Source of the DNA: Flavobacterium sp. I3-2
GTDB lineage: Bacteria > Bacteroidota > Bacteroidia > Flavobacteriales > Flavobacteriaceae
Assembly (NCBI RefSeq): GCF_013389595.1
Contig: NZ_CP058306.1
Location: 2,356,001-2,420,000 of the forward strand
Direction: 5' to 3'
DNA: 64,000 bases
Part shown: in pieces, positions 1-64,000 of the stretch
Numbering within the stretch: position 1 is the first letter of the stretch
How the letters are laid out: every line of letters begins with the position of its first letter
The notes under the pieces: model-generated
What the model saw: the letters and a program-made list of their open reading frames with translations, nothing else
What the model was told of the DNA's origin: nothing
Database searches by the model: none
Position numbers and translations under genes: made by a program

Positions 1-287
1 TTACGTAATTTTTGGAAGTCAAGGTTTTCATCCATCACAATTATTTGAATTGTTGAGTTTCCACTTGGTTCAACAACTTTTCTGAAAGTCAAGCGTTCTT
101 CATAATTGTCGTATTCGGCATATATTATATCGCCACAAGAAAACTTTGGTCCATAGAAAGGAATATTATCAATTTTAAAAAGTCCTTTGTTTTTATCAAT
201 TATTTCCGCCCATAAAGTTTCAACAGTTTCTTTTTCAAGAACGTCACTGTAATATCTCGTTAAAATTTTTTCTAAATTTCTTTTCAT
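1..287 (-). CDS. DUF4265-like cassette protein, 3' end beyond window
   Basis: Ninety-five codons from ATG at 287 down to the left edge, where the frame is still open. It is a near-identical copy of the complete 155-residue protein at 27454-27921, with only scattered substitutions. By resemblance this is a DUF4265-type protein; I infer no function. It belongs to the outermost cassette of the window, whose own 3' attC site lies outside. The cassette start GCATGTAAC differs from GCAGGTAAC in the other copy. Confidence 0.75.
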   Translation of the reverse strand, partial: MKRNLEKILTRYYSDVLEKETVETLWAEIIDKNKGLFKIDNIPFYGPKFSCGDIIYAEYDNYEERLTFRKVVEPSGNSTIQIIVMDENLDFQKLR

Positions 288-315
288 TATACGGTTAGTT
301 GGATAACATTGCATG

Positions 316-497
316 TAACGTTCCAAAGCTTGGTGCAGTGGCAAAAAATAAAGCCAAAACTTTACGATTAACCAAAACTAAGCAACGCCTTTTTGATTTT
401 TAAATTTAATAATAAAAAATGAAATAGGCGAGTGCGACAAAAAAGAAAACCAACTTCGAGATTTGCCTTTACCCGCAATTGCGCCAAACTTGTGTTA
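316..497 (-). repeat. attC-like site 1, class A
   Basis: 182 bp from TAAC to GTTA. The outer arms are AGCTTGGTGCA and TGCGCCAAACT. It is the 3' site of the cassette whose membrane-protein gene is split by the sul2 transposon. The central TAAATTTAA motif is present. Confidence 0.85.
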
Positions 498-1012
498 TGT
501 GCAGTGTTAATATTTTTCTATTAGGTTGTAACTTTCAATAACTTTTGTTTCAAATATAGATTTCTTATAATTCAATTTAATCATATAATTTTTAATAATT
601 TCTTCTTTCGTAAGATGTTTTTCATTTTTAAAGTTTATTGATTGCTTTTCGCCATCAAGTATAAAATATATTTTCGTAGTTCTGGCTGAGATAAAATTGT
701 TTATTTGACAAACTTTTACATTATGATTTCCATATGTTAATTTAACTATGGCAAAGTTTAATGGTATTTTTAACATAGCTGTAAAGAAAATGCCAAAAAC
801 TATTAATGCCAAAATATTAAAAATTTGATAAAGAAAATTTTTTCTTGTATTTCCTTTACTTAGTTTGTTGTTTATATAGAAAAGTATAAAAAAGGATATA
901 AAAAAAAATGTATAATTTAAATAATTTGGAAAATCTAAAATTCTGTTTTCTTGACGTATATAAAGAATAATAAAAATTAAAATAAAAAAGTAATTTATCT
1001 TGTTTTTTAAAA

Positions 1013-1020
1013 TATTATTT
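1013..1020. repeat. 8-bp target duplication, left copy
   Basis: TATTATTT immediately left of the composite transposon. The same octamer follows the right end at 3391-3398, so the whole unit between them inserted in one event. Confidence 0.85.
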
Positions 1021-1032
1021 CTGATTATCCGT

Positions 1033-1534
1033 TTATGCACCTGTTATATTCGCAATTACTAGTCTGTCAAAGAGTTTGTCTCCAAAATACCGTCTGTTTA
1101 ATTTGTAAATAAACTCGTTGAGATACAACTGTAAGTATTTCCTTTTGATTTTATGGTAGTTGCCCAGCAATGTCCGTTTTGCATTACTGATTGCGATATG
1201 CACCCATTTGAGTGTTTCCTTGGTGGTTTTGGCGTCTGATTTCTCGGTGACGTGCAATTCCACCAGATCGGAGATGTCAACGTAAGAAGTGCTTTTGTCC
1301 GAAAATACGATGGCATCATCCTCCATGCAGTCCCTGACCACGCCGTTGATTCCTTCACTTTGATGGCTATCCAGTACCCTGGCCTTGAAATAACGCACAT
1401 GCTTCTCCTTTTTGCCCGTTTCGATATCTTCCAACGGGGTGCTTTCGGCCATCACCGCAACGTTCTGCTTTCCCTCGGCTCCCCGGCCACGTGTACCCTT
1501 GCCTCGCTCGATTTCCTTACTGGCCACCGAAAAG
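1033..1534 (-). pseudogene. IS1595-family transposase, C-terminal remnant
   Basis: This stretch matches the last 165 or so codons of the complete transposase at 2422-3330, including the second catalytic Asp (FSDKS) and the C-terminal catalytic region (AISNAKRTLLGNYHKI). The zinc ribbon and first Asp are missing. Homology ends abruptly at 1534, where the last bases of sul2 begin. The remnant cannot encode an active enzyme, but it keeps the outer terminal repeat needed for joint movement with the complete copy. Confidence 0.85.
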
Positions 1535-2350
1535 TTAACGAATTCTTGCGGTTTCTTTCAGCGCCGCCAATACCGCCAGCCCGTCGCGCAAGGGGCGCGG
1601 CTCGTGTGTGCGGATGAAGTCAGCTCCACCTGCGGCGGCGGCAAGCTCTGCAGCGAGTGTCGCGGCCCCGACATCCCCCGGACCACGGCCTGTGAGCGCG
1701 CGCAGAAAGGATTTGCGCGAAACAGACAGAAGCACCGGCAAATCGAAGCGCAGCCGCAATTCATCGAACCGCGCCAGCACCGAGAGCGAGGTTTCGGGAG
1801 CAGCCCCCAGAAAAAACCCCATGCCGGGATCAAGGACAAGGCGGTTGCGTTTGATACCGGCACCCGTCAGCGCCGCGATGCGCGCGTCAAAGAACGCCGC
1901 AATGTGATCCATGATGTCGCCAGCGGGTGCCTCGCGCCGATCTGCCTGCCCGTCTTGCACCGAATGCATAACGACGAGTTTGGCAGATGATTTCGCCAAT
2001 TGCGGATAGAACGCAGCGTCTGGAAAACCGCGAATATCATTGAGATAGGCCACACCACGCGACAAGGCATAGGCTTGCGTCGCGGGTTGATAACTGTCGA
2101 GCGAGACGGGAATGCCATCTGCCTTGAGCGCGTCCAGCACCGGCGCGATACGCGCGATTTCTGTGTCGGACGAAACAGGCGCGGCGTCGGGATTGCTGGA
2201 TGCCGGACCGAGGTCGATCACATCTGCCCCCTCGGCCATCAGCTTACGCGCCTGCGCAATGGCTGCGTCTGGCGCCAGATACCGGCCTCCATCGGAGAAA
2301 CTGTCCGAGGTTATGTTGACGATGCCGAAAATGATGAGCGATTTATTCAT
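1535..2350 (-). CDS. sul2: Sul2, sulfonamide-resistant dihydropteroate synthase
   Basis: A 271-residue protein that I recognise as Sul2 over its full length. It starts MNKSLIIFGIVNITSDSFSD and ends LAALKETARIR. It is an alternative dihydropteroate synthase joining p-aminobenzoate to dihydropterin pyrophosphate in folate synthesis while excluding sulfonamides. The pterin-binding signature IDLGPASSNPDA and the VSVSRKSFLRAL motif are present. Base composition is very GC-rich among AT-rich neighbours. The stop codon abuts the truncated IS copy. It is not linked to glmM, strA or ISCR2 here, its common companions elsewhere. A promoter in the adjoining IS could drive it, but I cannot identify one with confidence. 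Confidence 0.97.
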   Translation of the reverse strand: MNKSLIIFGIVNITSDSFSDGGRYLAPDAAIAQARKLMAEGADVIDLGPASSNPDAAPVSSDTEIARIAPVLDALKADGIPVSLDSYQPATQAYALSRGVAYLNDIRGFPDAAFYPQLAKSSAKLVVMHSVQDGQADRREAPAGDIMDHIAAFFDARIAALTGAGIKRNRLVLDPGMGFFLGAAPETSLSVLARFDELRLRFDLPVLLSVSRKSFLRALTGRGPGDVGAATLAAELAAAAGGADFIRTHEPRPLRDGLAVLAALKETARIR

Positions 2351-2409
2351 GGGGGCTTCTATAATAATACCTAAAATCCGCAGGTAGTTAATTAGGATGT
2401 TTAAAGATT

Positions 2410-3390
2410 CTGATTATCCGTTTATGCACCTGTTATATTCGCAATTACTAGTCTGTCAAAGAGTTTGTCTCCAAAATACCGTCTGTTTAATTTGTAAATA
2501 AACTCGTTGAGATACAACTGTAAGTATTTCCTTTTGATTTTATGGTAGTTGCCCAGCAATGTCCGTTTTGCATTACTGATTGCGATATGCACCCATTTGA
2601 GTGTTTCCTTGGTGGTTTTGGCGTCTGATTTCTCGGTGACGTGCAATTCCACCAGATCGGAGATGTCAACGTAAGAAGTGCTTTTGTCCGAAAATACGAT
2701 GGCATCATCCTCCATGCAGTCCCTGACCACGCCGTTGATTCCTTCACTTTGATGGCTATCCAGTACCCTGGCCTTGAAATAACGCACATGCTTCTCCTTT
2801 TTGCCCGTTTCGATATCTTCCAACGGGGTGCTTTCGGCCATCACCGCAACGTTCTGCTTTCCCTCGGCTCCCCGGCCACGTGTACCCTTGCCTCGCTCGA
2901 TTTCCTTACTGGCCACCGAAAAGTAACCCTCATCCAGTTCTATCATCCCTTCCAGTGTATACCTTGCATCCCGGTTGCCCATCGCCCTGCGGAGTTTGTG
3001 TACCATCGCCCATACCGGTTCGTAACGCTTCAATCCTAATTGCTTCTGGAGTTCGTTGGTGGAGAATCCCTTTTTTGTGCAACTCATCAGGAACATCGTT
3101 TTGTACCACACCAGAAACGGCAGCTTGGAGCTCTCCATGATCGTACCGCTGCGCAACGAGGTGCGGAAACGGCAACCTTTGCATTCATAACTCCATTTAC
3201 CCTGTAACCAATAATGGGAAGTGCCCCCGCATCGCTTGCAGACAACCCCTTCCTTATCACGCTGCTCCTTGAAATGCAAACGACAATCTTCCTCCGAACC
3301 GAAATGAGCCGTAAAACTGAATATGTTCATAATCCCTGCTTTTTGAGCGCTAATATACTAAAAATATTAGGTGTGTTTGCGGAGAATCAG
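2410..3390 (-). mobile_element. complete IS1595-like insertion sequence, copy 2
   Basis: 981 bp, bounded by CTGATTATCCG and CGGAGAATCAG, with one transposase gene. The same element occurs at 29775-30755 in the opposite orientation, with the same length. Terminal repeats agree at about three quarters of the first 24 positions. Family assignment follows from the transposase and from the 8-bp duplication of the composite. Confidence 0.85.
2422..3330 (-). CDS. IS1595-family (ISXO2-like) transposase
   Basis: 302 residues. An N-terminal zinc ribbon (CKRC and CKGC pairs, residues 32-57) precedes a DDE-type nuclease core with Asp in IELDEGYF, Asp in VFSDKSTSY, and a C-terminal AISNAKRTLLGNYHKI segment typical of ISXO2-like enzymes. 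The protein is rich in Lys and Arg and its codons are GC-richer than the surrounding cassettes. The ATG at 3330 lies about 60 bp inside the IS end. It should catalyse cut-and-paste or replicative movement of the IS and of the composite unit. Confidence 0.9.
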   Translation of the reverse strand: MNIFSFTAHFGSEEDCRLHFKEQRDKEGVVCKRCGGTSHYWLQGKWSYECKGCRFRTSLRSGTIMESSKLPFLVWYKTMFLMSCTKKGFSTNELQKQLGLKRYEPVWAMVHKLRRAMGNRDARYTLEGMIELDEGYFSVASKEIERGKGTRGRGAEGKQNVAVMAESTPLEDIETGKKEKHVRYFKARVLDSHQSEGINGVVRDCMEDDAIVFSDKSTSYVDISDLVELHVTEKSDAKTTKETLKWVHIAISNAKRTLLGNYHKIKRKYLQLYLNEFIYKLNRRYFGDKLFDRLVIANITGA

Positions 3391-3398
3391 TATTATTT
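3391..3398. repeat. 8-bp target duplication, right copy
   Basis: TATTATTT, the partner of 1013-1020, directly after the right end of the composite transposon. Confidence 0.85.
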
Positions 3399-3442
3399 AT
3401 CAATTCCATCTATTTCTACAGTATTCTTTATAACATTGCACA

Positions 3443-3629
3443 TAACGGAAAAAGTATTGGCGAAGTGCGGGCTTAATTTGAACAAGTGTTCAAGTTTAGA
3501 CCAAACGGAGCCGATATTTTTTCCATGAACTAAATTACTAAAAAAATGTGAATGGAAAAATAGCGGCGGATAAATGTGGGGAATTTTTCAATTCACATCT
3601 TAACCCCGCATTTTGCCAATACAATGTTA
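3443..3629 (-). repeat. attC-like site 2, singleton class
   Basis: 187 bp, TAAC to GTTA. Arms GTATTGGCGAAGTGCGGG and CCCCGCATTTTGCCAATAC. The interior is unlike any other site in the window but keeps a central CTAAATTA. 3' site of the DUF5063-like cassette. Confidence 0.8.
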
Positions 3630-3642
3630 GCTGCAGTATTTT

Positions 3643-4098
3643 TTAGTCTTCGGTTTCCCTTAAATAGTTCAGTAAATTTATAATATGATTTTTTGTATGA
3701 GATTCGAAAATTAGATTAAAAAACCATTTTGCATCATTTACACTCGTATTTTCAGTCCTCCATTTTACTTCCTGCAAATCTAAAATTATATCATTTAGAT
3801 CATCAATAGAATCGGCTATTAAATTTTCAACTTCGTTTTCGATTTCAGTTATTAAAGTCGCAATTTTATAATATCCAAATTTTGGAAAATTAGATGCTAT
3901 ATTTTCACGAATATTTGAAAAATCTTTTTTGTTAAATTCTGGATATTCAGTTTCGTCGAATTCAAATTCATTTTCAAAATACAAATCATAAATTTTCACA
4001 AGATTTCTTTCAAGATTTTTTGTTTTGTCTTTTTCGTTTAGATTTTCTAATAATCCGTATTTCGAAATTTCATTGATTGGATCTAAAAGTTCTTTCAT
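3643..4098 (-). CDS. DUF5063-like protein
   Basis: 151 residues from ATG 4098 (MKELLDPINEI). The upstream open frame to 4203 is only translated attC sequence, so the inner start is preferred. The acidic C-terminal half, with WRTENTSVNDAKWFF and a His-containing FESHTKNHIINL segment, resembles DUF5063 proteins, whose function is unknown. Single-gene cassette; the stop lies 13 bp from the attC core. No signal peptide or membrane segment. The family call is from memory of the motif and is moderate. Confidence 0.7.
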   Translation of the reverse strand: MKELLDPINEISKYGLLENLNEKDKTKNLERNLVKIYDLYFENEFEFDETEYPEFNKKDFSNIRENIASNFPKFGYYKIATLITEIENEVENLIADSIDDLNDIILDLQEVKWRTENTSVNDAKWFFNLIFESHTKNHIINLLNYLRETED

Positions 4099-4124
4099 AG
4101 ACGGAGTTTTGTAAATATTAAAGC

Positions 4125-4313
4125 TAACGTTTCGGGGCTTGGCGTCAGTGGCGGAAATTGAAGCGAAAAGTTTCAATTTAGCGACACGGTAAGCAAAAGC
4201 CAATTCATTGAATAAATTTAAGAAAAAAAGTCAATGTAATTGGCTTTTTGCGACATAGAAAACCGAAACTCTCAATTTATTACTTAACCCGCCATTGCGC
4301 CAAACCCTTGTTA
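4125..4313 (-). repeat. attC-like site 3, class B
   Basis: 189 bp. Arms GGGGCTTGGCGTCAGTGGCGG and CCGCCATTGCGCCAAACCC pair with one offset bulge. Inner stem AAAAGCCAATT / AATTGGCTTTT brackets TAAATTTAA. 3' site of the 4311 gene, whose stop codon it supplies. Confidence 0.85.
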
Positions 4314-4778
4314 GCTGCAGTTGAAATATTTTTGTTTAAATGTTGATTCATGATTTACAAAGAGAATTGAGTGAATATAAACTCCTTCTGGTTGCCTTCC
4401 TCCATAAACTTCTGTGATTACAACAACGTCATGCGGATAACTATTTTTAAATAGTACTTCGAAACCAGTCGAAAAGTTATTATCAAATTGTTTAATCAGG
4501 TCAATGTCTAAAATTTTGCATAAAGTAATAAGGTCATTAAGTTCAAAACCACGTGCTGGTGGCTGAAAGTTTGATAAATATTTCCAGCAGGTTTTATATT
4601 CACCAAAAACACCAATATTAATTTTATTCTGACCATTTTTGAATATAATGTAAGAATTAATAAAGTCAGTAGCTAAATCACTACCAAAATAATAAAGAGT
4701 TTTAGTATTACAATTTGAAATTATTTTCTTTCCATCGAAGAAATCGAAATGATTATTTTTCTGTGTTATTTCCATCAT
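4311..4778 (-). CDS. hypothetical cassette protein
   Basis: 155 residues (154 if the second Met is used). I do not recognise the family. It is soluble-looking, with a DVVVITEVYGG segment and no signal peptide. The TAA stop is the TAA of the attC core itself, so the last residues (NCS) are encoded by the cassette's terminal repeat. Single-gene cassette with ends GTTAGCTGCAGTTGAA and TTCAATTGCAGCTAAC. Confidence 0.7.
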   Translation of the reverse strand: MMEITQKNNHFDFFDGKKIISNCNTKTLYYFGSDLATDFINSYIIFKNGQNKINIGVFGEYKTCWKYLSNFQPPARGFELNDLITLCKILDIDLIKQFDNNFSTGFEVLFKNSYPHDVVVITEVYGGRQPEGVYIHSILFVNHESTFKQKYFNCS

Positions 4779-4795
4779 GATTTTTCAATTGCAGC

Positions 4796-4985
4796 TAACG
4801 GGCCGCGGCTTGTCGATAGTACGGGCTTGAATTGAGCGAAAGTTCAATTCAGTCCGAAACTGAACTAAAGCTGTGAGCCTTTTGGTAAATTTAATAAAAA
4901 AAACAAAAGCAAGCTGCTTTTGGCGGATAAATAGGCGAGAAGTACAATTTTGCACTTAACCCCGCATTTCGCCAAGCCGATGTTA
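4796..4985 (-). repeat. attC-like site 4, class C
   Basis: 190 bp. Arms GGCTTGTCGATAGTACGGG and CCCCGCATTTCGCCAAGCC. Inner stem built on AAAGCTGTGAGCC and a later AGCTGCTTTTGGC. 3' site of the DUF4844-like lipoprotein cassette. Confidence 0.85.
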
Positions 4986-4999
4986 CATGCAGTTTTTTT

Positions 5000-5434
5000 T
5001 TATTCTGGATCAAATCCGTACATAAAGTCATTTAAATGTCCACCTGAACTTTCAAGACCTACAATATCCATGAGTTCTTCATAATAACTACATATACGTT
5101 CTCTATCTTCAGTATCAAGTTCAAGATATATTAAAGAAAATTTATTCAGACCACTTTTAATAGCGTTCTGATATTCCGCTTCAGTTGCGTTTCCTTTTTC
5201 CGCTATTAATTGAAAATCCTTTGCAGATTCATTAATTAAACTAGTTAATAAAGGATTTAATTTTTCATCAGATAAACCTGGGTAAAATAATGATGAATCT
5301 TCCTTAAACTTTTCTTTAGTTATAAAATTTTCAAACATGTTTTTTGAGTTTGGAGGAGTTTTAATTTTATTCTGTCCACAAGAAATAATTGTAGATAGAA
5401 AAAGAATTATTAAACAGAATTTTATTTTATACAT
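5000..5434 (-). CDS. DUF4844-like lipoprotein
   Basis: 144 residues. The signal peptide ends in a lipobox, STIISC, with Cys19 as the likely lipidated residue. The mature part, including FYPGLSDEKLNPLLT and ERICSYYEELMDIVGLES, resembles DUF4844 proteins of Bacteroidota; function unknown. As for other lipoproteins of this phylum it is probably on the periplasmic or outer face of a membrane. Single-gene cassette. Confidence 0.75.
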   Translation of the reverse strand: MYKIKFCLIILFLSTIISCGQNKIKTPPNSKNMFENFITKEKFKEDSSLFYPGLSDEKLNPLLTSLINESAKDFQLIAEKGNATEAEYQNAIKSGLNKFSLIYLELDTEDRERICSYYEELMDIVGLESSGGHLNDFMYGFDPE

Positions 5435-5454
5435 GATGTTGGTAAAATTGCATG

Positions 5455-5642
5455 TAACGGTTCCGGGCTTTGCGAAGTGGCGATAAATCGAAGACGAAAG
5501 TTTCGATTTAGACGATATGTAGCAAAAGCCAATTTCTATTTGCTAATTTATGAAAAAAAGCCAATAAAATTGGCTTTTGCGGATTACAAAGCACAAAGTT
5601 TCAATTTAGACTTAACCCCGCCATTTTGCAAAACCCTTGTTA
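5455..5642 (-). repeat. attC-like site 5, class D
   Basis: 188 bp. Arms GGGCTTTGCGAAGTGGCG and CGCCATTTTGCAAAACCC. Inner stem AAAAGCCAATTTC / AAAATTGGCTTTT. 3' site of the TIR cassette. Confidence 0.85.
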
Positions 5643-5655
5643 GCAGAAGGGCTTT

Positions 5656-6516
5656 TTATCTTCGTAATCTATTGGCTATTTTATCTGATATTTCCTCAAT
5701 TGTGAAGTCAGTTGTATTTATAGCTAACATATCTGCGATTATTGGACTAAAATTTAATACTTCATTTTTAGAAATCTTATGCCAAATAGGAAGTATTACT
5801 TTTTCTCCATTTACTTCTCTAGCAAAAAGACCATCTAATTCTCTTTGTGGCCATTCTTTACTAAAAAATGCTTCTGAAAGGACAACTATGCCATATTTGG
5901 ATTTTTTTAAACCATTTTCAATTGAACGTCTAAGACTATCTCCAATATCCAATTCAAATTCATCGTACCAAACTTCAACACCTTTAGATTTAAGTGACTC
6001 TACAAAAGGTCGCACAAAACTTGTTTTATCTTCTGATGCGTGTGAAACAAAAACATCATAGTTTTTGCTTATTGTTTCATGTTTATTATTTAATTCCTTG
6101 CTTTTAGAAAAAGATTCTGAGGCTAATTGTTTCTGTAATTGCATTTCTCTGGTTATGCTTTGCTGAAGAGAAAGCATTTCTTTTTGCTCTCTTTTAGTTT
6201 TATCTCTTTCTTTTTGCTCTTCTTTATTTAAATCTTGTAATAGTTTCAATCTTTTGTTTTGCTTATCTGATAGATTTTTGGTCTTTGTAGATTTGTCTTT
6301 TGTAATTCTATTGATTTCATCATTTTTTCTTGTCAAATCTTTCTGAAGATTGACAATTTTTTTTAAATCTTTTTCCTTACTTATTTTTTCAAAGATTGAA
6401 TTCGCTTCTTTTTCTTTTCGGCTAAGGTTATTATTTACCGTATTTAATTGATTTTCGATATTTTTAATATCTCTATCTAAACTTGCTATTGAATTTGTTA
6501 TAGATTGAATACTCAT
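5656..6516 (-). CDS. coiled-coil TIR-domain protein
   Basis: 286 residues. Residues 1-150 are Lys/Glu-rich and predicted coiled coil. Residues 153-286 form a TIR domain opening YDVFVSHASEDK, with WYDEFELDIGDSLRRSI and EWPQREL, in which Glu226 is at the usual catalytic position of NAD-cleaving TIR domains. Bacterial TIR proteins commonly act in abortive anti-phage defence by degrading NAD or making signalling nucleotides; a defence role here is inferred. It is alone in its cassette, with no partner such as a SIR2 or STALD protein, so self-activation through the coiled coil is possible. Confidence 0.9.
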   Translation of the reverse strand: MSIQSITNSIASLDRDIKNIENQLNTVNNNLSRKEKEANSIFEKISKEKDLKKIVNLQKDLTRKNDEINRITKDKSTKTKNLSDKQNKRLKLLQDLNKEEQKERDKTKREQKEMLSLQQSITREMQLQKQLASESFSKSKELNNKHETISKNYDVFVSHASEDKTSFVRPFVESLKSKGVEVWYDEFELDIGDSLRRSIENGLKKSKYGIVVLSEAFFSKEWPQRELDGLFAREVNGEKVILPIWHKISKNEVLNFSPIIADMLAINTTDFTIEEISDKIANRLRR

Positions 6517-6551
6517 AATTTATTAACGTTTTTTGGGAATAGCCTTTCTGC

Positions 6552-6743
6552 TAACGTTCCAGCAGCTTGGCGAAGGAGCGGTTTTGAAGGACAAAACGTC
6601 CAATTTGTACCGACCGAAGCAAAACCGCTTGCGTTGATGCTAAATTATAAAAAGAAAAGCGAAAACCAAGCGGTTTTTGCGAAATAGAAAGCCGAAACTT
6701 TGAACTTAACACTTACTCCGCTCTTTTGCCAAACTGCATGTTA
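6552..6743 (-). repeat. attC-like site 6, class E
   Basis: 192 bp. Arms CAGCTTGGCGAAGGAGCGG and CCGCTCTTTTGCCAAACTG. Inner stem CAAAACCGCTTG / CAAGCGGTTTTTG. 3' site of the 6754 gene cassette. Confidence 0.85.
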
Positions 6744-6753
6744 GCAGAAGTAC

Positions 6754-7785
6754 TTATTCAGATTTACGTATTTTTTCTAACATCTCTTTTATATGTTTAG
6801 GATATTCTCCTTCAAAATATTCTATGGCTAATGGATTATGTGAGAAAAATTGACAACAAAAATCAACCCATACATCAATATTTATTTCTCCATTTATCTT
6901 AAATATCTTCTTGGATTTTGATTTTATTGGATTTGAAATCTTAGAATTAAAATTTAAATCAGAATCCCTTCTTTGATAGTATTCATCTATAGTGTAAAAG
7001 TGGATTGCTCCATCAAAATGTCTAAATGTTTTACTTAATGTATCAAATTCTGCATGAATATATCGTACAGGAAAATATTCAATACCATCAATATTTGTAG
7101 TAACAGATTCTGTTTTAATTTCTTCTGCTTGAAAAGTCTTAATGTTTTGATTAGTTGACCATTTTATATCTAAACAATATGCATCTGCGAAAAAAAATGA
7201 AATGTCTGTTGAATCAAACTCAAATGACGGTCTCAATTTTATTGGCTGGTCAGAAATATTTTCAATATTCTTATCGAATTTTACACCATACCATGTATCT
7301 AATTCTAAAAACGCGCTATTATCTACATTAATTCTTAAATGATCATGGTCAAGACTAATCTTTAGTTCGTCATAATCATCTGGCTTTATTTCCCAAAATT
7401 TTTCTATAAATCTTGGTTGAAAATCATTTACAAAATGAAAACCTCTTCTGAAAAAAGGACTAGCCATTGATATGTAATTTTCTGAATACAAATAGCCCTT
7501 TGCAAATAATCGTTTTTCAAATTTGGAACAAATAAATTTATAATCGATTAAATTATCTTTATCTAAAACAATGTCTTCATTTAATTTTAATAGAATATCC
7601 TTAGAGCTAACAACGATTCCAATTGTTTGAATGTAACTAAAATTTTCTTTAGTAAGCTCTATTCCTTTGTTTTTTGAAATGTCTATAAAATTTAGAATTA
7701 CGTTTTCGTTTTCTTTTAATTCACGTTCGGCTTCTTCCTTCAGATGCTTCAAATAATTTTGTTTAAATTCGGAAAGGTCGCTCAT
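6754..7785 (-). CDS. hypothetical cassette protein, 343 aa
   Basis: 343 residues from ATG 7785 (MSDLSEFKQNY). The longer frame to 7857 is translated attC. I do not recognise the family. It has no signal peptide or membrane helix; the N-terminal 40 residues are charged and helical. Aromatic-rich segments such as FFRRGFHFVNDFQPRFIEKFW stand out. It is one of the larger single-gene cassettes, so it may be a multidomain enzyme or a defence protein, but nothing in the sequence settles this. Confidence 0.7.
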   Translation of the reverse strand: MSDLSEFKQNYLKHLKEEAERELKENENVILNFIDISKNKGIELTKENFSYIQTIGIVVSSKDILLKLNEDIVLDKDNLIDYKFICSKFEKRLFAKGYLYSENYISMASPFFRRGFHFVNDFQPRFIEKFWEIKPDDYDELKISLDHDHLRINVDNSAFLELDTWYGVKFDKNIENISDQPIKLRPSFEFDSTDISFFFADAYCLDIKWSTNQNIKTFQAEEIKTESVTTNIDGIEYFPVRYIHAEFDTLSKTFRHFDGAIHFYTIDEYYQRRDSDLNFNSKISNPIKSKSKKIFKINGEINIDVWVDFCCQFFSHNPLAIEYFEGEYPKHIKEMLEKIRKSE

Positions 7786-7796
7786 AGTATTTCTGC

Positions 7797-7979
7797 TAAC
7801 GTGACGAAGCTTGGCGCATGTGGCGAAAAATAAAGCTAAAACTTTACGATTAACCAAAACTAAGCAACGCCTTTTTGATTTTTAAATTTAATAATAAAAA
7901 ATGAAATAGGCGATTGCGACAAAAAAGAAAGCCAACTTAATAGTTTGCCTTTACTCGCCATTGTGCCAAACTTATGTTA
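7797..7979 (-). repeat. attC-like site 7, class A
   Basis: 183 bp. Arms GCTTGGCGCATGTGGCGA and TCGCCATTGTGCCAAAC. 3' site of the 8006 gene cassette. Confidence 0.85.
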
Positions 7980-8005
7980 CCTGCAGATGTTATTTTTTTA
8001 TCTAA

Positions 8006-8455
8006 CTATTTATCGTCAAGTTTAAGAAAATAAATTTTAGCCGCTTCTGAAAGTTCATCATCAAGGTTGGTGTCAACCTCAAAACCAAATAAAATCCATT
8101 TGTCATTTGGCTTATAAAACTTAAATACAAATCTCATAGGTTGTCTATCGTACTTTACCATATATGAGTAAAGAACAAAGCTTTCAGATAATTTTTTTTT
8201 CGTTATTAGTTCGTAACCATAATATTTCCCCACATAGTCGACATTATAACTGTTTACTTCTTTTTTTATGGTTTCAATTCCATCTTTTATTCTAACATTC
8301 CATGGATTAGTCTCGTATAGTTCGTCTAAAGCTTTTCCTGAGTTTTTCGGATATTCGGTAAAGAATTTTTTAATCAATTCATCAGGATTGGATTGTTGTC
8401 CATAGCTTGAGATACTTAAAATTGATAAGATAGCAATTAATAGAAGTTTGTTCAT
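8006..8455 (-). CDS. secreted hypothetical protein
   Basis: 149 residues with a Sec signal peptide (MNKLLLIAILSILSISSYGQ, cleavage near residue 20). The mature protein is a small alpha/beta domain with alternating strands (VLYSYMVKYDRQPMRFVFKF, DKWILFGFEV), a pattern compatible with an NTF2-like or DUF3887-type fold, which is a guess. Likely periplasmic or secreted. Single-gene cassette. Confidence 0.7.
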   Translation of the reverse strand: MNKLLLIAILSILSISSYGQQSNPDELIKKFFTEYPKNSGKALDELYETNPWNVRIKDGIETIKKEVNSYNVDYVGKYYGYELITKKKLSESFVLYSYMVKYDRQPMRFVFKFYKPNDKWILFGFEVDTNLDDELSEAAKIYFLKLDDK

Positions 8456-8508
8456 GTCGATTATTTTTAGGATTTTAATATGCTATTTATTCGGTTTACA
8501 GTTGCAGG

Positions 8509-8697
8509 TAACGTTTCGGGGCTTGGCGTCAGTGGCGGAAATTGAAGCGAGAAGTTTCAATTTAGCGACACGGTAAGCAAAAGCCAATTCATTGAATAAT
8601 TTTAAGAAAAAAAAGTCAATGTAATTGGCTTTTGCGGAATAGTAAGCCGAAACTTTCAATTTATCATTTAACCCGCCATTGCGCCAAACCCTTGTTA
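8509..8697 (-). repeat. attC-like site 8, class B
   Basis: 189 bp. Same arms as site 3 with GAGAAG in place of GAAAAG in the inner loop. 3' site of the ankyrin cassette. Confidence 0.85.
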
Positions 8698-8757
8698 ACT
8701 GCAGTTATTTTTTAAATATTTTCTTATACCAAGGAAATTTTTTTGCTTTTTCTAATT

Positions 8758-9573
8758 CTAAATTAATAATTTTAATATCATAAATTTTTCTATTATTTTA
8801 CATCTATTGTAGAAATTAGTTTTAAATTCAGCTATCCATTCTTCAGAATCATTCGCTGTGTCAATCCAATCTTTAATGAGTTTAGTCAAATCGAATACTG
8901 AAGATTCTTTAGGAAGAATAAGAGGGGTTTCAGCAATACCAATATCATAGTCTTTAATTGTTAATATTTTATTTGATGCATTATTTTTCAATAATGTAAA
9001 TAATATATTTTCATTGTTACCAATAATAGCATAAAAGAGCGGTGATAAACCAAAATTGTCTACAGAATCAATATTAGCACCTTTTTCTAACAAAAAATTA
9101 AAATTTTTTTCATCTCTATTAAAGATAGTTTCAAATAACATTGTACGACCTGCTATGTCTTTTAATTCGATATTTAAGCCTTCTTCGATATAAAATAACA
9201 ATAGTTCATTAATTGACATATTCATTTGTGCTGCGGTCCAACCGCTTTCATCTTGATAATTTATATCTGCACCATATTTGACTAAAACTTGATGAGTTTC
9301 TAGTGAATTGGCATAAAAGCTAGGATTTCTTCCGTATCGTGAATTTGCAATATTTGGATTGCCTCCTTTTTTCAAAACTAGTTCTGTAATTTCGACAGGG
9401 ACGTTATATACTAAATTATGTAAAATTGTCTCATTATCACCATTTGTAATAGAAACATCAAATTTCTCAATTTCAGATTTAAAAATCTCCCAATTTTTTG
9501 ATTTTTTAGCATCTTCAATTATACGATACATAACCGAAAATTTTTCTATATTATATTCATTCGTTTTATCCAT
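8758..9573 (-). CDS. ankyrin-repeat protein
   Basis: 271 residues with four to five ankyrin repeats between residues 45 and 205, seen as NGDNETILHNLVYN, ADINYQDESGWTAAQM, IAGRTMLFETI and ANIDSVDNFGLSPLFYAI. Ankyrin repeats bind protein partners. No catalytic domain is attached and the target is unknown. Soluble and cytoplasmic by sequence. About 60 bp of non-coding DNA separates the stop from the attC core. Confidence 0.85.
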   Translation of the reverse strand: MDKTNEYNIEKFSVMYRIIEDAKKSKNWEIFKSEIEKFDVSITNGDNETILHNLVYNVPVEITELVLKKGGNPNIANSRYGRNPSFYANSLETHQVLVKYGADINYQDESGWTAAQMNMSINELLLFYIEEGLNIELKDIAGRTMLFETIFNRDEKNFNFLLEKGANIDSVDNFGLSPLFYAIIGNNENILFTLLKNNASNKILTIKDYDIGIAETPLILPKESSVFDLTKLIKDWIDTANDSEEWIAEFKTNFYNRCKIIEKFMILKLLI

Positions 9574-9594
9574 TTTTTATGATATAATTGCAGT

Positions 9595-9783
9595 TAACGT
9601 TTCGGGGCCTGGCGTAAGTGACGGAAATTGCAGCGAAAAGTTTCAATTTAGCGACACGGTAAGCAAAAGCCAATTCATTGAATAAATTTATGAAAAAAAG
9701 TCAATGTAATTGGCTTTTTGCGATATAGAAAGCCGAAACTTTCAATTTATAACTTAACCCGCCATTGCGCCAAGCCCTTGTTG
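9595..9783 (-). repeat. attC-like site 9, class B
   Basis: 189 bp, TAAC to GTTG. The right-hand core is GTTGTGCG, showing that the fourth core base may be A or G. 3' site of the 9804 gene cassette. Confidence 0.85.
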
Positions 9784-9803
9784 TGCGACGTTTTATACTT
9801 TCT

Positions 9804-10568
9804 TTACCACGAATGAAAGTAATACATAAAACTTCCATCGCTTTTTAAATATAGTGTAAATCTTTCTCCTTCCGAATACATATGAGCAACAGTCGCAACG
9901 GAATTGTATTCTATTGGGTTTTCGGTAAAATGTAATTCAGTTAAATTTCTGTCTGACAACCCAGTAATTGACTTCTGCCAAATTATGTTTCCGTTTTTAT
10001 CTTTACTTGTAAGTATTGTTTTATCATTAGCTTTTGAAACAACTAAAGTTCCAAATTTAGTTTCCTGCGTTTTGATAAGTTTTAATGCCGAATTTTCTGT
10101 AAAGTCAACTCCATAAAAAGGTCCGTCATCAAAAGTTGTTGTCATTTTAGGCAGATATTCCAGATTTTCGACTTGAGAATAGAAGTCAGCACGTAAGAAA
10201 TCAATTTTTTCTGCGATTGATTTTTGTGGAAATTCAGTTGAATCAATTTCTCTAATTTTTAAATAGATTTCTGAAATTTTATTAAAATAAGTTGAATCAA
10301 TATTTTTTTTACAATTTGGATGATATTCTTTTAATTGATAAACAATTATTGGAATAATGAAATTGGTTTTAATTTCAGATTGACCTCTATCGTTAGCAAA
10401 ATCCATTTTCGATAGACCATCAAGTTCAGATTCAGACCATTTTATAATTTCCATTTTGTCTAAACAAAAAAAGTCGAGATACTTTATTTTATAACAATCT
10501 TCAGATTCTTGTCCAAATAAAGCCAGATTCGTTATTAAAAATAATATTGTTAAAATTCGTTTTTTCAT
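9804..10568 (-). CDS. secreted hypothetical protein
   Basis: 254 residues from ATG 10568, beginning with a signal peptide (MKKRILTILFLITNLALFGQ). The frame upstream to 10655 is attC read-through. The C-terminal half has repeating strand-turn units (GNIIWQKSITGLSDRNLTEL) and ends SFMYYFHSW. I do not recognise the family. Likely exported. Single-gene cassette. Confidence 0.7.
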   Translation of the reverse strand: MKKRILTILFLITNLALFGQESEDCYKIKYLDFFCLDKMEIIKWSESELDGLSKMDFANDRGQSEIKTNFIIPIIVYQLKEYHPNCKKNIDSTYFNKISEIYLKIREIDSTEFPQKSIAEKIDFLRADFYSQVENLEYLPKMTTTFDDGPFYGVDFTENSALKLIKTQETKFGTLVVSKANDKTILTSKDKNGNIIWQKSITGLSDRNLTELHFTENPIEYNSVATVAHMYSEGERFTLYLKSDGSFMYYFHSW

Positions 10569-10587
10569 TTTCGGGTCAAATGTTGCA

Positions 10588-10770
10588 CAACGGGACGAAG
10601 CTTGGCGCATGTGGCGAAAAAATAAAGCCGAAACTTTACGATTAACCAAAACCAAGCAACGCCTTTTTGATTTTTAAATTTAATAAATAAAATTGAAATG
10701 GCGATTGCGACAAAAAAGAAAACCAACTTCGAGATTTACCTAAACTCGCCATTGCGCCAAACTTGTGTTA
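10588..10770 (-). repeat. attC-like site 10, class A
   Basis: 183 bp, CAAC to GTTA; arms GCTTGGCGCA and TGCGCCAAAC. 3' site of the 10781 gene cassette. Confidence 0.85.
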
Positions 10771-10780
10771 TGTGTAGTTT

Positions 10781-11656
10781 TTAATAATACTTATATTTAT
10801 ATAAAACAGTTTGAACTTTCGGTATTTCTGAAAAATATTCAGATTCAGTTATTTTATATTTTATTTCTTTAATGATTTTGTCATCTTTATAAAAATATTC
10901 ATTCATAAATGCTAATGACTTTCCGTGATACATTTTTTTTCTAATTAATTTATCGTCTCGATAAATAAACTTATAATATTGTCCAATTTCTTTTTGAAAT
11001 ATTATTTGCTCTTTATCATTGTAAATTAACTCAAGGTTTCTATCATCTTCACTTTTGGTAAATTCTTTAAGTTTCCTTCCATCGAGAGATGTATATATTT
11101 TAGAAAAAAATCTAATATAATCGTCTTGTTTTTTTATAGTTTCAATTATGATAGTATCATTTATAAGCTTTTGTTTAATGCTTGTTGTAATTGAATCACT
11201 ATATGAATATTCATAATCAAATACTATTTTATTAGGCTTAATTGAGTTGAAATAATCTAAAAAACTATTTTTATTGTTAATCTTTAATAATGTGTTTCTG
11301 TATTTTTTTCTCTCACCAACATCTTTAAAAAAAGCTTTTTTTTCCTTAATTAAAATCATATTTTTACTTAAGGAATCAATAGAATATTCTAATTTTGTAT
11401 TGGAATTTGCATAATATTTAAATGTTTTTAAATTAATTGTATCATAAACATAAGCAGTCATAAAAATGATGCTGTTTTCTACATTAAAATCGATCTGATT
11501 ATGCTTTTCAAATACTAAATTTTGATTTTCATCAAATTCTTTAATTTCTAATATATTTCCATTTATTGTTTTTGTAATTGATTTTATTTTTAAATTGTCT
11601 ATTTCGGTTTTACTTCCCAGAATAATTAAAAAAGATATTAGAATTAAATACTTCAT
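10781..11656 (-). CDS. exported hypothetical protein
   Basis: 291 residues. A short hydrophobic N-terminus (MKYLILISFLIILGSKTE) suggests export. The rest is rich in Lys, Ile and Tyr with strand-like repeats such as LIYNDKEQIIFQKEIGQYYKF, reminiscent of YD/MORN-like antiparallel repeats. No catalytic motif seen. Single-gene cassette with the ends GTTATGTGTAGTTTT and AAAATTACACATAAC. Confidence 0.65.
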   Translation of the reverse strand: MKYLILISFLIILGSKTEIDNLKIKSITKTINGNILEIKEFDENQNLVFEKHNQIDFNVENSIIFMTAYVYDTINLKTFKYYANSNTKLEYSIDSLSKNMILIKEKKAFFKDVGERKKYRNTLLKINNKNSFLDYFNSIKPNKIVFDYEYSYSDSITTSIKQKLINDTIIIETIKKQDDYIRFFSKIYTSLDGRKLKEFTKSEDDRNLELIYNDKEQIIFQKEIGQYYKFIYRDDKLIRKKMYHGKSLAFMNEYFYKDDKIIKEIKYKITESEYFSEIPKVQTVLYKYKYY

Positions 11657-11678
11657 TCACAATATTTAAAATTACACA

Positions 11679-11860
11679 TAACGGGACGAAGCTTGACGCA
11701 GAGGCGAAAAAATAAAGCTAAAACTTTACGATTAACCAAAACTAAGCAACGCCTTTTTGATTTTTAAATTTAATAAATAAAATTGAAATGGCGATTGCGA
11801 CAAAAAAGAAAACCAATTTCGAGATTTGCCTAAACTCGCCATTGCGCCAAACTTGTGTTA
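11679..11860 (-). repeat. attC-like site 11, class A
   Basis: 182 bp; arms GCTTGACGCA and TGCGCCAAAC, one arm base changed from the class consensus. 3' site of the small membrane protein cassette. Confidence 0.85.
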
Positions 11861-11869
11861 ACTGTAGTT

Positions 11870-12178
11870 TTAAATAAAAAAGAAAATTAATGTTCCAATT
11901 AGAGAAACACAAATAACAATTATAAACCTTGTTAAAACATTTTTTTTTAGATTAAATTCTTCTTTCTTAACAATTCTATTTACTACGTAATTAATCAGTA
12001 CTAAGAAACAAATAAATACAAATCCCAAAAATGACAAAATTAAAAATCTTTTGAAAAATGAGTTTGGAAGTTGTTCAATTAATTCTATTTTTTCTTCTTC
12101 TGTTCCAATCCAGAAAAAATTTATGAAAAATAAAATGATTAAGACTGAAACAAAAAACAAGGAATTTATTTTTTTCAA
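11870..12178 (-). CDS. small three-helix membrane protein
   Basis: 102 residues with hydrophobic segments at about 5-25, 45-68 and 80-102, the last ending IGTLIFFFI. Inner-membrane protein of unknown function. The size fits an immunity-type or effector membrane protein, but no motif supports either. Single-gene cassette. Confidence 0.7.
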   Translation of the reverse strand: MKKINSLFFVSVLIILFFINFFWIGTEEEKIELIEQLPNSFFKRFLILSFLGFVFICFLVLINYVVNRIVKKEEFNLKKNVLTRFIIVICVSLIGTLIFFFI

Positions 12179-12232
12179 AATATGAATTTTAAAGTTTTTT
12201 CTAATTACCAGAAGTTTTAATAAAATTACAGT

Positions 12233-12416
12233 TAACGTGACGAAGCTTGGCGCATGTGGCGAAAAAATAAAGCTAAAACTTTACGATTAACCAAAACTAA
12301 GCAACGTCTTTTTGATTTTTAAATTTAATAATAAAAAATGAAATAGGCGAGTGCGATAAAAAAGAAAACCAACTTCGAGATTTGCCTTTACTCGCCATTG
12401 CGCCAAACTTATGTTA
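12233..12416 (-). repeat. attC-like site 12, class A
   Basis: 184 bp. Identical by eye to site 40 (37010-37193); both are the 3' sites of the duplicated cassette gene at 12436 and 37213. Confidence 0.85.
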
Positions 12417-12435
12417 GTGGCAGTTTTTATTGTAA

Positions 12436-12819
12436 TTATTTCGTATTTTCCGCTTTAGGTTTTGTATAAATTTTCGGAAAATCAATTTTCCATTTATTTT
12501 CTTTTGAATTCCACATTAAATACGGTCCATCGAAACCTTCAAGAAAAATAATTTCAAATTCGTCAATTCCATTAGATTCATAACTTGGAGTTGTTCCTAA
12601 CATTTTAGTTTTAAAACCAATTTTTTCCAAAGTTTTCCAATCGTCATTCTCCGGCAGCTTACCATATTCAATTTTATAAGAATTAATATTTTCGATTAAT
12701 TTATTTCCAAAATTTATATCTGATTTTCTAGTTACTTCAAATGGTAAAATCCAATATATAATAAGTGAAACAATCGACAATAAAATTATAGATATTAGAA
12801 TGTAAACTACTTTTTTCAA
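12436..12819 (-). CDS. membrane-anchored hypothetical protein, copy 1
   Basis: 127 residues if translation starts at TTG 12819, giving MKKVVYILISIILLSIVSLI; the Met of the longer frame lies inside the attC site. One N-terminal membrane helix (residues 4-25) is followed by a small periplasmic domain containing LPENDDWKTLEKIGF and ending PKIYTKPKAENTK. The arrangement recalls pilin-like or type II secretion pseudopilin-like tails, without a recognisable prepilin site. An identical copy is at 37213-37596, with the same 3' attC and a different upstream neighbour. Confidence 0.7.
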   Translation of the reverse strand: MKKVVYILISIILLSIVSLIIYWILPFEVTRKSDINFGNKLIENINSYKIEYGKLPENDDWKTLEKIGFKTKMLGTTPSYESNGIDEFEIIFLEGFDGPYLMWNSKENKWKIDFPKIYTKPKAENTK

Positions 12820-12848
12820 TTGCGTGTAAGGTTTGGTAAAATTGCCAC

Positions 12849-13037
12849 TAACGGGCCGCAGCTTGGCGATAGTGCGGGCATGGATTGAGCGAAAGTTCAA
12901 TTCATACCGAAACTGAGCCAAAGCTGTGAGCCTTTTGGTAAATTTAATAAAAAAACAAAAGCAAACAGCTTTTGGCGGTTAAATAGGTGAGAAGTTCAAT
13001 TTTGCACTTAACCCCGCATTTTGCCAAGCCGATGTTA
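12849..13037 (-). repeat. attC-like site 13, class C
   Basis: 189 bp; arms AGCTTGGCGATAGTGCGGG and CCCCGCATTTTGCCAAGCC. 3' site of the 13059 gene cassette. Confidence 0.85.
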
Positions 13038-13058
13038 GCTGTAGTGCCAAGTTATCTA

Positions 13059-13529
13059 TTACGAGAAATCAGTATACATAAATTTAATTTTTTTTTGTGA
13101 GTTTTCCTTAATTACAACTTCATTATTTTCAAAATAAATTAACCTTGGTTCTAATTCTAATTCTTCTTTTATGTATCCGACAAATCCCTTTGTTTCAGAT
13201 AAAATAGCAAACCAAGCAATTAATGGATATCCTTCCTCATAAAAAATATCATCGGAAAGCATTGTTCGAAAATGGATTGTCCATCTGTATATATCCATTT
13301 TATTTTCAGTATAGCGATAATGTCTCTTAAAATAAAATATGTCTCTTCCTAAAAATGATAAATTGTCTTTTTTACGGGCTATTTCATTCTTTATAATTTT
13401 AGGAATATCTTTAAATTCACTATCATCTAGTATTTGTTCGTTAAAAATTTTTTCAAGATTTGAAGTTATTTCGTTAGAAATATTGTCTTTAAGATCAAAA
13501 GCTATGTCAATTTGAAAATGTAAGCTCAT
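13059..13529 (-). CDS. hypothetical cassette protein
   Basis: 156 residues starting MSLHFQIDIAFDLK. Soluble, with alternating aromatic-rich strands (IYRWTIHFRTML, YPLIAWFAILSETKGFVGYI). I do not recognise the family. Ends GTTAGCTGTAGTGCCA and TGGCATTACAGCTAAC are complementary over 16 positions with a single mismatch. Confidence 0.7.
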   Translation of the reverse strand: MSLHFQIDIAFDLKDNISNEITSNLEKIFNEQILDDSEFKDIPKIIKNEIARKKDNLSFLGRDIFYFKRHYRYTENKMDIYRWTIHFRTMLSDDIFYEEGYPLIAWFAILSETKGFVGYIKEELELEPRLIYFENNEVVIKENSQKKIKFMYTDFS

Positions 13530-13557
13530 TTGAATATGGTTTTTGTGGCATTACAGC

Positions 13558-13739
13558 TAACGTGACGAAGCTTGGCGCATGTGGCGAAAAAATAAAGCCG
13601 AAACTTTACGATTAACCAAAACTAAGCAATGCCTTTTTAATTTTTAAATTTAATAAAAAAAATGAAATAGGCGATTGCGACAAAAAAGAAAACCAACTTC
13701 GATATTTACCTTAATCGCCATTGCGCCAAACTTGTGTTA
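13558..13739 (-). repeat. attC-like site 14, class A
   Basis: 182 bp; arms GCTTGGCGCA and TGCGCCAAAC. 3' site of the 13750 lipoprotein cassette. Confidence 0.85.
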
Positions 13740-13749
13740 ACTGCTGACG

Positions 13750-14232
13750 CTATTTTAGTAAGTTCTTTAATTTTAATATTTTTTCGTTATCTATTTCAAT
13801 TGTTTCTAAATTCGACTTTAAAGTATATTGTTTATCACAATCATAGCAAATTTTTGAAATAGCGACGATAGAATCATTCATTTTGAAAACTAAAACATCT
13901 CTATAAATTGGAATACATTTTGAATCTTCATACGAAATATCGTTTTTGTAAATTTCTTTTATTTCTGAATATAATTGTGAATTTACTAATTCCTTTTCAG
14001 TATAATTCTTTTCAATAAATTCAAATGTTTTATAGAAATCTGAAATATGATTTTCAGTTAATATTTCTTCTAAAGCGGCACTATTATCACTTGATTCAGA
14101 TTCTTTCAACAAATCAAAAAAGTTTTCATCTGAAATTTTATTTTGATAATGATAAATTGAATCAAATTCAAATTTTTCATTTTGACACGAAATATTTAAA
14201 ATAAGAATTAAAAGAAAGAATATTTTCTTCAT
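13750..14232 (-). CDS. lipoprotein of unknown function
   Basis: 160 residues. Signal peptide with lipobox LNISC (Cys16). The mature part is acidic and has a CYDC pair near residue 131 (SKICYDCDKQYTL) that could be a disulfide or metal site. Single-gene cassette. Confidence 0.72.
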   Translation of the reverse strand: MKKIFFLLILILNISCQNEKFEFDSIYHYQNKISDENFFDLLKESESSDNSAALEEILTENHISDFYKTFEFIEKNYTEKELVNSQLYSEIKEIYKNDISYEDSKCIPIYRDVLVFKMNDSIVAISKICYDCDKQYTLKSNLETIEIDNEKILKLKNLLK

Positions 14233-14257
14233 AACATTTTCGTTATACGCTTGCAGT

Positions 14258-14440
14258 TAACGTGACGAAGCTTGGCGCAGTGACGAAAAAAATAAAGCCG
14301 AAACTTTACGATTAACCAAAACTAAGCAACGCCTTTTTGATTTTTAAATTTAATAAATAAAATTGAAATGGCGATTGTGATAAAAAAGAAAACCAACTTC
14401 GAGATTTGCCTTTACTCGCCATTGCGCCAAACTTGTGTTA
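14258..14440 (-). repeat. attC-like site 15, class A
   Basis: 183 bp; arms GCTTGGCGCA and TGCGCCAAAC. Its right core GTTATATGTAAC does not match the start of its own cassette, which begins GTTGAAGAAAG in gene orientation; this is the clearest end mismatch in the array. Confidence 0.85.
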
Positions 14441-14450
14441 TATGTAACTT

Positions 14451-14849
14451 TTATTTTAAAATTTGTTCAATTGATTTATAATCTACATTCAAACGGACAA
14501 GTATAAATTCAGAATATTTTTTATTTTTAATTCGATAATAATCAAAATCAGACATAAGTTCAGTAACATATAGTTTTTCATTCACTGTCATTCCTGATAG
14601 TTTTTCCTTATGAATTTCAATTTGATTATTTACTTTCTCTTGAAATTTAAACCAATTCAAATTATTGTTAATTCGTTTAATAATTTCATTGTCAGCATCA
14701 TTGTAAATATCTCTTAACTCAAACTCACTTTCATTTTTTTTAAATTCGTTTATTCCAAGATTAAACAACGCTTGACCAAATCTTTGAGTTGGATTTTCTT
14801 CCAAATAGGTAACAATATGTTTTATTATTTCGGTGTGCTCTTTCTTCAA
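14451..14849 (-). CDS. hypothetical cassette protein with TTG start at the core
   Basis: 132 residues if translation starts at TTG 14849, which overlaps the attC core. The Met of the longer frame (15017) is inside the next attC site. The segment TQRFGQALFNLGINEF is typical of a group of small uncharacterised bacterial proteins. No ribosome binding site of the cassette remains, and the ends do not match, so the 5' end of the original cassette may have been lost by recombination. Expression would depend on upstream translation. Confidence 0.6.
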   Translation of the reverse strand: MKKEHTEIIKHIVTYLEENPTQRFGQALFNLGINEFKKNESEFELRDIYNDADNEIIKRINNNLNWFKFQEKVNNQIEIHKEKLSGMTVNEKLYVTELMSDFDYYRIKNKKYSEFILVRLNVDYKSIEQILK

Positions 14850-15027
14850 CGTGACGAAGCTTGGCGCAGTGGCGAAAAAATTAAGCCAAAACTTTACGAT
14901 TAACCAAAACCAAGCAACGCCTTTTTGATTTTTAAATTTAATAAAAAAATGAAATAGGCGATTGCGACAAAAAAGAAAACCAACTTCGATATTTAGCTTT
15001 ACTCGCCATTGCGCCAAACTTGTGTTA
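14847..15027 (-). repeat. attC-like site 16, class A
   Basis: 181 bp, CAAC to GTTA; arms GCTTGGCGCA and TGCGCCAAAC. 3' site of the 15038 gene cassette. Confidence 0.85.
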
Positions 15028-15037
15028 GCTGTAGCCT

Positions 15038-15592
15038 TTAATATAATTCTTGTTCAAGTTCCCAACTTTCGAATTTAGGAATTGCTAATTTCAAACTATT
15101 ATCATAAAGTAGTAAACGTTCATTAGCTCTCTTTAATGCAAATTCTTTATTTAAAACATTATAATTTTCATCAATTTCTACAATATTTGTCCAAACAGCA
15201 AAATAAGGAACAGCATCTGAACCTACACAGTTAAAATCCCACAAATTAAAATCAGGTACTTTTTGAGTAAATTCATTATAACAGAAAACTTCAGAAAGTT
15301 TTAAAAAATTAATCCAAAAATCATTCAATTTATTTATTTCAATTTTTTCTAATTTTTTATTTTTGATATAGTTGATGATATAATCTTTGATTTCATTTTC
15401 TGGATTGACTTTATAATCATTGTTTTTTTTAACAGCAAAAATTTTAAAACAATTAAAAAGAAGTTCATTATTATTTAAAAGGTGTGGTAAATAATCTTCC
15501 TTTAAAAAAATCAACTCTGAATGAAAGGTTCCTTTGAATAAAAAATATGTAAAACATTGAATGTCTATTTTTAAATCCTTTGGTATTTTCAT
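15038..15592 (-). CDS. hypothetical cassette protein
   Basis: 184 residues from ATG 15592 (MKIPKDLKIDIQCF). The frame to 15757 is attC read-through. Soluble, rich in Asn, Phe and Leu, with a C-terminal FALKRANERLLLYDNSLKLAI helix region. I do not recognise the family. Single-gene cassette. Confidence 0.68.
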   Translation of the reverse strand: MKIPKDLKIDIQCFTYFLFKGTFHSELIFLKEDYLPHLLNNNELLFNCFKIFAVKKNNDYKVNPENEIKDYIINYIKNKKLEKIEINKLNDFWINFLKLSEVFCYNEFTQKVPDFNLWDFNCVGSDAVPYFAVWTNIVEIDENYNVLNKEFALKRANERLLLYDNSLKLAIPKFESWELEQELY

Positions 15593-15618
15593 TTTTATTT
15601 TCTTTCTAAGGTTACAGC

Positions 15619-15801
15619 TAACGTGACGAAGCTTGGTGCAGTGGCGAAAAAATAAAGCCAAAACTTTACGATTAACCAAAACTAAGCAACGCCTTTTTAA
15701 TTTTTTAAATTTAATAAATAAAATTGAAATGGCGATTGCGGCAAAAAAGAAAACCAACTTTGAGATTTGCCTTTACTTGCCATTGAGCCAAACTTATGTT
15801 A
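15619..15801 (-). repeat. attC-like site 17, class A
   Basis: 183 bp; arms GCTTGGTGCA and TTGAGCCAAAC. The right arm carries a changed base (GAGCC for GCGCC). 3' site of the broken lipoprotein cassette. Confidence 0.8.
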
Positions 15802-15816
15802 GCTGTAGTATTTGAT

Positions 15817-16299
15817 TTAATAAAACGAATGAACGTAAAGATATGCCATTCTATTTTCAGTATTTACCCATAGATAGTATTCACTAAAAGTTTTTTTTTC
15901 AATGAAATCTTTTTTAAAATAAATCTGGATAGTTTTATTATCAGGTAACTCTATCCATTTAGGATTATGTCTATTTTCTTTAATTGTTTCTGTTATTACT
16001 TTAAATTCTCAAGAATTATTTAAAACGACACTTAAATTTTGTTCATTTGAAATTATTTTAGACAATACAATAGAATCATATGTGAAGGCTAACCAATGAA
16101 CATCTGTGTCGTATAAACCCCAATTTTTTAATTTAATTTCTTTAACCGATTTTGGAGGTGAAAAGCCAAAATTACTTTCAAATGTTGAAATAAGTTCATC
16201 TCTTTCTACTGATTCAATAGAACCTCCACAATTTATTAAAACTAGAGAGGTAGTTATTATACTAAAAACGTAAATTATATTTTTTATCAGATATTTCAT
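15817..16299 (-). pseudogene. lipoprotein gene interrupted by an in-frame TGA
   Basis: 161 codons from ATG 16299 to TAA 15817, with TGA at 16009-16011 in the same frame. The first part is 96 residues with a lipobox (LVLINC). After the stop the frame continues without interruption for 63 residues (EFKVITETIKENRHNPKWIE and onward to YLYVHSFY) and ends near the attC core. Length and continuity argue that this was one gene of about 160 residues and that a single base change (perhaps CGA to TGA) truncated it. The family is unknown. Confidence 0.75.
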
Positions 16300-16312
16300 T
16301 AAATATTACAGC

Positions 16313-16496
16313 TAACGTGACGAAGCTTGGCGCATGTGGCGAAAAAATAAAGCCGAAACTTTACGATTAACCAAAACTAAGCTACGCCTTTTTGATTTTT
16401 AAATTTAATAATAAAAAATGAAATAGGCGAGTGTGATAAAAAAGAAAACCAACTTCGAGATTTGCCTTTACTCGCCATTGTGCCAAACTTGTGTTG
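16313..16496 (-). repeat. attC-like site 18, class A
   Basis: 184 bp, TAAC to GTTG; arms GCTTGGCGCA and TTGTGCCAAAC. 3' site of the 16509 lipoprotein cassette. Confidence 0.85.
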
Positions 16497-16508
16497 TAGG
16501 CAGTGCTT

Positions 16509-17126
16509 TTATGGTTTGTATGGTTTCTCTTTTTCGTTGTCTTTATAGTATTCGGAAATGATTGAAAACTGTTTATCTGTTAATAGTATTGTCTGTAAAT
16601 CATTACCACCATAAAGCAAATAAAATTGTTCGTCTATATTTTGAATTTTTAAAATTTCATTTATTTTTCTAAAAAAATTTCTGGGTGCTGTGTTCCAAAA
16701 TGTTTGATTATCAAGCTCTTTTTTTGTGTAAAGATTTAATTTTTCATCATTGATTATTATGTCATTTGTTTTTTCATAATCATCTGCCGATTTTACGGTT
16801 AAACTCACGTTTCTTTTTTCCAATATATTATTTAGTTGCGGAAGGAAAAAATTAAAACTAAATTCCGCAAGTTCTTCTGCGTCTATATGAGCTATTTTGA
16901 GATTATCTTCATTGTAAATGTCAAAGTTGTTTATGAGTTGAACTTTTAAACTATCAATTTTTGAAATGTCGGCATATTTTAGGAAGTCATTGTCAATGAG
17001 TTTTTCTCCATAAATACTGTCGGACTTTTCCATAGTCATTTTAGGTTTGCTGTTATTTTTTGTCTGTGCTTTTTGTTTGCAACTGATTAAAAATATCGAA
17101 AAAAATAAAATTGTTAATTGTTTCAT
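16509..17126 (-). CDS. lipoprotein of unknown function
   Basis: 205 residues. Lipobox FLISC with Cys16, then a Lys-rich linker and an acidic soluble domain (VKSADDYEKTNDIIIND, FWNTAPRNFFRKINEI, QFYLLYGGNDLQTIL). Family not recognised. Single-gene cassette with ends GTTGTAGGCAGTGCT and AGCATTGCCTACAAC. Confidence 0.72.
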   Translation of the reverse strand: MKQLTILFFSIFLISCKQKAQTKNNSKPKMTMEKSDSIYGEKLIDNDFLKYADISKIDSLKVQLINNFDIYNEDNLKIAHIDAEELAEFSFNFFLPQLNNILEKRNVSLTVKSADDYEKTNDIIINDEKLNLYTKKELDNQTFWNTAPRNFFRKINEILKIQNIDEQFYLLYGGNDLQTILLTDKQFSIISEYYKDNEKEKPYKP

Positions 17127-17152
17127 TCGGTGTCGTTTTTCAGCATTGCCTA

Positions 17153-17341
17153 CAACGTTTTGGGTATTGCCGAAGGCGGGGAAATCGAAGCGAAAAGTTT
17201 CGATTTTGCACCGAGGCTAGCCAAAACGAATTTATATGAGATAAATTTAAGAAAAAAACGAATATAATTCGTTTTTGGCGGGTAGGGAAGTACAAGCTTT
17301 GAATTTAGAACTTTAGCCCCGCTTTTGGCAATACCTTGTTA
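17153..17341 (-). repeat. attC-like site 19, class F
   Basis: 189 bp, CAAC to GTTA. Arms GGTATTGCCGAAGGCGGGG and CCCCGCTTTTGGCAATACC. Inner stem AAAACGAATTTATAT / ATATAATTCGTTTTT around TAAATTTAA. 3' site of the first copy of the tandem nuclease-like cassette. Confidence 0.87.
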
Positions 17342-17351
17342 CCTGCTGGCT

Positions 17352-17897
17352 TTATTCAGCAAAGTTTATTTTTTGTCCATCCTTATAAAATCTTAAATTA
17401 AATTCAGGGTTGTTGTTAGTAACTGCTTCAATAAATATACCCAGCTGATATTTTAAATTATTATCATAATTGTTTGATGTGTATGAGCGCAATTTGATAA
17501 AATCATAATCGAAAGGAACAGTACTTGTACTTTTTTTAACTTCTATAATACACAGATTATTCTCATTTGTACCACGATTATGAATAATAATATCTGGAAA
17601 AACAGCTCTATTAGTAAATTCCTTTTCTAAATCAGTAGCTTCTTTTTCACGTAATAACCCAAATTGTTGGAGTTCATCTTTTAGAATTGAGATTGCTTTT
17701 CTGTTATTTTCTCTATCAATATCACCATTATACTCACAGTCTACATTATAATTTTCAAATAATGGATCTAAATAAAAAGCAATTCTATGTGATATGCTTT
17801 GTTCACTCAAATCATTTCTTAAAAGCCAAGTGTCAGAAGTTTGTAGAAATGTAGTAAGTGCTTGTTCAACGAAATTTTTTATTTGTATGTCTGTCAT
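17352..17897 (-). CDS. PD-(D/E)XK nuclease-like protein, tandem copy 1
   Basis: 181 residues starting MTDIQIKNFVEQALTTF. The segment FPDIIIHNRGTNENNLCIIEVK, with Asp followed about 17 residues later by Glu-Val-Lys, matches the D...ExK core of the PD-(D/E)XK nuclease fold; the preceding helices fit a small endonuclease-like domain. It could be a stand-alone defence nuclease or a restriction-enzyme remnant. The gene together with its 3' attC is repeated immediately to the right (18108-18653) with no visible change. Confidence 0.75.
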   Translation of the reverse strand: MTDIQIKNFVEQALTTFLQTSDTWLLRNDLSEQSISHRIAFYLDPLFENYNVDCEYNGDIDRENNRKAISILKDELQQFGLLREKEATDLEKEFTNRAVFPDIIIHNRGTNENNLCIIEVKKSTSTVPFDYDFIKLRSYTSNNYDNNLKYQLGIFIEAVTNNNPEFNLRFYKDGQKINFAE

Positions 17898-17908
17898 AAG
17901 CTTGCAGG

Positions 17909-18097
17909 TAACGTTTTGGGTATTGCCGAAGGCGGGGAAATCGAAGCGAAAAGTTTCGATTTTGCACCGAGGCTAGCCAAAACGAATTTATATGAGATAA
18001 ATTTAAGAAAAAAACGAATATAATTCGTTTTTGGCGGGTAGGGAAGTACAAGCTTTGAATTTAGAACTTTAGCCCCGCTTTTGGCAATACCTTGTTA
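17909..18097 (-). repeat. attC-like site 20, class F
   Basis: 189 bp; same sequence as site 19 apart from the first core base. 3' site of the second tandem nuclease-like cassette. Confidence 0.87.
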
Positions 18098-18107
18098 CCT
18101 GCTGGCT

Positions 18108-18653
18108 TTATTCAGCAAAGTTTATTTTTTGTCCATCCTTATAAAATCTTAAATTAAATTCAGGGTTGTTGTTAGTAACTGCTTCAATAAATATACCCAG
18201 CTGATATTTTAAATTATTATCATAATTGTTTGATGTGTATGAGCGCAATTTGATAAAATCATAATCGAAAGGAACAGTACTTGTACTTTTTTTAACTTCT
18301 ATAATACACAGATTATTCTCATTTGTACCACGATTATGAATAATAATATCTGGAAAAACAGCTCTATTAGTAAATTCCTTTTCTAAATCAGTAGCTTCTT
18401 TTTCACGTAATAACCCAAATTGTTGGAGTTCATCTTTTAGAATTGAGATTGCTTTTCTGTTATTTTCTCTATCAATATCACCATTATACTCACAGTCTAC
18501 ATTATAATTTTCAAATAATGGATCTAAATAAAAAGCAATTCTATGTGATATGCTTTGTTCACTCAAATCATTTCTTAAAAGCCAAGTGTCAGAAGTTTGT
18601 AGAAATGTAGTAAGTGCTTGTTCAACGAAATTTTTTATTTGTATGTCTGTCAT
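18108..18653 (-). CDS. PD-(D/E)XK nuclease-like protein, tandem copy 2
   Basis: Same 181-residue protein as 17352-17897, starting at ATG 18653; the upstream frame to 18740 is attC read-through. With its own attC site it forms the second unit of a head-to-tail cassette duplication. Identical copies in tandem point to a very recent reinsertion, or to unequal exchange. See copy 1 for the motif. Confidence 0.75.
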   Translation of the reverse strand: MTDIQIKNFVEQALTTFLQTSDTWLLRNDLSEQSISHRIAFYLDPLFENYNVDCEYNGDIDRENNRKAISILKDELQQFGLLREKEATDLEKEFTNRAVFPDIIIHNRGTNENNLCIIEVKKSTSTVPFDYDFIKLRSYTSNNYDNNLKYQLGIFIEAVTNNNPEFNLRFYKDGQKINFAE

Positions 18654-18664
18654 AAGCTTGCAGG

Positions 18665-18849
18665 TAACGTGCCACAGCTTGGCGAAGTAGCGAAAAAAAA
18701 GTTCACAAACTTCATAAATTGCCAAAACTGAGCAACGCATTTTTATTTTTTAAATTTAATAAATTGAAAAATAAAAATAGCGATTGCGACAAAAAAAGAA
18801 ACAAAGTTTATAGTTTACCATAACTCGCTATTTTGCCAAACTGTTGTTG
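18665..18849 (-). repeat. attC-like site 21, class G
   Basis: 185 bp, TAAC to GTTG. Arms CAGCTTGGCGAAGTAGCG and CGCTATTTTGCCAAACTG. 3' site of the 18828 gene, whose coding sequence runs about 20 bp into the site. Confidence 0.85.
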
Positions 18850-19331
18850 TGTGTAGTTTTAATTTTATGAATTATTTTTCGAGTAATGATTTCAACATTT
18901 TTCCATTCCCATAATTCTGGATTCCCAAATTCAGATTTTATTTCGAACCATTTTTCGGCTCTTTTTTTGGTATTAACAGAAACTCTAAACTCAATCTTAT
19001 TTGAGTTTAAAATTAAATTTATGAAAATTATAGCCCAGCCATCAATTCTATATCTGAAAGTATTCCCTTTACAAAATTTAGGATTTAATTCAATTTTTGA
19101 TATGAAAAATTTACCTTTCGATTTTGAATTATAAATACCAATTGACAGTTTTCTTAAATTATTAGTAATTGCATTCGAAAGATAATTTTCAAAATGATTT
19201 AAATCTTTAAACTTAATAATTTCTTTTCCCATTTCAGAATAAGATTCGTATAGCTCATTATTGGAATCGGAAAGTATAAATTCAATTATTTCAATAACTT
19301 GATTATGAGTTAAGATATCTTTATATTGCAT
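18828..19331 (-). CDS. hypothetical protein reading into its attC
   Basis: 167 residues from ATG 19331 (MQYKDILTHNQVIEII). The core here reads CAAC rather than TAAC, so no stop is supplied and translation continues through the core to a TAG inside the attC arm, adding NNSLAK at the C-terminus. The protein is soluble, with a strand-rich centre (GWAIIFINLILNSNKIEFRVSV). Family not recognised. Confidence 0.68.
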   Translation of the reverse strand: MQYKDILTHNQVIEIIEFILSDSNNELYESYSEMGKEIIKFKDLNHFENYLSNAITNNLRKLSIGIYNSKSKGKFFISKIELNPKFCKGNTFRYRIDGWAIIFINLILNSNKIEFRVSVNTKKRAEKWFEIKSEFGNPELWEWKNVEIITRKIIHKIKTTHNNSLAK

Positions 19332-19348
19332 TCTACAAAAATTACACA

Positions 19349-19532
19349 CAACGGGACGAAGCTTGGCGCAGTGGCGAAAAAAATAAAGCCGAAACTTTAC
19401 GATTAACCAAAACTAAGCAACGCCTTTTTGATTTTTAAATTTAATAATAAAAAATGAAATAGGCGATTGCGACAAAAAAGAAAACCAACTTCAAGATTTG
19501 TCTTAACTTGCCATTGCGCCAAACTTGTGTTG
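19349..19532 (-). repeat. attC-like site 22, class A
   Basis: 184 bp, CAAC to GTTG. Matches site 29 apart from the first core base; both belong to the duplicated 163-residue gene. Confidence 0.85.
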
Positions 19533-19544
19533 TGCGTTCGTTTT

Positions 19545-20036
19545 TTATTCGATTATTCGATTCATTTGAATATCGTACATTTTTTTTATTAAAGCTCCCA
19601 TTTTTTGATTTTCAGCAAAGGTTGAAATCGAACTTGTTAAATTAATTTTTAATTTGGATTTCATATCCGCTTCAAAAGTCATTATGATATTTGCTTCATT
19701 CGCTCCTGAAATAAAAATTCTGGAATATTTTTTTTCAAATTCTTTCATTGATTTTAGTTTACTTGCTTGATAAGATGACCAATCTTTCGAAGTTCTGTTT
19801 CGATTTTCCATATTTTTTTCAGCGAATTTGTTGAAATTTCTTTTTACAGATTCTCCAAGTATTTCATCATTGCAATTAAACTCTAATATTTCAATTTCTT
19901 CTTGTTCGTATTTAATCCAAGATTCATCTACATAATGTGGTGCAATTAAAATTTTGTTTAATTCAGAACTGATATAAACCACTAAAGATTTTGCAAATTC
20001 CTTTTTGCTTTTTTTTAAAAAATCGAATAATCCCAT
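19545..20036 (-). CDS. hypothetical protein, duplicated cassette copy 1
   Basis: 163 residues starting MGLFDFLKKSKKEFAK, an N-terminal pattern common in small bacterial cytosolic proteins. The middle is charged and helical (KSMKEFEKKYSRIFI). An identical copy is at 24876-25367. Family not recognised; no membrane segment. Confidence 0.7.
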   Translation of the reverse strand: MGLFDFLKKSKKEFAKSLVVYISSELNKILIAPHYVDESWIKYEQEEIEILEFNCNDEILGESVKRNFNKFAEKNMENRNRTSKDWSSYQASKLKSMKEFEKKYSRIFISGANEANIIMTFEADMKSKLKINLTSSISTFAENQKMGALIKKMYDIQMNRIIE

Positions 20037-20076
20037 TTTAAATTTTTAATATGGATTGTTGTTTCAAAATGACGCA

Positions 20077-20265
20077 CAACGTTTCGGGGCTTGGCGTCAG
20101 TGGCGGAAATTGAAGCGAGAAGTTTCAATTTAGCGACACGGTAAGCAAAAGCCAATTCATTGAATAAATTTAAGAAAAAAAGTCAATGTAATTGGCTTTT
20201 TGCGACATAGAAAGCCGAAACTTTCAATTTATCACTTACCCCGCTATTGCGCCAAACCCTTGTTA
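20077..20265 (-). repeat. attC-like site 23, class B
   Basis: 189 bp, CAAC to GTTA. Arms as site 3. 3' site of the larger SMI1/KNR4 cassette. Confidence 0.85.
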
Positions 20266-20282
20266 CCTGCTGGCATTGTTTG

Positions 20283-21014
20283 TTATTTACCAAAAAGTTT
20301 GGCAAAAAAACTCTTTTTAGTTTGTTTTTCGATTCCCCAAAGTAGTTCGGATTCGTGACGTATAGTTTTATCAATATTTGGTCCAAATTTCCCCCACGCA
20401 AAACCACTTTGAATAGGTTTGTTTCTTATGTCTGCAATAACAAAATTATCTGGAAGTGATAATGCAAAGTTTTTCAAAGTTGAATCGTTAGATTGACTTG
20501 CGTTTTCAAGTTCTGTAAAACTGTTGTTTTTACTCCAAATATCCATAACAACTTTTTCGTGAATTATGTCAAGGTTGGATTTGTTTCCGTACTTTCCAAA
20601 TTCATTTACGTGATCAATAAATTGCGTTAGATTGTCAGAATGCTTAATAATTACAGCTGGGTCGTGGCATACATAAAAAACATTTCCCCAATTTCCATTT
20701 TTACTTACGTCTAAAATCCAAAAGTTTCCAAATCCATCACCTGCAAGTTGAACAGAATGAGGAAAAAATTCTTCAAATCCGAATTGTTCAATTCCGTCAA
20801 AAGTTATTTCTTCTAATCCATAAAATTCAAAACCACGAGCGAATTTTAATAATTCTTTAATTTCTAAAGGAATATATTTTGAAGGAAACCTTTCGGCTAA
20901 AGTATTTATCTGTTCCTCAGATAAACCTTCCAATAGTTGCACTTGATATTCCTCATTATCTTCTGAAATATACTTTTCGTTTAGGATTGATTTTAATTTT
21001 TCTAATGGAGTCAT
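20283..21014 (-). CDS. SMI1/KNR4 family protein
   Basis: 243 residues. Residues 30-150 show the SMI1/KNR4 (SUKH) pattern: a helix with IPLEIKELLKFARGFEF, a strand region, then VQLAGDGFGNFWILDVSKNG. SUKH proteins are often immunity proteins to polymorphic toxins; no toxin is adjacent. The last 60 residues form an extra Lys-rich tail ending KKSFFAKLFGK. Single-gene cassette. Confidence 0.8.
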   Translation of the reverse strand: MTPLEKLKSILNEKYISEDNEEYQVQLLEGLSEEQINTLAERFPSKYIPLEIKELLKFARGFEFYGLEEITFDGIEQFGFEEFFPHSVQLAGDGFGNFWILDVSKNGNWGNVFYVCHDPAVIIKHSDNLTQFIDHVNEFGKYGNKSNLDIIHEKVVMDIWSKNNSFTELENASQSNDSTLKNFALSLPDNFVIADIRNKPIQSGFAWGKFGPNIDKTIRHESELLWGIEKQTKKSFFAKLFGK

Positions 21015-21056
21015 ATTTTTCTTTCTAAGTTGCGTCTTTTCAGAAATGCTTGCAGG

Positions 21057-21239
21057 TAACGTGACGAAGCTTGGCGCATGTGGCGAAAAAATAAAGCCAA
21101 AATTTTACAATTAACCAAAACTAAGCAACGCCTTTTTGATTTTTAAATTTAATAAATAAAATTGAAATGGCGATTGCGATAAAAAATAAAACCAACTTCG
21201 AGATTTGCCTTTACTCGCCATTGCGCCAAACTTGTGTTA
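21057..21239 (-). repeat. attC-like site 24, class A
   Basis: 183 bp; arms GCTTGGCGCA and TGCGCCAAAC. 3' site of the CPCC protein cassette. Confidence 0.85.
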
Positions 21240-21388
21240 TAGGCAGTATTTTTTTAAAGATTTTGCCATTCGTGATTCCATCCGTTTTAACAATCTATAT
21301 TTCTTCTTTAAAAATCAGTTTGCTTAAAAATCTACAGCAAAGAAATTATTATTTAATTTTCTTAGAAGTAATTTGATTTGTTAAATTA

Positions 21389-21676
21389 TCAATTGTAAAC
21401 ATCTATTTTCCTTATATCATTATTTGTTGGTTTTCTAACGTTTTTTTTCATTTCAAGTTCGCAAGCTCCAAATTGTTCAAAATTCTGTCTTGCTTGAATT
21501 AAAGATACTGTGTTTGGACTTCCATCATCGAAAGGATTTTCTGTTTGATACCAATCATCTTCCCAAAAACAAATTTCACATATTTCATAAGTTCCTTTTG
21601 GAAATTTAGATAGAGTATTGTAAAAGCAACATCTACAGAAAAATTTATTTTCGACTTTGAAATTTTCTTCATTCAT
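21389..21676 (-). CDS. cysteine-rich CPCC family protein
   Basis: 95 residues. FFCRCCFYNTLSKFPKGTYEICEICFWEDDWYQ matches the short CPCC family, with four conserved Cys likely binding zinc and the following ENPFDDGSPNTVSLIQARQNF also typical. Function unknown; such proteins are frequent in toxin-immunity regions. About 150 bp of non-coding sequence separates the stop from the attC core, more than in most cassettes. Confidence 0.85.
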   Translation of the reverse strand: MNEENFKVENKFFCRCCFYNTLSKFPKGTYEICEICFWEDDWYQTENPFDDGSPNTVSLIQARQNFEQFGACELEMKKNVRKPTNNDIRKIDVYN

Positions 21677-21705
21677 TTTTACGCAATTTTTGGAAATATT
21701 GCCTA

Positions 21706-21888
21706 TAACGTGACGAAGCTTGGCGCATGTGGCTAAAAAATAAAGCCAAAACTTTACGATTAACCAAAACTAAGCAACGCCTTTTTGATTTTTAAATTTA
21801 ATAATAAAAAATGAAATAGGCGATTGTGATAAAAAAGAAAACCAACTTCGCGATTTCCTTAACTCGCCATTGCGCCAAACTTGTGTTA
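21706..21888 (-). repeat. attC-like site 25, class A
   Basis: 183 bp; arms GCTTGGCGCA and TGCGCCAAAC. 3' site of the two-gene SMI1/KNR4 cassette. Confidence 0.85.
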
Positions 21889-21901
21889 GCGGTAGTTATA
21901 A

Positions 21902-22303
21902 TTAATTGTCTATTAGCTCGTCAATTTTGTCAGCAACTTTTTCAGTTTTTCCAGTTTCGTGATACCAAGTAAAAATTTCATCACTTAGTATTTCATTATT
22001 TTCTTTTGTCGGCAATAATACTAAATGGTCGCCACTTCCATTTGAAGCAATTGCAATTGCGTTTAAAGGAAAATTACCCCAATTTTTTGCTTGTTTAGTT
22101 TCTAATCCGATATGATTGCAAGTTCTGCTAATTCTTTTTTTATTTGATTTATCAAAAAATGGATATAAATTCCAATCGTCGTCCTCATTCACCATTTCTC
22201 CGCCATTTTCTTTAATCATTTTAAGTTTAAAATTGTATGGGAAAAGAATTCCAAGTTCCTTCTCGGTTTCTATGATATATTTTTCATCTATTGGGAATGG
22301 CAT
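21902..22303 (-). CDS. small SMI1/KNR4 family protein
   Basis: 133 residues. MPFPIDEKYIIETEKELGILFPYNFKLKMIKENGGEM followed by FPLNAIAIASNGSGDHLVLL is the SMI1/KNR4 pattern. Second gene of a two-gene cassette, starting 17 bp after the stop of 22321-22548. An immunity role is plausible from the family only. Confidence 0.82.
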   Translation of the reverse strand: MPFPIDEKYIIETEKELGILFPYNFKLKMIKENGGEMVNEDDDWNLYPFFDKSNKKRISRTCNHIGLETKQAKNWGNFPLNAIAIASNGSGDHLVLLPTKENNEILSDEIFTWYHETGKTEKVADKIDELIDN

Positions 22304-22320
22304 TTTTCTATTTTTTTAAA

Positions 22321-22548
22321 TTAATCAATAAAGTTCCAAGGAATTTCTTTTTTGAAAATTTGAATACTTTCTTCAATCAATTCTAATGAAATATCTTGTT
22401 GGAATAAAGTTACAATTCTTGTTCGTTTTGTGTCATCGCGAAATATTTCAACAATTAGTTTGTCATCGCGGTAAATTTCGACTCCAATACCATCTCGGTC
22501 GCCACTAACATCACTTGTAATAATTACTCTGTCTTTCTGTAGTTCCAT
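22321..22548 (-). CDS. small hypothetical protein, first gene of two-gene cassette
   Basis: 75 residues, strand-rich N-terminal half (RVIITSDVSGDRDGIGVEIYRDDKLIVEIFRDD) and an acidic helix. It precedes the small SMI1/KNR4 gene and is probably co-transcribed with it. Family not recognised. Confidence 0.7.
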   Translation of the reverse strand: MELQKDRVIITSDVSGDRDGIGVEIYRDDKLIVEIFRDDTKRTRIVTLFQQDISLELIEESIQIFKKEIPWNFID

Positions 22549-22587
22549 TTGTCAATTAGTTTAGGGGCGTTATTTTATAATTACCGC

Positions 22588-22674
22588 TAACGTTGGACGT
22601 ATTGGCGAAGTTGCGAGAAAATATAGATAACAGTTGCGTTTAGTTATGCTCGCAATTTTGCCAATACGATGTTG
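22588..22674 (-). repeat. attC-like site 26, short class H
   Basis: 87 bp, TAAC to GTTG. Arms GTATTGGCGAAGTTGCGAG and CTCGCAATTTTGCCAATAC with a minimal loop and no TAAATTTAA motif. 3' site of the gene-less cassette copy 1. Confidence 0.87.
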
Positions 22675-23017
22675 TACGAAGTTTTTACTTGAACAGTTTT
22701 GGACTCCTTTCCATATAAAATAAGTTTAAATTATTGCGCTAAATCCCCGATTTGCGAACGTCATTTAAACTTATCTTTGGTAAATATAAGAATCTTGTTG
22801 TTTTAAATTAATGAAAAACAGTCAATTACTTGACTTTGTCATTTTTTTTCATTAAATTGTCTAAGCTTTTTAGCGTTTCGCTTTGAAAACGAGTTTTCAG
22901 CAAAATCTTTTGCAAAGCTTAGCAGGCAAAATAATCCTTATTTTTTGCCTTTAAAACAACTCCTTCTTATTAAAATTACCAAACTTTTATTCGGAAAGTA
23001 CGTCCTAAAATTGCGTA
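22675..23017. other. gene-less structured cassette, copy 1 of 4
   Basis: A 343-bp body repeated at 32443, 41086 and 47361. No protein gene larger than 14 codons. It holds four consecutive foldable elements. Stem 22720-22731 pairs with 22763-22774 (12 bp). Stem 22808-22817 pairs with 22846-22855. A four-way element at 22861-22922 is closed by CTAAGCTTT / AAAGCTTAG and has three small arms inside. Stem AGGCAAAA (22924) pairs with TTTTGCCT (ending 22950). On the plus strand TTTG (22751) and TATCTTTG (22772) are 17 bp apart and form a good promoter match. A structured RNA gene or a DNA element is inferred, not shown. Confidence 0.7.
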
Positions 23018-23205
23018 CAACGGTTCGGGGCTTGGCGCAGTGGCGGAAATTGAAGCGAAAAGTTTCAATTTAGCGACACGGTAAGCAAAAGCCAATTAAT
23101 TGAATAAATTTAAGAAAAAAAGTCAATGTAATTGGCTTTTTGCGACATAGAAAGCCGAAACTTTCAATTAATCACTTAACCCGCCATTGCGCTAAACCCA
23201 TGTTA
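23018..23205 (-). repeat. attC-like site 27, class B
   Basis: 188 bp, CAAC to GTTA. Arms GGGGCTTGGCGCAGTGGCGG and CCGCCATTGCGCTAAACCC. 3' site of the RDD cassette. Confidence 0.85.
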
Positions 23206-23215
23206 GCACCAGTTT

Positions 23216-23980
23216 TTATTTTTGTATTTCTATTAGTTTCCATTCTGCATTTGGCTCTTTCTCCAAGTAAACACTAACATTTAGGTCTTTCTTATTACCT
23301 AAAACTTTTATTTCAAGTTGCGCTTGTCCTTGCCCATTTGATATACTAACATTTCCTGTTGGCATCATTCCATATCCTTTTATTCCACCAGTTTCTGCGA
23401 TTATTTCTTTATTTAGTTCGATTTCTTTTGTAGCTACTTTATATGCGTCAGAGTTTTTCATAGCACTGCCTGCAAATAAAAACACAAACACGGAAAATGT
23501 TACACCTACACCAATTAAAGCTAAAATCCGAGGTAATTTCGTTGGTTTATTAGGATTTTTCACTACAACATTTTTTGCAATTTGGTCGCCAAGTCTTTTC
23601 TTTTTATCATTAGTTGCCAAAACAATAAATTCAACAGGCCAAATAATAATAAATAAGTTTCGCAAAAAAAGTCGACCAAATGAAGGTATCTCATTTTGGT
23701 TATTTTCGTCACGAACCATAATTCCCATAATCCATTTTCCGACACTAATTCCTTTCAAGCTGTCTTTTGCAAAATATAGAAGAAAGCTAGGTATCATAAC
23801 AAGCAATATTGTTGTCATCATTTTGCTTGGATTGTTTTCGTCCATAAAATTTGGTCCAAGTGCAATAAATACAATTAAAACCATTAAAAATGTCATTACG
23901 AAGTGGTCAATTAAAAAGGCAGCTATTCTTCTTTTTCTGCTTGATTTTATAAAAGTCAAATCTGATGATTGTTCTGTCAT
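23216..23980 (-). CDS. RDD-family membrane protein with C-terminal extracytoplasmic domain
   Basis: 254 residues. Residues 10-140 are an RDD domain, named for Arg and Asp in its helices: RKRRIAAFLIDHFVMTF in the first segment, GKWIMGIMVRDENN in the middle and RLFLRNLFIIIWPVEF. A further helix at about 152-172 is followed by a domain containing KGYGMMPTGNVSISNGQGQAQLEI that resembles Coa1-type domains. Inner-membrane protein; transport is often suggested for the family. Single-gene cassette. Confidence 0.85.
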   Translation of the reverse strand: MTEQSSDLTFIKSSRKRRIAAFLIDHFVMTFLMVLIVFIALGPNFMDENNPSKMMTTILLVMIPSFLLYFAKDSLKGISVGKWIMGIMVRDENNQNEIPSFGRLFLRNLFIIIWPVEFIVLATNDKKKRLGDQIAKNVVVKNPNKPTKLPRILALIGVGVTFSVFVFLFAGSAMKNSDAYKVATKEIELNKEIIAETGGIKGYGMMPTGNVSISNGQGQAQLEIKVLGNKKDLNVSVYLEKEPNAEWKLIEIQK

Positions 23981-24002
23981 TGTTGTTTTGTAAAATTGGT
24001 GC

Positions 24003-24191
24003 TAACGGGCCGCGGCTTGGCGATAGTGCGGGCTTGAATTGAGCGAAAGTTCAATTCAGACCGAAACTGAGCCAAAGCTGTGAGCCTTTTGGTAAATTTA
24101 ATAAAAAAACAAAAGCAAACAGCTTTTGGCGGCTAAATAGGTGAGAAGTTCAATTTTGCACTTAACCCCGCATTTCGCCAAGCCGATGTTA
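24003..24191 (-). repeat. attC-like site 28, class C
   Basis: 189 bp; arms GGCTTGGCGATAGTGCGGG and CCCCGCATTTCGCCAAGCC. 3' site of the 24202 gene cassette. Confidence 0.85.
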
Positions 24192-24201
24192 CACGAAGGC
24201 T

Positions 24202-24651
24202 TTATTTTAAGTTAATAAAGTTTTTTTCAAACTCAGTTAGATTATTATTATCTTTTGGGTCTTTATTGAATCCTAAATTCAATAAAAGTGGAATATCATT
24301 TATACGACCAAATCCAATTATTCTATAAGTTCCGTTTTTTAATTCGTATTTAGTTCCTTTAAAATTTTGATTTTGCGATGTAAATTCAATACTTTTCTTC
24401 TTTTTAAATTCAAATTGTTCTTCGATTTGAGCTTGGAATTGTTCGTTTACTTTTTGCTTTATCATTTCTTCGTTAAAGAATAACCATTGCGCAGAAAATC
24501 CATTACAATCAATTATTTCGTATTCAGATTTAGCAACACAATTTTCCGGCACAGAAATTTCAATTTTTGCATAATTCAATTTACTTATACTTTCTTGAGC
24601 ATATAAAGTAAAATTGAAGAATAAAGATAAAATTATAATAGTTTTTTTCAT
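24202..24651 (-). CDS. secreted hypothetical protein
   Basis: 149 residues from ATG 24651 with a signal peptide (MKKTIIILSLFFNFTLYAQ). Mature part has two Cys (NCVAKSEYEIIDCNGF) and a charged helix (QFQAQIEEQFEFKKKKS). Unknown family, likely periplasmic. The longer frame to 24741 is attC read-through. Confidence 0.7.
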   Translation of the reverse strand: MKKTIIILSLFFNFTLYAQESISKLNYAKIEISVPENCVAKSEYEIIDCNGFSAQWLFFNEEMIKQKVNEQFQAQIEEQFEFKKKKSIEFTSQNQNFKGTKYELKNGTYRIIGFGRINDIPLLLNLGFNKDPKDNNNLTEFEKNFINLK

Positions 24652-24679
24652 TTGCGTAAAGTTTGGAAAAGCTTTCGTG

Positions 24680-24863
24680 TAACGGGACGAAGCTTGGCGC
24701 AGTGGCGAAAAAAATAAAGCCGAAACTTTACGATTAACCAAAACTAAGCAACGCCTTTTTGATTTTTAAATTTAATAATAAAAAATGAAATAGGCGATTG
24801 CGACAAAAAAGAAAACCAACTTCAAGATTTGTCTTAACTTGCCATTGCGCCAAACTTGTGTTG
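24680..24863 (-). repeat. attC-like site 29, class A
   Basis: 184 bp, TAAC to GTTG; same sequence as site 22 after the first core base. 3' site of the second copy of the 163-residue gene. Confidence 0.85.
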
Positions 24864-24875
24864 TGCGTTCGTTTT

Positions 24876-25367
24876 TTATTCGATTATTCGATTCATTTGA
24901 ATATCGTACATTTTTTTTATTAAAGCTCCCATTTTTTGATTTTCAGCAAAGGTTGAAATCGAACTTGTTAAATTAATTTTTAATTTGGATTTCATATCCG
25001 CTTCAAAAGTCATTATGATATTTGCTTCATTCGCTCCTGAAATAAAAATTCTGGAATATTTTTTTTCAAATTCTTTCATTGATTTTAGTTTACTTGCTTG
25101 ATAAGATGACCAATCTTTCGAAGTTCTGTTTCGATTTTCCATATTTTTTTCAGCGAATTTGTTGAAATTTCTTTTTACAGATTCTCCAAGTATTTCATCA
25201 TTGCAATTAAACTCTAATATTTCAATTTCTTCTTGTTCGTATTTAATCCAAGATTCATCTACATAATGTGGTGCAATTAAAATTTTGTTTAATTCAGAAC
25301 TGATATAAACCACTAAAGATTTTGCAAATTCCTTTTTGCTTTTTTTTAAAAAATCGAATAATCCCAT
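24876..25367 (-). CDS. hypothetical protein, duplicated cassette copy 2
   Basis: Identical to the protein at 19545-20036. The gene and its 3' attC match copy 1, and only the outer core differs: this copy starts GTTAGGCG in gene orientation where copy 1 starts GTTGTGCG. Thus its start no longer matches its own attC (GTTGTGCG) at two core bases. Confidence 0.7.
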   Translation of the reverse strand: MGLFDFLKKSKKEFAKSLVVYISSELNKILIAPHYVDESWIKYEQEEIEILEFNCNDEILGESVKRNFNKFAEKNMENRNRTSKDWSSYQASKLKSMKEFEKKYSRIFISGANEANIIMTFEADMKSKLKINLTSSISTFAENQKMGALIKKMYDIQMNRIIE

Positions 25368-25407
25368 TTTAAATTTTTAATATGGATTGTTGTTTTAAAA
25401 TGACGCC

Positions 25408-25590
25408 TAACGGGACGAAGCTTGGCGCATGTGGCGAAAAAATAAAGCCAAAACTTTACGATTAACCAAAACTAAGCAACGCCTTTTTGATTTTTAAATT
25501 TAATAAATAAAATTGAAATGGCGATTGCGACAAAAAAGAAAACCGATTTCGAGATTTTCACTTACTCGCCATTGCGCCAAACTTGTGTTG
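25408..25590 (-). repeat. attC-like site 30, class A
   Basis: 183 bp, TAAC to GTTG; arms GCTTGGCGCA and TGCGCCAAAC. 3' site of the three-gene cassette. Confidence 0.85.
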
Positions 25591-25597
25591 TGTGCAG

Positions 25598-25945
25598 TTA
25601 TAATTCATTTATAATTTTAACTCTATCTCCAACCTTTATTGAATTTAGTAAATCTTTTTCGGCGTCAATTTCACCAAATACATCTAATACAGGAATAATT
25701 CTCTTATCTTTTTTTAATTCAGATATTAAAGTCGTCATTTTTTCTTGAATATGTTGAACTTTAAAAAAACCTTTAGGAATTTCCAGTTTACCTAAGCTTT
25801 GTTTTGTATTTGGGTCAATGATTTCTTCACCTTCTTCGTAAACCAAAAACCTCATAAATGAGTTAATTTCATTTTGAGTTCCTTTATTGATAACAATTTG
25901 GTAATTGTCAATCTTTTTTACAATATATATATTCTTGTTATCCAT
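25598..25945 (-). CDS. FlgT-C-like small protein, third gene of cassette operon
   Basis: 115 residues. The core IVINKGTQNEINSFMRFLVYEEGEEIIDPNTKQSLGKLEI resembles the small beta domain known from the C-terminus of flagellar protein FlgT, which is also found alone in non-flagellar settings. Its start overlaps the end of 25938-26276 by 8 bp, indicating translational coupling. No flagellar genes are present, so a different role is likely. Confidence 0.7.
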   Translation of the reverse strand: MDNKNIYIVKKIDNYQIVINKGTQNEINSFMRFLVYEEGEEIIDPNTKQSLGKLEIPKGFFKVQHIQEKMTTLISELKKDKRIIPVLDVFGEIDAEKDLLNSIKVGDRVKIINEL

Positions 25946-26276
25946 TGTATCTATAATAATTTTTTATAAGAATCGAATCAAGGCTTTCTTTATTGTTATT
26001 AAGTAAATTTTTGTATTCAGTCTTATGAAGTCTTACAAAATCTTCGTCAAAATTAACTAATTTAATCTGTGTAAATTTTTCTTGAATGTTTTCGATAAAT
26101 CCAAGTGCTAATGGGATTTGAAAGTTATTTAAAACATAGTAAATACTTACTGTTTGAGAAAACTCTAAATCATTTGAATTTTCAACTAAAATCATTGAAT
26201 GTTCTGTAGAAAATTTAATTACTTGAATTTTTGTGTTTAGTTTACTGCTTATTTTTTTTATAAAGTTCGAATACAA
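25938..26276 (-). CDS. hypothetical protein, second gene of cassette operon
   Basis: 112 residues, soluble, with alternating strands (IQVIKFSTEHSMILVENSN, IPLALGFIENI). It overlaps the membrane-protein gene by 35 bp and the FlgT-C-like gene by 8 bp, so the three are one coupled unit. Family not recognised. Confidence 0.7.
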   Translation of the reverse strand: MYSNFIKKISSKLNTKIQVIKFSTEHSMILVENSNDLEFSQTVSIYYVLNNFQIPLALGFIENIQEKFTQIKLVNFDEDFVRLHKTEYKNLLNNNKESLDSILIKNYYRYNG

Positions 26277-26457
26277 CGAGTATAGATATTAGCAATAAGA
26301 AAGAAAAGAATATTATTGAAGCTGCTAACCATTTTATACTTATAGTCCAATTCCAATCAATAAAAATTGATAGTAAACCAACAACTCCACCAATAATTCC
26401 AATAAGAATTGAAACCCCATTTAAAGAAAGGATTTTTTTAAATGTTTCATTTATCAT
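26242..26457 (-). CDS. small membrane protein, first gene of cassette operon
   Basis: 71 residues with two membrane helices (about 12-33 and 40-63). It ends in a basic tail, ELYKKNKQ. Lead gene of the only three-gene cassette in the window. A membrane-anchored complex of the three products is a reasonable inference from the overlaps. Confidence 0.7.
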   Translation of the reverse strand: MINETFKKILSLNGVSILIGIIGGVVGLLSIFIDWNWTISIKWLAASIIFFSFLLLISILVVFELYKKNKQ

Positions 26458-26489
26458 TTTAAGGTATATCGGTTTTCAATAATTGCACA

Positions 26490-26683
26490 CAACGGTTCGG
26501 CAGCTTGGCGAAGGAGCGGAAAAGGAAGCGATAAGTTTTCTTTTTGCTCCGAACATTAGCAAAACCGTTTTGTTTTTTGCTAAATTACAAAAAGAAAAGC
26601 AAAAACCAAACGGTTTTTGCGGATAGGGAAGACGAAGCGTTCAACTTAGCATTTACTCCGCTCTTTTGCCAAACTGCTTGTTG
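26490..26683 (-). repeat. attC-like site 31, class E
   Basis: 194 bp, CAAC to GTTG. Arms CAGCTTGGCGAAGGAGCGG and CCGCTCTTTTGCCAAACTG. Inner stem AAAACCGTTTTG / CAAACGGTTTTTG differs from site 6 by paired changes. 3' site of the first GNAT cassette. Confidence 0.85.
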
Positions 26684-26694
26684 TGTGCAGTTTT

Positions 26695-27132
26695 TTATTC
26701 TACATTTTTATTCCATTGCATTTTGAACTCTTTTTCTCCAGTGGGTTCGTCAATTGTTTCCTCCAAAATATTGAATCCTTTTGTTTTATAAAAATTAACA
26801 CTTTTTTGGTTCTTCTGATAAACATTTAGAGTCATTTCAGAACGTAAATCTTTGACATAATCCAAAAGTAAACTTCCTATACCTTTACCTTGTTGCCTCT
26901 CATCTACAAAAATAGATGCAATTTGATTTTCAATTAGAGCAACAAATCCCAAAATATTATTCATTTCTTCTGCGACATACACTTCTGAATTTGGAAGATA
27001 TTTTTCTACCATTAGAATCTTATTCTCAATCCAGTATTTCTCTGGAATAAAACTGTGTGCTGTTAAAGATGTTTTTAGCCACAAATCAGCTAACATTGAT
27101 ACATCTCTGATTTCCATTTTTCTAATTTTCAT
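26695..27132 (-). CDS. GNAT-family N-acetyltransferase
   Basis: 145 residues. The acetyl-CoA binding loop ASIFVDERQQGKGIGSLLLDYV (Q-x-x-G-x-G form) is at about residues 72-93, followed by LNVYQKNQKSVNFYKTKGF, the usual fourth motif. The acyl acceptor is unknown. The cassette has a 127-bp leader between the attC core and the start, longer than in most. Confidence 0.88.
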   Translation of the reverse strand: MKIRKMEIRDVSMLADLWLKTSLTAHSFIPEKYWIENKILMVEKYLPNSEVYVAEEMNNILGFVALIENQIASIFVDERQQGKGIGSLLLDYVKDLRSEMTLNVYQKNQKSVNFYKTKGFNILEETIDEPTGEKEFKMQWNKNVE

Positions 27133-27258
27133 TGCATTTTATTCTAAAAAGAGATGTGCTGTTAAAGCAGAATTATTCCGATTTTTTTGTACTTCAACTT
27201 TATAATTTTCTATTTTAAATTGATTTGATCTTGGTGAGATTTTAGGTAAAATTGTACA

Positions 27259-27442
27259 CAACGTGACGAAGCTTGGCGCATGTGGCGAAAAAATAAAGCC
27301 AAAACTTTACGATTAACCAAAACCAAGCAACGTCTTTTTGATTTTTAAATTTAATAATAAAAAATGAAATAGGCGAGTGCGACAAAAAAGAAAACCAACT
27401 TAATAGTTTGCCTTTACTTGCCATTGCGCCAAACTTGTGTTA
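27259..27442 (-). repeat. attC-like site 32, class A
   Basis: 184 bp, CAAC to GTTA; arms GCTTGGCGCA and TGCGCCAAAC. 3' site of the complete DUF4265-like cassette. Confidence 0.85.
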
Positions 27443-27453
27443 CCTGCAGTGTT

Positions 27454-27921
27454 TTATATTTTTTCAGAATTATGTTTGTCAGAAATCACTGGTTCTGCAA
27501 ATCCAATTGTTCCGTTATTTTCCAATTCCGTTAATTTTTTAAATATTTCAGTATAATTTTGTTCAAAAGGAATTTCCATTACAAAATAATTCCCTCCAGT
27601 TGCTTCGCTATCACATCCTAAATTTTTAAATTCATTACGTAATTTTTGGAAGTCAAGCTTTTCATCCATCATAATTATTTGAATTGTTGAGTTTCCACTT
27701 GGTTTAACAACTTTTCTGAAAGTCAAGCGTTCTTCATAATTGTCGTATTCTGCATATATTATATCGCCACAAGAAAATTTTGGTCCATAGAAAGGAATAT
27801 TATCAATTTTAAAAAGTCCTTTGTTTTCGTCAATTATTTCCGCCCATAAAGTTTCAACAATTTCTTTTTCAAGAACGTCACTGTAATATCTTGTTAAAAT
27901 TTTTTCAAAATTTCTTTCCAT
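27454..27921 (-). CDS. DUF4265-like protein, complete copy
   Basis: 155 residues from ATG 27921 (MERNFEKILTRYYSDVLEKEIVETLWA). DNIPFYGPKFSCGDIIYAEYD followed by LRNEFKNLGCDSEATGGNYFVMEIP fits DUF4265. A near-identical copy is cut by the left edge of the window. Function unknown. Confidence 0.78.
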   Translation of the reverse strand: MERNFEKILTRYYSDVLEKEIVETLWAEIIDENKGLFKIDNIPFYGPKFSCGDIIYAEYDNYEERLTFRKVVKPSGNSTIQIIMMDEKLDFQKLRNEFKNLGCDSEATGGNYFVMEIPFEQNYTEIFKKLTELENNGTIGFAEPVISDKHNSEKI

Positions 27922-27949
27922 TATACGGTTAGCTGGATAACATTGCAGG

Positions 27950-28138
27950 TAACGTTTCGAGGCTTTGCGAAGGAGCGGTTTAGGAAGACTAAACTATCAA
28001 TTTAGCACCAATGTAAGCAAAACCATTTTTTCTATTTGCTAATTTACATTTTAAAAGCAAATAAAAAATGTTTTTGCGGATTAATTGCACGAACCTTGAA
28101 TTAACCACTTAACCCGCTCTTTTGCAAAACCTTTGTTA
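27950..28138 (-). repeat. attC-like site 33, class D variant
   Basis: 189 bp. Arms AGGCTTTGCGAAGGAGCGG and CCGCTCTTTTGCAAAACCT combine features of classes D and E. 3' site of the Hachiman cassette, core GTTAGGCG. Confidence 0.85.
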
Positions 28139-29764
28139 GGCGATTGTGCTTCTAATCAGCGCCTTTTATGATTTTTTCGACTTTATCAAATATGCTCTTT
28201 TCATAGTTGTCAAAGTTTGATTTAAGTTCTTCGGATTTGGCTTTATTTTCTAAGTTTTCATAATAGTCAAGAACGTTTGAAGGAACACCATAATCGCTTG
28301 CTATTCTTCCATAATCGGTCAATGCATTGTATTCAAGTTTAACTAAGAGTCTATCTATGCCAGTAACTTCATCAAATGATTTATTAGTTTCTTGAGATTG
28401 GATGAAGCAATACATAATATTAAATACTCCTAGGTATTTGACAACTTGATATTTTAATGTATTATATACAAATTCTGCTGTTTCAGAAATTGCTTTATCA
28501 ACAGACATACTCGACATTTTATATTTTACAGAGCCTAAAAAGCCACCTGTTAAGTAAAAATGAGTTAAATGAGTTAATGTAGAGTATTCATTAGCTTCAC
28601 CCTTATAGTCTATCAAGAATTGAAGTTTTTGGTTTTTCACTATGGGACGAATGACTTTCAAAACAACTTGAAAACCATCGTAATCAATATCCATTTTATT
28701 ATTTATGGTTCTAATTAACACTTTAATATTGTCAATTTCAATATTGGTCAGCTTTTTAAGCTCATCATAAATAGTAATCTTATCAAGTCTGCTCACTACT
28801 TTATATAAATTAAAAATTTCATCAGGGATTCCTCTTTTATCTTGCTCTACTTTAATATTCAGCTTTCTAGTTTTGTCAGATTCTGATAGATACTCATCAC
28901 TCGAATAAAATAAATCAATCTCATCTTTAGGGGCTTGTAAGTCATAATTTTTGTGTTTGATGCCTTCTGGTTCGGCTTCAATTGCTTTCATAAAATCATT
29001 TTGAAGCACAATAACTCTGCCTGAATAATGATATAAAAATCTACCTGCTCTTCCCGCAATATTTTTAGCATCAAACTTTTTTAATTCTTTATCTCCTTTT
29101 TTGCTATGTAATACAATTAAGTTCTTAGCCGATGTATTAACTCCTTCAGTAATAGTTGTTGTGGATATGAGAGTGTTTAAGTAGCTATTATTAAAGAGTG
29201 AAATAATTTCTTTTTGAATGTATTTTGGAACTAATCCATGGTGTATTCCAATTCCTTTCTGTAGCGATTTTACAACTACCCAATCTTTATTAAAGTTTTT
29301 AGAAATATGGGTAATAAAATCTGAATAATCTGTGTGTGAATGTTCTTCAAAAGCACCTGAATCTAAGATGTTTTTAGCATAATTTTCCGTATATGCTCTT
29401 GTAGAGCAATAAATAATAGAATTTTCATTAATTGATTTTATTTGTTTTAGTATTTCTATTAGCCTCTCGTTTTTGCCAGTTGTTTGAAAATCAAATTGAA
29501 GTTGGTTATCGACTTTAATTTGTCTTCTTGTTTTGATATTATTGTAAGTCTTGCTTACAATTTCAAATTGATTATAATTTAATAGACCAATCTGATTTTT
29601 AGAGAGAAAATTGTCGAATGAATTGTTGTAGCCATTTTTTTGCATGTCGTAAAATTCAATATAAGGACCAGCAAGAAGAACATCTACATTTTTGTCTAAT
29701 GCATAGAAAACAGATAATCTATAGGCAACATCTCTTTCGTTTTCTTTGATTTCTTCATCTAATA

Positions 29765-29774
29765 AATATTCGTT
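29765..29774. repeat. target duplication left of IS copy 3
   Basis: AATATTCGTT, repeated at 30756-30765. Ten bases match; an 8-bp duplication with one extra terminal base pair on each IS end would look the same. Confidence 0.8.
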
Positions 29775-30755
29775 CTGATTCTCCGCAAACACACCTAATA
29801 TTTTTAGTATATTAGCGCTCAAAAAGCAGGGATTATGAACATATTCAGTTTTACGGCTCATTTCGGTTCGGAGGAAGATTGTCGTTTGCATTTCAAGGAG
29901 CAGCGTGATAAGGAAGGGGTTGTCTGCAAGCGATGCGGGGGCACTTCCCATTATTGGTTACAGGGTAAATGGAGTTATGAATGCAAAGGTTGCCGTTTCC
30001 GCACCTCGTTGCGCAGCGGTACGATCATGGAGAGCTCCAAGCTGCCGTTTCTGGTGTGGTACAAAACGATGTTCCTGATGAGTTGCACAAAAAAGGGATT
30101 CTCCACCAACGAACTCCAGAAGCAATTAGGATTGAAGCGTTACGAACCGGTATGGGCGATGGTACACAAACTCCGCAGGGCGATGGGCAACCGGGATGCA
30201 AGGTATACACTGGAAGGGATGATAGAACTGGATGAGGGTTACTTTTCGGTGGCCAGTAAGGAAATCGAGCGAGGCAAGGGTACACGTGGCCGGGGAGCCG
30301 AGGGAAAGCAGAACGTTGCGGTGATGGCCGAAAGCACCCCGTTGGAAGATATCGAAACGGGCAAAAAGGAGAAGCATGTGCGTTATTTCAAGGCCAGGGT
30401 ACTGGATAGCCATCAAAGTGAAGGAATCAACGGCGTGGTCAGGGACTGCATGGAGGATGATGCCATCGTATTTTCGGACAAAAGCACTTCTTACGTTGAC
30501 ATCTCCGATCTGGTGGAATTGCACGTCACCGAGAAATCAGACGCCAAAACCACCAAGGAAACACTCAAATGGGTGCATATCGCAATCAGTAATGCAAAAC
30601 GGACATTGCTGGGCAACTACCATAAAATCAAAAGGAAATACTTACAGTTGTATCTCAACGAGTTTATTTACAAATTAAACAGACGGTATTTTGGAGACAA
30701 ACTCTTTGACAGACTAGTAATTGCGAATATAACAGGTGCATAAACGGATAATCAG
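29775..30755 (+). mobile_element. complete IS1595-like insertion sequence, copy 3
   Basis: 981 bp, same element as 2410-3390 but in the opposite orientation. Ends CTGATTCTCCGC and GGATAATCAG. It is inserted in hamB and flanked by a 10-bp direct repeat. GC-richer than the surroundings. Confidence 0.9.
29835..30743 (+). CDS. IS1595-family (ISXO2-like) transposase
   Basis: 302 residues, identical to the product of 2422-3330: zinc ribbon, then DDE-type catalytic core. The only intact plus-strand gene inside the array. Its upstream region lies within the IS end and the interrupted hamB sequence. Confidence 0.92.
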   Translation: MNIFSFTAHFGSEEDCRLHFKEQRDKEGVVCKRCGGTSHYWLQGKWSYECKGCRFRTSLRSGTIMESSKLPFLVWYKTMFLMSCTKKGFSTNELQKQLGLKRYEPVWAMVHKLRRAMGNRDARYTLEGMIELDEGYFSVASKEIERGKGTRGRGAEGKQNVAVMAESTPLEDIETGKKEKHVRYFKARVLDSHQSEGINGVVRDCMEDDAIVFSDKSTSYVDISDLVELHVTEKSDAKTTKETLKWVHIAISNAKRTLLGNYHKIKRKYLQLYLNEFIYKLNRRYFGDKLFDRLVIANITGA

Positions 30756-30765
30756 AATATTCGTT
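30756..30765. repeat. target duplication right of IS copy 3
   Basis: AATATTCGTT, partner of 29765-29774. Confidence 0.8.
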
Positions 30766-31406
30766 GTCAATTTTGTATATTTCATCAATGAATGCAAAAT
30801 TAAAAGCTATTGTATTTGGGTTTTTCTCTTTGAAAGATAAAAAACGCTCGGGAGTGTAAATGAACATATTATTAGTTCCAAACTCTGTTACCTCGCTTAA
30901 AGTATGAATGTTATATTTTTCTCTAAAATATAAGTATGATTCTTCTGAAATAAGTTTTTCTAGATTTTCAGATAGTAATGCAATTGTAGGGAAAATTAAA
31001 ACCACATTTGTATAATTCATCTTTTTGATGATTTCAAAAACAATATGTGTTTTTCCAAAAGATGTACTAGCTGAAAGAAAATATCTATTTGCTTTGCCTA
31101 GTTCAAATAGATTTAAAATATCCATTTGATACCTGTGAACTTTTTTTGTTTCTGATGTATGTAAAGTGCTTTCGTATAAGAGAGAGGCAAATGTATTTAA
31201 ATTGAAATTTTCTATCTCTGTTTTTTGATTAAAACTATCTAATAAATCATAGTAATGAGGTATTCCTGAGGCATTGGATAAATATTTGAGAAACATTAAA
31301 TCCGACTGATTTAAATTGTCCGATTTTATAATATCAAAATAATCACAGACTGACTTTACCAATGATTCATTGGTAATCTGTTTCGTGTTGAATCTATTAA
31401 GCTGTT

Positions 31407-32306
31407 TTAGGACATAAGTGGTTTCTTCGATTCTATCCATTTTATTACATCTTCTTTTATTAGTTTAACATCTTTCATCGGAATTAAAATGAAAAATATT
31501 GAATATGGAATTGACAGACTATAGCTAGTTGATGTATATTCACTTTGAATATGTGTCGGAATATTTTTTATACTATCATCATATCCTGTCGCATCTTCTT
31601 CATATAATAACATCACAGGATAAACTAACTTCATATTATGTTGTTTGATTTCCTCAATTATTGACAGATATGGGTTTTCCTTCCAGTCATTTATTACGGT
31701 TTCAATTTTTGAACCCTTATATTGAAGATTATTTACTTCATTGGAAATAGCGAAAACATTGGCTTGTAGGTAATCATCTGAAATAGCTTTGCTTATATTC
31801 TTAAACACACTTTTTATTCCACTTTTATAATCCTTATGGAATTTAACTTCTCCAAACCATAACTCAGTTTGTCCATTATTTTCAACCAAGTGATAGGAGT
31901 CATATCCTTTTGTCTCTGAATTTTCTAGAGGATTATAAAAATACCCTCTTGCGATGAGTGGTTTTGACTTGAAAAGTGAATATAGTACGCTAAATAAAAC
32001 GACTTCTCCTAAAAATCCGTATTTGATTTTTGTCCCTAAATCGGCAGTAGAATTGTATTTTAATCGAGTTTGTAGGGCAATAAAATGTAATTTGTCAAAG
32101 TCTTTATTTTCTATTTCAAATTCATTAAAACAATATTCTAAAATAGAATTATAAATAATTTCAGCAAAGTCATTATTATTGGTAGTTTTAAAACATTTGT
32201 CGTCATCAATAGAAAATATGGTTTTTGAAACTCCAGTCGTAGAATTTGGTAAATCATATTGATGAATTATTGTATTTTCAATTAAATCAAGTAGAGTTTT
32301 TCTCAT
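31407..32306 (-). CDS. hamA: HamA, Hachiman nuclease (DUF1837)
   Basis: 299 residues. The DUF1837 signature is clear: GFLGEVVLFSVL (Glu101), GYDSYHL (Asp136) and LWFGEVKFHKD (Glu153, Lys155), giving a PD-(D/E)XK-type active site. HamA is the DNase effector of Hachiman anti-phage defence and is held inactive by HamB. It is the first gene of its cassette and overlaps hamB by 34 bp. With hamB broken, this copy would lack its controller, and toxicity would be expected unless expression is low or activation needs HamB. Confidence 0.88.
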   Translation of the reverse strand: MRKTLLDLIENTIIHQYDLPNSTTGVSKTIFSIDDDKCFKTTNNNDFAEIIYNSILEYCFNEFEIENKDFDKLHFIALQTRLKYNSTADLGTKIKYGFLGEVVLFSVLYSLFKSKPLIARGYFYNPLENSETKGYDSYHLVENNGQTELWFGEVKFHKDYKSGIKSVFKNISKAISDDYLQANVFAISNEVNNLQYKGSKIETVINDWKENPYLSIIEEIKQHNMKLVYPVMLLYEEDATGYDDSIKNIPTHIQSEYTSTSYSLSIPYSIFFILIPMKDVKLIKEDVIKWIESKKPLMS

Positions 32307-32355
32307 TCAGGAGTTTATTGGTTTCTAATATGACGTTGGTTCATAGCATATCGCC

Positions 32356-32442
32356 TAACGTTGGACGTATTGGCGAAGTTGCGAGAAAATATAGATAACA
32401 GTTGCGTTTAGTTATGCTCGCAATTTTGCCAATACGATGTTG
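32356..32442 (-). repeat. attC-like site 34, short class H
   Basis: 87 bp; same as site 26. 3' site of gene-less cassette copy 2. Confidence 0.87.
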
Positions 32443-32785
32443 TACGAAGTTTTTACTTGAACAGTTTTGGACTCCTTTCCATATAAAATAAGTTTAAATT
32501 ATTGCGCTAAATCCCCGATTTGCGAACGTCATTTAAACTTATGTTTGGTAAATATAAGAATCTTGTTGTTTTAAATTAATGAAAAACAGTCAATTACTTG
32601 ACTTTGTCATTTTTTTTCATTAAATTGTCTAAGCTTTTTAGCGTTTCGCTTTGAAAACGAGTTTTCAGCAAAATCTTTTGCAAAGCTTAGCAGGCAAAAT
32701 AATCCTTATTTTTTGCCTTTAAAACAACTCCTTCTTATTAAAATTACCAAACTTTTATTCGGAAAGTACGTCCTAAAATTGCGTA
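32443..32785. other. gene-less structured cassette, copy 2 of 4
   Basis: 343 bp, same length as the other copies. The -7-like element reads TATGTTTG here instead of TATCTTTG, so the TAnnTTTG consensus is kept. The attC to its right (class C) differs from that of copies 1, 3 and 4. Confidence 0.7.
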
Positions 32786-32974
32786 CAACGGGCTGCGGCT
32801 TGGCGACAGTGCGGGCTTGAATTGAGCGAAAGTTCAATTCAGTCCGAAACTGAGCCAAAGCTGTGAGTCTTTTGGTAAATTTAATAAAAAAACAAAAGCA
32901 AACAGCTTTTGGCGGATAAATAGGCGAGAAGTTCAATTTAGCACTTAACCCCGCATTTTGCCAAGCCGATGTTA
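32786..32974 (-). repeat. attC-like site 35, class C
   Basis: 189 bp, CAAC to GTTA; arms GGCTTGGCGACAGTGCGGG and CCCCGCATTTTGCCAAGCC. 3' site of the macrodomain cassette. Confidence 0.85.
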
Positions 32975-32988
32975 GCTGTAGTATGATT

Positions 32989-33519
32989 TTAATTCATAAG
33001 TTCTTCGTTTAAAATCTTGTAGTTTTCATCATCAAAACTAACTAGAATAACATTTTCTATAATATTATCTGTTTCTAAATATTTAGAAATTGTTTGAATT
33101 GCAATTTTTGCAGCTCTTTCTTTCGGAAATTTATAAATCCCTGTACTTATTGAAGGAAAAGCAATTGTTTTACAATTATTTTGAGTTGCAAGTTTTAAGA
33201 CATTTAGATAACAATTTTCAAGTTTCTCGTCTTCATTTTTTAATCCATTATTCCAAACTGGTCCGACAGTATGAATTACAAAATTTGCATTTAATTTTCC
33301 AGCCGTTGTTATAACAGCTTCACCAACTTTACAACCACCTTGTTTTGCTATTATTTTTCGACAATCTTCTAAAATTTGGTTTCCACCAGCTCTGTGAATT
33401 GCTCCATCAACTCCTCCGCCACCTAAAAGTGAAGTATTTGCAGCATTAACTATTGCATCGACTTCAATTTTTGTGATATCTCCTTTTATAATTTCTATTT
33501 TGCGGTTTGATGTTTTCAT
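32989..33519 (-). CDS. macrodomain protein, ADP-ribose hydrolase type
   Basis: 176 residues from ATG 33519. [39 protein letters not shown] is the MacroD/YmdB-type signature, with the Asn-Ala-Ala-Asn and catalytic-loop [10 protein letters not shown] elements, and [10 protein letters not shown] the second loop. Such enzymes remove ADP-ribose from proteins or DNA, or hydrolyse O-acetyl-ADP-ribose. As a cassette gene it might reverse toxic ADP-ribosylation. The longer frame to 33588 is attC read-through. Confidence 0.92.
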
Positions 33520-33527
33520 ATTACAGC

Positions 33528-33710
33528 TAACGTGACGAAGCTTGGCGCATGTGGCGAAAAATAAAGCCAAAACTTTACGATTAACCATAACTAAGCAACG
33601 CCTTTTTGATTTTTAAATTTAATAATAAAAAATGAAATAGGCGAGTGCGACAAAAAAGAAAACCAACTTCGAGATTTGCATTAACTAGCCATTGCGCCAA
33701 ACTTGTGTTA
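33528..33710 (-). repeat. attC-like site 36, class A
   Basis: 183 bp; arms GCTTGGCGCA and TGCGCCAAAC. Supplies the stop codon of the 33708 gene, its own cassette gene. Confidence 0.85.
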
Positions 33711-34133
33711 CATGCAGTACTTTTTATATATAATAATTCCTAAAAATATTACAGTTACAATTGCGATAATACAATTTGTAATTACATCGTAACGAAATTT
33801 AGGGAGTTTATGATCTGGATAATTAACATTCCAATAGCCTTCGTTTGCAGATTCTAACAGAATTTTAGGAGTTATTCCAATATGTTTTACTCTATCTTTT
33901 GGAGTTTTAAATAACAAACCTCCAATTCCTCGATAAGCTTCTTCGTGTTGATGAAAATACCACAAATAGTTTTTCATATTGACGTTAAATTCTAAAGAAT
34001 ATTTTTCTAAAAAATCAGAAATATCATCGCCTGTAATTCTAATATCTTCTTCTAAATCAGTATCAGCATGTACTTTTATTGATGGTGAAATTTCTTTATT
34101 GATAAATAAAATTATGTCTTCAATTTTATACAT
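33708..34133 (-). CDS. DUF1493-like protein with C-terminal membrane helix
   Basis: 141 residues from ATG 34133 (MYKIEDIILFINKEI). HADTDLEEDIRITGDDISDFLEKYSLEFNV is the DUF1493 pattern, an acyl-carrier-like small domain of unknown role. One membrane helix at about 116-136 ends in KKYCM. The TAA stop is the attC core. Confidence 0.8.
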   Translation of the reverse strand: MYKIEDIILFINKEISPSIKVHADTDLEEDIRITGDDISDFLEKYSLEFNVNMKNYLWYFHQHEEAYRGIGGLLFKTPKDRVKHIGITPKILLESANEGYWNVNYPDHKLPKFRYDVITNCIIAIVTVIFLGIIIYKKYCM

Positions 34134-34156
34134 CTCTTTTGATTTAGTATTGCATG

Positions 34157-34341
34157 TAACGTCCCGCAGCTTGGCGAAGTAGCGAAGAAAAAATTCACAA
34201 ACTTCAAAAAATGCCAAAACTGAGCAACGCATTTTTATTTTTTAAATTTAATTGATTGAAAAATAAAAATATCGATTGCGACAAAAAAATAAACAAACAT
34301 TAATTTTTGCCTTAACTCGCTATTTTGCCAAACTGGTGTTG
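34157..34341 (-). repeat. attC-like site 37, class G
   Basis: 185 bp, TAAC to GTTG; arms CAGCTTGGCGAAGTAGCG and CGCTATTTTGCCAAACTG. 3' site of the 34352 lipoprotein cassette. Confidence 0.85.
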
Positions 34342-34351
34342 TGCGTTCGCT

Positions 34352-34810
34352 TTATTGTCTAATAATGATTGCTTCAATGTTTTTGTTGTCGTCAATAGCA
34401 AAACTCTTATCAATCTTTTTCTTGTATTTAGTTTTGTCGTCCTTTGTTAGATTTAAAATTTCAGTCCTGTTTTTTGCAATGATTGTGTCTTTAGGCGTCA
34501 TTATTTTCACGTAGTCGGTTGCTAAATCGTTCTCTTTGATTTTAGCGTTAAAAAGAAGGGGACCAAAAGTCGCCAAAAGTGTGAACGAACTGTCAGCAGG
34601 TATTTTGTATTCCTTAGCGTTAGATAAAATGTCAACAGTGTCTGCCAATGAAGTGCGTTTGAAAACTGGCAATTCAGGTTTTGTTTGAACAGTTATCTCT
34701 TGACCTGTCTTGTTATAAACAGTTAAAATCTTAAAACCTTCGCAACTACTAAGTAAAGTCGCTAATGTCAAAAGTAAGATAGTGTAATTTGTATGGATTT
34801 TTGCTTTCAT
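34352..34810 (-). CDS. lipoprotein of unknown function
   Basis: 152 residues from ATG 34810. Signal peptide with lipobox LLSSC (Cys23). The mature part holds a beta-rich domain (FKILTVYNKTGQEITVQTK). Codon use is noticeably less AT-biased than in most cassettes (many Gly, Thr and Ala codons ending in C), suggesting a different donor. Confidence 0.72.
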   Translation of the reverse strand: MKAKIHTNYTILLLTLATLLSSCEGFKILTVYNKTGQEITVQTKPELPVFKRTSLADTVDILSNAKEYKIPADSSFTLLATFGPLLFNAKIKENDLATDYVKIMTPKDTIIAKNRTEILNLTKDDKTKYKKKIDKSFAIDDNKNIEAIIIRQ

Positions 34811-34873
34811 ATTTTTAAAAACAGGACTAGTCAATACTTGAAGTGCTTCGAATTCACTTTCAAAAGTGACGCA

Positions 34874-35057
34874 CAACGTGACGAAGCTTGGCGCATGTGG
34901 CGAAAAAATAAAGCCGAAACTTTACGATTAACCAAGACTAAGCAACGCCTTTTTGATTTTTAAATTTAATAATAAAAAATGAAATAGGCGAGTGCGACAA
35001 AAAAGTAAACCAACTTAATAGTTTGCCTTTACTTGCCATTGCGCCAAACTTGTGTTG
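34874..35057 (-). repeat. attC-like site 38, class A
   Basis: 184 bp, CAAC to GTTG; arms GCTTGGCGCA and TGCGCCAAAC. 3' site of the 35066 lipoprotein cassette. Confidence 0.85.
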
Positions 35058-35065
35058 TAAGCAGT

Positions 35066-35698
35066 TTAATTTATTAGTCTATTTTTAAAAGCTTCAAAAA
35101 GCACTTTATTTTTTCTCAGATTATTCTTTTCAAAATTTAAACTATCACTTATCCTATATGCAAAACTTTTTATTTCATTGTTATTTTTATGTTCTAGATA
35201 CTTATAATAACTAATTTGATATGTATTTGATTGAAATTTAGACATTGAGCCTGTTAAATAACCGCTCAAAATAATTTTACCATTATGACACAATACAAAT
35301 TGTTTTCCAAAATAATTTGAATTTCTCCATTTTGGAATTGAATTATAAATCTTTTCAGCTACGCTTTTATTAAAATGTATTTCTGAATTTTCAAAATCAA
35401 AGCCAATTATTTCAGAATCATTTATAAAAGGTTTCTCTTCTAAATCTTTTTGTTCAGCTAAAAAATGTCCCAAAAAAATAGGCTTATTTTTGATAGTATC
35501 AATTCTAATTTCTTCTCCGTAATTTTCAAGTACATTATTAATTATTGTACTATCCTTTATTGCAACTCTTAAAGGAACTCCGTCATAACTTTCTATTTTA
35601 TTTTTTGTCAAATAAATCTCAATAACATCTTTTTTTTCTTCACAAGAAATGAAAAATATAAAAATCAGGAATATTATTTTTAGTTTTTGACTTTTCAT
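35066..35698 (-). CDS. lipoprotein of unknown function
   Basis: 210 residues. Lipobox FFISC (Cys19) followed by EEKKDVIEIYLTKNKIESYDG. The SYDGVPL and GKIILSGYLTGSMSKF segments resemble uncharacterised Bacteroidota lipoproteins. Likely a surface or periplasmic protein. Single-gene cassette. Confidence 0.72.
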   Translation of the reverse strand: MKSQKLKIIFLIFIFFISCEEKKDVIEIYLTKNKIESYDGVPLRVAIKDSTIINNVLENYGEEIRIDTIKNKPIFLGHFLAEQKDLEEKPFINDSEIIGFDFENSEIHFNKSVAEKIYNSIPKWRNSNYFGKQFVLCHNGKIILSGYLTGSMSKFQSNTYQISYYKYLEHKNNNEIKSFAYRISDSLNFEKNNLRKNKVLFEAFKNRLIN

Positions 35699-35708
35699 AA
35701 ATTGCTTA

Positions 35709-35896
35709 CAACGGTTCGGGGCTTTGCGAAGTGGCGGTAAATCGAAGACGAAAGTTTCGATTTAGACGACAAGTAGCAAAAGCCAATTTCTATCTGCTAA
35801 ATTAAGAAAAAAAGCCAATAAAATTGGCTTTTGCGGATTACGAAGCACAAACTTTCAACTTAGACGAAACCCCGCCATTTTGCAAAACCCTTGTTA
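35709..35896 (-). repeat. attC-like site 39, class D
   Basis: 188 bp, CAAC to GTTA; arms GGGGCTTTGCGAAGTGGCGG and CCGCCATTTTGCAAAACCC. 3' site of the cyclase cassette. Confidence 0.85.
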
Positions 35897-35905
35897 GTGG
35901 CAGTT

Positions 35906-36976
35906 CTATTCTTTTGACTCCTTTATATTTAACCAATCTGGGGCTTTTAAATCACTTATACCTTTAATAAATTCAATTCTATATGCTAAAGCACTTCCTT
36001 CGTGTTTAATTTCAATTTCGCTTTCAATAATTTTTATATTGTCTGTAGTTACATTTAACACCTCTTCTTTGGCAGGTTGATTTAATAATGTTTCACCAGC
36101 TTTAGCACCAGACATTCTACAAGCATAAACAACAGGTATACCTACAACAGTTAAATCATTTCTTGAATTAACAAGAGTCACATTACCATAATCGATACCA
36201 ATTCCGAGACCTACATCTTTAATAAAAACATTAAAACATTCTCTTGACTCATTGTAATGTTCATTAAAAATTTTATGACATTCTTCAGCTGCAATTAAAG
36301 CTCTTATAATTGCAGAGTCTCCGCTGTAAAATTTTGGAAAAAAAGCTAAAATACCATCTCCAGTAAACTTGTCAAAAATTCCAAAATTATTAAGAATAAC
36401 CTCTGAAAGTTTTCTACTTAATTCAGTTATAAATTTTGAGAAAAGTTCTGGTTTCCGAGCTTTCAACATAAGTTCAGTTGATCTTCTAATATCTATTGAA
36501 ACAACAACAGCTTCACAGCTTTTTGCATCTTCAAAAAGTGCTTTAAATTTGTCATCACCAAATAATTTTTCTCTAGCATCTTGACAAATTCTTGGTAGAA
36601 TGTGATTTATTTTTTCTTTTTCTGTAAGTTCTTTTTTTAAATCCTTTAATTCTTGGATTTTTGTTTCTTTGTCTGTTGTTACTTTATCAATATCAATTAA
36701 AGCGTTACGCAATTTTCTTCTCAATTCATTAATTTCGTCTTCTAAGTTTAGTCTTTTTTCAAATGATTCATCATCTGTAAACCCAAAAAATTTATTTTTT
36801 TTAAGTTTAATTTCTTTTAAATTTTCAGTTTCATTAATGTCTTTACTGAATATTTCGAAGAAATTGTCTATATCGATTATTTTTTCCTTATTTTCAGTTA
36901 AGATTATTTTCTGAATTCTATCGCGATTTGTATTATTTTTATAGTTCTTAGGATTATCCTTTGAGTTTTCTTCCAT
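35906..36976 (-). CDS. class III nucleotidyl cyclase with coiled coil
   Basis: 356 residues from ATG 36976 (MEENSKDNPK). Residues 70-125 form a coiled coil; residues 153-345 are a class III cyclase domain. AVVVSIDIRRSTELM has metal ligand Asp162 and FDKFTGDGILAFFP has Asp207 preceded by Lys203. Later VGLGIGIDYGNVTLVN and VGIPVVYACRMS complete the fold. The family includes the PycC pyrimidine cyclases of Pycsar anti-phage defence, which normally sit beside a TIR or membrane effector. No effector is in this cassette, so the product could be cAMP, cGMP or a cyclic pyrimidine; assignment to Pycsar is only a possibility. Confidence 0.87.
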   Translation of the reverse strand: MEENSKDNPKNYKNNTNRDRIQKIILTENKEKIIDIDNFFEIFSKDINETENLKEIKLKKNKFFGFTDDESFEKRLNLEDEINELRRKLRNALIDIDKVTTDKETKIQELKDLKKELTEKEKINHILPRICQDAREKLFGDDKFKALFEDAKSCEAVVVSIDIRRSTELMLKARKPELFSKFITELSRKLSEVILNNFGIFDKFTGDGILAFFPKFYSGDSAIIRALIAAEECHKIFNEHYNESRECFNVFIKDVGLGIGIDYGNVTLVNSRNDLTVVGIPVVYACRMSGAKAGETLLNQPAKEEVLNVTTDNIKIIESEIEIKHEGSALAYRIEFIKGISDLKAPDWLNIKESKE

Positions 36977-37009
36977 AATTATTTGTTTGGTTTTGAAAAG
37001 AATTGCCAC

Positions 37010-37193
37010 TAACGTGACGAAGCTTGGCGCATGTGGCGAAAAAATAAAGCTAAAACTTTACGATTAACCAAAACTAAGCAACGTCTTTTTGATTTTTAAA
37101 TTTAATAATAAAAAATGAAATAGGCGAGTGCGATAAAAAAGAAAACCAACTTCGAGATTTGCCTTTACTCGCCATTGCGCCAAACTTATGTTA
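37010..37193 (-). repeat. attC-like site 40, class A
   Basis: 184 bp; identical by eye to site 12. 3' site of the second copy of the 12436-type cassette. Confidence 0.85.
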
Positions 37194-37212
37194 GTGGCAG
37201 TTTTTATTGTAA

Positions 37213-37596
37213 TTATTTCGTATTTTCCGCTTTAGGTTTTGTATAAATTTTCGGAAAATCAATTTTCCATTTATTTTCTTTTGAATTCCACATTAAATAC
37301 GGTCCATCGAAACCTTCAAGAAAAATAATTTCAAATTCGTCAATTCCATTAGATTCATAACTTGGAGTTGTTCCTAACATTTTAGTTTTAAAACCAATTT
37401 TTTCCAAAGTTTTCCAATCGTCATTCTCCGGCAGCTTACCATATTCAATTTTATAAGAATTAATATTTTCGATTAATTTATTTCCAAAATTTATATCTGA
37501 TTTTCTAGTTACTTCAAATGGTAAAATCCAATATATAATAAGTGAAACAATCGACAATAAAATTATAGATATTAGAATGTAAACTACTTTTTTCAA
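37213..37596 (-). CDS. membrane-anchored hypothetical protein, copy 2
   Basis: Identical to 12436-12819, again with TTG (37596) as the likely start. The site on its left is the same as in copy 1, while the site on its right is class B here and class C there. This is the strongest single proof that gene plus 3' site moves as a unit. Confidence 0.7.
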   Translation of the reverse strand: MKKVVYILISIILLSIVSLIIYWILPFEVTRKSDINFGNKLIENINSYKIEYGKLPENDDWKTLEKIGFKTKMLGTTPSYESNGIDEFEIIFLEGFDGPYLMWNSKENKWKIDFPKIYTKPKAENTK

Positions 37597-37625
37597 TTGC
37601 GTGTAAGGTTTGGTAAAATTGCCAC

Positions 37626-37812
37626 TAACGTTTTTGGGCTTGGCGTCAGTGGCGGAAATTAAAGCGAAAAGTTTCAATTTAGCGACACCGTAAGCAAAAG
37701 CCAATTAATTGATTAAATTTAAGAAAAAAGTCAATATAATTGGCTTTTTGCGAAATAGAAAGCTGAAACTTCAATTTTAGCCTTAACCCGCCATTGCGCC
37801 AAACCCTTGTTA
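37626..37812 (-). repeat. attC-like site 41, class B variant
   Basis: 187 bp; arms GGGCTTGGCGTCAGTGGCGG and CCGCCATTGCGCCAAACCC, outer base changed. Supplies the stop of the 507-residue nuclease-like gene. Confidence 0.85.
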
Positions 37813-39333
37813 GCTGACGTAGTTCTTTAACCAATTTTCAAGGTTATTGTAATTTATTATGTTTTTATCTCTTGTAATAACAGGGAATCTGGAAATCACG
37901 AAATGTTCAATATCTGTAATATTAAGTTTATCAATTAATAAATTTTCTCTTTTTTTCTCCTTTAAAATTGCTTTTTCATAATATTTACACAATCTTCTAT
38001 TTAAGTTAGCTATTATTTTGTAATTTTTGTTAACATCACAAATATTGTAATAATTATTTTTACACTGAAAGTTATAAATTTTATTATTTTTTATAGTAAC
38101 CACATCAAATTCCTTTCTATTTATTCTAGTAATTTTAGTATCAATGAATCCGTTATTTTCTAAAATTTCACTGATTCTATTTTCAAATATAAATCCTGAA
38201 TTTATTTGGAATTTCTTATTTGATAACAAATCATTTAGAATTAAATTATATGCATATCTATTTAGTAGAACAACAGTGGTGTAATATTTATTATTTGACT
38301 TTTGAAATGGTGATACAGAATTAAGAATTTCAAAATAATCACTAGATTCATCATAGAGTTTTAAATCTTTAACTTGTTCTTGAATTGGATTGAAATCATC
38401 TTGCTCTATTACAATGTGATAATCATCAATTATAAATCTTGCAACATTTTGAAATAGAATGTTTAAATATTCTAAATTTTTATTATTCTCAACGTCATAT
38501 TTTTTAAATGCTGATGACAATAATGCCATTGTATCTACAATTTCATTAAAAGAAAAAATCTTTTTGGGATTTTTACCTAATAAACCGTCAATTGTAATAT
38601 TTTCTTTTCTTAATTCTAATTGGTCTATTAAAGATAATCTTTGAGGATTCAGAAAAAAAAGTTCTAATTGATTAAATTTAAAGTTACCTTCACCTTTTTT
38701 AACATCAAATTCCATTTCAAAATCAGATAAAGAATTGTTTATTATTAGGTTGTGATATGATGTTGTTATGTTTACAAGACAACTATCTATTATTTGTAAA
38801 AAATCGTTAAGAAGATCTTTAAATGAAGATTCTTTAATTCCTTTTGCAATTTTTGGTATTAAAAATAATGTTGAAACAAGATATATTCGTCTTGATTGAA
38901 GAAAATCTATACTACAACTAACATTTTGAAGATTTAAAGAACTTCCTGAATTTTCATAATAATTATGATTAATAAATGCTTTATGTATAGCAGATGTCAT
39001 CATAATTAATTGAATGTATCTATTTGCAACTTCATTATCAAATCTACTTGATAAAAATGTTTTTACCCTATTTATAGAAATTAAACTATTGTCTAAATCA
39101 TCAAAGTTAATATGTGATTGAAGAAAAATTTTAAGCTCATCACAATTTTTCACTTCTATTGGTATATTAATAATTTCGTCAACACAACGAATTAATTCTT
39201 TCCAATTATTGAATAAACTTATTGGTTCATATTCTGAAATTTTGTCATAGAATACTTTAAGATGGTAGTCAATACTATTTTCCAGAAAAGTATTTAATTC
39301 GTCTGATTCTAAAATTCCTTGTGGGAGTTTCAT
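37810..39333 (-). CDS. large protein with C-terminal nuclease-like domain
   Basis: 507 residues. The N-terminal 370 residues are helical and unrecognised. Residues 385-440 read GFIFENRISEILENNGFIDTKI, then EFDVVTIKNNKIYNFQCK, which fits a restriction-endonuclease-like core with E, D and QxK as candidate active-site residues. A DNA-cleaving defence function is inferred. No second subunit or methylase is nearby. The TAA stop is the attC core (C-terminus NYVS). Confidence 0.75.
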   Translation of the reverse strand: MKLPQGILESDELNTFLENSIDYHLKVFYDKISEYEPISLFNNWKELIRCVDEIINIPIEVKNCDELKIFLQSHINFDDLDNSLISINRVKTFLSSRFDNEVANRYIQLIMMTSAIHKAFINHNYYENSGSSLNLQNVSCSIDFLQSRRIYLVSTLFLIPKIAKGIKESSFKDLLNDFLQIIDSCLVNITTSYHNLIINNSLSDFEMEFDVKKGEGNFKFNQLELFFLNPQRLSLIDQLELRKENITIDGLLGKNPKKIFSFNEIVDTMALLSSAFKKYDVENNKNLEYLNILFQNVARFIIDDYHIVIEQDDFNPIQEQVKDLKLYDESSDYFEILNSVSPFQKSNNKYYTTVVLLNRYAYNLILNDLLSNKKFQINSGFIFENRISEILENNGFIDTKITRINRKEFDVVTIKNNKIYNFQCKNNYYNICDVNKNYKIIANLNRRLCKYYEKAILKEKKRENLLIDKLNITDIEHFVISRFPVITRDKNIINYNNLENWLKNYVS

Positions 39334-39361
39334 TTGTAGGGTTGTTTTTTACTATGTCAGC

Positions 39362-39550
39362 TAACGGTTTGGGTATTGCCGAAGGCGGGGAAATCGAAGC
39401 TGAAAGTTCGATTTTGCACCGAGGCTAGCCAAAACGAATTTATATAAGATAAATTTAAGAAAAAAAACGAATATAATTCGTTTTTGGCGGTGATAAAAGC
39501 ACAAACTTTGAATTTAGCACTTTAGCCCCGCTTTTGGCAATACTTTGTTA
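39362..39550 (-). repeat. attC-like site 42, class F
   Basis: 189 bp; arms GGTATTGCCGAAGGCGGGG and CCCCGCTTTTGGCAATAC. Supplies the stop codon of the second GNAT gene. Confidence 0.85.
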
Positions 39551-40012
39551 GCTGCAGTTGTTATTAATTTTTTCATATACTTTTGGATTATATAATTCCA
39601 TATAAATTTCGGGATGTGGAATTTTAACGAATCCATATTTTTCGTAAAGCCAATCTGCTGTTGAAGTTAATAGTATCCATCTTCTCAAACCTTGTAAATT
39701 TGGATGTTCCATTATAAAGTCCATCAATTTTTTAGAAATTCCATTTCCTCGATGTTTATTCAATAAATAAACGTCACCTAAATATGCAATTGTTGAGAAA
39801 TCCGAAATTATTCTTGCAAAGCCAATCTGATTTTCCTTATGATATATTCCAAAATTTAGTGAGTTATCTATTGATATTTTTACTTTCTCCAATGGAATTC
39901 CATCACTCCAACCAGAATGATTTGATAGAAAGTCATGAATCGCATTTAAGTCTAGTTTATTTTTATCTGTAGAAATTAAATATTCTCCAAATCTTGTTTC
40001 AATATTTTGCAT
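39548..40012 (-). CDS. GNAT-family N-acetyltransferase
   Basis: 154 residues from ATG 40012. LGDVYLLNKHRGNGISKKLMDFIM is the acetyl-CoA loop (R-G-N-G-I), followed by WILLTSTADWLYEKYGFVKIPHP. This resembles a common group of single-domain acetyltransferases of unknown substrate. The last residues NCS and the TAA stop come from the attC core, as in 4311-4778. Confidence 0.88.
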   Translation of the reverse strand: MQNIETRFGEYLISTDKNKLDLNAIHDFLSNHSGWSDGIPLEKVKISIDNSLNFGIYHKENQIGFARIISDFSTIAYLGDVYLLNKHRGNGISKKLMDFIMEHPNLQGLRRWILLTSTADWLYEKYGFVKIPHPEIYMELYNPKVYEKINNNCS

Positions 40013-40047
40013 CTTTAGTAATACGAATTTTTTTGTACAATTGCAGC

Positions 40048-40236
40048 TAACGGTTCGGGGCTTTGCGAAGTGGCGGTAAATCGAAGCGAAAAGTTTCGAT
40101 TTAGACGACACGTAGCAAAAGCCAATTTCTATTTGCTAATTTATGAAAAAAAGCCAATAAAATTGGCTTTTTGCGGATTACGAAGCCGAAACTTTCAACT
40201 TAGACGAAAACCCGCCATTTTGCAAAACCCTTGTTG
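40048..40236 (-). repeat. attC-like site 43, class D
   Basis: 189 bp, TAAC to GTTG; arms GGGGCTTTGCGAAGTGGCGG and CCGCCATTTTGCAAAACCC. 3' site of the BatD-like cassette. Confidence 0.85.
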
Positions 40237-40243
40237 GCAGTAG

Positions 40244-40975
40244 TTATTTTTTTATGATTATTGGTTTAAGTTTATAATTTTTAGGCAAGTTTATAAAGTC
40301 TTTTTCAGTTAATATATATTCATCTTTAAATTCTTTGCTAAAATTTATTCTGTATCTAATTCTTGAATATGAAAATCCAATTTCTCCATATTTTGAATTT
40401 TCGGGCATTAAGGTTTTACTTAATGTATTCAAATCGTCAAGTTCGATACTTCTTTTAATTTCTTCATTCAGCTTTGCAAATTCAAAATTATCAGGTGCTA
40501 AACCTCCTAAATAAGTTGTAATTTCGCCAAATTCATTTCGTTCAGTTTTTGCTATATTTTTAACTAATTGTTCTATAACAATATATTTTTGGTCATTAAA
40601 TTCAGCAACTCTTACTATTAAGCTTTCCTCAAGTATAATTTTAGGCTGAACATTAATCTTAATTTGGTTTGTCACATATTTTTTTCCATTAAATTCAAAT
40701 TCAAATGGACCAACTTTATTTAAACCAACTTTATTAAATACTATTACTCTTTCAAAATCATCAGATTGCATACCGTGAACAGAAGTTGAACGTGTCAATT
40801 CTATTTCAGAGCCTAATTTCTCTTGTATGTTGTCTTTTAAAAAGTCAATATTTATTGAAAACAAAACACTTTCTCCAACTCTTGGTTCTGGATTATCAAT
40901 TCCTATTTTTAGATTGTTTTGACAAAATGCGTTAAGATTAAAAATAATTAAGATTAAAAATGTAAATTTCTTCAT
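40244..40975 (-). CDS. secreted BatD-like protein
   Basis: 243 residues with a signal peptide (MKKFTFLILIIFNLNAFCQ). The PEPRVGESVLFSINIDF and KVGPFEFEFNGKKYVTNQIKINVQP segments match the beta-sandwich domain of BatD-type proteins, which are much longer and membrane-anchored; only the first domain is kept here, followed by a helical C-terminal part. Likely periplasmic; role unknown. Confidence 0.75.
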   Translation of the reverse strand: MKKFTFLILIIFNLNAFCQNNLKIGIDNPEPRVGESVLFSINIDFLKDNIQEKLGSEIELTRSTSVHGMQSDDFERVIVFNKVGLNKVGPFEFEFNGKKYVTNQIKINVQPKIILEESLIVRVAEFNDQKYIVIEQLVKNIAKTERNEFGEITTYLGGLAPDNFEFAKLNEEIKRSIELDDLNTLSKTLMPENSKYGEIGFSYSRIRYRINFSKEFKDEYILTEKDFINLPKNYKLKPIIIKK

Positions 40976-40998
40976 TTTCGGGATTTTATAATTACTGC

Positions 40999-41085
40999 CA
41001 ACGTTGGACGTATTGGCGAAGTTGCGAGAAAATATAGATAACAGTTGCGTTTAGTTATGCTCGCAATTTTGCCAATACGATGTTG
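40999..41085 (-). repeat. attC-like site 44, short class H
   Basis: 87 bp, CAAC to GTTG; same as site 26 after the first core base. 3' site of gene-less cassette copy 3. Confidence 0.87.
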
Positions 41086-41428
41086 TACGAAGTTTTTACT
41101 TGAACAGTTTTGGACTCCTTTCCATATAAAATAAGTTTAAATTATTGCGCTAAATCCCCGATTTGCGAACGTCATTTAAACTTATCTTTGGTAAATATAA
41201 GAATCTTGTTGTTTTAAATTAATGAAAAACAGTCAATTACTTGACTTTGTCATTTTTTTTCATTAACTTGTCTAAGCTTTTTAGCGTTTCGCTTTGAAAA
41301 CGAGTTTTCAGCAAAATCTTTTGCAAAGCTTAGCAGGCAAAATAATCCTTATTTTTTGCCTTTAAAACAACTCCTTCTTATTAAAATTACCAAACTTTTA
41401 TTCGGAAAGTACGTCCTAAAATTGCGTA
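41086..41428. other. gene-less structured cassette, copy 3 of 4
   Basis: 343 bp. It has TATCTTTG like copy 1, plus one private change (AACTTGTCTAAG where the others have AAATTGTCTAAG), just before the cloverleaf stem and not altering any stem. Confidence 0.7.
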
Positions 41429-41612
41429 CAACGTGACGAAGCTTGGCGCATGTGACGAAAAAATAAAGTCGAAACTTTACAATTAACCAAAACTAAGCAA
41501 CGCCTTTTTGATTTTTAAATTTAATAATAAAAAATGAAATAGGCGAGTGCGGCAAAAAAGAAAACCAACTTCGAGATTTGCCTTTACTCGCCATTGCACC
41601 AAACTTGTGTTA
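41429..41612 (-). repeat. attC-like site 45, class A
   Basis: 184 bp, CAAC to GTTA; arms GCTTGGCGCA and TGCACCAAAC. Supplies the stop codon of its own cassette gene. Confidence 0.85.
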
Positions 41613-42044
41613 TGTGACGTTTGAATATTTATTTTCCAATTCAATCACATAATCAATTTCTGTTTTGTCAGTTAAGACACCTTTGAGTTCTATCCAATTT
41701 TCTTTTGCTAACTTTGTCAAATTAACCCATTCAATATCTCGTAAAACTTTGTAATCACTTAATGTTTTCTTTTCTGATTTGTCTACGTACTCTTCAAATT
41801 GTTTATGGAACTTCAGAAATATTTTCACTTCCATTTCTGTTATAAAACCTTCTTTTGCAAATTTTTCCAAACCACTTTTTAAATTCAAATCGTCAAAATA
41901 TGTGCAAACTACTTCTGTAAAATCGCTAACATAATTTTCTATTGAAGCTTCAATCCAAACTTTTTTCTGAAATTCGTGATGTGCTAATTCAAAAAGACTT
42001 TCTAACCATCTTAAGCGAATATTCATTCTCAATTCAGGATTCAT
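41610..42044 (-). CDS. hypothetical cassette protein
   Basis: 144 residues, helical and charged, starting MNPELRMNIRLRWLESLFELAHHEFQ. Function not recognised. The TAA stop is the attC core, and the last residues SNVT are encoded by the terminal repeat. Confidence 0.7.
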   Translation of the reverse strand: MNPELRMNIRLRWLESLFELAHHEFQKKVWIEASIENYVSDFTEVVCTYFDDLNLKSGLEKFAKEGFITEMEVKIFLKFHKQFEEYVDKSEKKTLSDYKVLRDIEWVNLTKLAKENWIELKGVLTDKTEIDYVIELENKYSNVT

Positions 42045-42083
42045 ATTTTATATTTCAAAAGAAGTTTTTAGACAAATGACACA

Positions 42084-42270
42084 TAACGCGCCGCAGCTTT
42101 GCGAAGTGCGGGAATTTCACAAAACAAAGTTTGAAGAAATTCCAAAACACGAGCAAAACATTTTGGCTTTTGTAAATTTAATATTTTTTACAAAACGAAA
42201 TGTATTTGCGACTTAAAAAGCCAAAACTTAAAAAAAAGCCTTTACACCGCATTTTGCAAAACTGATGTTA
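42084..42270 (-). repeat. attC-like site 46, class I
   Basis: 187 bp; arms CAGCTTTGCGAAGTGCGG and CCGCATTTTGCAAAACTG; central GTAAATTTAAT. The only member of its class here. 3' site of the repeat-bearing gene-less cassette. Confidence 0.82.
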
Positions 42271-42653
42271 CATGTAGTAAAAGTACATAAAAATTGATTT
42301 CTATTTGAACGTCAAGAACTTCCGAAAAGTTTCAAAACGAATTTCATTTTTTTCTGATTTAACGATTCAATTTCAAAACTAAAATTTTTCAATCTGAGTT
42401 ATTTCATTGCGTTTTCAGTTTTCGATTTGATTTCTTTTTCAGTTTTCGATTTAATTTCTTTTTCAGTTTTCGATTTAATTTGTTTCAATTTCTTTTTAAA
42501 ACATTTTAATTCGTCAACTTAAAAACAAGATTTTTCGTAATGTTTTTCTTAAAAATAGAATTTTTCAAAGTTCAGTTTTCACGATATTTTGCTTCAATAA
42601 TTTCAGAATATTCAGAAAAAAATTGAAGCACGAAATTTCACTTTAATTACATG
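42271..42653. other. gene-less cassette with 24-bp tandem repeat
   Basis: 383 bp between two attC-like sites with no credible protein gene of normal size. Ends GTTACATGTAGTAAAAGT and ACTTTAATTACATGTAAC match. Inside is a three-fold 24-bp repeat (42413-42484). On the minus strand it can be read as three EKEIKSKT octapeptides within a 29-codon frame from TTG 42488 to TAA 42399. I see no promoter or terminator in it. Confidence 0.65.
42413..42484. repeat. three tandem 24-bp units
   Basis: Units at 42413, 42437 and 42461, each beginning TTTCAGTTTTCGATTT. Unit 1 differs from unit 2 at one base and unit 3 at one base near its end. Confidence 0.85.
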
Positions 42654-42842
42654 TAACGTTTTGGGTATTGCCGAAGGCGGGGAAATCGAGGCGAGAAGTT
42701 TCGATTTTGCACCGAGGCGAGCCAAAACGAATTTATATGAGTTAAATTTAAGAATAAAACGAATATAATTCGTTTTTGGCGGTGATAGAATTACAAACTT
42801 TGAATTTATCACTTTAGCCCCGCTTTTGGCAATACCTTGTTA
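42654..42842 (-). repeat. attC-like site 47, class F
   Basis: 189 bp; arms GGTATTGCCGAAGGCGGGG and CCCCGCTTTTGGCAATACC. 3' site of the zincin-like cassette. Confidence 0.85.
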
Positions 42843-42855
42843 GCGGCTGTGCTTT

Positions 42856-43554
42856 TTATTTTATATGATTATTATGAATCCATTTTACGAGTCTCGAATA
42901 AAATGCAGTTGAAATATCTCTGTAACTAATTAAAATGTCATTAGTTTCAATATCAAATTCTTTAGTTTCATTCACTAATTTTTCGACTATAGTATATAAT
43001 CCTATATCTAGTTTTTTAAATTCAGAGAGTTGAGTAATATAATTATGATTTTTGTTTGGGTCACATAACATTGCTATTAATTTTCCAATATAAAAATCAA
43101 TAGCTAAAGGGTTTATATTTTTTTTAATTCTAAAATTGGCTTTTAATTCTCCTAGTTCAAATGAATTACATTTGTATTCGTTATAGTCTAGGAGAAACAA
43201 ATTCTCATCAAATCCTAACTCTTTATACATTTTAAACATCTTAAGATGATCTAAACAGTTTCCAATATGTTCAAGTAAATTATCAGATAAGTATTTTTTT
43301 AAAATATTACTTTGAAATATTGCCACCTTTAATGATGAACCTAAATAGAATTCTTTAAATTTTAGGTAGATATGAAGTAATTCGTGTGTAAACGAATCTT
43401 TAGAAATATTTTGATAATCTACATAAATTATAGCTTTTTCATTTTGTGTAAAACAGCTATATTCATTATTGAATGATGATTCAATTTCAATGTTAAACTT
43501 TTCATTGAGTTGATTCCATAATACAATATTTCTTTCGTCTATAAATTCTTTCAT
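42856..43554 (-). CDS. zincin-like protein with HELLH motif
   Basis: 232 residues. SFTHELLHIYLKFKEF at about residues 54-69 has the HExxH zinc-peptidase signature (His-Glu-Leu-Leu-His) inside a helix, and a downstream GNCLDHLKMFKMYKELGF helix could give a third ligand. The layout recalls ImmA/IrrE-type or SprT-like minimal metallopeptidases. The substrate is unknown. Single-gene cassette. The motif is clear; the enzyme activity is inferred. Confidence 0.75.
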   Translation of the reverse strand: MKEFIDERNIVLWNQLNEKFNIEIESSFNNEYSCFTQNEKAIIYVDYQNISKDSFTHELLHIYLKFKEFYLGSSLKVAIFQSNILKKYLSDNLLEHIGNCLDHLKMFKMYKELGFDENLFLLDYNEYKCNSFELGELKANFRIKKNINPLAIDFYIGKLIAMLCDPNKNHNYITQLSEFKKLDIGLYTIVEKLVNETKEFDIETNDILISYRDISTAFYSRLVKWIHNNHIK

Positions 43555-43578
43555 ACGTTATGTAGGTAGCATTGCCGC

Positions 43579-43767
43579 TAACGTTTCGGGTATTGCCGAA
43601 GGCGGGGAAATCGAAGCGAAAAGTTTCGATTTTGCACCGAGGTGAGCCAAAACGAATTTATATGAGATAAATTTATGAAAAAAACGAATTATATTCGTTT
43701 TTGGCGGTAATAGAATTACAAACTTTGAATTTTGTACTTTAACCCCGCTTTTGGCAATACCTTGTTA
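43579..43767 (-). repeat. attC-like site 48, class F
   Basis: 189 bp; arms GGTATTGCCGAAGGCGGGG and CCCCGCTTTTGGCAATACC. Supplies the stop of its own cassette gene. Confidence 0.85.
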
Positions 43768-44466
43768 CCTGCTGTGCCTAGTTAATATTCGATTATTTCT
43801 TTTAGTGATTTGGTAGATGGTTTCTACTTTATATGATTTATACTCTTCAATACTTTGAGGAAGAGGAGAACGCTCAAAATTATCGAATGGTAAAGCAAAT
43901 TTCACATCATATTTTTCGTTTACAAAATCTTGAAGCAAAAAAAAGTTTACATAATTTTCAAAATTTTCGAAGAGATTGAAAAAGTCTTGGTAACGATTAA
44001 TTGCATCGAAAAGTGGGCTTTGTTCATTCAGATAAAATAATCTAATACATTCAAGTGTTAAATCAAATCTATCGCATATTTTCCTATTAACACCTCTTGC
44101 TTGATTTATTGTGAATCCATTCTTTTTATGAGCAGGAAAAACAATATGTCCACCGATAGTTCTCACAATATGTTTGAAGTTTTCATTCTCCTCTTCGGTT
44201 AACCAACCATCGAATTTTCCTTTATATTTTCCGACAAAATGAGGACACATTCTATCGCTTGATAAATTATCGTATAAATTACTTTTTAGAAGAATTCTTC
44301 CATATTTACCGCCAATTGTAAGCATCTCAAATTGAAACTCACTTTCATTGGGTAAATTCTTCGACCATAAAAATTTGTGATTTTCATAAAGTTTTGGACT
44401 GTCAGTATCAGGATCTCCACAAAGACTATCTTTTCTGAAGTCAAAATTTATATCAATTTCAATCAT
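43765..44466 (-). CDS. hypothetical cassette protein
   Basis: 233 residues from ATG 44466 (MIEIDINFDFRKDSLCGDPDTDSPKL). It contains HIVFPAHKKNGFTINQARGVNRKICDRFDLTLECIRLFY, a pattern I have seen only in uncharacterised bacterial proteins. No membrane segment. The TAA stop is the attC core. Confidence 0.72.
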   Translation of the reverse strand: MIEIDINFDFRKDSLCGDPDTDSPKLYENHKFLWSKNLPNESEFQFEMLTIGGKYGRILLKSNLYDNLSSDRMCPHFVGKYKGKFDGWLTEEENENFKHIVRTIGGHIVFPAHKKNGFTINQARGVNRKICDRFDLTLECIRLFYLNEQSPLFDAINRYQDFFNLFENFENYVNFFLLQDFVNEKYDVKFALPFDNFERSPLPQSIEEYKSYKVETIYQITKRNNRILTRHSR

Positions 44467-44513
44467 AATTTCCGATTAGAATTTATTTACCGGAGCTTTG
44501 GAGGCATTGCAGG

Positions 44514-44639
44514 TAACGTTTCGGGTATTGCCGAAGGCGGGGATTTTTAGTACTAAAGTTTAATCGAAGAACGAATGTTGAACTTTGCACAAATGCTCAA
44601 TCGAAGAACTTCAGCCCCGCTTTTGGCAATACCATGTTA
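44514..44639 (-). repeat. attC-like site 49, short class F
   Basis: 126 bp, TAAC to GTTA. The outer arms GGTATTGCCGAAGGCGGGG and CCCCGCTTTTGGCAATACC are those of class F, but the long inner stem is replaced by a short loop. 3' site of the P-type ATPase cassette. Confidence 0.85.
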
Positions 44640-44669
44640 CAGGCTGGCGTTTTCGTTAACTGTGTAATT

Positions 44670-47177
44670 TTAGCTATTTATTTTCAACCTTTTAACCCAT
44701 TTATACACTTCGACCCACAACACCGACACGGCAGCAATTAAAATTGAGATTAAGAATTGCTGGAAATTTATACTACTCAATTGAAAGAAAGAAGCGAATG
44801 GCGGAATATAGAGTATTGCAATAAGTAAAACCAAAGATGCTCCAAGTATTAATGGGAACAATGTATTTTTATTTTTAAAACTATCAAATACACTGTAAAT
44901 GAATGAGCGATTAACCATACTCAAAAACACATTTGCAAATACTAAAGTTGTGAAAACTATTGAACGTGTAGTTGCTTCATTACTACCGTTTTGTACAGCA
45001 TACTGATATGCAGTTAGAACGCCTGCGGTAATGGCCAATCCCTGAATAATACTAATGCTTAATTCTTTCCAGCTCAAGAATGTCTCGGTCATTTTACGTG
45101 GTTTCTCTAGCATTGTATTTTTTTCCATCGGCTCATTTTCATAGACAATAGAACAGGTTGGCCCCATTATTAGCTCCAAGAAAATAACATGTACCGGTGT
45201 GAAAATATGCGGATATATCCAACCCAAAAACAAGGGTAAAGAAACCGTTAGAATAATCGGAATATGAATGGATATAATATATTGAATGGCTTTTTTGAGA
45301 TTGGAATAAATTCTTCTTCCAGCCGCTATTCCAGTGATCAATTTGTCTAAATCATCATTTGCAATAACCAATGCTGCCGCTGCTTTTGCGATTTCTGTTC
45401 CTTTATTTCCCATCGCTACACCAATATGAGCTGCTTTCAAAGCAGGTGCATCATTCACGCCATCTCCCAGCATGGCCACCACTTCATCGTTCTTTTTAAG
45501 AGCGTTTACAATTGCCAATTTTGCCTCGGGGAACATACGCGTAAACAGTGTGGTGCTTTTAGAAAGTTCCATCAATTCTGTTTCTGTGTGATGAACGATT
45601 TCCGTTCCGTTTACCGCTGGTGTTTCGTTTATAATGCCTGCTTGATGCGCAATAGCCTTTGTCGTATCTGCATTGTCTCCTGTGATGACTTTTACCTTGA
45701 TGCCTGCAGCATATATCTTTTTAAATACTTCTTGAATGTTCGCTTTCGGAGGATCGTAGAAAACGGTAAATCCTAAAAAGTCAAAAGAAAAATCTTGTTG
45801 TTTTTCAGGAAAGTGATTGCCTTCAAAATTAGATTTAGCCACGCCCAGTACTCGGTACCCTTGCGCTCCGAAATTGATGATATGTTGTCGTAAATTGTCC
45901 TTCTCGCTTTCCGTAAGATTAGAAACGGCAAGAATGGCTTCGGGCGCACCTTTGGCTGCAATAATTCTTTCACCTAAACTATTTTCAAAAAGATGCGTCA
46001 TCATTGGAGGTTTCCCTTCTAATGGATATTCGTGTATCATTTGAAAATTCTTCCGCTCATCATTGGATTGTGTTTGCTCATAAATTTGATGCAGTGTTTT
46101 TTCCATGGGATCAAACGGAATGGGTTCACTACTCCACATAGCGAAACGAATAAGCTCTGAAAGCTCAGGTGTATTGAATTGCGTATCCTCAAAAACCTTG
46201 TTTGATTTGTAATCAAATAAAAGTTTCAGTCGCATGGAGCTTTCAGTAATAGTTCCCGTTTTGTCCGTACAGATCACTGTAGTACTGCCCAATGTTTCGA
46301 CCACACTACTACGTTTAATTATCACACCTTCACTCATTAATTTCCAGGCACCTAAAGCCATAAAAGTAGTAAAGGCTACAGGGATTTCTTCTGGAAGCAC
46401 AGACATGGCCAAGGTTAATCCAGCGAGTAAACTTTGTATGATATCTCCTGATTTCCAGTAACTAAATCCCCAAACCATCAGAAACACGATAACACCAATA
46501 ATCGCCATTCCCTTTACAAATTTGGTAATCTGAATTTGCAGTGGCGAATGAACTTCTTTGATATCTTGAATGGATTGACTGATTTTCCCTAGTTTGGTTT
46601 CTGCTCCAATTTTCTCTACATTAAAGATGGCCAAACCAGATACTACCAGCGTTCCGCTATATATTTTTCTATCTTCGGTTTCTTGACTTTTAAATACTGA
46701 AAAACTTTCACCTGTTAGTGAGGCTTCATTAACTGAAAAATCATTGCTGTGCACAATTTCGCCATCAGCACTAATCATTTTTCCTTCTTCGACAATGCAT
46801 AAATCGCCAACGGCAATTTCGTTTGTGGGAATTTGCATCACGATTGAATCTCTGATAACAGAACTTAACGGTTCGTTCAATTTTTTCAAAGCTTCCAGTG
46901 CTTTTTTACTGCGATTGTCTTGATAGAATGAAATGCCAGAAACGACAATAATAGCGCCCAACATAAAAATAGCTTCGGAATAATTGCCAACTATTATATA
47001 AATAACTGTTACCGCAATAAGCAAAAGCAGCATTGGTTCTTTCAAAATATCGAGCAACATCCTATACCACGCATTTTTTTTAATAGCGTCTATTTGATTG
47101 AAACCAAATTTTTTTCGAGAGGTTTTTAATTCCTCAGTTGTGAGACCTTTAATGTGTTTGGGGACATTATACTGCAT
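44670..47177 (-). CDS. P-type cation-transporting ATPase
   Basis: 835 residues. Actuator motif LTGES, phosphorylation motif TVICTDKTGTITESS (Asp near residue 307), nucleotide domain, and hinge MLGDGVNDAPAL are all intact. About eight to ten membrane helices; the PEEIP motif in helix 4 is typical of the Ca2+/Mn2+-type (P2) pumps, so export of a divalent cation is likely, though other cations cannot be excluded. At 2.6 kb it fills one of the largest cassettes (ends GTTACAGGC and GCCTGTAAC). Its codon use is somewhat richer in GC than its neighbours. Confidence 0.9.
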   Translation of the reverse strand: MQYNVPKHIKGLTTEELKTSRKKFGFNQIDAIKKNAWYRMLLDILKEPMLLLLIAVTVIYIIVGNYSEAIFMLGAIIVVSGISFYQDNRSKKALEALKKLNEPLSSVIRDSIVMQIPTNEIAVGDLCIVEEGKMISADGEIVHSNDFSVNEASLTGESFSVFKSQETEDRKIYSGTLVVSGLAIFNVEKIGAETKLGKISQSIQDIKEVHSPLQIQITKFVKGMAIIGVIVFLMVWGFSYWKSGDIIQSLLAGLTLAMSVLPEEIPVAFTTFMALGAWKLMSEGVIIKRSSVVETLGSTTVICTDKTGTITESSMRLKLLFDYKSNKVFEDTQFNTPELSELIRFAMWSSEPIPFDPMEKTLHQIYEQTQSNDERKNFQMIHEYPLEGKPPMMTHLFENSLGERIIAAKGAPEAILAVSNLTESEKDNLRQHIINFGAQGYRVLGVAKSNFEGNHFPEKQQDFSFDFLGFTVFYDPPKANIQEVFKKIYAAGIKVKVITGDNADTTKAIAHQAGIINETPAVNGTEIVHHTETELMELSKSTTLFTRMFPEAKLAIVNALKKNDEVVAMLGDGVNDAPALKAAHIGVAMGNKGTEIAKAAAALVIANDDLDKLITGIAAGRRIYSNLKKAIQYIISIHIPIILTVSLPLFLGWIYPHIFTPVHVIFLELIMGPTCSIVYENEPMEKNTMLEKPRKMTETFLSWKELSISIIQGLAITAGVLTAYQYAVQNGSNEATTRSIVFTTLVFANVFLSMVNRSFIYSVFDSFKNKNTLFPLILGASLVLLIAILYIPPFASFFQLSSINFQQFLISILIAAVSVLWVEVYKWVKRLKINS

Positions 47178-47273
47178 CAGTCTAATTTTTTAAAAACATA
47201 AAACTGTTAGATTTATTTAAATTACTGTGAAAAGCGTTTTTGTGATTTTAGTGCATTTTTCCACGCTTGCCTG

Positions 47274-47360
47274 TAACGTTGGACGTATTGGCGAAGTTGC
47301 GAGAAAATATAGATAACAGTTGCGTTTAGTTATGCTCGCAATTTTGCCAATACGATGTTG
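47274..47360 (-). repeat. attC-like site 50, short class H
   Basis: 87 bp; same as site 26. 3' site of the gene-less cassette next to the recombinase. Last complete attC-like site of the array. Confidence 0.87.
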
Positions 47361-47703
47361 TACGAAGTTTTTACTTGAACAGTTTTGGACTCCTTTCCAT
47401 ATAAAATAAGTTTAAATTATTGCGCTAAATCCCCGATTTGCGAACGTCATTTAAACTTATGTTTGGTAAATATAAGAATCTTGTTGTTTTAAATTAATGA
47501 AAAACAGTCAATTACTTGACTTTGTCATTTTTTTTCATTAAATTGTCTAAGCTTTTTAGCGTTTCGCTTTGAAAACGAGTTTTCAGCAAAATCTTTTGCA
47601 AAGCTTAGCAGGCAAAATAATCCTTATTTTTTGCCTTTAAAACAACTCCTTCTTATTAAAATTACCAAACTTTTATTCGGAAAGTACGTCCTAAAATTGC
47701 GTA
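47361..47703. other. gene-less structured cassette, copy 4 of 4
   Basis: 343 bp, first cassette after the recombinase and so, by integron logic, the latest insertion or a fixed leader. It has TATGTTTG like copy 2. Its plus-strand promoter candidate points to the recombinase gene. Confidence 0.7.
47437..47465 (+). promoter_or_regulatory. candidate promoter inside gene-less cassette
   Basis: TTTG at 47437-47440 and TATGTTTG at 47458-47465 with 17 bp between fit the Flavobacterium pattern (TTG, 17-23 bp, TAnnTTTG). It is conserved in all four cassette copies. In this copy a transcript would cross the folded elements and enter the recombinase gene about 380 bp downstream. Confidence 0.45.
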
Positions 47704-47791
47704 CAACATTTATATATACGCAAGATACAATTAATATTTAAATATCAAAATTATTTATTAACTTGCATAATATTAGGTAGATAAGTGGTTT
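47704..47791 (-). other. attI-like recombination junction and leader
   Basis: The array stops at CAAC 47704-47707. To the right no paired arm of the attC type exists; the sequence is AT-rich up to the recombinase start. In gene orientation the junction reads AAAT-GTTGTACG, so the core G-TT is present on the recombinase side, as at an integron attI site. Binding sites for the recombinase cannot be defined by eye. Confidence 0.55.
47746..47753 (-). promoter_or_regulatory. candidate array promoter, -7 element
   Basis: On the minus strand TAATTTTG is a full match to TAnnTTTG, about 40 bp before the first cassette and pointing into the array. No clear TTG is seen 17-23 bp upstream, so the call is weak. 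The position is that of the Pc promoter of integrons. Confidence 0.4.
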
Positions 47792-47845
47792 TTGCGCGTT
47801 GCGTATTTTGTATTGTTGAAGAAATATAAGCGAAGTTATTTTACA

Positions 47846-48922
47846 ATGAATGAGTTTTTCTTAAATATTAAAGTTTATGTGGGCGAACATCGAAATAAAA
47901 ATGTTCTTTGGGTTCGCATGCCAAATAATCAATTATTTAAAAATTTTCTAAAAACTAATATTTCAACAGCTCGTTGGTCTAATACTTATAAATGTTGGTA
48001 TGTTATTGATTCTTTTGCAAACAGAAATTTTCTTCAAATCGAACAAAAAAAATACGACGGAAAGTCTCTCTACGCTAAAATCGCTCCAATTAATCACCTC
48101 GAATTAAAACGTTACATCGAACAACTTCGACTAAAAGCTTACAGCGAAAGTACAATTAAAACCTACACCATTGAATTTGCTCAGTGGCTTTATGCATTAA
48201 AAGATTTTCCCGTTTTAAATTCCAATTCTGAACAACTTCGTAGCTATCTTTTATTTTGTATTACGGAACTTAAATTATCCGAAAATCAAATTCATTCTCG
48301 TTTGAATGCTTTAAAATTTTATTACGAAAAAGTGTTGATGCAAGAATCTTTTTTCTTTGATATTCCGCGTCCTAAAAAAACAAGTTCTTTACCTAAAGTA
48401 TTGTCAACTAACGAAATTCGACGCTTATTTGAAGTGACTACAAATTTAAAACATCTAATGATTTTAAAAATGGGTTATGGTTTAGGACTTCGGGTTAGTG
48501 AAATTGCAGCTTTGAAAATTTTAAATATTGATTCGAATAGAATGTTGGTTCATGTTCAAAATGCAAAAGGGAAAAAAGATAGATATGTACCTTTACCTCG
48601 TACTATTTTAGATGACCTTCGTTTGTATTATAAACAATTTAAACCTCAGTTATATTTGTTTGAAACGAAACCTAAAAATGCAATTTCTACTCGTTCTATA
48701 CAATTGATTTTTACATCAGCTAAAGAAAAAGCTAACATCAAAAAAACTGTCGGAGTTCATGGTTTACGACATAGTTATGCCACACATTTATTAGAATACG
48801 GAACGGACATGTCCATTATTCAAAAACTTTTAGGTCATAATAGCGTTAAAACTACGAATGTTTATGCAAAGGTTACCAATACCATTTTTAGTAAGATAAA
48901 AAGTCCTTTAGATGAATTGTAA
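47846..48922 (+). CDS. tyrosine recombinase at the head of the array
   Basis: 358 residues from ATG 47846; an in-frame TTG start at 47792 would add 18. Residues 5-65 are a small N-terminal domain with ARWSNTYKCWYV, seen in many Bacteroidota recombinases. Residues 85-170 are a SAM-like core-binding domain and 185-345 the catalytic domain with Arg216, Lys241, His305, Arg308, His331 and Tyr340. Between Lys241 and His305 there are 63 residues, close to XerD and about 40 short of IntI1, so the extra IntI domain is absent. The C-terminal KSPLDEL resembles RSPLDAL of IntI1. It is transcribed away from the cassettes, as intI genes are. Confidence 0.9.
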   Translation: MNEFFLNIKVYVGEHRNKNVLWVRMPNNQLFKNFLKTNISTARWSNTYKCWYVIDSFANRNFLQIEQKKYDGKSLYAKIAPINHLELKRYIEQLRLKAYSESTIKTYTIEFAQWLYALKDFPVLNSNSEQLRSYLLFCITELKLSENQIHSRLNALKFYYEKVLMQESFFFDIPRPKKTSSLPKVLSTNEIRRLFEVTTNLKHLMILKMGYGLGLRVSEIAALKILNIDSNRMLVHVQNAKGKKDRYVPLPRTILDDLRLYYKQFKPQLYLFETKPKNAISTRSIQLIFTSAKEKANIKKTVGVHGLRHSYATHLLEYGTDMSIIQKLLGHNSVKTTNVYAKVTNTIFSKIKSPLDEL

Positions 48923-48925
48923 AAA

Positions 48926-48958
48926 AAAAAACGGTTCTGAAATTTCAAAACCGTTTTT
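48926..48958 (+). terminator. hairpin terminator after recombinase gene
   Basis: AAAACGGTT and AACCGTTTT pair around TGAAATTTCA, followed by T residues. A-tract on the other side makes it suitable for the convergent TerC-like gene as well. Confidence 0.8.
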
Positions 48959-48961
48959 GTA

Positions 48962-49768
48962 TTAAATATTTTTATTTTGTTCCTTTTCGTTTCCGACTAT
49001 ATTTCGGATACTCGCCGGATTTTCGTTTTTCTTTTTCATCTTAAGATTTAAGAATTCGACTAAAACTGAGAATCCCATCGCAAAATAAATGTATCCTTTT
49101 GAGATGTGTTGGTCAAATCCTTCTGCTAGTAACGAAACTCCAATCAATAACAAGAAAGATAATGCTAACATTTTTACTGTAGGATGTTCATTTACAAATT
49201 TAGAAACCGAACTTGCGGATAACATCATTACAGCAACTGCAATTATTACTGCTGCAATCATTACTTCAATGTGTTCAGCCATTCCAACCGCAGTTATTAC
49301 AGAATCTAAAGAGAAAACAATGTCTAAAACCAAAATCTGAGCAATGGTTCCTGCAAATGAATGTACTTTAACTTTTCCTTCTTCTTCTGCAACACCTTCA
49401 ATTTTATGATGAATTTCAACTGTTGATTTGTAAATTAAAAACAAACCTCCAATTAATAAAATTAAATCTCGTCCGGAAATTGCCAATTTTTCTAACCATT
49501 CTGGGTCTGTAATACCAACTAAACTTCCTAAGTTAAAAATAGGTGTGGTTAAACTCATTACCCAACTTAATGAAAATAAAAGTAAAACTCGCGTAAACAT
49601 GGCTAAGAAAAGACCTAATTGTTGTGCTTTTTTTTGTTGTTCTTTTGGAAGTTTTCCTGAAAGAATCGATATAAATACAATGTTGTCTATTCCTAAAACT
49701 ATTTCTAACATAGTTAATGTAAATAGTGCAATTAACGCATCAGCTTGTAAAAAAATTGAAAAATCCAT
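48962..49768 (-). CDS. TerC-family integral membrane protein
   Basis: 268 residues, about seven membrane helices. LEIVLGIDNIVFISIL in helix 1 and VLDIVFSLDSVITAVG in helix 4 are the paired acidic motifs of TerC proteins, which handle metal ions such as manganese or relate to tellurite resistance. The first chromosomal gene to the right of the recombinase, convergent with it. Confidence 0.9.
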   Translation of the reverse strand: MDFSIFLQADALIALFTLTMLEIVLGIDNIVFISILSGKLPKEQQKKAQQLGLFLAMFTRVLLLFSLSWVMSLTTPIFNLGSLVGITDPEWLEKLAISGRDLILLIGGLFLIYKSTVEIHHKIEGVAEEEGKVKVHSFAGTIAQILVLDIVFSLDSVITAVGMAEHIEVMIAAVIIAVAVMMLSASSVSKFVNEHPTVKMLALSFLLLIGVSLLAEGFDQHISKGYIYFAMGFSVLVEFLNLKMKKKNENPASIRNIVGNEKEQNKNI

Positions 49769-49771
49769 TGA

Positions 49772-50146
49772 TTAACTTGAAGTTTTTTTAATTGTTCCTT
49801 TTTCTTTAGTTTTAGCTCCTACAATTCCATATTCAAAAATGTATTCATCGCCGTTGGTGCTTAATATTTTCATATGGACTGCCTTTTTTTCTTGCATATT
49901 TTTTGGATGTAATTTTTCCAAAACATATTCGCAATCATTTATCCATCGTATCGAAGCAGTGTCTGTTTTACCATTATAAGTTTCAATTTCTATCGAATCA
50001 TTTCTCACAAAAGTCGAACTGTGTTTTACTCCATCAATTTCTTGTTCAAATACAAAAGTTCCTGTTTTAAAATCAGAACAATTTCTTTCTTGATTGTAGC
50101 ATGATGTTAAACTGATTAATCCAATTCCAAAAAGTAATTTCTTCAT
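49772..50146 (-). CDS. small lipoprotein
   Basis: 124 residues. Lipobox LTSC (Cys16), mature part beta-rich (TGTFVFEQEIDGVKHSSTFVRND). Three bp upstream of the TerC-like gene and just after a DUF6095-like gene in one unit. Function unknown. Confidence 0.8.
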   Translation of the reverse strand: MKKLLFGIGLISLTSCYNQERNCSDFKTGTFVFEQEIDGVKHSSTFVRNDSIEIETYNGKTDTASIRWINDCEYVLEKLHPKNMQEKKAVHMKILSTNGDEYIFEYGIVGAKTKEKGTIKKTSS

Positions 50147-50147
50147 T

Positions 50148-50390
50148 TTATTTTTTTAAATTATCATTAAAAAATCCTTTTACCATTGTTGTTATTCCTT
50201 TAAAAAATAAAAACATCGAAAATAAACAAATCAAAATTCCAACTATTAAAACAACATAATAAAATGGATGGTTTTGATTTTTAAACGACGAGTTTATAAT
50301 TACAGGTCCCAAAAACATTAAAGGAATTGCCATTGAAACTTTTCTAATTCCTTTAAATACGGTTTCTTTGTCAAATTCTGGTGCTGCCAT
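50148..50390 (-). CDS. DUF6095-like small membrane protein
   Basis: 80 residues, two membrane helices (about 18-38 and 44-68). It starts in the stop of murQ (TAATG overlap), a sign of translational coupling. This pairing is familiar from flavobacteria. Function unknown. Confidence 0.8.
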   Translation of the reverse strand: MAAPEFDKETVFKGIRKVSMAIPLMFLGPVIINSSFKNQNHPFYYVVLIVGILICLFSMFLFFKGITTMVKGFFNDNLKK

Positions 50391-51202
50391 TATTTTTTAT
50401 AATTTATGAGAACGTTATTTACGTTTCCGTATGTTTCTAATAATTTTTTAGCTTCGATTAAATCGATTTGCAATTCATCTACCAACATCATTTGTGCTCT
50501 ATGAACCAATTTATCGTTAGAAAGTTTCATGTGTACCATTTTGTTTCCTTTTACTTTCCCAAGTTGAATCATCGTAGTCGTAGAAATCATATTTAAAATC
50601 AATTTTTGAGCTGTTCCGGCTTTCATTCTTGAACTGCCTGTAACAAACTCTGGACCTACAACGACTTCTATCGGATAATCAACTGCTAAAGCTAACGGAC
50701 TTCCCGGATTACAGGTGATACAAGCGGTTGGAATATTGTTTTCTTTACAAAAAAGCATACCACCTAAAACGTAAGGTGTTGTTCCTGAAGCAGCAATTCC
50801 GACAACAAAATCATTCGAGTTTATTTTAAAAGCTTGTAAATCAATCGCAGCTTGTTGGGTATTATCTTCGGCATTTTCAACTGCTTTTCTAATAGCAACA
50901 TCACCACCTGCAATTAATCCGTTAACCAAATCAAACGGAACTCCATAAGTAGGTGGACATTCCGAAGCATCTAAAATACCTAATCTTCCAGAAGTTCCTG
51001 CTCCAATATAAAACAATCGACCGCCATTTTTTAATTGCGAAACAATTTTTACTACAGCTTTTTCAATCTGAGGTAAAGCTTTTTCAACCGCAATCGGAAC
51101 CGTTTGGTCTTCATTATTTATATTTGTAAGCAGCTCAATTACAGACATTTTTTCTAATGATTGATAATTCGATGCCGATTCTGTTATTTTATTAAAACTC
51201 AT
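50390..51202 (-). CDS. murQ: N-acetylmuramic acid 6-phosphate etherase
   Basis: 270 residues from ATG 51202 (MSFNKITESASNYQSLEKMS); the frame extends upstream but this start fits the family length. It cleaves the lactyl ether of MurNAc 6-phosphate to give GlcNAc 6-phosphate in cell-wall recycling. The SIS-domain sugar-phosphate site GAGTSGRLGILDASECPPTYG and the catalytic-region GPEFVTGSSRMKAGTAQK are intact. Cytosolic. Heads a short operon with the DUF6095-like and lipoprotein genes. Confidence 0.95.
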   Translation of the reverse strand: MSFNKITESASNYQSLEKMSVIELLTNINNEDQTVPIAVEKALPQIEKAVVKIVSQLKNGGRLFYIGAGTSGRLGILDASECPPTYGVPFDLVNGLIAGGDVAIRKAVENAEDNTQQAAIDLQAFKINSNDFVVGIAASGTTPYVLGGMLFCKENNIPTACITCNPGSPLALAVDYPIEVVVGPEFVTGSSRMKAGTAQKLILNMISTTTMIQLGKVKGNKMVHMKLSNDKLVHRAQMMLVDELQIDLIEAKKLLETYGNVNNVLINYKK

Positions 51203-51292
51203 AAGTATAAATATGAACAACAAATTTACACAAATAATAATGTTTATGATGTTAAATAACTAATATTTAATAGTGTTTTCTTTTAAAATGAC

Positions 51293-51300
51293 TACTTTTG
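51293..51300 (+). promoter_or_regulatory. rnpB promoter, -7 element
   Basis: TACTTTTG, a match to TAnnTTTG, ends 7-8 bp before the RNA start. The upstream element is weak (GTTTTC region). Confidence 0.6.
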
Positions 51301-51307
51301 CACCTCA

Positions 51308-51623
51308 ATAGTAGACCGCCTTATCGCTGGTTTTAAATCAGAGGAAAGTCTGGGCACCATAGAGTAAGCTTAGCGGGTAACGCCCGCCCATCGTGAGGTG
51401 AGGACAAGTGCAACAGAAAGTATGTACAGGTAATGCTGTAGTGAAACCAGGTAAACTCTTTGCGGTGAAATGCCATGTAAACCAACGTTTGAGGGCTACT
51501 CGCTTGATGTTGGAGGGTAGGCAGATGGAACTTTTGAGTAATTGAAAGTCTAGATAAATGATAAGGAAAAGCACCTCAAATTTGTGAAGTGCTTTTACAG
51601 AACCCGGCTTATAGGTCTACTAT
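51308..51623 (+). ncRNA. rnpB: RNase P RNA
   Basis: Starts AGTAGACCGCC and ends with GGTCTACT, which pair as helix P1. Diagnostic conserved segments are GAGGAAAGTCTGGGC near the start and ACAGAACCCGGCTTATAGG near the end, forming helix P4. About 316 nt, bacterial type A-like. The RNA removes 5' leaders from tRNA precursors. Its end overlaps the convergent hydrolase gene by a few bases. Confidence 0.95.
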
Positions 51624-52357
51624 TTTATTAAATTATCTATAAATTCTACTGTATCTAACCAAGATTTTTTACTCATTTTTTCGTTATAATCTTTCGAATC
51701 CGGATTTGTAAAAGTATGCTTACAATTTCCGTAATTATTAAATTGCCAAACTGCTTCGGTTTGTTTCATTTCTTTCATGAAATTTAAAATATCTTCTTGA
51801 GTTACCATTTCGTCATCAGCTCCATTTTCAATCAGAATTTGTGGTTTTATTGTGTTATTTCGGTTTAAACCATCAGTTAAATTTCCGTGAATAGAAACAA
51901 CTCCTTTTACATTTAAATTTCCACGCGCAGCTTCAAGAGCTCCAGTTCCACCAAAACAATACCCAATAATAACAATTTTATCTGGATTCGCTCCGTCAGC
52001 AATCAACGTTTCCAAAGCAATTTGAATTCGGTTTTGATATGCTTTATAATCCGATTTATAAAAGGTTGTTATTTTTCGAGCTTCATCGATATTTGTAGGG
52101 ATATTTCCTTTTCCATAAATATCAGCTATCATTGCTAAATAACCACGATTTGCTAAATCTAAAGCAGCCTTTTTTGCTTCGTTATCAATTCCCATCCAAG
52201 CTGGTAGAATAAGTACTGCAGGCTTATTTTTTTCTGTGTTTGATGTAATTAATCCGTTTAATTCGGTTTGATTATCGAAATAACGAATTTCATTTAAATT
52301 TTGAGACATACTTTTTACTGTAATTAATAAGATGATAAAAATAAAGATTTTGTTCAT
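51620..52357 (-). CDS. dienelactone hydrolase family protein
   Basis: 245 residues with an N-terminal signal peptide (MNKIFIFIILLITVKSMSQ). Alpha/beta hydrolase: VIIGYCFGGTGALEAAR carries the nucleophile Cys in the elbow, with Asp in ENGADDEMV and His in NCKHTF as the likely triad. Dienelactone hydrolase-type enzymes cleave small esters; the substrate here is unknown. Probably periplasmic. Confidence 0.88.
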   Translation of the reverse strand: MNKIFIFIILLITVKSMSQNLNEIRYFDNQTELNGLITSNTEKNKPAVLILPAWMGIDNEAKKAALDLANRGYLAMIADIYGKGNIPTNIDEARKITTFYKSDYKAYQNRIQIALETLIADGANPDKIVIIGYCFGGTGALEAARGNLNVKGVVSIHGNLTDGLNRNNTIKPQILIENGADDEMVTQEDILNFMKEMKQTEAVWQFNNYGNCKHTFTNPDSKDYNEKMSKKSWLDTVEFIDNLIK

Positions 52358-52542
52358 GATTCATATTTTTACTAATTTACATTTTATATGTTATTTAACT
52401 GATATTTATTTGTATAACGATAAAATTTTCATGCTTTAATAGTTTTTGTTTATATCTTAATAGATAATTAACATAATTTATCTAAAGTATTTTGCTAAAA
52501 AATAACTAACTTTATAAATATAAAAAAACAAAAAATAATTAA

Positions 52543-54765
<2,223 letters not shown>

Positions 54766-54781
54766 AAGATAAATTTCAATA

Positions 54782-54823
54782 AAAAAAACTACCTTATAGC
54801 TCATACTTTAAGGTAGTTTTTTT
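54782..54823 (+). terminator. terminator after katG
   Basis: AAAAACTACCTT pairs with AAGGTAGTTTTT around a 13-bp loop, ending in seven T. Confidence 0.88.
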
Positions 54824-54914
54824 ATTTAAGAATATTTTTTTCTTTCAGTTAAAATTGTTCCATGATTTTAGAACTTTAATCATTTGCAACAAAAAAGCAA
54901 TTGCTATTGAAGTA

Positions 54915-55289
54915 TTATTTTGGGATAAAACTTTTGAATAAAACACGATTGTCATAATTAACCATTTCGATAGTTATGTCTTTCATATCTTTGTCTTTAC
55001 CTTCAATTACATAAAGTTTTCCACCTTCGACTACTTTGTTACTTTTAGAAAAATCAATATCACCGTGTGTTAAACAATTTTTTACTTCATCTAAAGTTAT
55101 TGTTTTTTCATCTAATAACGTTTGAGTATCTTTTGAAAAAGTTAAAGGTTTGTTTCTTAAATCTTTTAAAACGCGACAGTTTGGTAAATAGCAAAAGGTG
55201 GTATCTTTTTGATGCATAAAGAAATATACTGCAAAAGCACCAATCATTAATCCTAATAAGTAATATGCTAATCTTTGTTGAAATTTCAT
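54915..55289 (-). CDS. membrane-anchored DUF4258-like protein
   Basis: 124 residues; one N-terminal membrane helix (residues 7-25), then a small extracytoplasmic domain with TLDEVKNCLTHGDIDFSKSNK and GKLYVIEGKDKDMKDITIEMV, similar to DUF4258. Function unknown. Confidence 0.75.
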   Translation of the reverse strand: MKFQQRLAYYLLGLMIGAFAVYFFMHQKDTTFCYLPNCRVLKDLRNKPLTFSKDTQTLLDEKTITLDEVKNCLTHGDIDFSKSNKVVEGGKLYVIEGKDKDMKDITIEMVNYDNRVLFKSFIPK

Positions 55290-55335
55290 TCTAAATAATT
55301 TTGAGCAAAAATAAGAATAAAACTATTAGAAAAAC

Positions 55336-56532
55336 TTAAAATACTATTAAATTAATGTCTTTGTAATCTAGCGAAAACCATTCTCCAATCGATTGATTTA
55401 CCAAAATTCCTTGATACATATAAACTCCTGCACGAATATTTTTATCATATAATAAAACGTTCTCTAAACCTCCATTTTCTGCCAAATCTAATAAGAAAGG
55501 CGAAATGATATTACTGATTGCTAAAGTTGCTGTTTTTGAATATCTCGATGTTATATTTGGAACACAATAATGAATCACATTTGACTTAATAATCGTTGGT
55601 TTTTCGTGTGTTGTTAGTTCAGAAGTTTCAAAACAACCACCGTTATCAATACAAACATCAACGATAATTGCTCCTGGTTTCATACGTTGAACCATGATTT
55701 CGGATACGATAATTGGCGAACGATTTCTACCACGAATGGCACCAATCGCAACATCGCATCGCATTAAAGCTTTAAGAAGAACAGTTTCTTGAATCGTTGA
55801 AGTAAAAATTCGATGTGGTAAGTTTTCTTGCAAACGTTTTAAACGGTGAATGGAATTATCAAAAACTTTTACATTCGCTCCTAAACCTAAGGCAGTTCGT
55901 GCAGCATTTTCAGCCACATTTCCAGCTCCGATTATAACAACTTCAGTATTCGGAATTCCTGTAATATTTCCGAACAAAAGTCCTTTTCCGTTGGTGCATT
56001 TGGTCATCAATTCAGAAGCAATATGAATGGAAGCAACACCAGCAATTTGTCCCAAAGCGCTCAAAAACGGATGTGTTGCATCTTGATCTTGAATCGATTC
56101 AAATCCCAAAGCTGTAATTTTCTTTTTGGTTAATGCTTCAAAATAATTTTTATTTTGCATTTTGATTTGAACTGCAGAAATCAAATAAGATTTAGGCTTC
56201 ATATAACCAATTTCTTCTAAAGTTGGAGGTTCAACTTTTAAAATAATCGGACATTCAAAAATCTTTTTGGTATCTTTTGTGATTTCTGCACCAGCTTCAC
56301 TATATTCTTTATCTGCATAATTTGCTTCGATTCCAGCATTCGATTCTATTAAAATTCGATGACCAGCGTTGATAAACATTTTTACCGCTTCTGGAGTTAA
56401 GCAAACGCGTTTTTCAAATTTGAAATTTTCTTTGGGAATTCCAATAAACAATTGACTACGATGTTTTCGTATTTCTAAAGTTTCTTCTTGCGGTATTAAT
56501 TCGCTTTTTGAAAAAGGTGTTTTAATTCCCAT
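55336..56532 (-). CDS. ald: alanine dehydrogenase-like protein
   Basis: 398 residues. GIPKENFKFEKRVCLTPEAV is the N-terminal signature of the alanine dehydrogenase/transhydrogenase family; VVIIGAGNVAENAARTALGLGANVKVFD is the NAD-binding Rossmann loop; IVDVCIDNGGCFETSE is near the active site. The expected reaction is alanine to pyruvate with NAD. It is followed at 9 bp spacing by tsaE and porX in one unit. About 25 residues longer than typical Ald, with N- and C-terminal extensions usual in flavobacteria. Confidence 0.88.
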   Translation of the reverse strand: MGIKTPFSKSELIPQEETLEIRKHRSQLFIGIPKENFKFEKRVCLTPEAVKMFINAGHRILIESNAGIEANYADKEYSEAGAEITKDTKKIFECPIILKVEPPTLEEIGYMKPKSYLISAVQIKMQNKNYFEALTKKKITALGFESIQDQDATHPFLSALGQIAGVASIHIASELMTKCTNGKGLLFGNITGIPNTEVVIIGAGNVAENAARTALGLGANVKVFDNSIHRLKRLQENLPHRIFTSTIQETVLLKALMRCDVAIGAIRGRNRSPIIVSEIMVQRMKPGAIIVDVCIDNGGCFETSELTTHEKPTIIKSNVIHYCVPNITSRYSKTATLAISNIISPFLLDLAENGGLENVLLYDKNIRAGVYMYQGILVNQSIGEWFSLDYKDINLIVF

Positions 56533-56540
56533 GATTTTTA

Positions 56541-56948
56541 CTATTTAAAAATAATTTTTCGCGTGTTTTCATCAATCCATTCAAATTGAATGACATGATG
56601 GTCATCTGGAATTAAATTAGGCGTTTTTTCAGGCCATTCAATAAAACACCAATTTCCAGATTCAAAATATTCATCAATACCCATGTCATATGCTTCTTCT
56701 TCTTGTTCTAATCGATATAAATCAAAATGAAAAATCGTTTGATTTGTCGAAGTTTTGTATTCGTTTACAATTGAAAAAGTTGGACTATTTGCAACATCAA
56801 CAACGCCTAATTCTCTTGAAATGGCTTTGATTAATGTGGTTTTTCCTGCACCCATTTGTCCATCGAATAAAATTACTTTAAATTTTGATTGATTAATAAT
56901 TTTATTGGCAATATTTTGAATATCAGTTAATTTAAATAAAATTTCCAT
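56541..56948 (-). CDS. tsaE: TsaE, tRNA t6A-modification ATPase
   Basis: 135 residues. P-loop DGQMGAGKTTLIKAI (Lys36), Thr of NSPTFSIVNEY in switch I, and HFDLYRL. TsaE is the ATPase that recycles the TsaB-TsaD complex making N6-threonylcarbamoyladenosine in tRNA. Its start touches the stop of porX (one-base overlap). Confidence 0.95.
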   Translation of the reverse strand: MEILFKLTDIQNIANKIINQSKFKVILFDGQMGAGKTTLIKAISRELGVVDVANSPTFSIVNEYKTSTNQTIFHFDLYRLEQEEEAYDMGIDEYFESGNWCFIEWPEKTPNLIPDDHHVIQFEWIDENTRKIIFK

Positions 56949-58498
56949 TATTTAGGATTTAAAACAACAAAAGGAATAATCATTTCTTCTAACGAAATTC
57001 CTCCATGTTGATAAGTGTTTTTAAAATAACTTACATAATGATTGTAATTGTTTATGTAAGCTAAGAAAATATCATTTTTTGCAAAAATGTAGGAACTACT
57101 CATATTAATTGCTGGTAAACCAACTTTTTTTGGATCTTTTACTACATAAACATCCTTGTCTTCATAGGTTAAAGATTTACCCGTTTTGTATCTTAAATTT
57201 AGACTGGTGTTTTTGTCGCCAATAACTTTTGAAGGTGTTTTGCAATTAATTGTTCCGTGATCGGTTGTGATAATTAATTTATAACCAGCATGTTGCGCTT
57301 GTTGAATAATTTCAATTAAAGGAGAATTTTTAAACCAACTTTGAGTTAATGATCGATAAGCTTTGTCATTTGAAGCTAATTCTTTGATGACTTCCATTTC
57401 GGTTTTGGCATGCGAAATCATATCCACAAAATTGTAAACCAGAGTAATCAATTTGTTTTCTTTTAAAGATTTGAAGTTTTCGACAAATTTTTTACCATCT
57501 CTAAGATTCGTAATCTTAAAATATTCTTGTTTGATATTAAGTCTTAAACGTTTTAGTTGTTCATTTAAAAACTCAGCTTCGTATAAATTTTTACCGCCTT
57601 CATCCGTATCGTTTTTCCAATATTGAGGCAATTGTTTTTCCATTTCAAGCGGAGTTAATCCTGAAAAAATAGCATTTCTGGCATATTGCGTTGCCGTTGG
57701 TAAAATTGAAAAATAACTTTCTTCTTTATCAACTTTATAATGATTGTTTATAATTGATTCAAAAGCTTTCCATTGATCATAACGCAAATTATCTATCACA
57801 ATAAAAAGCACATTTTTGTCATCTCTAAGTTCAGGAACAACTTTTTTACGAAATAAATTATGCGAAAACAAAGGAGCTTCATCAGGATTATTCATCCAAT
57901 ATTCATAATTCTTTTCTACAAATTTTCCGAATTGAATATTGGCTTCTTGTTTTTGACTTTCTAGAATTTCAAATAAGTTTTGATCATCAATTTGTTCTAA
58001 TTCTTTTTCCCAAAAAATCAAACGCTTATATAATTCCGACCAATCTTCATAAGAATTGGTTTGCATCATATCCATAGCAATTTTTCTGAATTCTTTCTGA
58101 TAATCTAAAGATGTTTTTTCTGAAACCAATCGTGAATGATCCAGATTTTTCTTTAAGCTCAATAAAATTTGATTTGGATTTACAGGTTTGATTAAATAGT
58201 CTGCAATTTTAGAACCGATAGCTTCTTCCATAATCAATTCTTCTTCGCTTTTAGTTATCATTATAATCGGAACAGTAGATTTTTTTTCTTTCATTTCAGA
58301 AAGTGTTTCTAAACCGCTAATTCCAGGCATATTTTCATCTAAGAAAACAATGTCAAAATTTTCTTCATCAAATAAATCAAGTGCATCTTGTCCATTATTT
58401 GCTGTTGTGATGTGATAATTTTTCTTTTCTAAAAAAAGAATGTGTGGTTTCAGTAAGTCGATTTCATCATCAACCCATAAAATTTTTATTTGACTCAT
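56948..58498 (-). CDS. porX: PorX response regulator with PglZ domain
   Basis: 516 residues. A CheY-like receiver (residues 4-120) with phosphate acceptor Asp54 in FDIVFLDENMPG is joined to an alkaline-phosphatase superfamily PglZ domain (about 200-510; FIVIDNLRYDQW, TTDHGTINCKTP, YQHGGISLEEMI). In Bacteroidota PorX, with kinase PorY and sigma factor SigP, controls type IX secretion. No porY is adjacent. Confidence 0.93.
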   Translation of the reverse strand: MSQIKILWVDDEIDLLKPHILFLEKKNYHITTANNGQDALDLFDEENFDIVFLDENMPGISGLETLSEMKEKKSTVPIIMITKSEEELIMEEAIGSKIADYLIKPVNPNQILLSLKKNLDHSRLVSEKTSLDYQKEFRKIAMDMMQTNSYEDWSELYKRLIFWEKELEQIDDQNLFEILESQKQEANIQFGKFVEKNYEYWMNNPDEAPLFSHNLFRKKVVPELRDDKNVLFIVIDNLRYDQWKAFESIINNHYKVDKEESYFSILPTATQYARNAIFSGLTPLEMEKQLPQYWKNDTDEGGKNLYEAEFLNEQLKRLRLNIKQEYFKITNLRDGKKFVENFKSLKENKLITLVYNFVDMISHAKTEMEVIKELASNDKAYRSLTQSWFKNSPLIEIIQQAQHAGYKLIITTDHGTINCKTPSKVIGDKNTSLNLRYKTGKSLTYEDKDVYVVKDPKKVGLPAINMSSSYIFAKNDIFLAYINNYNHYVSYFKNTYQHGGISLEEMIIPFVVLNPK

Positions 58499-58508
58499 AG
58501 TTTATTTT

Positions 58509-59078
58509 CTATTTTTCTAACCAATTTTTCATAATTTGTTCCCCTTGCGGTGTTAATATACTTTCTGGATGAAATTGAATTCCTTGAACATCGTAAATTT
58601 CATGTTTAATAGACATTATGGTTCCATCTTCTGTAGTTGAAGTAACTTTTAAACCATCTCCAATATCATTTTCGTCGATTGCCCAAGAATGATATCGTGC
58701 AACTTCTATCTTATTCGGAAGATTTTTAAAGATTTTTTCATCGGAATCTAATATAGTTATTTCAGAAGAAACACCGTGATAAACTTTTGATAAATTTTTA
58801 AGTTTTCCTTGAAATGCTACTGAAATTGCTTGATGACCTAAACAGATTCCTAAAATTGATTTGTTTTTAGAATACTGCTGAATAATCTCAATAATTTGAT
58901 GTGATTCATTAGGAAGACCTGGTCCAGGTGAAATAATTATTTTTTCGAAATTATTAACATATTCAATGGAAAAATCATTATTTCTTATTGTTTCAGCTTG
59001 AAAACCAAGTTTTGTTATCAGATGTTCAATATTGTGCGTGAAGCTATCAAAATTGTCAATCAATAAAATATTATTCAT
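58509..59078 (-). CDS. TrpG/PabA-type glutamine amidotransferase
   Basis: 189 residues. Class I glutaminase with nucleophile Cys79 in GICLGHQ and His170/Glu172 in HPES. MNNILLIDNFDSFTHNI is the usual start of TrpG and PabA. It supplies ammonia for anthranilate or aminodeoxychorismate synthesis. It lies away from trp and pab partners, so which pathway it serves, or both, is open. Confidence 0.9.
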   Translation of the reverse strand: MNNILLIDNFDSFTHNIEHLITKLGFQAETIRNNDFSIEYVNNFEKIIISPGPGLPNESHQIIEIIQQYSKNKSILGICLGHQAISVAFQGKLKNLSKVYHGVSSEITILDSDEKIFKNLPNKIEVARYHSWAIDENDIGDGLKVTSTTEDGTIMSIKHEIYDVQGIQFHPESILTPQGEQIMKNWLEK

Positions 59079-59175
59079 TAAAGGGTTTTTTAGAAAAATA
59101 TCGATAAAATTAGTAAGATATTTTATTAATACAATACTAAGTTTTAACTTTGTCGACTAAATTTTTGTGAGATAA

Positions 59176-60171
59176 ATGAATTATTCCTTTATAATTCCTG
59201 TTTATAATAGACCTGATGAAATCGATGAATTACTAGAAAGTTTGATGAATCAAAATTTCGAAAATTCATTTGAAGTAGTGGTTGTTGAAGATGGGTCAAC
59301 GATAACATGCAAACATATTATTGAAAAATATATACATAAGTTAGATATTTCTTATTTTTTTAAAGCAAATTCAGGACCAGGCGATTCAAGAAATTATGGG
59401 ATGAATCATGCAAAAGGTGATTATTTTATCATTTTAGATTCTGATTGTATTATCCCAAGTCCTTATTTGACCGAAGTTGACCGTTATTTAAATGCTGAAT
59501 ATGTTGATTGTTTTGGAGGTCCAGATGCAGCTTTAGATTCTTTTTCAGATATACAAAAAGCTATTAATATTACCATGACTTCGTTTTTGACAACAGGCGG
59601 AATTCGTGGTGGATCTGAGAAATTATCAAAGTTTCAACCAAGGAGTTTTAATATGGGAATTTCCAAAAAAGCATTTGAAGCATCTAAAGGCTTTGGGAAA
59701 ATTCATCCAGGAGAAGACCCAGATTTGACAATTCGTTTATGGAAATTAGGATTTCAAACCAAATTATTTCCTAAAGCATTTGTCTATCATAAAAGACGTA
59801 TTGATTGGAAAAAATTTTATACTCAAGTAAATAAGTTCGGAAAAGCACGTCCTATTTTAAATCAACGTTATCCAGAATTTGCAAAAATTACATATTGGTT
59901 TCCGACTTTATTTTTGATTTATTTATGTGTTTCTGTTTTTTTGTTATTTTTTAATTACAAAACATTGTTTTTTATCGGAATATTTTATTTTGTATTGTTG
60001 TTTGTACAAGCAGTTTATAAAGAACGTAAAATAAAAATTGGTTTCTTAACAATAATTTCAACACTAATTCAGTTTTATGGTTATGGCAAAGGTTTTTTGA
60101 TTTCTAGTTTTAAACTAAAAGTTTTAAAGCAGAAACCAGAGATTGGAATGCCAGAAATGTTTTTTAGATAA
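59176..60171 (+). CDS. family 2 glycosyltransferase
   Basis: 331 residues. GT-A fold: YSFIIPVYNRPDEIDELLESL, EVVVVEDGST and the metal-binding LDSDC. Two or three membrane helices lie near the C-terminus (about 245-300). It likely adds a sugar to a lipid-linked or surface glycan. Ends 2 bp before coaE, so the two are probably co-transcribed. Confidence 0.9.
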   Translation: MNYSFIIPVYNRPDEIDELLESLMNQNFENSFEVVVVEDGSTITCKHIIEKYIHKLDISYFFKANSGPGDSRNYGMNHAKGDYFIILDSDCIIPSPYLTEVDRYLNAEYVDCFGGPDAALDSFSDIQKAINITMTSFLTTGGIRGGSEKLSKFQPRSFNMGISKKAFEASKGFGKIHPGEDPDLTIRLWKLGFQTKLFPKAFVYHKRRIDWKKFYTQVNKFGKARPILNQRYPEFAKITYWFPTLFLIYLCVSVFLLFFNYKTLFFIGIFYFVLLFVQAVYKERKIKIGFLTIISTLIQFYGYGKGFLISSFKLKVLKQKPEIGMPEMFFR

Positions 60172-60173
60172 TT

Positions 60174-60767
60174 ATGGCAAAAATAATCGGATTAACAGGC
60201 GGAATTGGAAGTGGCAAATCAAGTATTATGAAGCATATTGAAACTTTAGGTTATAAAGTTTATTATGCTGATGATGCTGGAAAAAAAGTAATGCAACAAA
60301 AAGAAATTATTGATCAAATCGTTTTGTTGTTCGGTTCAGATGTTTTGAATGAGGATTTAACATTAAATCGAAAGAAAATTGCTGAAATCGTATTCGTAGA
60401 TTCTGATAAATTACAAGCTTTAAATGAAATTGTTCATCCTGCGGTTGCAAAAGATTTTGATAATTTTCTTAAAAATTTAAAAGAAAACGAATTAGTAATA
60501 AAAGAAAGCGCCATTTTGTTTGAAAGTAAATCAAATGAAAATTGCGATATAGTTATTTTAATTACAGCTCCTGAAGAAGTGCGTATTCAGCGCGTTATGA
60601 CTAGAGATAATAGCACTTTTGATGAGGTTAAAATTAGGATTGACAATCAAATATCTGATGAAATTAAAAAAGAAAAATCAGATTATATAATAAATAATTT
60701 GACTTTGAATAAATCTTTTGAAGAAATCGCAAAGATTTTGAAAAATATTAATACTATCTGTTGTTAA
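60174..60767 (+). CDS. coaE: dephospho-CoA kinase
   Basis: 197 residues. P-loop GLTGGIGSGKSSIMKHIE (residues 6-23), adenylate-kinase-like lid RVMTRDNSTFDEV and YIINN. It phosphorylates dephospho-CoA in the last step of CoA synthesis. Usual family length. Confidence 0.95.
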   Translation: MAKIIGLTGGIGSGKSSIMKHIETLGYKVYYADDAGKKVMQQKEIIDQIVLLFGSDVLNEDLTLNRKKIAEIVFVDSDKLQALNEIVHPAVAKDFDNFLKNLKENELVIKESAILFESKSNENCDIVILITAPEEVRIQRVMTRDNSTFDEVKIRIDNQISDEIKKEKSDYIINNLTLNKSFEEIAKILKNINTICC

Positions 60768-60822
60768 TTTTTCCTTAATTGTTATTTTATTTCAAAATTT
60801 TTATGTTAAATTCGCATCGTAA

Positions 60823-62421
60823 ATGAATAAGTTTAGATTTAAGTTTTTAGTAATCATTATGAGTTTATCTCTAATAGGGATAATACTCGTTCAGTTACAT
60901 TGGATTAATACATCATATCAAAATAACGAAACTCAGTTTAAACATCACGTAACTCAGGTTATAAGTTTAGTTGCTGATAAAATTCAAGATAAAGAGAAGT
61001 TAGATTTTTATAAACGTATTATTGATTTAAAAAATCAAACTGGGAAGTACCCAGATAAAAAAGATTTCAAAGAATTTTATTTAGTAGAACGAGATTCAAG
61101 AACCAATGATGAAATTATTTATTCAAGTTCAATCGTTTTAGAAGATTATAATCTTAAAGGGAATTTTTTTAACAAAAAAGATGCAAATGTATCTTATAAA
61201 AATTTTTCAGCTGATCGCAAAACAGAAGTTTATAAAGGAAAATCTAACGTAGATAATCTGGATTTAGATAACAGTTTTGTAGATGGACAATCTCCAGATG
61301 AAACGATTAATAAACAAGGTGGTGTTGGGTTTTTAGATAAAGCTTCTTTAGAACTTGCATATAACGATTTGGTTGCAACTTATCCAATCGAAGATAGAGT
61401 AACAAAAGAGTTAATTGAAAGTTTATTAAAGCAAGAATTAAATCAAAACGAAATCGATACTGATTTTCAATTTGCAATTTTTAGTAATGGTTTATCAACA
61501 TCAATTAAGTCTGATAAATTTAAATACATAGAAGGTAAAACATTTGTGACTCCACTTTTCGAAGATTTAGATCACAATAGTAAATATCAACTATATATCA
61601 GTTTTCCAGAAAAGTCTAAATTTTTATTTTCTGATTTATTACCATTCGTTCTTATTTCGTTACTGTTTACTTTTGTAATTATAGCTGCTTATTTTAGCGC
61701 AATAAAACAATTGATTTTACAACGTCAGATTTCAGAAATCAAAACCGATTTCATTAATAATATGACGCATGAATTCAAAACGCCAATTGCAACAATTAAT
61801 TTAGCTTTAGACGCAATAAAGAATCCGAAAGTAATTTCTGATACCGAAAAGGTAACACGTTATTTACAAATGATTCGTGATGAAAATAAACGAATGCACG
61901 CTCAAATCGAAAATATTTTAAGAATTTCTAAACTAGATAAGAAAGAATTAGATTTACAAAAAGACAGATTTGATGTAAATGAAATTATTGAAGCAGCTCT
62001 TGATCATGTTTATTTGATTGTTGAAGATAGAGGTGGGGAAGTTGATACTTATCTTAAGGCTAACAATAGTTTTGTTTTAGTAAATCAAATGCATTTTACT
62101 AATGTTCTTGTAAATATTTTAGATAATGCTACAAAATATTCGCCCGATGCACCAAAGATTGAAGTTTCTACAGAAAACGCTAAAAACTTTATCTTAATCA
62201 AAATTAAAGATCATGGTTCAGGAATGTCAAAAGCAGCATTGAAACGTGTTTTCGAAAAATTTTATCGTGAGCACACTGGCGATTTACATAATGTAAAAGG
62301 TCATGGTTTAGGACTTTCATATGTAAAACAAATTATAGATGAGCATAACGGTCAAGTTTATGCAGAAAGTGAGAAAGGTAAAGGAAGTACCTTCACAATA
62401 AAACTTCCAACAATAGAATAG
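60823..62421 (+). CDS. sensor histidine kinase, RprX-like
   Basis: 532 residues. Two membrane helices (about 8-28 and 273-295) bracket a periplasmic sensor domain; NNMTHEFKTPIATINLALDA is the H-box with His316; N-box NILDNATKYSP, G-boxes KDHGSGM and GHGLGLSYVK. Followed at 26 bp by its response regulator. Confidence 0.93.
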   Translation: MNKFRFKFLVIIMSLSLIGIILVQLHWINTSYQNNETQFKHHVTQVISLVADKIQDKEKLDFYKRIIDLKNQTGKYPDKKDFKEFYLVERDSRTNDEIIYSSSIVLEDYNLKGNFFNKKDANVSYKNFSADRKTEVYKGKSNVDNLDLDNSFVDGQSPDETINKQGGVGFLDKASLELAYNDLVATYPIEDRVTKELIESLLKQELNQNEIDTDFQFAIFSNGLSTSIKSDKFKYIEGKTFVTPLFEDLDHNSKYQLYISFPEKSKFLFSDLLPFVLISLLFTFVIIAAYFSAIKQLILQRQISEIKTDFINNMTHEFKTPIATINLALDAIKNPKVISDTEKVTRYLQMIRDENKRMHAQIENILRISKLDKKELDLQKDRFDVNEIIEAALDHVYLIVEDRGGEVDTYLKANNSFVLVNQMHFTNVLVNILDNATKYSPDAPKIEVSTENAKNFILIKIKDHGSGMSKAALKRVFEKFYREHTGDLHNVKGHGLGLSYVKQIIDEHNGQVYAESEKGKGSTFTIKLPTIE

Positions 62422-62447
62422 AAACAACAACAAATTTATATATCTAA

Positions 62448-63161
62448 ATGGAAACATTAATTAACAAAAAAATTCTTCTTGTAGAAGACGATCCAAATTT
62501 CGGAGCTATTTTAAAAGATTATTTAGTAATGAATGATTTTGATGTCACTCTTGCTAAAAATGGAATGGAAGGTTTTGAAAAATTTAAAAAAGATACTTTT
62601 GATTTATGCATTTTAGACGTAATGATGCCTTATAAAGATGGATTTACGCTAGCTAGAGAGATTAGAGATAAGAATAAAGAAATTCCTATCGTTTTCTTAA
62701 CAGCTAAAACAATGAAAGAAGATGTATTAAAAGGTTACAAAGTAGGAGCTGACGATTATCTAAACAAACCTTTTGATTCTGAAGTTTTATTGATGAAAAT
62801 CAGAGCTATTATGCAAAGAAAAACGTCAGAAGTTAAATCTGATAATACGAAATTTGAATTCCAAATTGGAGCATTTCATTTGAATTCTAAGCTTCGTTTC
62901 TTAACTTTCGAAAATGATGAGCCAATAAAATTATCTCCTAAAGAGAATGAATTATTAAAAATGTTAGCGCTTTACGAAAATGATTTAATGCCAAGAGAAG
63001 TTGCATTAACTAAAATTTGGAGAGACGATAATTATTTTACATCTCGTAGTATGGACGTTTATATTGCTAAATTACGTAAGTATTTGAAACAAGATGAAAA
63101 CGTTGAAATCTTAAACATTCACGGTGAAGGTTTTAGATTAGTAGTAAAAAATAAAGAATAG
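62448..63161 (+). CDS. OmpR-type response regulator, RprY-like
   Basis: 237 residues. Receiver domain with Asp57 (CILDVMMPYKDG) and conserved LTAKT and NKPF; C-terminal winged helix about 125-235 (KLSPKENELLKML, FTSRSMDVYIAKLRKYLK). Partner of the preceding kinase. The pair resembles the RprXY system of Bacteroidota. Confidence 0.93.
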   Translation: METLINKKILLVEDDPNFGAILKDYLVMNDFDVTLAKNGMEGFEKFKKDTFDLCILDVMMPYKDGFTLAREIRDKNKEIPIVFLTAKTMKEDVLKGYKVGADDYLNKPFDSEVLLMKIRAIMQRKTSEVKSDNTKFEFQIGAFHLNSKLRFLTFENDEPIKLSPKENELLKMLALYENDLMPREVALTKIWRDDNYFTSRSMDVYIAKLRKYLKQDENVEILNIHGEGFRLVVKNKE

Positions 63162-63180
63162 TAATCTATTTTAAGTAAAT

Positions 63181-63219
63181 AAAAAAATCCTCAATTTTTT
63201 AGAATCGAGGATTTTTTTA
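63181..63219 (+). terminator. bidirectional terminator
   Basis: AAAAATCCTC pairs with GAGGATTTTT around a 14-base loop; flanked by A and T tracts, serving the response regulator gene and the convergent gene. Confidence 0.88.
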
Positions 63220-63233
63220 TGGTCTAGAATATT

Positions 63234-64000
63234 TTACCATTTCCAAATTTGCGGTTCGTCTTTCCAAAAGAATAATCTAAAAGTTTCATACAAATTACCA
63301 TTACCAATAGTATGTTTATCTCTAACAGGTTTATCTAAAATTATTTTATGTAAAGCTCCGCTATATGAACCAACCCATAAAATGGTTTCGTCATCAGAAA
63401 TTGTCATTCCAGAAATTGAAGAACCTAAATAATGTCTCCAGATTTTATTTCCGTTTCTATCAATTGCTTTGATGTAACCATAAGCATCACCAAGAATGTA
63501 ATAATCTTTTGTTGCTAAACCTGCATAAACGCGCATTTCTTCATCGATATTTGTAAAATCATCACTTTCTGAGTAAGCTTCGATTTGAGCTCCAACAAAT
63601 TTGTCCGAATTTATTCCAATAGTAATACCGTTATAAAAATGACAGGAATTCGTAATCAATTGACTGTCATCTTTTGCAAACAAACAAAAATGAGGATATT
63701 CTGATTGTGGGCCAATCGTTCCAATTTGATTTCCTTCTGAATCCAAAATTCGATGATTAAAATCTTGATCACCAACTACAATATATTTATTATCATGAGA
63801 AAGAGTTGCGTTTTCCATTGCAAGGTAAGATTCCCATTCATCATCGTTTTCATCAGGAACAGGATGAATCATCACTTCTGAATTTGTATTGATAATATAA
63901 ATTCCTTCTGAAGTTACAACTAAAACTTTGTTTCCATTATTAAAAGGAATTAGGTAAGAAATATCAATGTTTTTTAATTTATCTAACTTAAATTCATTGA
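63234..64000 (-). CDS. beta-propeller-like protein, 5' end beyond window
   Basis: At least 255 codons; the frame is open to the right edge, so the Met at 63875 is internal. Repeated blades of about 40 residues (NGNKVLVVTSEGIYIINTNSE, DDSQLITNSCHFYNG, NGNKIWRHYLGSSISGMTISDDETILWVGSYSGALHKI) fit a WD40- or PQQ-like propeller. Ends EPQIWKW. Function unknown. Confidence 0.8.
   Translation of the reverse strand, partial: NEFKLDKLKNIDISYLIPFNNGNKVLVVTSEGIYIINTNSEVMIHPVPDENDDEWESYLAMENATLSHDNKYIVVGDQDFNHRILDSEGNQIGTIGPQSEYPHFCLFAKDDSQLITNSCHFYNGITIGINSDKFVGAQIEAYSESDDFTNIDEEMRVYAGLATKDYYILGDAYGYIKAIDRNGNKIWRHYLGSSISGMTISDDETILWVGSYSGALHKIILDKPVRDKHTIGNGNLYETFRLFFWKDEPQIWKW

What the first reader, a model, noticed from the sequence alone, without database searches (positions are those of the whole stretch)
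316..47707. A 50-cassette integron-like array in a flavobacterium
Fifty structured sites separate almost only minus-strand genes. Every site runs from TAAC/CAAC to GTTA/GTTG with long paired arms, the architecture of attC sites. The gene at one end is a tyrosine recombinase transcribed away from the array. Gene order, orientation and recombinase position are those of a large sedentary integron, yet the core (GTTRnnnGY) is not the classical GTTRRRY and the arms share no obvious sequence with Vibrio repeats. I know of no described system with these sites.
Basis: partly seen in the sequence, partly recalled or inferred. Interest (0 to 1): 0.95.

Follow-up and report, generated by a model that had tools for sequence, protein, structure and literature searches.

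The report
Integron-like gene-capture system of Bacteroidota
A flavobacterium chromosome carries fifty DNA sites, predicted to fold into hairpins, that separate small gene units, nearly all on one strand, beside a recombinase gene, which likely captures and reshuffles the units as integrons do although it lacks the part thought specific to integron enzymes; related sites turn up in about half of the genomes sampled from the same phylum.

Summary
All 50 sites are at the stated places; three more lie just left of the window and a second cluster about 230 kb away. Decisive result: the variable core (GTTRnnn) is identical at the two ends of the same gene unit in 47 of 49 units, but at the two ends of the same physical site in only 7 of 50 (shuffles: at most 12 of 49). 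That is the fingerprint of integron cassettes. In 7 of 10 repeat pairs homology starts and stops at the core. The sites fold with compensatory changes (14 of 17 pairs across genera) and hold two nearly invariant G·T wobbles, almost confined to one strand. A model built mainly from relatives' sites found sites in 147 of 296 genomes of the phylum; related recombinases lie on the GTTR side of 51 of 54 independent sites. The recombinase groups with IntI rather than Xer (support 94) and shares its SPLD tail, but lacks IntI's specific insertion and has its own N-terminal domain. So it works like an integron but fails a defining test of one. IntegronFinder 2.0 (passages read) names one complete integron in Bacteroidetes proper; a 2026 Riemerella paper saw homology-free uptake of a gene with an attC-like tail. 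Recombination itself is untested.

The parts
47846..48922 (+). array recombinase, IntI/Xer-like tyrosine recombinase with extra N-terminal domain, no IntI insertion (longest frame 47792-48922)
47699..47721 (-). predicted attI core: imperfect inverted half-sites GCGTATATA and GTTGTACGC around TAAAT; homology of the gene-less unit copies ends at 47707
   Evidence: inferred
47274..47707 (-). gene-less unit copy 4 (343-bp body + 87-bp site), next to the predicted attI
22588..23021 (-). gene-less unit copy 1
32356..32789 (-). gene-less unit copy 2
40999..41432 (-). gene-less unit copy 3
316..497 (+). site 1 (strand = view YAAC..GTTR)
3443..3629 (+). site 2
4125..4313 (+). site 3
4796..4985 (+). site 4
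5455..5642 (+). site 5
6552..6743 (+). site 6
7797..7979 (+). site 7
8509..8697 (+). site 8
9595..9783 (+). site 9
10588..10770 (+). site 10
11679..11860 (+). site 11
12233..12416 (+). site 12
12849..13037 (+). site 13
13558..13739 (+). site 14
14258..14440 (+). site 15
14847..15027 (+). site 16
15619..15801 (+). site 17
16313..16496 (+). site 18
17153..17341 (+). site 19
17909..18097 (+). site 20
18665..18849 (+). site 21
19349..19532 (+). site 22
20077..20265 (+). site 23
21057..21239 (+). site 24
21706..21888 (+). site 25
22588..22674 (+). site 26 (87 bp)
23018..23205 (+). site 27
24003..24191 (+). site 28
24680..24863 (+). site 29
25408..25590 (+). site 30
26490..26683 (+). site 31
27259..27442 (+). 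site 32
27950..28138 (+). site 33
32356..32442 (+). site 34 (87 bp)
32786..32974 (+). site 35
33528..33710 (+). site 36
34157..34341 (+). site 37
34874..35057 (+). site 38
35709..35896 (+). site 39
37010..37193 (+). site 40
37626..37812 (+). site 41
39362..39550 (+). site 42
40048..40236 (+). site 43
40999..41085 (+). site 44 (87 bp)
41429..41612 (+). site 45
42084..42270 (+). site 46
42654..42842 (+). site 47
43579..43767 (+). site 48
44514..44639 (+). site 49 (126 bp, the commonest length among relatives' sites)
47274..47360 (+). site 50 (87 bp), nearest the recombinase
5656..6516 (-). unit gene: TIR-domain protein, defence-type
28152..32306 (-). unit with Hachiman HamB (two parts, split by an IS1595-type element) and HamA
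35906..37009 (-). unit gene, PycC-like cyclase match
17352..17897 (-). unit gene, PD-Lambda-3-like; duplicated in tandem at 18108-18725
32989..33588 (-). unit gene: macro domain
44670..47177 (-). largest unit gene: P-type cation ATPase

Best explanation
The locus is a gene-cassette array: 50 sites, predicted to fold into hairpins, separate 49 mostly single-gene units that nearly all face one way, and the tyrosine recombinase gene at its end likely inserts, excises and reorders the units by recombining one folded strand of a site with a predicted double-stranded attI-like site beside its own gene. Each unit starts with GTTRnnn and ends with a site whose first arm carries the reverse complement of those same letters, so the excised circle would restore a perfectly paired arm (inferred from the letters). 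Crossover is predicted inside the GTT/AAC triplet: 7 of 10 repeat pairs start and stop there. The + (bottom) strand is the likely substrate, because two nearly invariant positions pair as G·T on that strand and are A·C mismatches on the other. Sites without a nearby family recombinase in other genomes are read as parked arrays, like the CALINs of true integrons. The enzyme would do this without IntI's I2 insertion; whether its own N-terminal domain helps is unknown.
For: Own-unit core match at positions 4-7: 47 of 49 units (45 of 47 after removing exact copies), against 7 of 50 same-site and 0 of 49 other-neighbour; 10,000 shuffles, mean 3.9, max 12. The same in other genomes: 34 of 52 adjacent pairs with at least 6 of 7 letters, 100 shuffles with the same search freedom, max 7; 44 of 66, same-site 5 of 91, shuffles max 12. 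Class 1 control: the aadA1 cassette of R100 follows the same rule at 6 of 7 letters (read by eye). Folding: 17 pairs; 97.8% of cells paired and 14 pairs with compensatory changes in 35 sites, 34 of them from other genomes; 98.0% and 10 pairs in 47 distinct window sites. G·T at one helix position in 35 of 35 and 47 of 47, and at arm position 11 in 44 of 49 units. Two unit pairs share 621 and 761 bp at 100%; 7 of 10 repeat pairs begin and end within six bases of the core. Recombinase on the GTTR side of 51 of 54 sites at 24 loci not used for the model; all 24 have a site within 10 kb; 91 of 92 at the named loci. No IntI above its cut-off in this genome. The R, K, H, R, H and Y that I take as catalytic are invariant in the 22 aligned sequences. 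Plasmid case NZ_CP041688.1: recombinase plus four sites.
Against: No recombination was observed. Sites are far commoner than close relatives of this enzyme: 147 of 296 genomes against 6 of 296 at E<=1e-70, own genome counted in both, and in 5 of 24 site-bearing genomes no family member reached E<=1e-25. Three family members in site-free genomes had no site in the DNA fetched around them, though two of the three lie within 0.7 kb of a contig end. Predicted folding energy does not favour either strand overall (28 of 50 whole sites; arms 27 against 23, p=0.67). One search's rate (44 of 66) is below the window's. In R. anatipestifer (L044) the single nearby site lies on the wrong side of the recombinase. 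Recombinase orientation is not constant: opposite to the window's in 19 of 24 loci and in 4 of 37. Ten of 36 named loci with at least 5 kb upstream show no site on the expected side. attI is inferred from one locus.
Confidence: 0.87

Rival explanations
1. The sites are cassette ends, but another enzyme moves them: the host's XerC/XerD or an unrelated recombinase, with the neighbouring gene a bystander.
For: Sites occur in many genomes without a close relative of this enzyme, and five of 24 site-bearing genomes lack any match at E<=1e-25. Xer genes are near-universal (recalled).
Against: Family recombinases sit on the GTTR side of 51 of 54 sites at 24 loci. At E<=1e-45 they occur in 16 of 24 site-bearing and 3 of 20 site-free genomes. 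Their closest solved relative not called Xer is an integron integrase.
Confidence: 0.08
2. Dispersed repeat or MITE-like element family: each site is a hairpin element inserted between genes, without cassette movement.
For: Sites are found at several places in many genomes, and site classes of high identity exist.
Against: The core matches across the gene unit, not across the site (47 of 49 against 7 of 50); one orientation throughout the array; 7 of 10 repeat pairs run from core to core and include the unit body; ordered position of the recombinase.
Confidence: 0.02
3. A once-active array now frozen: the units were assembled as cassettes but no longer move here (not exclusive with the best explanation of how it arose).
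For: The array carries insertion sequences and a split HamB; most cassettes of large true integrons are stable (recalled).
Against: Recombinase frame is open and keeps the residues invariant in its relatives; exact 621-bp and 761-bp unit copies point to recent copying, though homologous recombination could also make the tandem one.
Confidence: 0.12

Closest known systems
Integrons (class 1 IntI1/attC; Vibrio IntI4, PDB 2a3v)
   Same: One-way single-gene units ending in paired-arm sites; start-of-unit core complementary to the unit's own site arm; recombinase at the R' end; SPLD C-terminus; IntI and the array recombinases group apart from Xer (support 94, quick tree).
   Different: No I2 insertion: TIGR02249 positions 182-236 are bridged by 13 residues. 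Extra N-terminal domain in the window's clade. Core GTTRnnn with complementarity running to about 12 letters; GTTRRRY in 2 of 50. The site model gives no hit on 32 kb of R100 with its integron. Unpaired spacers 6 against 2.
Archaeal XerA and bacterial Xer recombinases (4a8e, 5hxy, 1a0p)
   Different: Single dif-type sites, no cassettes (recalled); the tree sets them outside the array recombinases plus IntI.
tpnF of the ISCR2-tpnF-tet(X3) unit in Acinetobacter
   Same: 46.6% identity over residues 145-376; tet(X3) follows directly and is followed by a partial site (E 0.0025).
   Different: Truncated gene; the site is cut at the record end; start and end cores of tet(X3) differ (by eye); known in print as an ISCR2 unit (PMC7722449, passages read).
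Homology-free uptake of aph(3')-IVb in Riemerella anatipestifer (PMC13148043, section 11 read)
   Same: A gene with 27 bp before and 140 bp after integrates without homology, and the 140 bp fold like attC; a strain of this species (CCUG25054, L044) holds a family recombinase and one site.
   Different: That section names no recombinase and no array; whether that tail matches our model was not tested.

Membership tests
Integron | Integrase with the IntI-specific additional domain (I2) around patch III | tested here: not met
   TIGR02249 matches 4-181 and 237-315 only, 171 bits against cut-off 265; alignment with IntI1 shows the insertion missing in the five array recombinases aligned
Integron | attC-type sites: imperfect palindromes with R/L arms that fold as a single strand | tested here: met
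   covarying helix, (folding predicted, not measured)
Integron | core at unit start complementary to the inverse core of the unit's own site | tested here: met
   47 of 49; R100 aadA1 control 6 of 7 letters
Integron | GTTRRRY core consensus | tested here: not met
   2 of 50 R' boxes, 1 of 50 R'' boxes
Integron | integrase gene at the R' end of a one-way array of mostly single-gene units | tested here: met
Integron | attI site next to the integrase gene | tested here: inconclusive
   dif-like core predicted at 47699-47721 from one locus
Integron | integrase-driven cassette insertion and excision | not testable with these tools
   needs an assay
Xer/dif chromosome dimer resolution | single dif site, no cassette array | tested here: not met
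   50 sites in one array; another Xer-like gene lies elsewhere in the genome
MITE or dispersed repeat | independent insertions in both orientations | tested here: not met
   50 of 50 sites in one orientation; core match across units

The most novel reading that the evidence does not exclude
Bacteroidota have their own phylum-wide integron system, overlooked because its recombinases lack the I2 domain and its sites escape current attC models; it keeps the pre-I2 state from which classical integrons arose, proving that folded-site cassette capture came before I2, and it is the home system from which tet(X3)-type and Riemerella resistance genes were mobilised.
Probability: 0.4. Interest if true: 0.96.

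Novelty: new variant of a known kind. Interest (0 to 1): 0.88.

Why it matters
I2 is described as not found outside integron integrases and as the part that accommodates the extrahelical bases of attC (PMC4792948, introduction read). Here is an array with the full cassette grammar beside an enzyme that lacks it, which makes the question of how integrons arose from Xer-like enzymes testable. If the sites seen in about half of the sampled genomes (147 of 296) are cassettes, gene capture has been undercounted in a large phylum: the IntegronFinder 2.0 survey names one complete integron in Bacteroidetes proper (PMC9024848, passages read). Units here carry defence-type genes (Hachiman, TIR), and resistance genes in Riemerella and Acinetobacter may have travelled the same way.

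Tried and rejected
Strand preference from folding energy: not supported overall (28 of 50 whole sites; arms 27 against 23, p=0.67); only the two wobble positions are asymmetric.

HARP-like identity of the N-terminal domain (my recall from the motif): no Foldseek match at E<=0.001 for the domain modelled alone; dropped. In the whole-protein look that part was barely tested.

Rfam: only RNase P in the window at gathering scores; nothing at E<=0.1 in 40900-47900. DNA of 3400-15100 against 150 same-genus genomes: 18 besides our own have matches; the listed ones fall on sites (79-93% identity) or partial gene stretches (67-73%), no whole shared unit. Dispersed-repeat reading rejected. IntegronFinder could not be run. 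Tree: branching order of IntI among array recombinases is unresolved; quick method, long Xer branches.

First regex tries at site starts picked wrong starts for sites 6 and 16, corrected from the listing.

Papers: ten searches; no listed title or abstract start describes a Bacteroidota cassette system of this kind, and PMC13148043 came up by passage. The library holds openly licensed PMC papers only.

Full report
What was checked. The window is a 64-kb piece of a complete 3.55-Mb chromosome; the tools show genus and family codes only, and the nearest named recombinases are from Flavobacteriaceae. A weight matrix for site ends helped to find the sites, and 50 sites with both ends were placed. 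Three more sites lie to the left, where the array stops beside what looks like a transposase remnant. A second cluster of ten sites at E<=0.001 (twelve at E<=0.04), all in one orientation, lies at about 2.636-2.647 Mb, some 230 kb away; the recombinase hits listed for this genome do not fall there.

The key result. In integrons the start of a cassette is complementary to the first arm of the site at its own far end (recalled; the aadA1 cassette of plasmid R100 shows it at 6 of 7 letters when read by eye). Here the four letters after GTT are the same at both ends of one gene unit in 47 of 49 units, but at both ends of one physical site in 7 of 50 and with the other neighbour in 0 of 49; 10,000 shuffles gave at most 12. 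The match runs on to position 10 (45, 43 and 39 of 49 at positions 8, 9 and 10), and position 12 matches in 42. Position 11 never matches: it is G·T on the + strand in 44 of 49 units and on the - strand in 1. Without exact copies 45 of 47 units match. Independent hairpin insertions between genes would not be expected to produce this; exchange at GTT between units would.

Copied units. Self-comparison found ten repeat pairs besides one pair of IS copies. Units at 12.2 and 37.0 kb are identical over 621 bp; the tandem pair at 17.2 and 17.9 kb over 761 bp; the four pairs whose match spans just the 434-bp gene-less unit are 99.3-100% identical. In 7 of the 10 pairs homology begins and ends within six bases of the YAAC of a site (or at 47707); in three it runs on into neighbouring DNA. 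The copy next to the recombinase ends at 47707, which places the predicted attI.

Structure. Sites of 122-128 bp from relatives align with the window's site 49 (35 sites). One helix of 17 pairs explains 97.8% of cells; 14 pairs show compensatory changes; slid controls drop to 41-48%. In the window 98.0% of cells pair and 10 pairs show compensatory changes (that alignment was fitted to the model; 50 of 500 shuffles reach 10 pairs, none reaches the cells or the covariation score). One pair is G·T in 35 of 35 and 47 of 47 sequences. Whole-site energies favour neither strand.

Spread. Model R1 found sites in 147 of 296 genomes of the phylum (own included) and 83 of 139 genera, with only 11 candidates scored per genome. 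It gave no hit at E<=5 in 32 kb of plasmid R100 with its class 1 integron. In 24 site-bearing genomes that I chose (nearly all single-contig) family recombinases at E<=1e-45 occur in 16; in the first 20 site-free ones listed there, in 3. R1 finds no site near those three, but two of them lie within 0.7 kb of a contig end. Taking every place at E<=4.1e-44 (the window aside; 21 places), one weaker place and two from other genomes, 24 loci in all, each has a site within 10 kb, and 51 of 54 sites have the enzyme on the GTTR side; the three others lie in L191, which has a second recombinase further on. At the 80 named loci (the best 80 of 372 relatives) 91 of 92 sites agree; 37 loci have a site on that side, 26 of 36 where at least 5 kb of upstream DNA is held, and 39 of 80 contigs break within 2 kb of the gene. 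R1 was trained on 34 sites from those loci, so one search is the independent test. The recombinase faces as in the window in 33 of 37 named loci but the other way in 19 of 24 loci. Clusters without a family recombinase in the fetched 20-kb pieces exist too. A Chryseobacterium plasmid carries the recombinase and four sites.

The recombinase. NCBIfam places it among Xer and integron recombinases, below their cut-offs. TIGR02249 skips model positions 182-236; aligned with IntI1, the I2 region is absent here and in four other array recombinases, while the SPLD-type tail is close to IntI's and unlike the Xer sequence's. The tree joins IntI and the array recombinases against Xer (94, quick method, long branches) without resolving the order. 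The N-terminal domain (about residues 19-94, well predicted) has no Foldseek match at E<=0.001 and is missing in at least four array recombinases (L174, L186-L188).

Cargo. Of the 50 proteins scanned have no Pfam family at E<=0.001 (the 50 include two IS genes, the sul2-type gene and the two HamB pieces). Named ones: TIR, ankyrin, SUKH, RDD, GNAT, macro, HamA, DUFs. PADLOC matches (10 proteins): HamA and a split HamB, a TIR protein (PDC-S66, ThsB), a PycC-like and a PD-Lambda-3-like protein; 4 of the 10 had none.

Literature. Passages read: PMC9668308, PMC8618304, PMC9024848, PMC8138268, PMC7722449, PMC9366087, PMC9338424; sections read: PMC4792948 (introduction), PMC13148043 (section 11). Integrons are listed for Bacteroidota in PMC8618304; IntegronFinder 2.0 names Salinibacter ruber M1. 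PMC13148043 reports homology-free uptake of a gene with an attC-like tail in Riemerella anatipestifer; a strain of that species holds this recombinase family and one site (L044), there on the unexpected side.

Verdict. It works like an integron (0.87) and is not filed as one, because a defining part was tested and is missing. Shown: sites, core rule, covariation, recombinase position, spread. Inferred: recombination, bottom-strand use, attI, the role of the N-terminal domain, origin of resistance units.

Noticed in passing
window 1019-3360: A sul2-type dihydropteroate synthase (Pterin_bind; the name sul2 is recalled) lies between a full and a partial copy of an IS1595/ISXO2-type transposase gene, inside the first unit.
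   Followed up: partly
window 29835-30743: An IS1595-type gene with the same scores sits inside the HamB gene of a Hachiman defence unit, splitting it.
   Followed up: partly
L200 3600-5117, L202: tet(X3) in Acinetobacter plasmids lies next to a truncated relative of this recombinase; in L200 it is followed by a partial site (E 0.0025), suggesting it left a Bacteroidota array; its start and end cores do not match.
   Followed up: partly
L044 11506-12479: Riemerella anatipestifer: one unit with matching cores (GTTGGCGGTA / TACCGCCAAC) beside a family recombinase, on the unexpected side.
   Followed up: partly
window 22675-23017 and three copies: Gene-less 343-bp unit body in four near-identical copies, one next to the predicted attI; may carry a promoter or RNA (no Rfam match at E<=0.1 in 40900-47900, which holds two copies).
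   Followed up: partly
L223 4105-15404: Second one-way cluster of about 12 sites some 230 kb from the array, without a listed recombinase.
   Followed up: partly
L052 2901, L057 1223: Two site ends in different genomes read GTTGAACTAAAC, an outer sequence without a matching partner.
   Followed up: no
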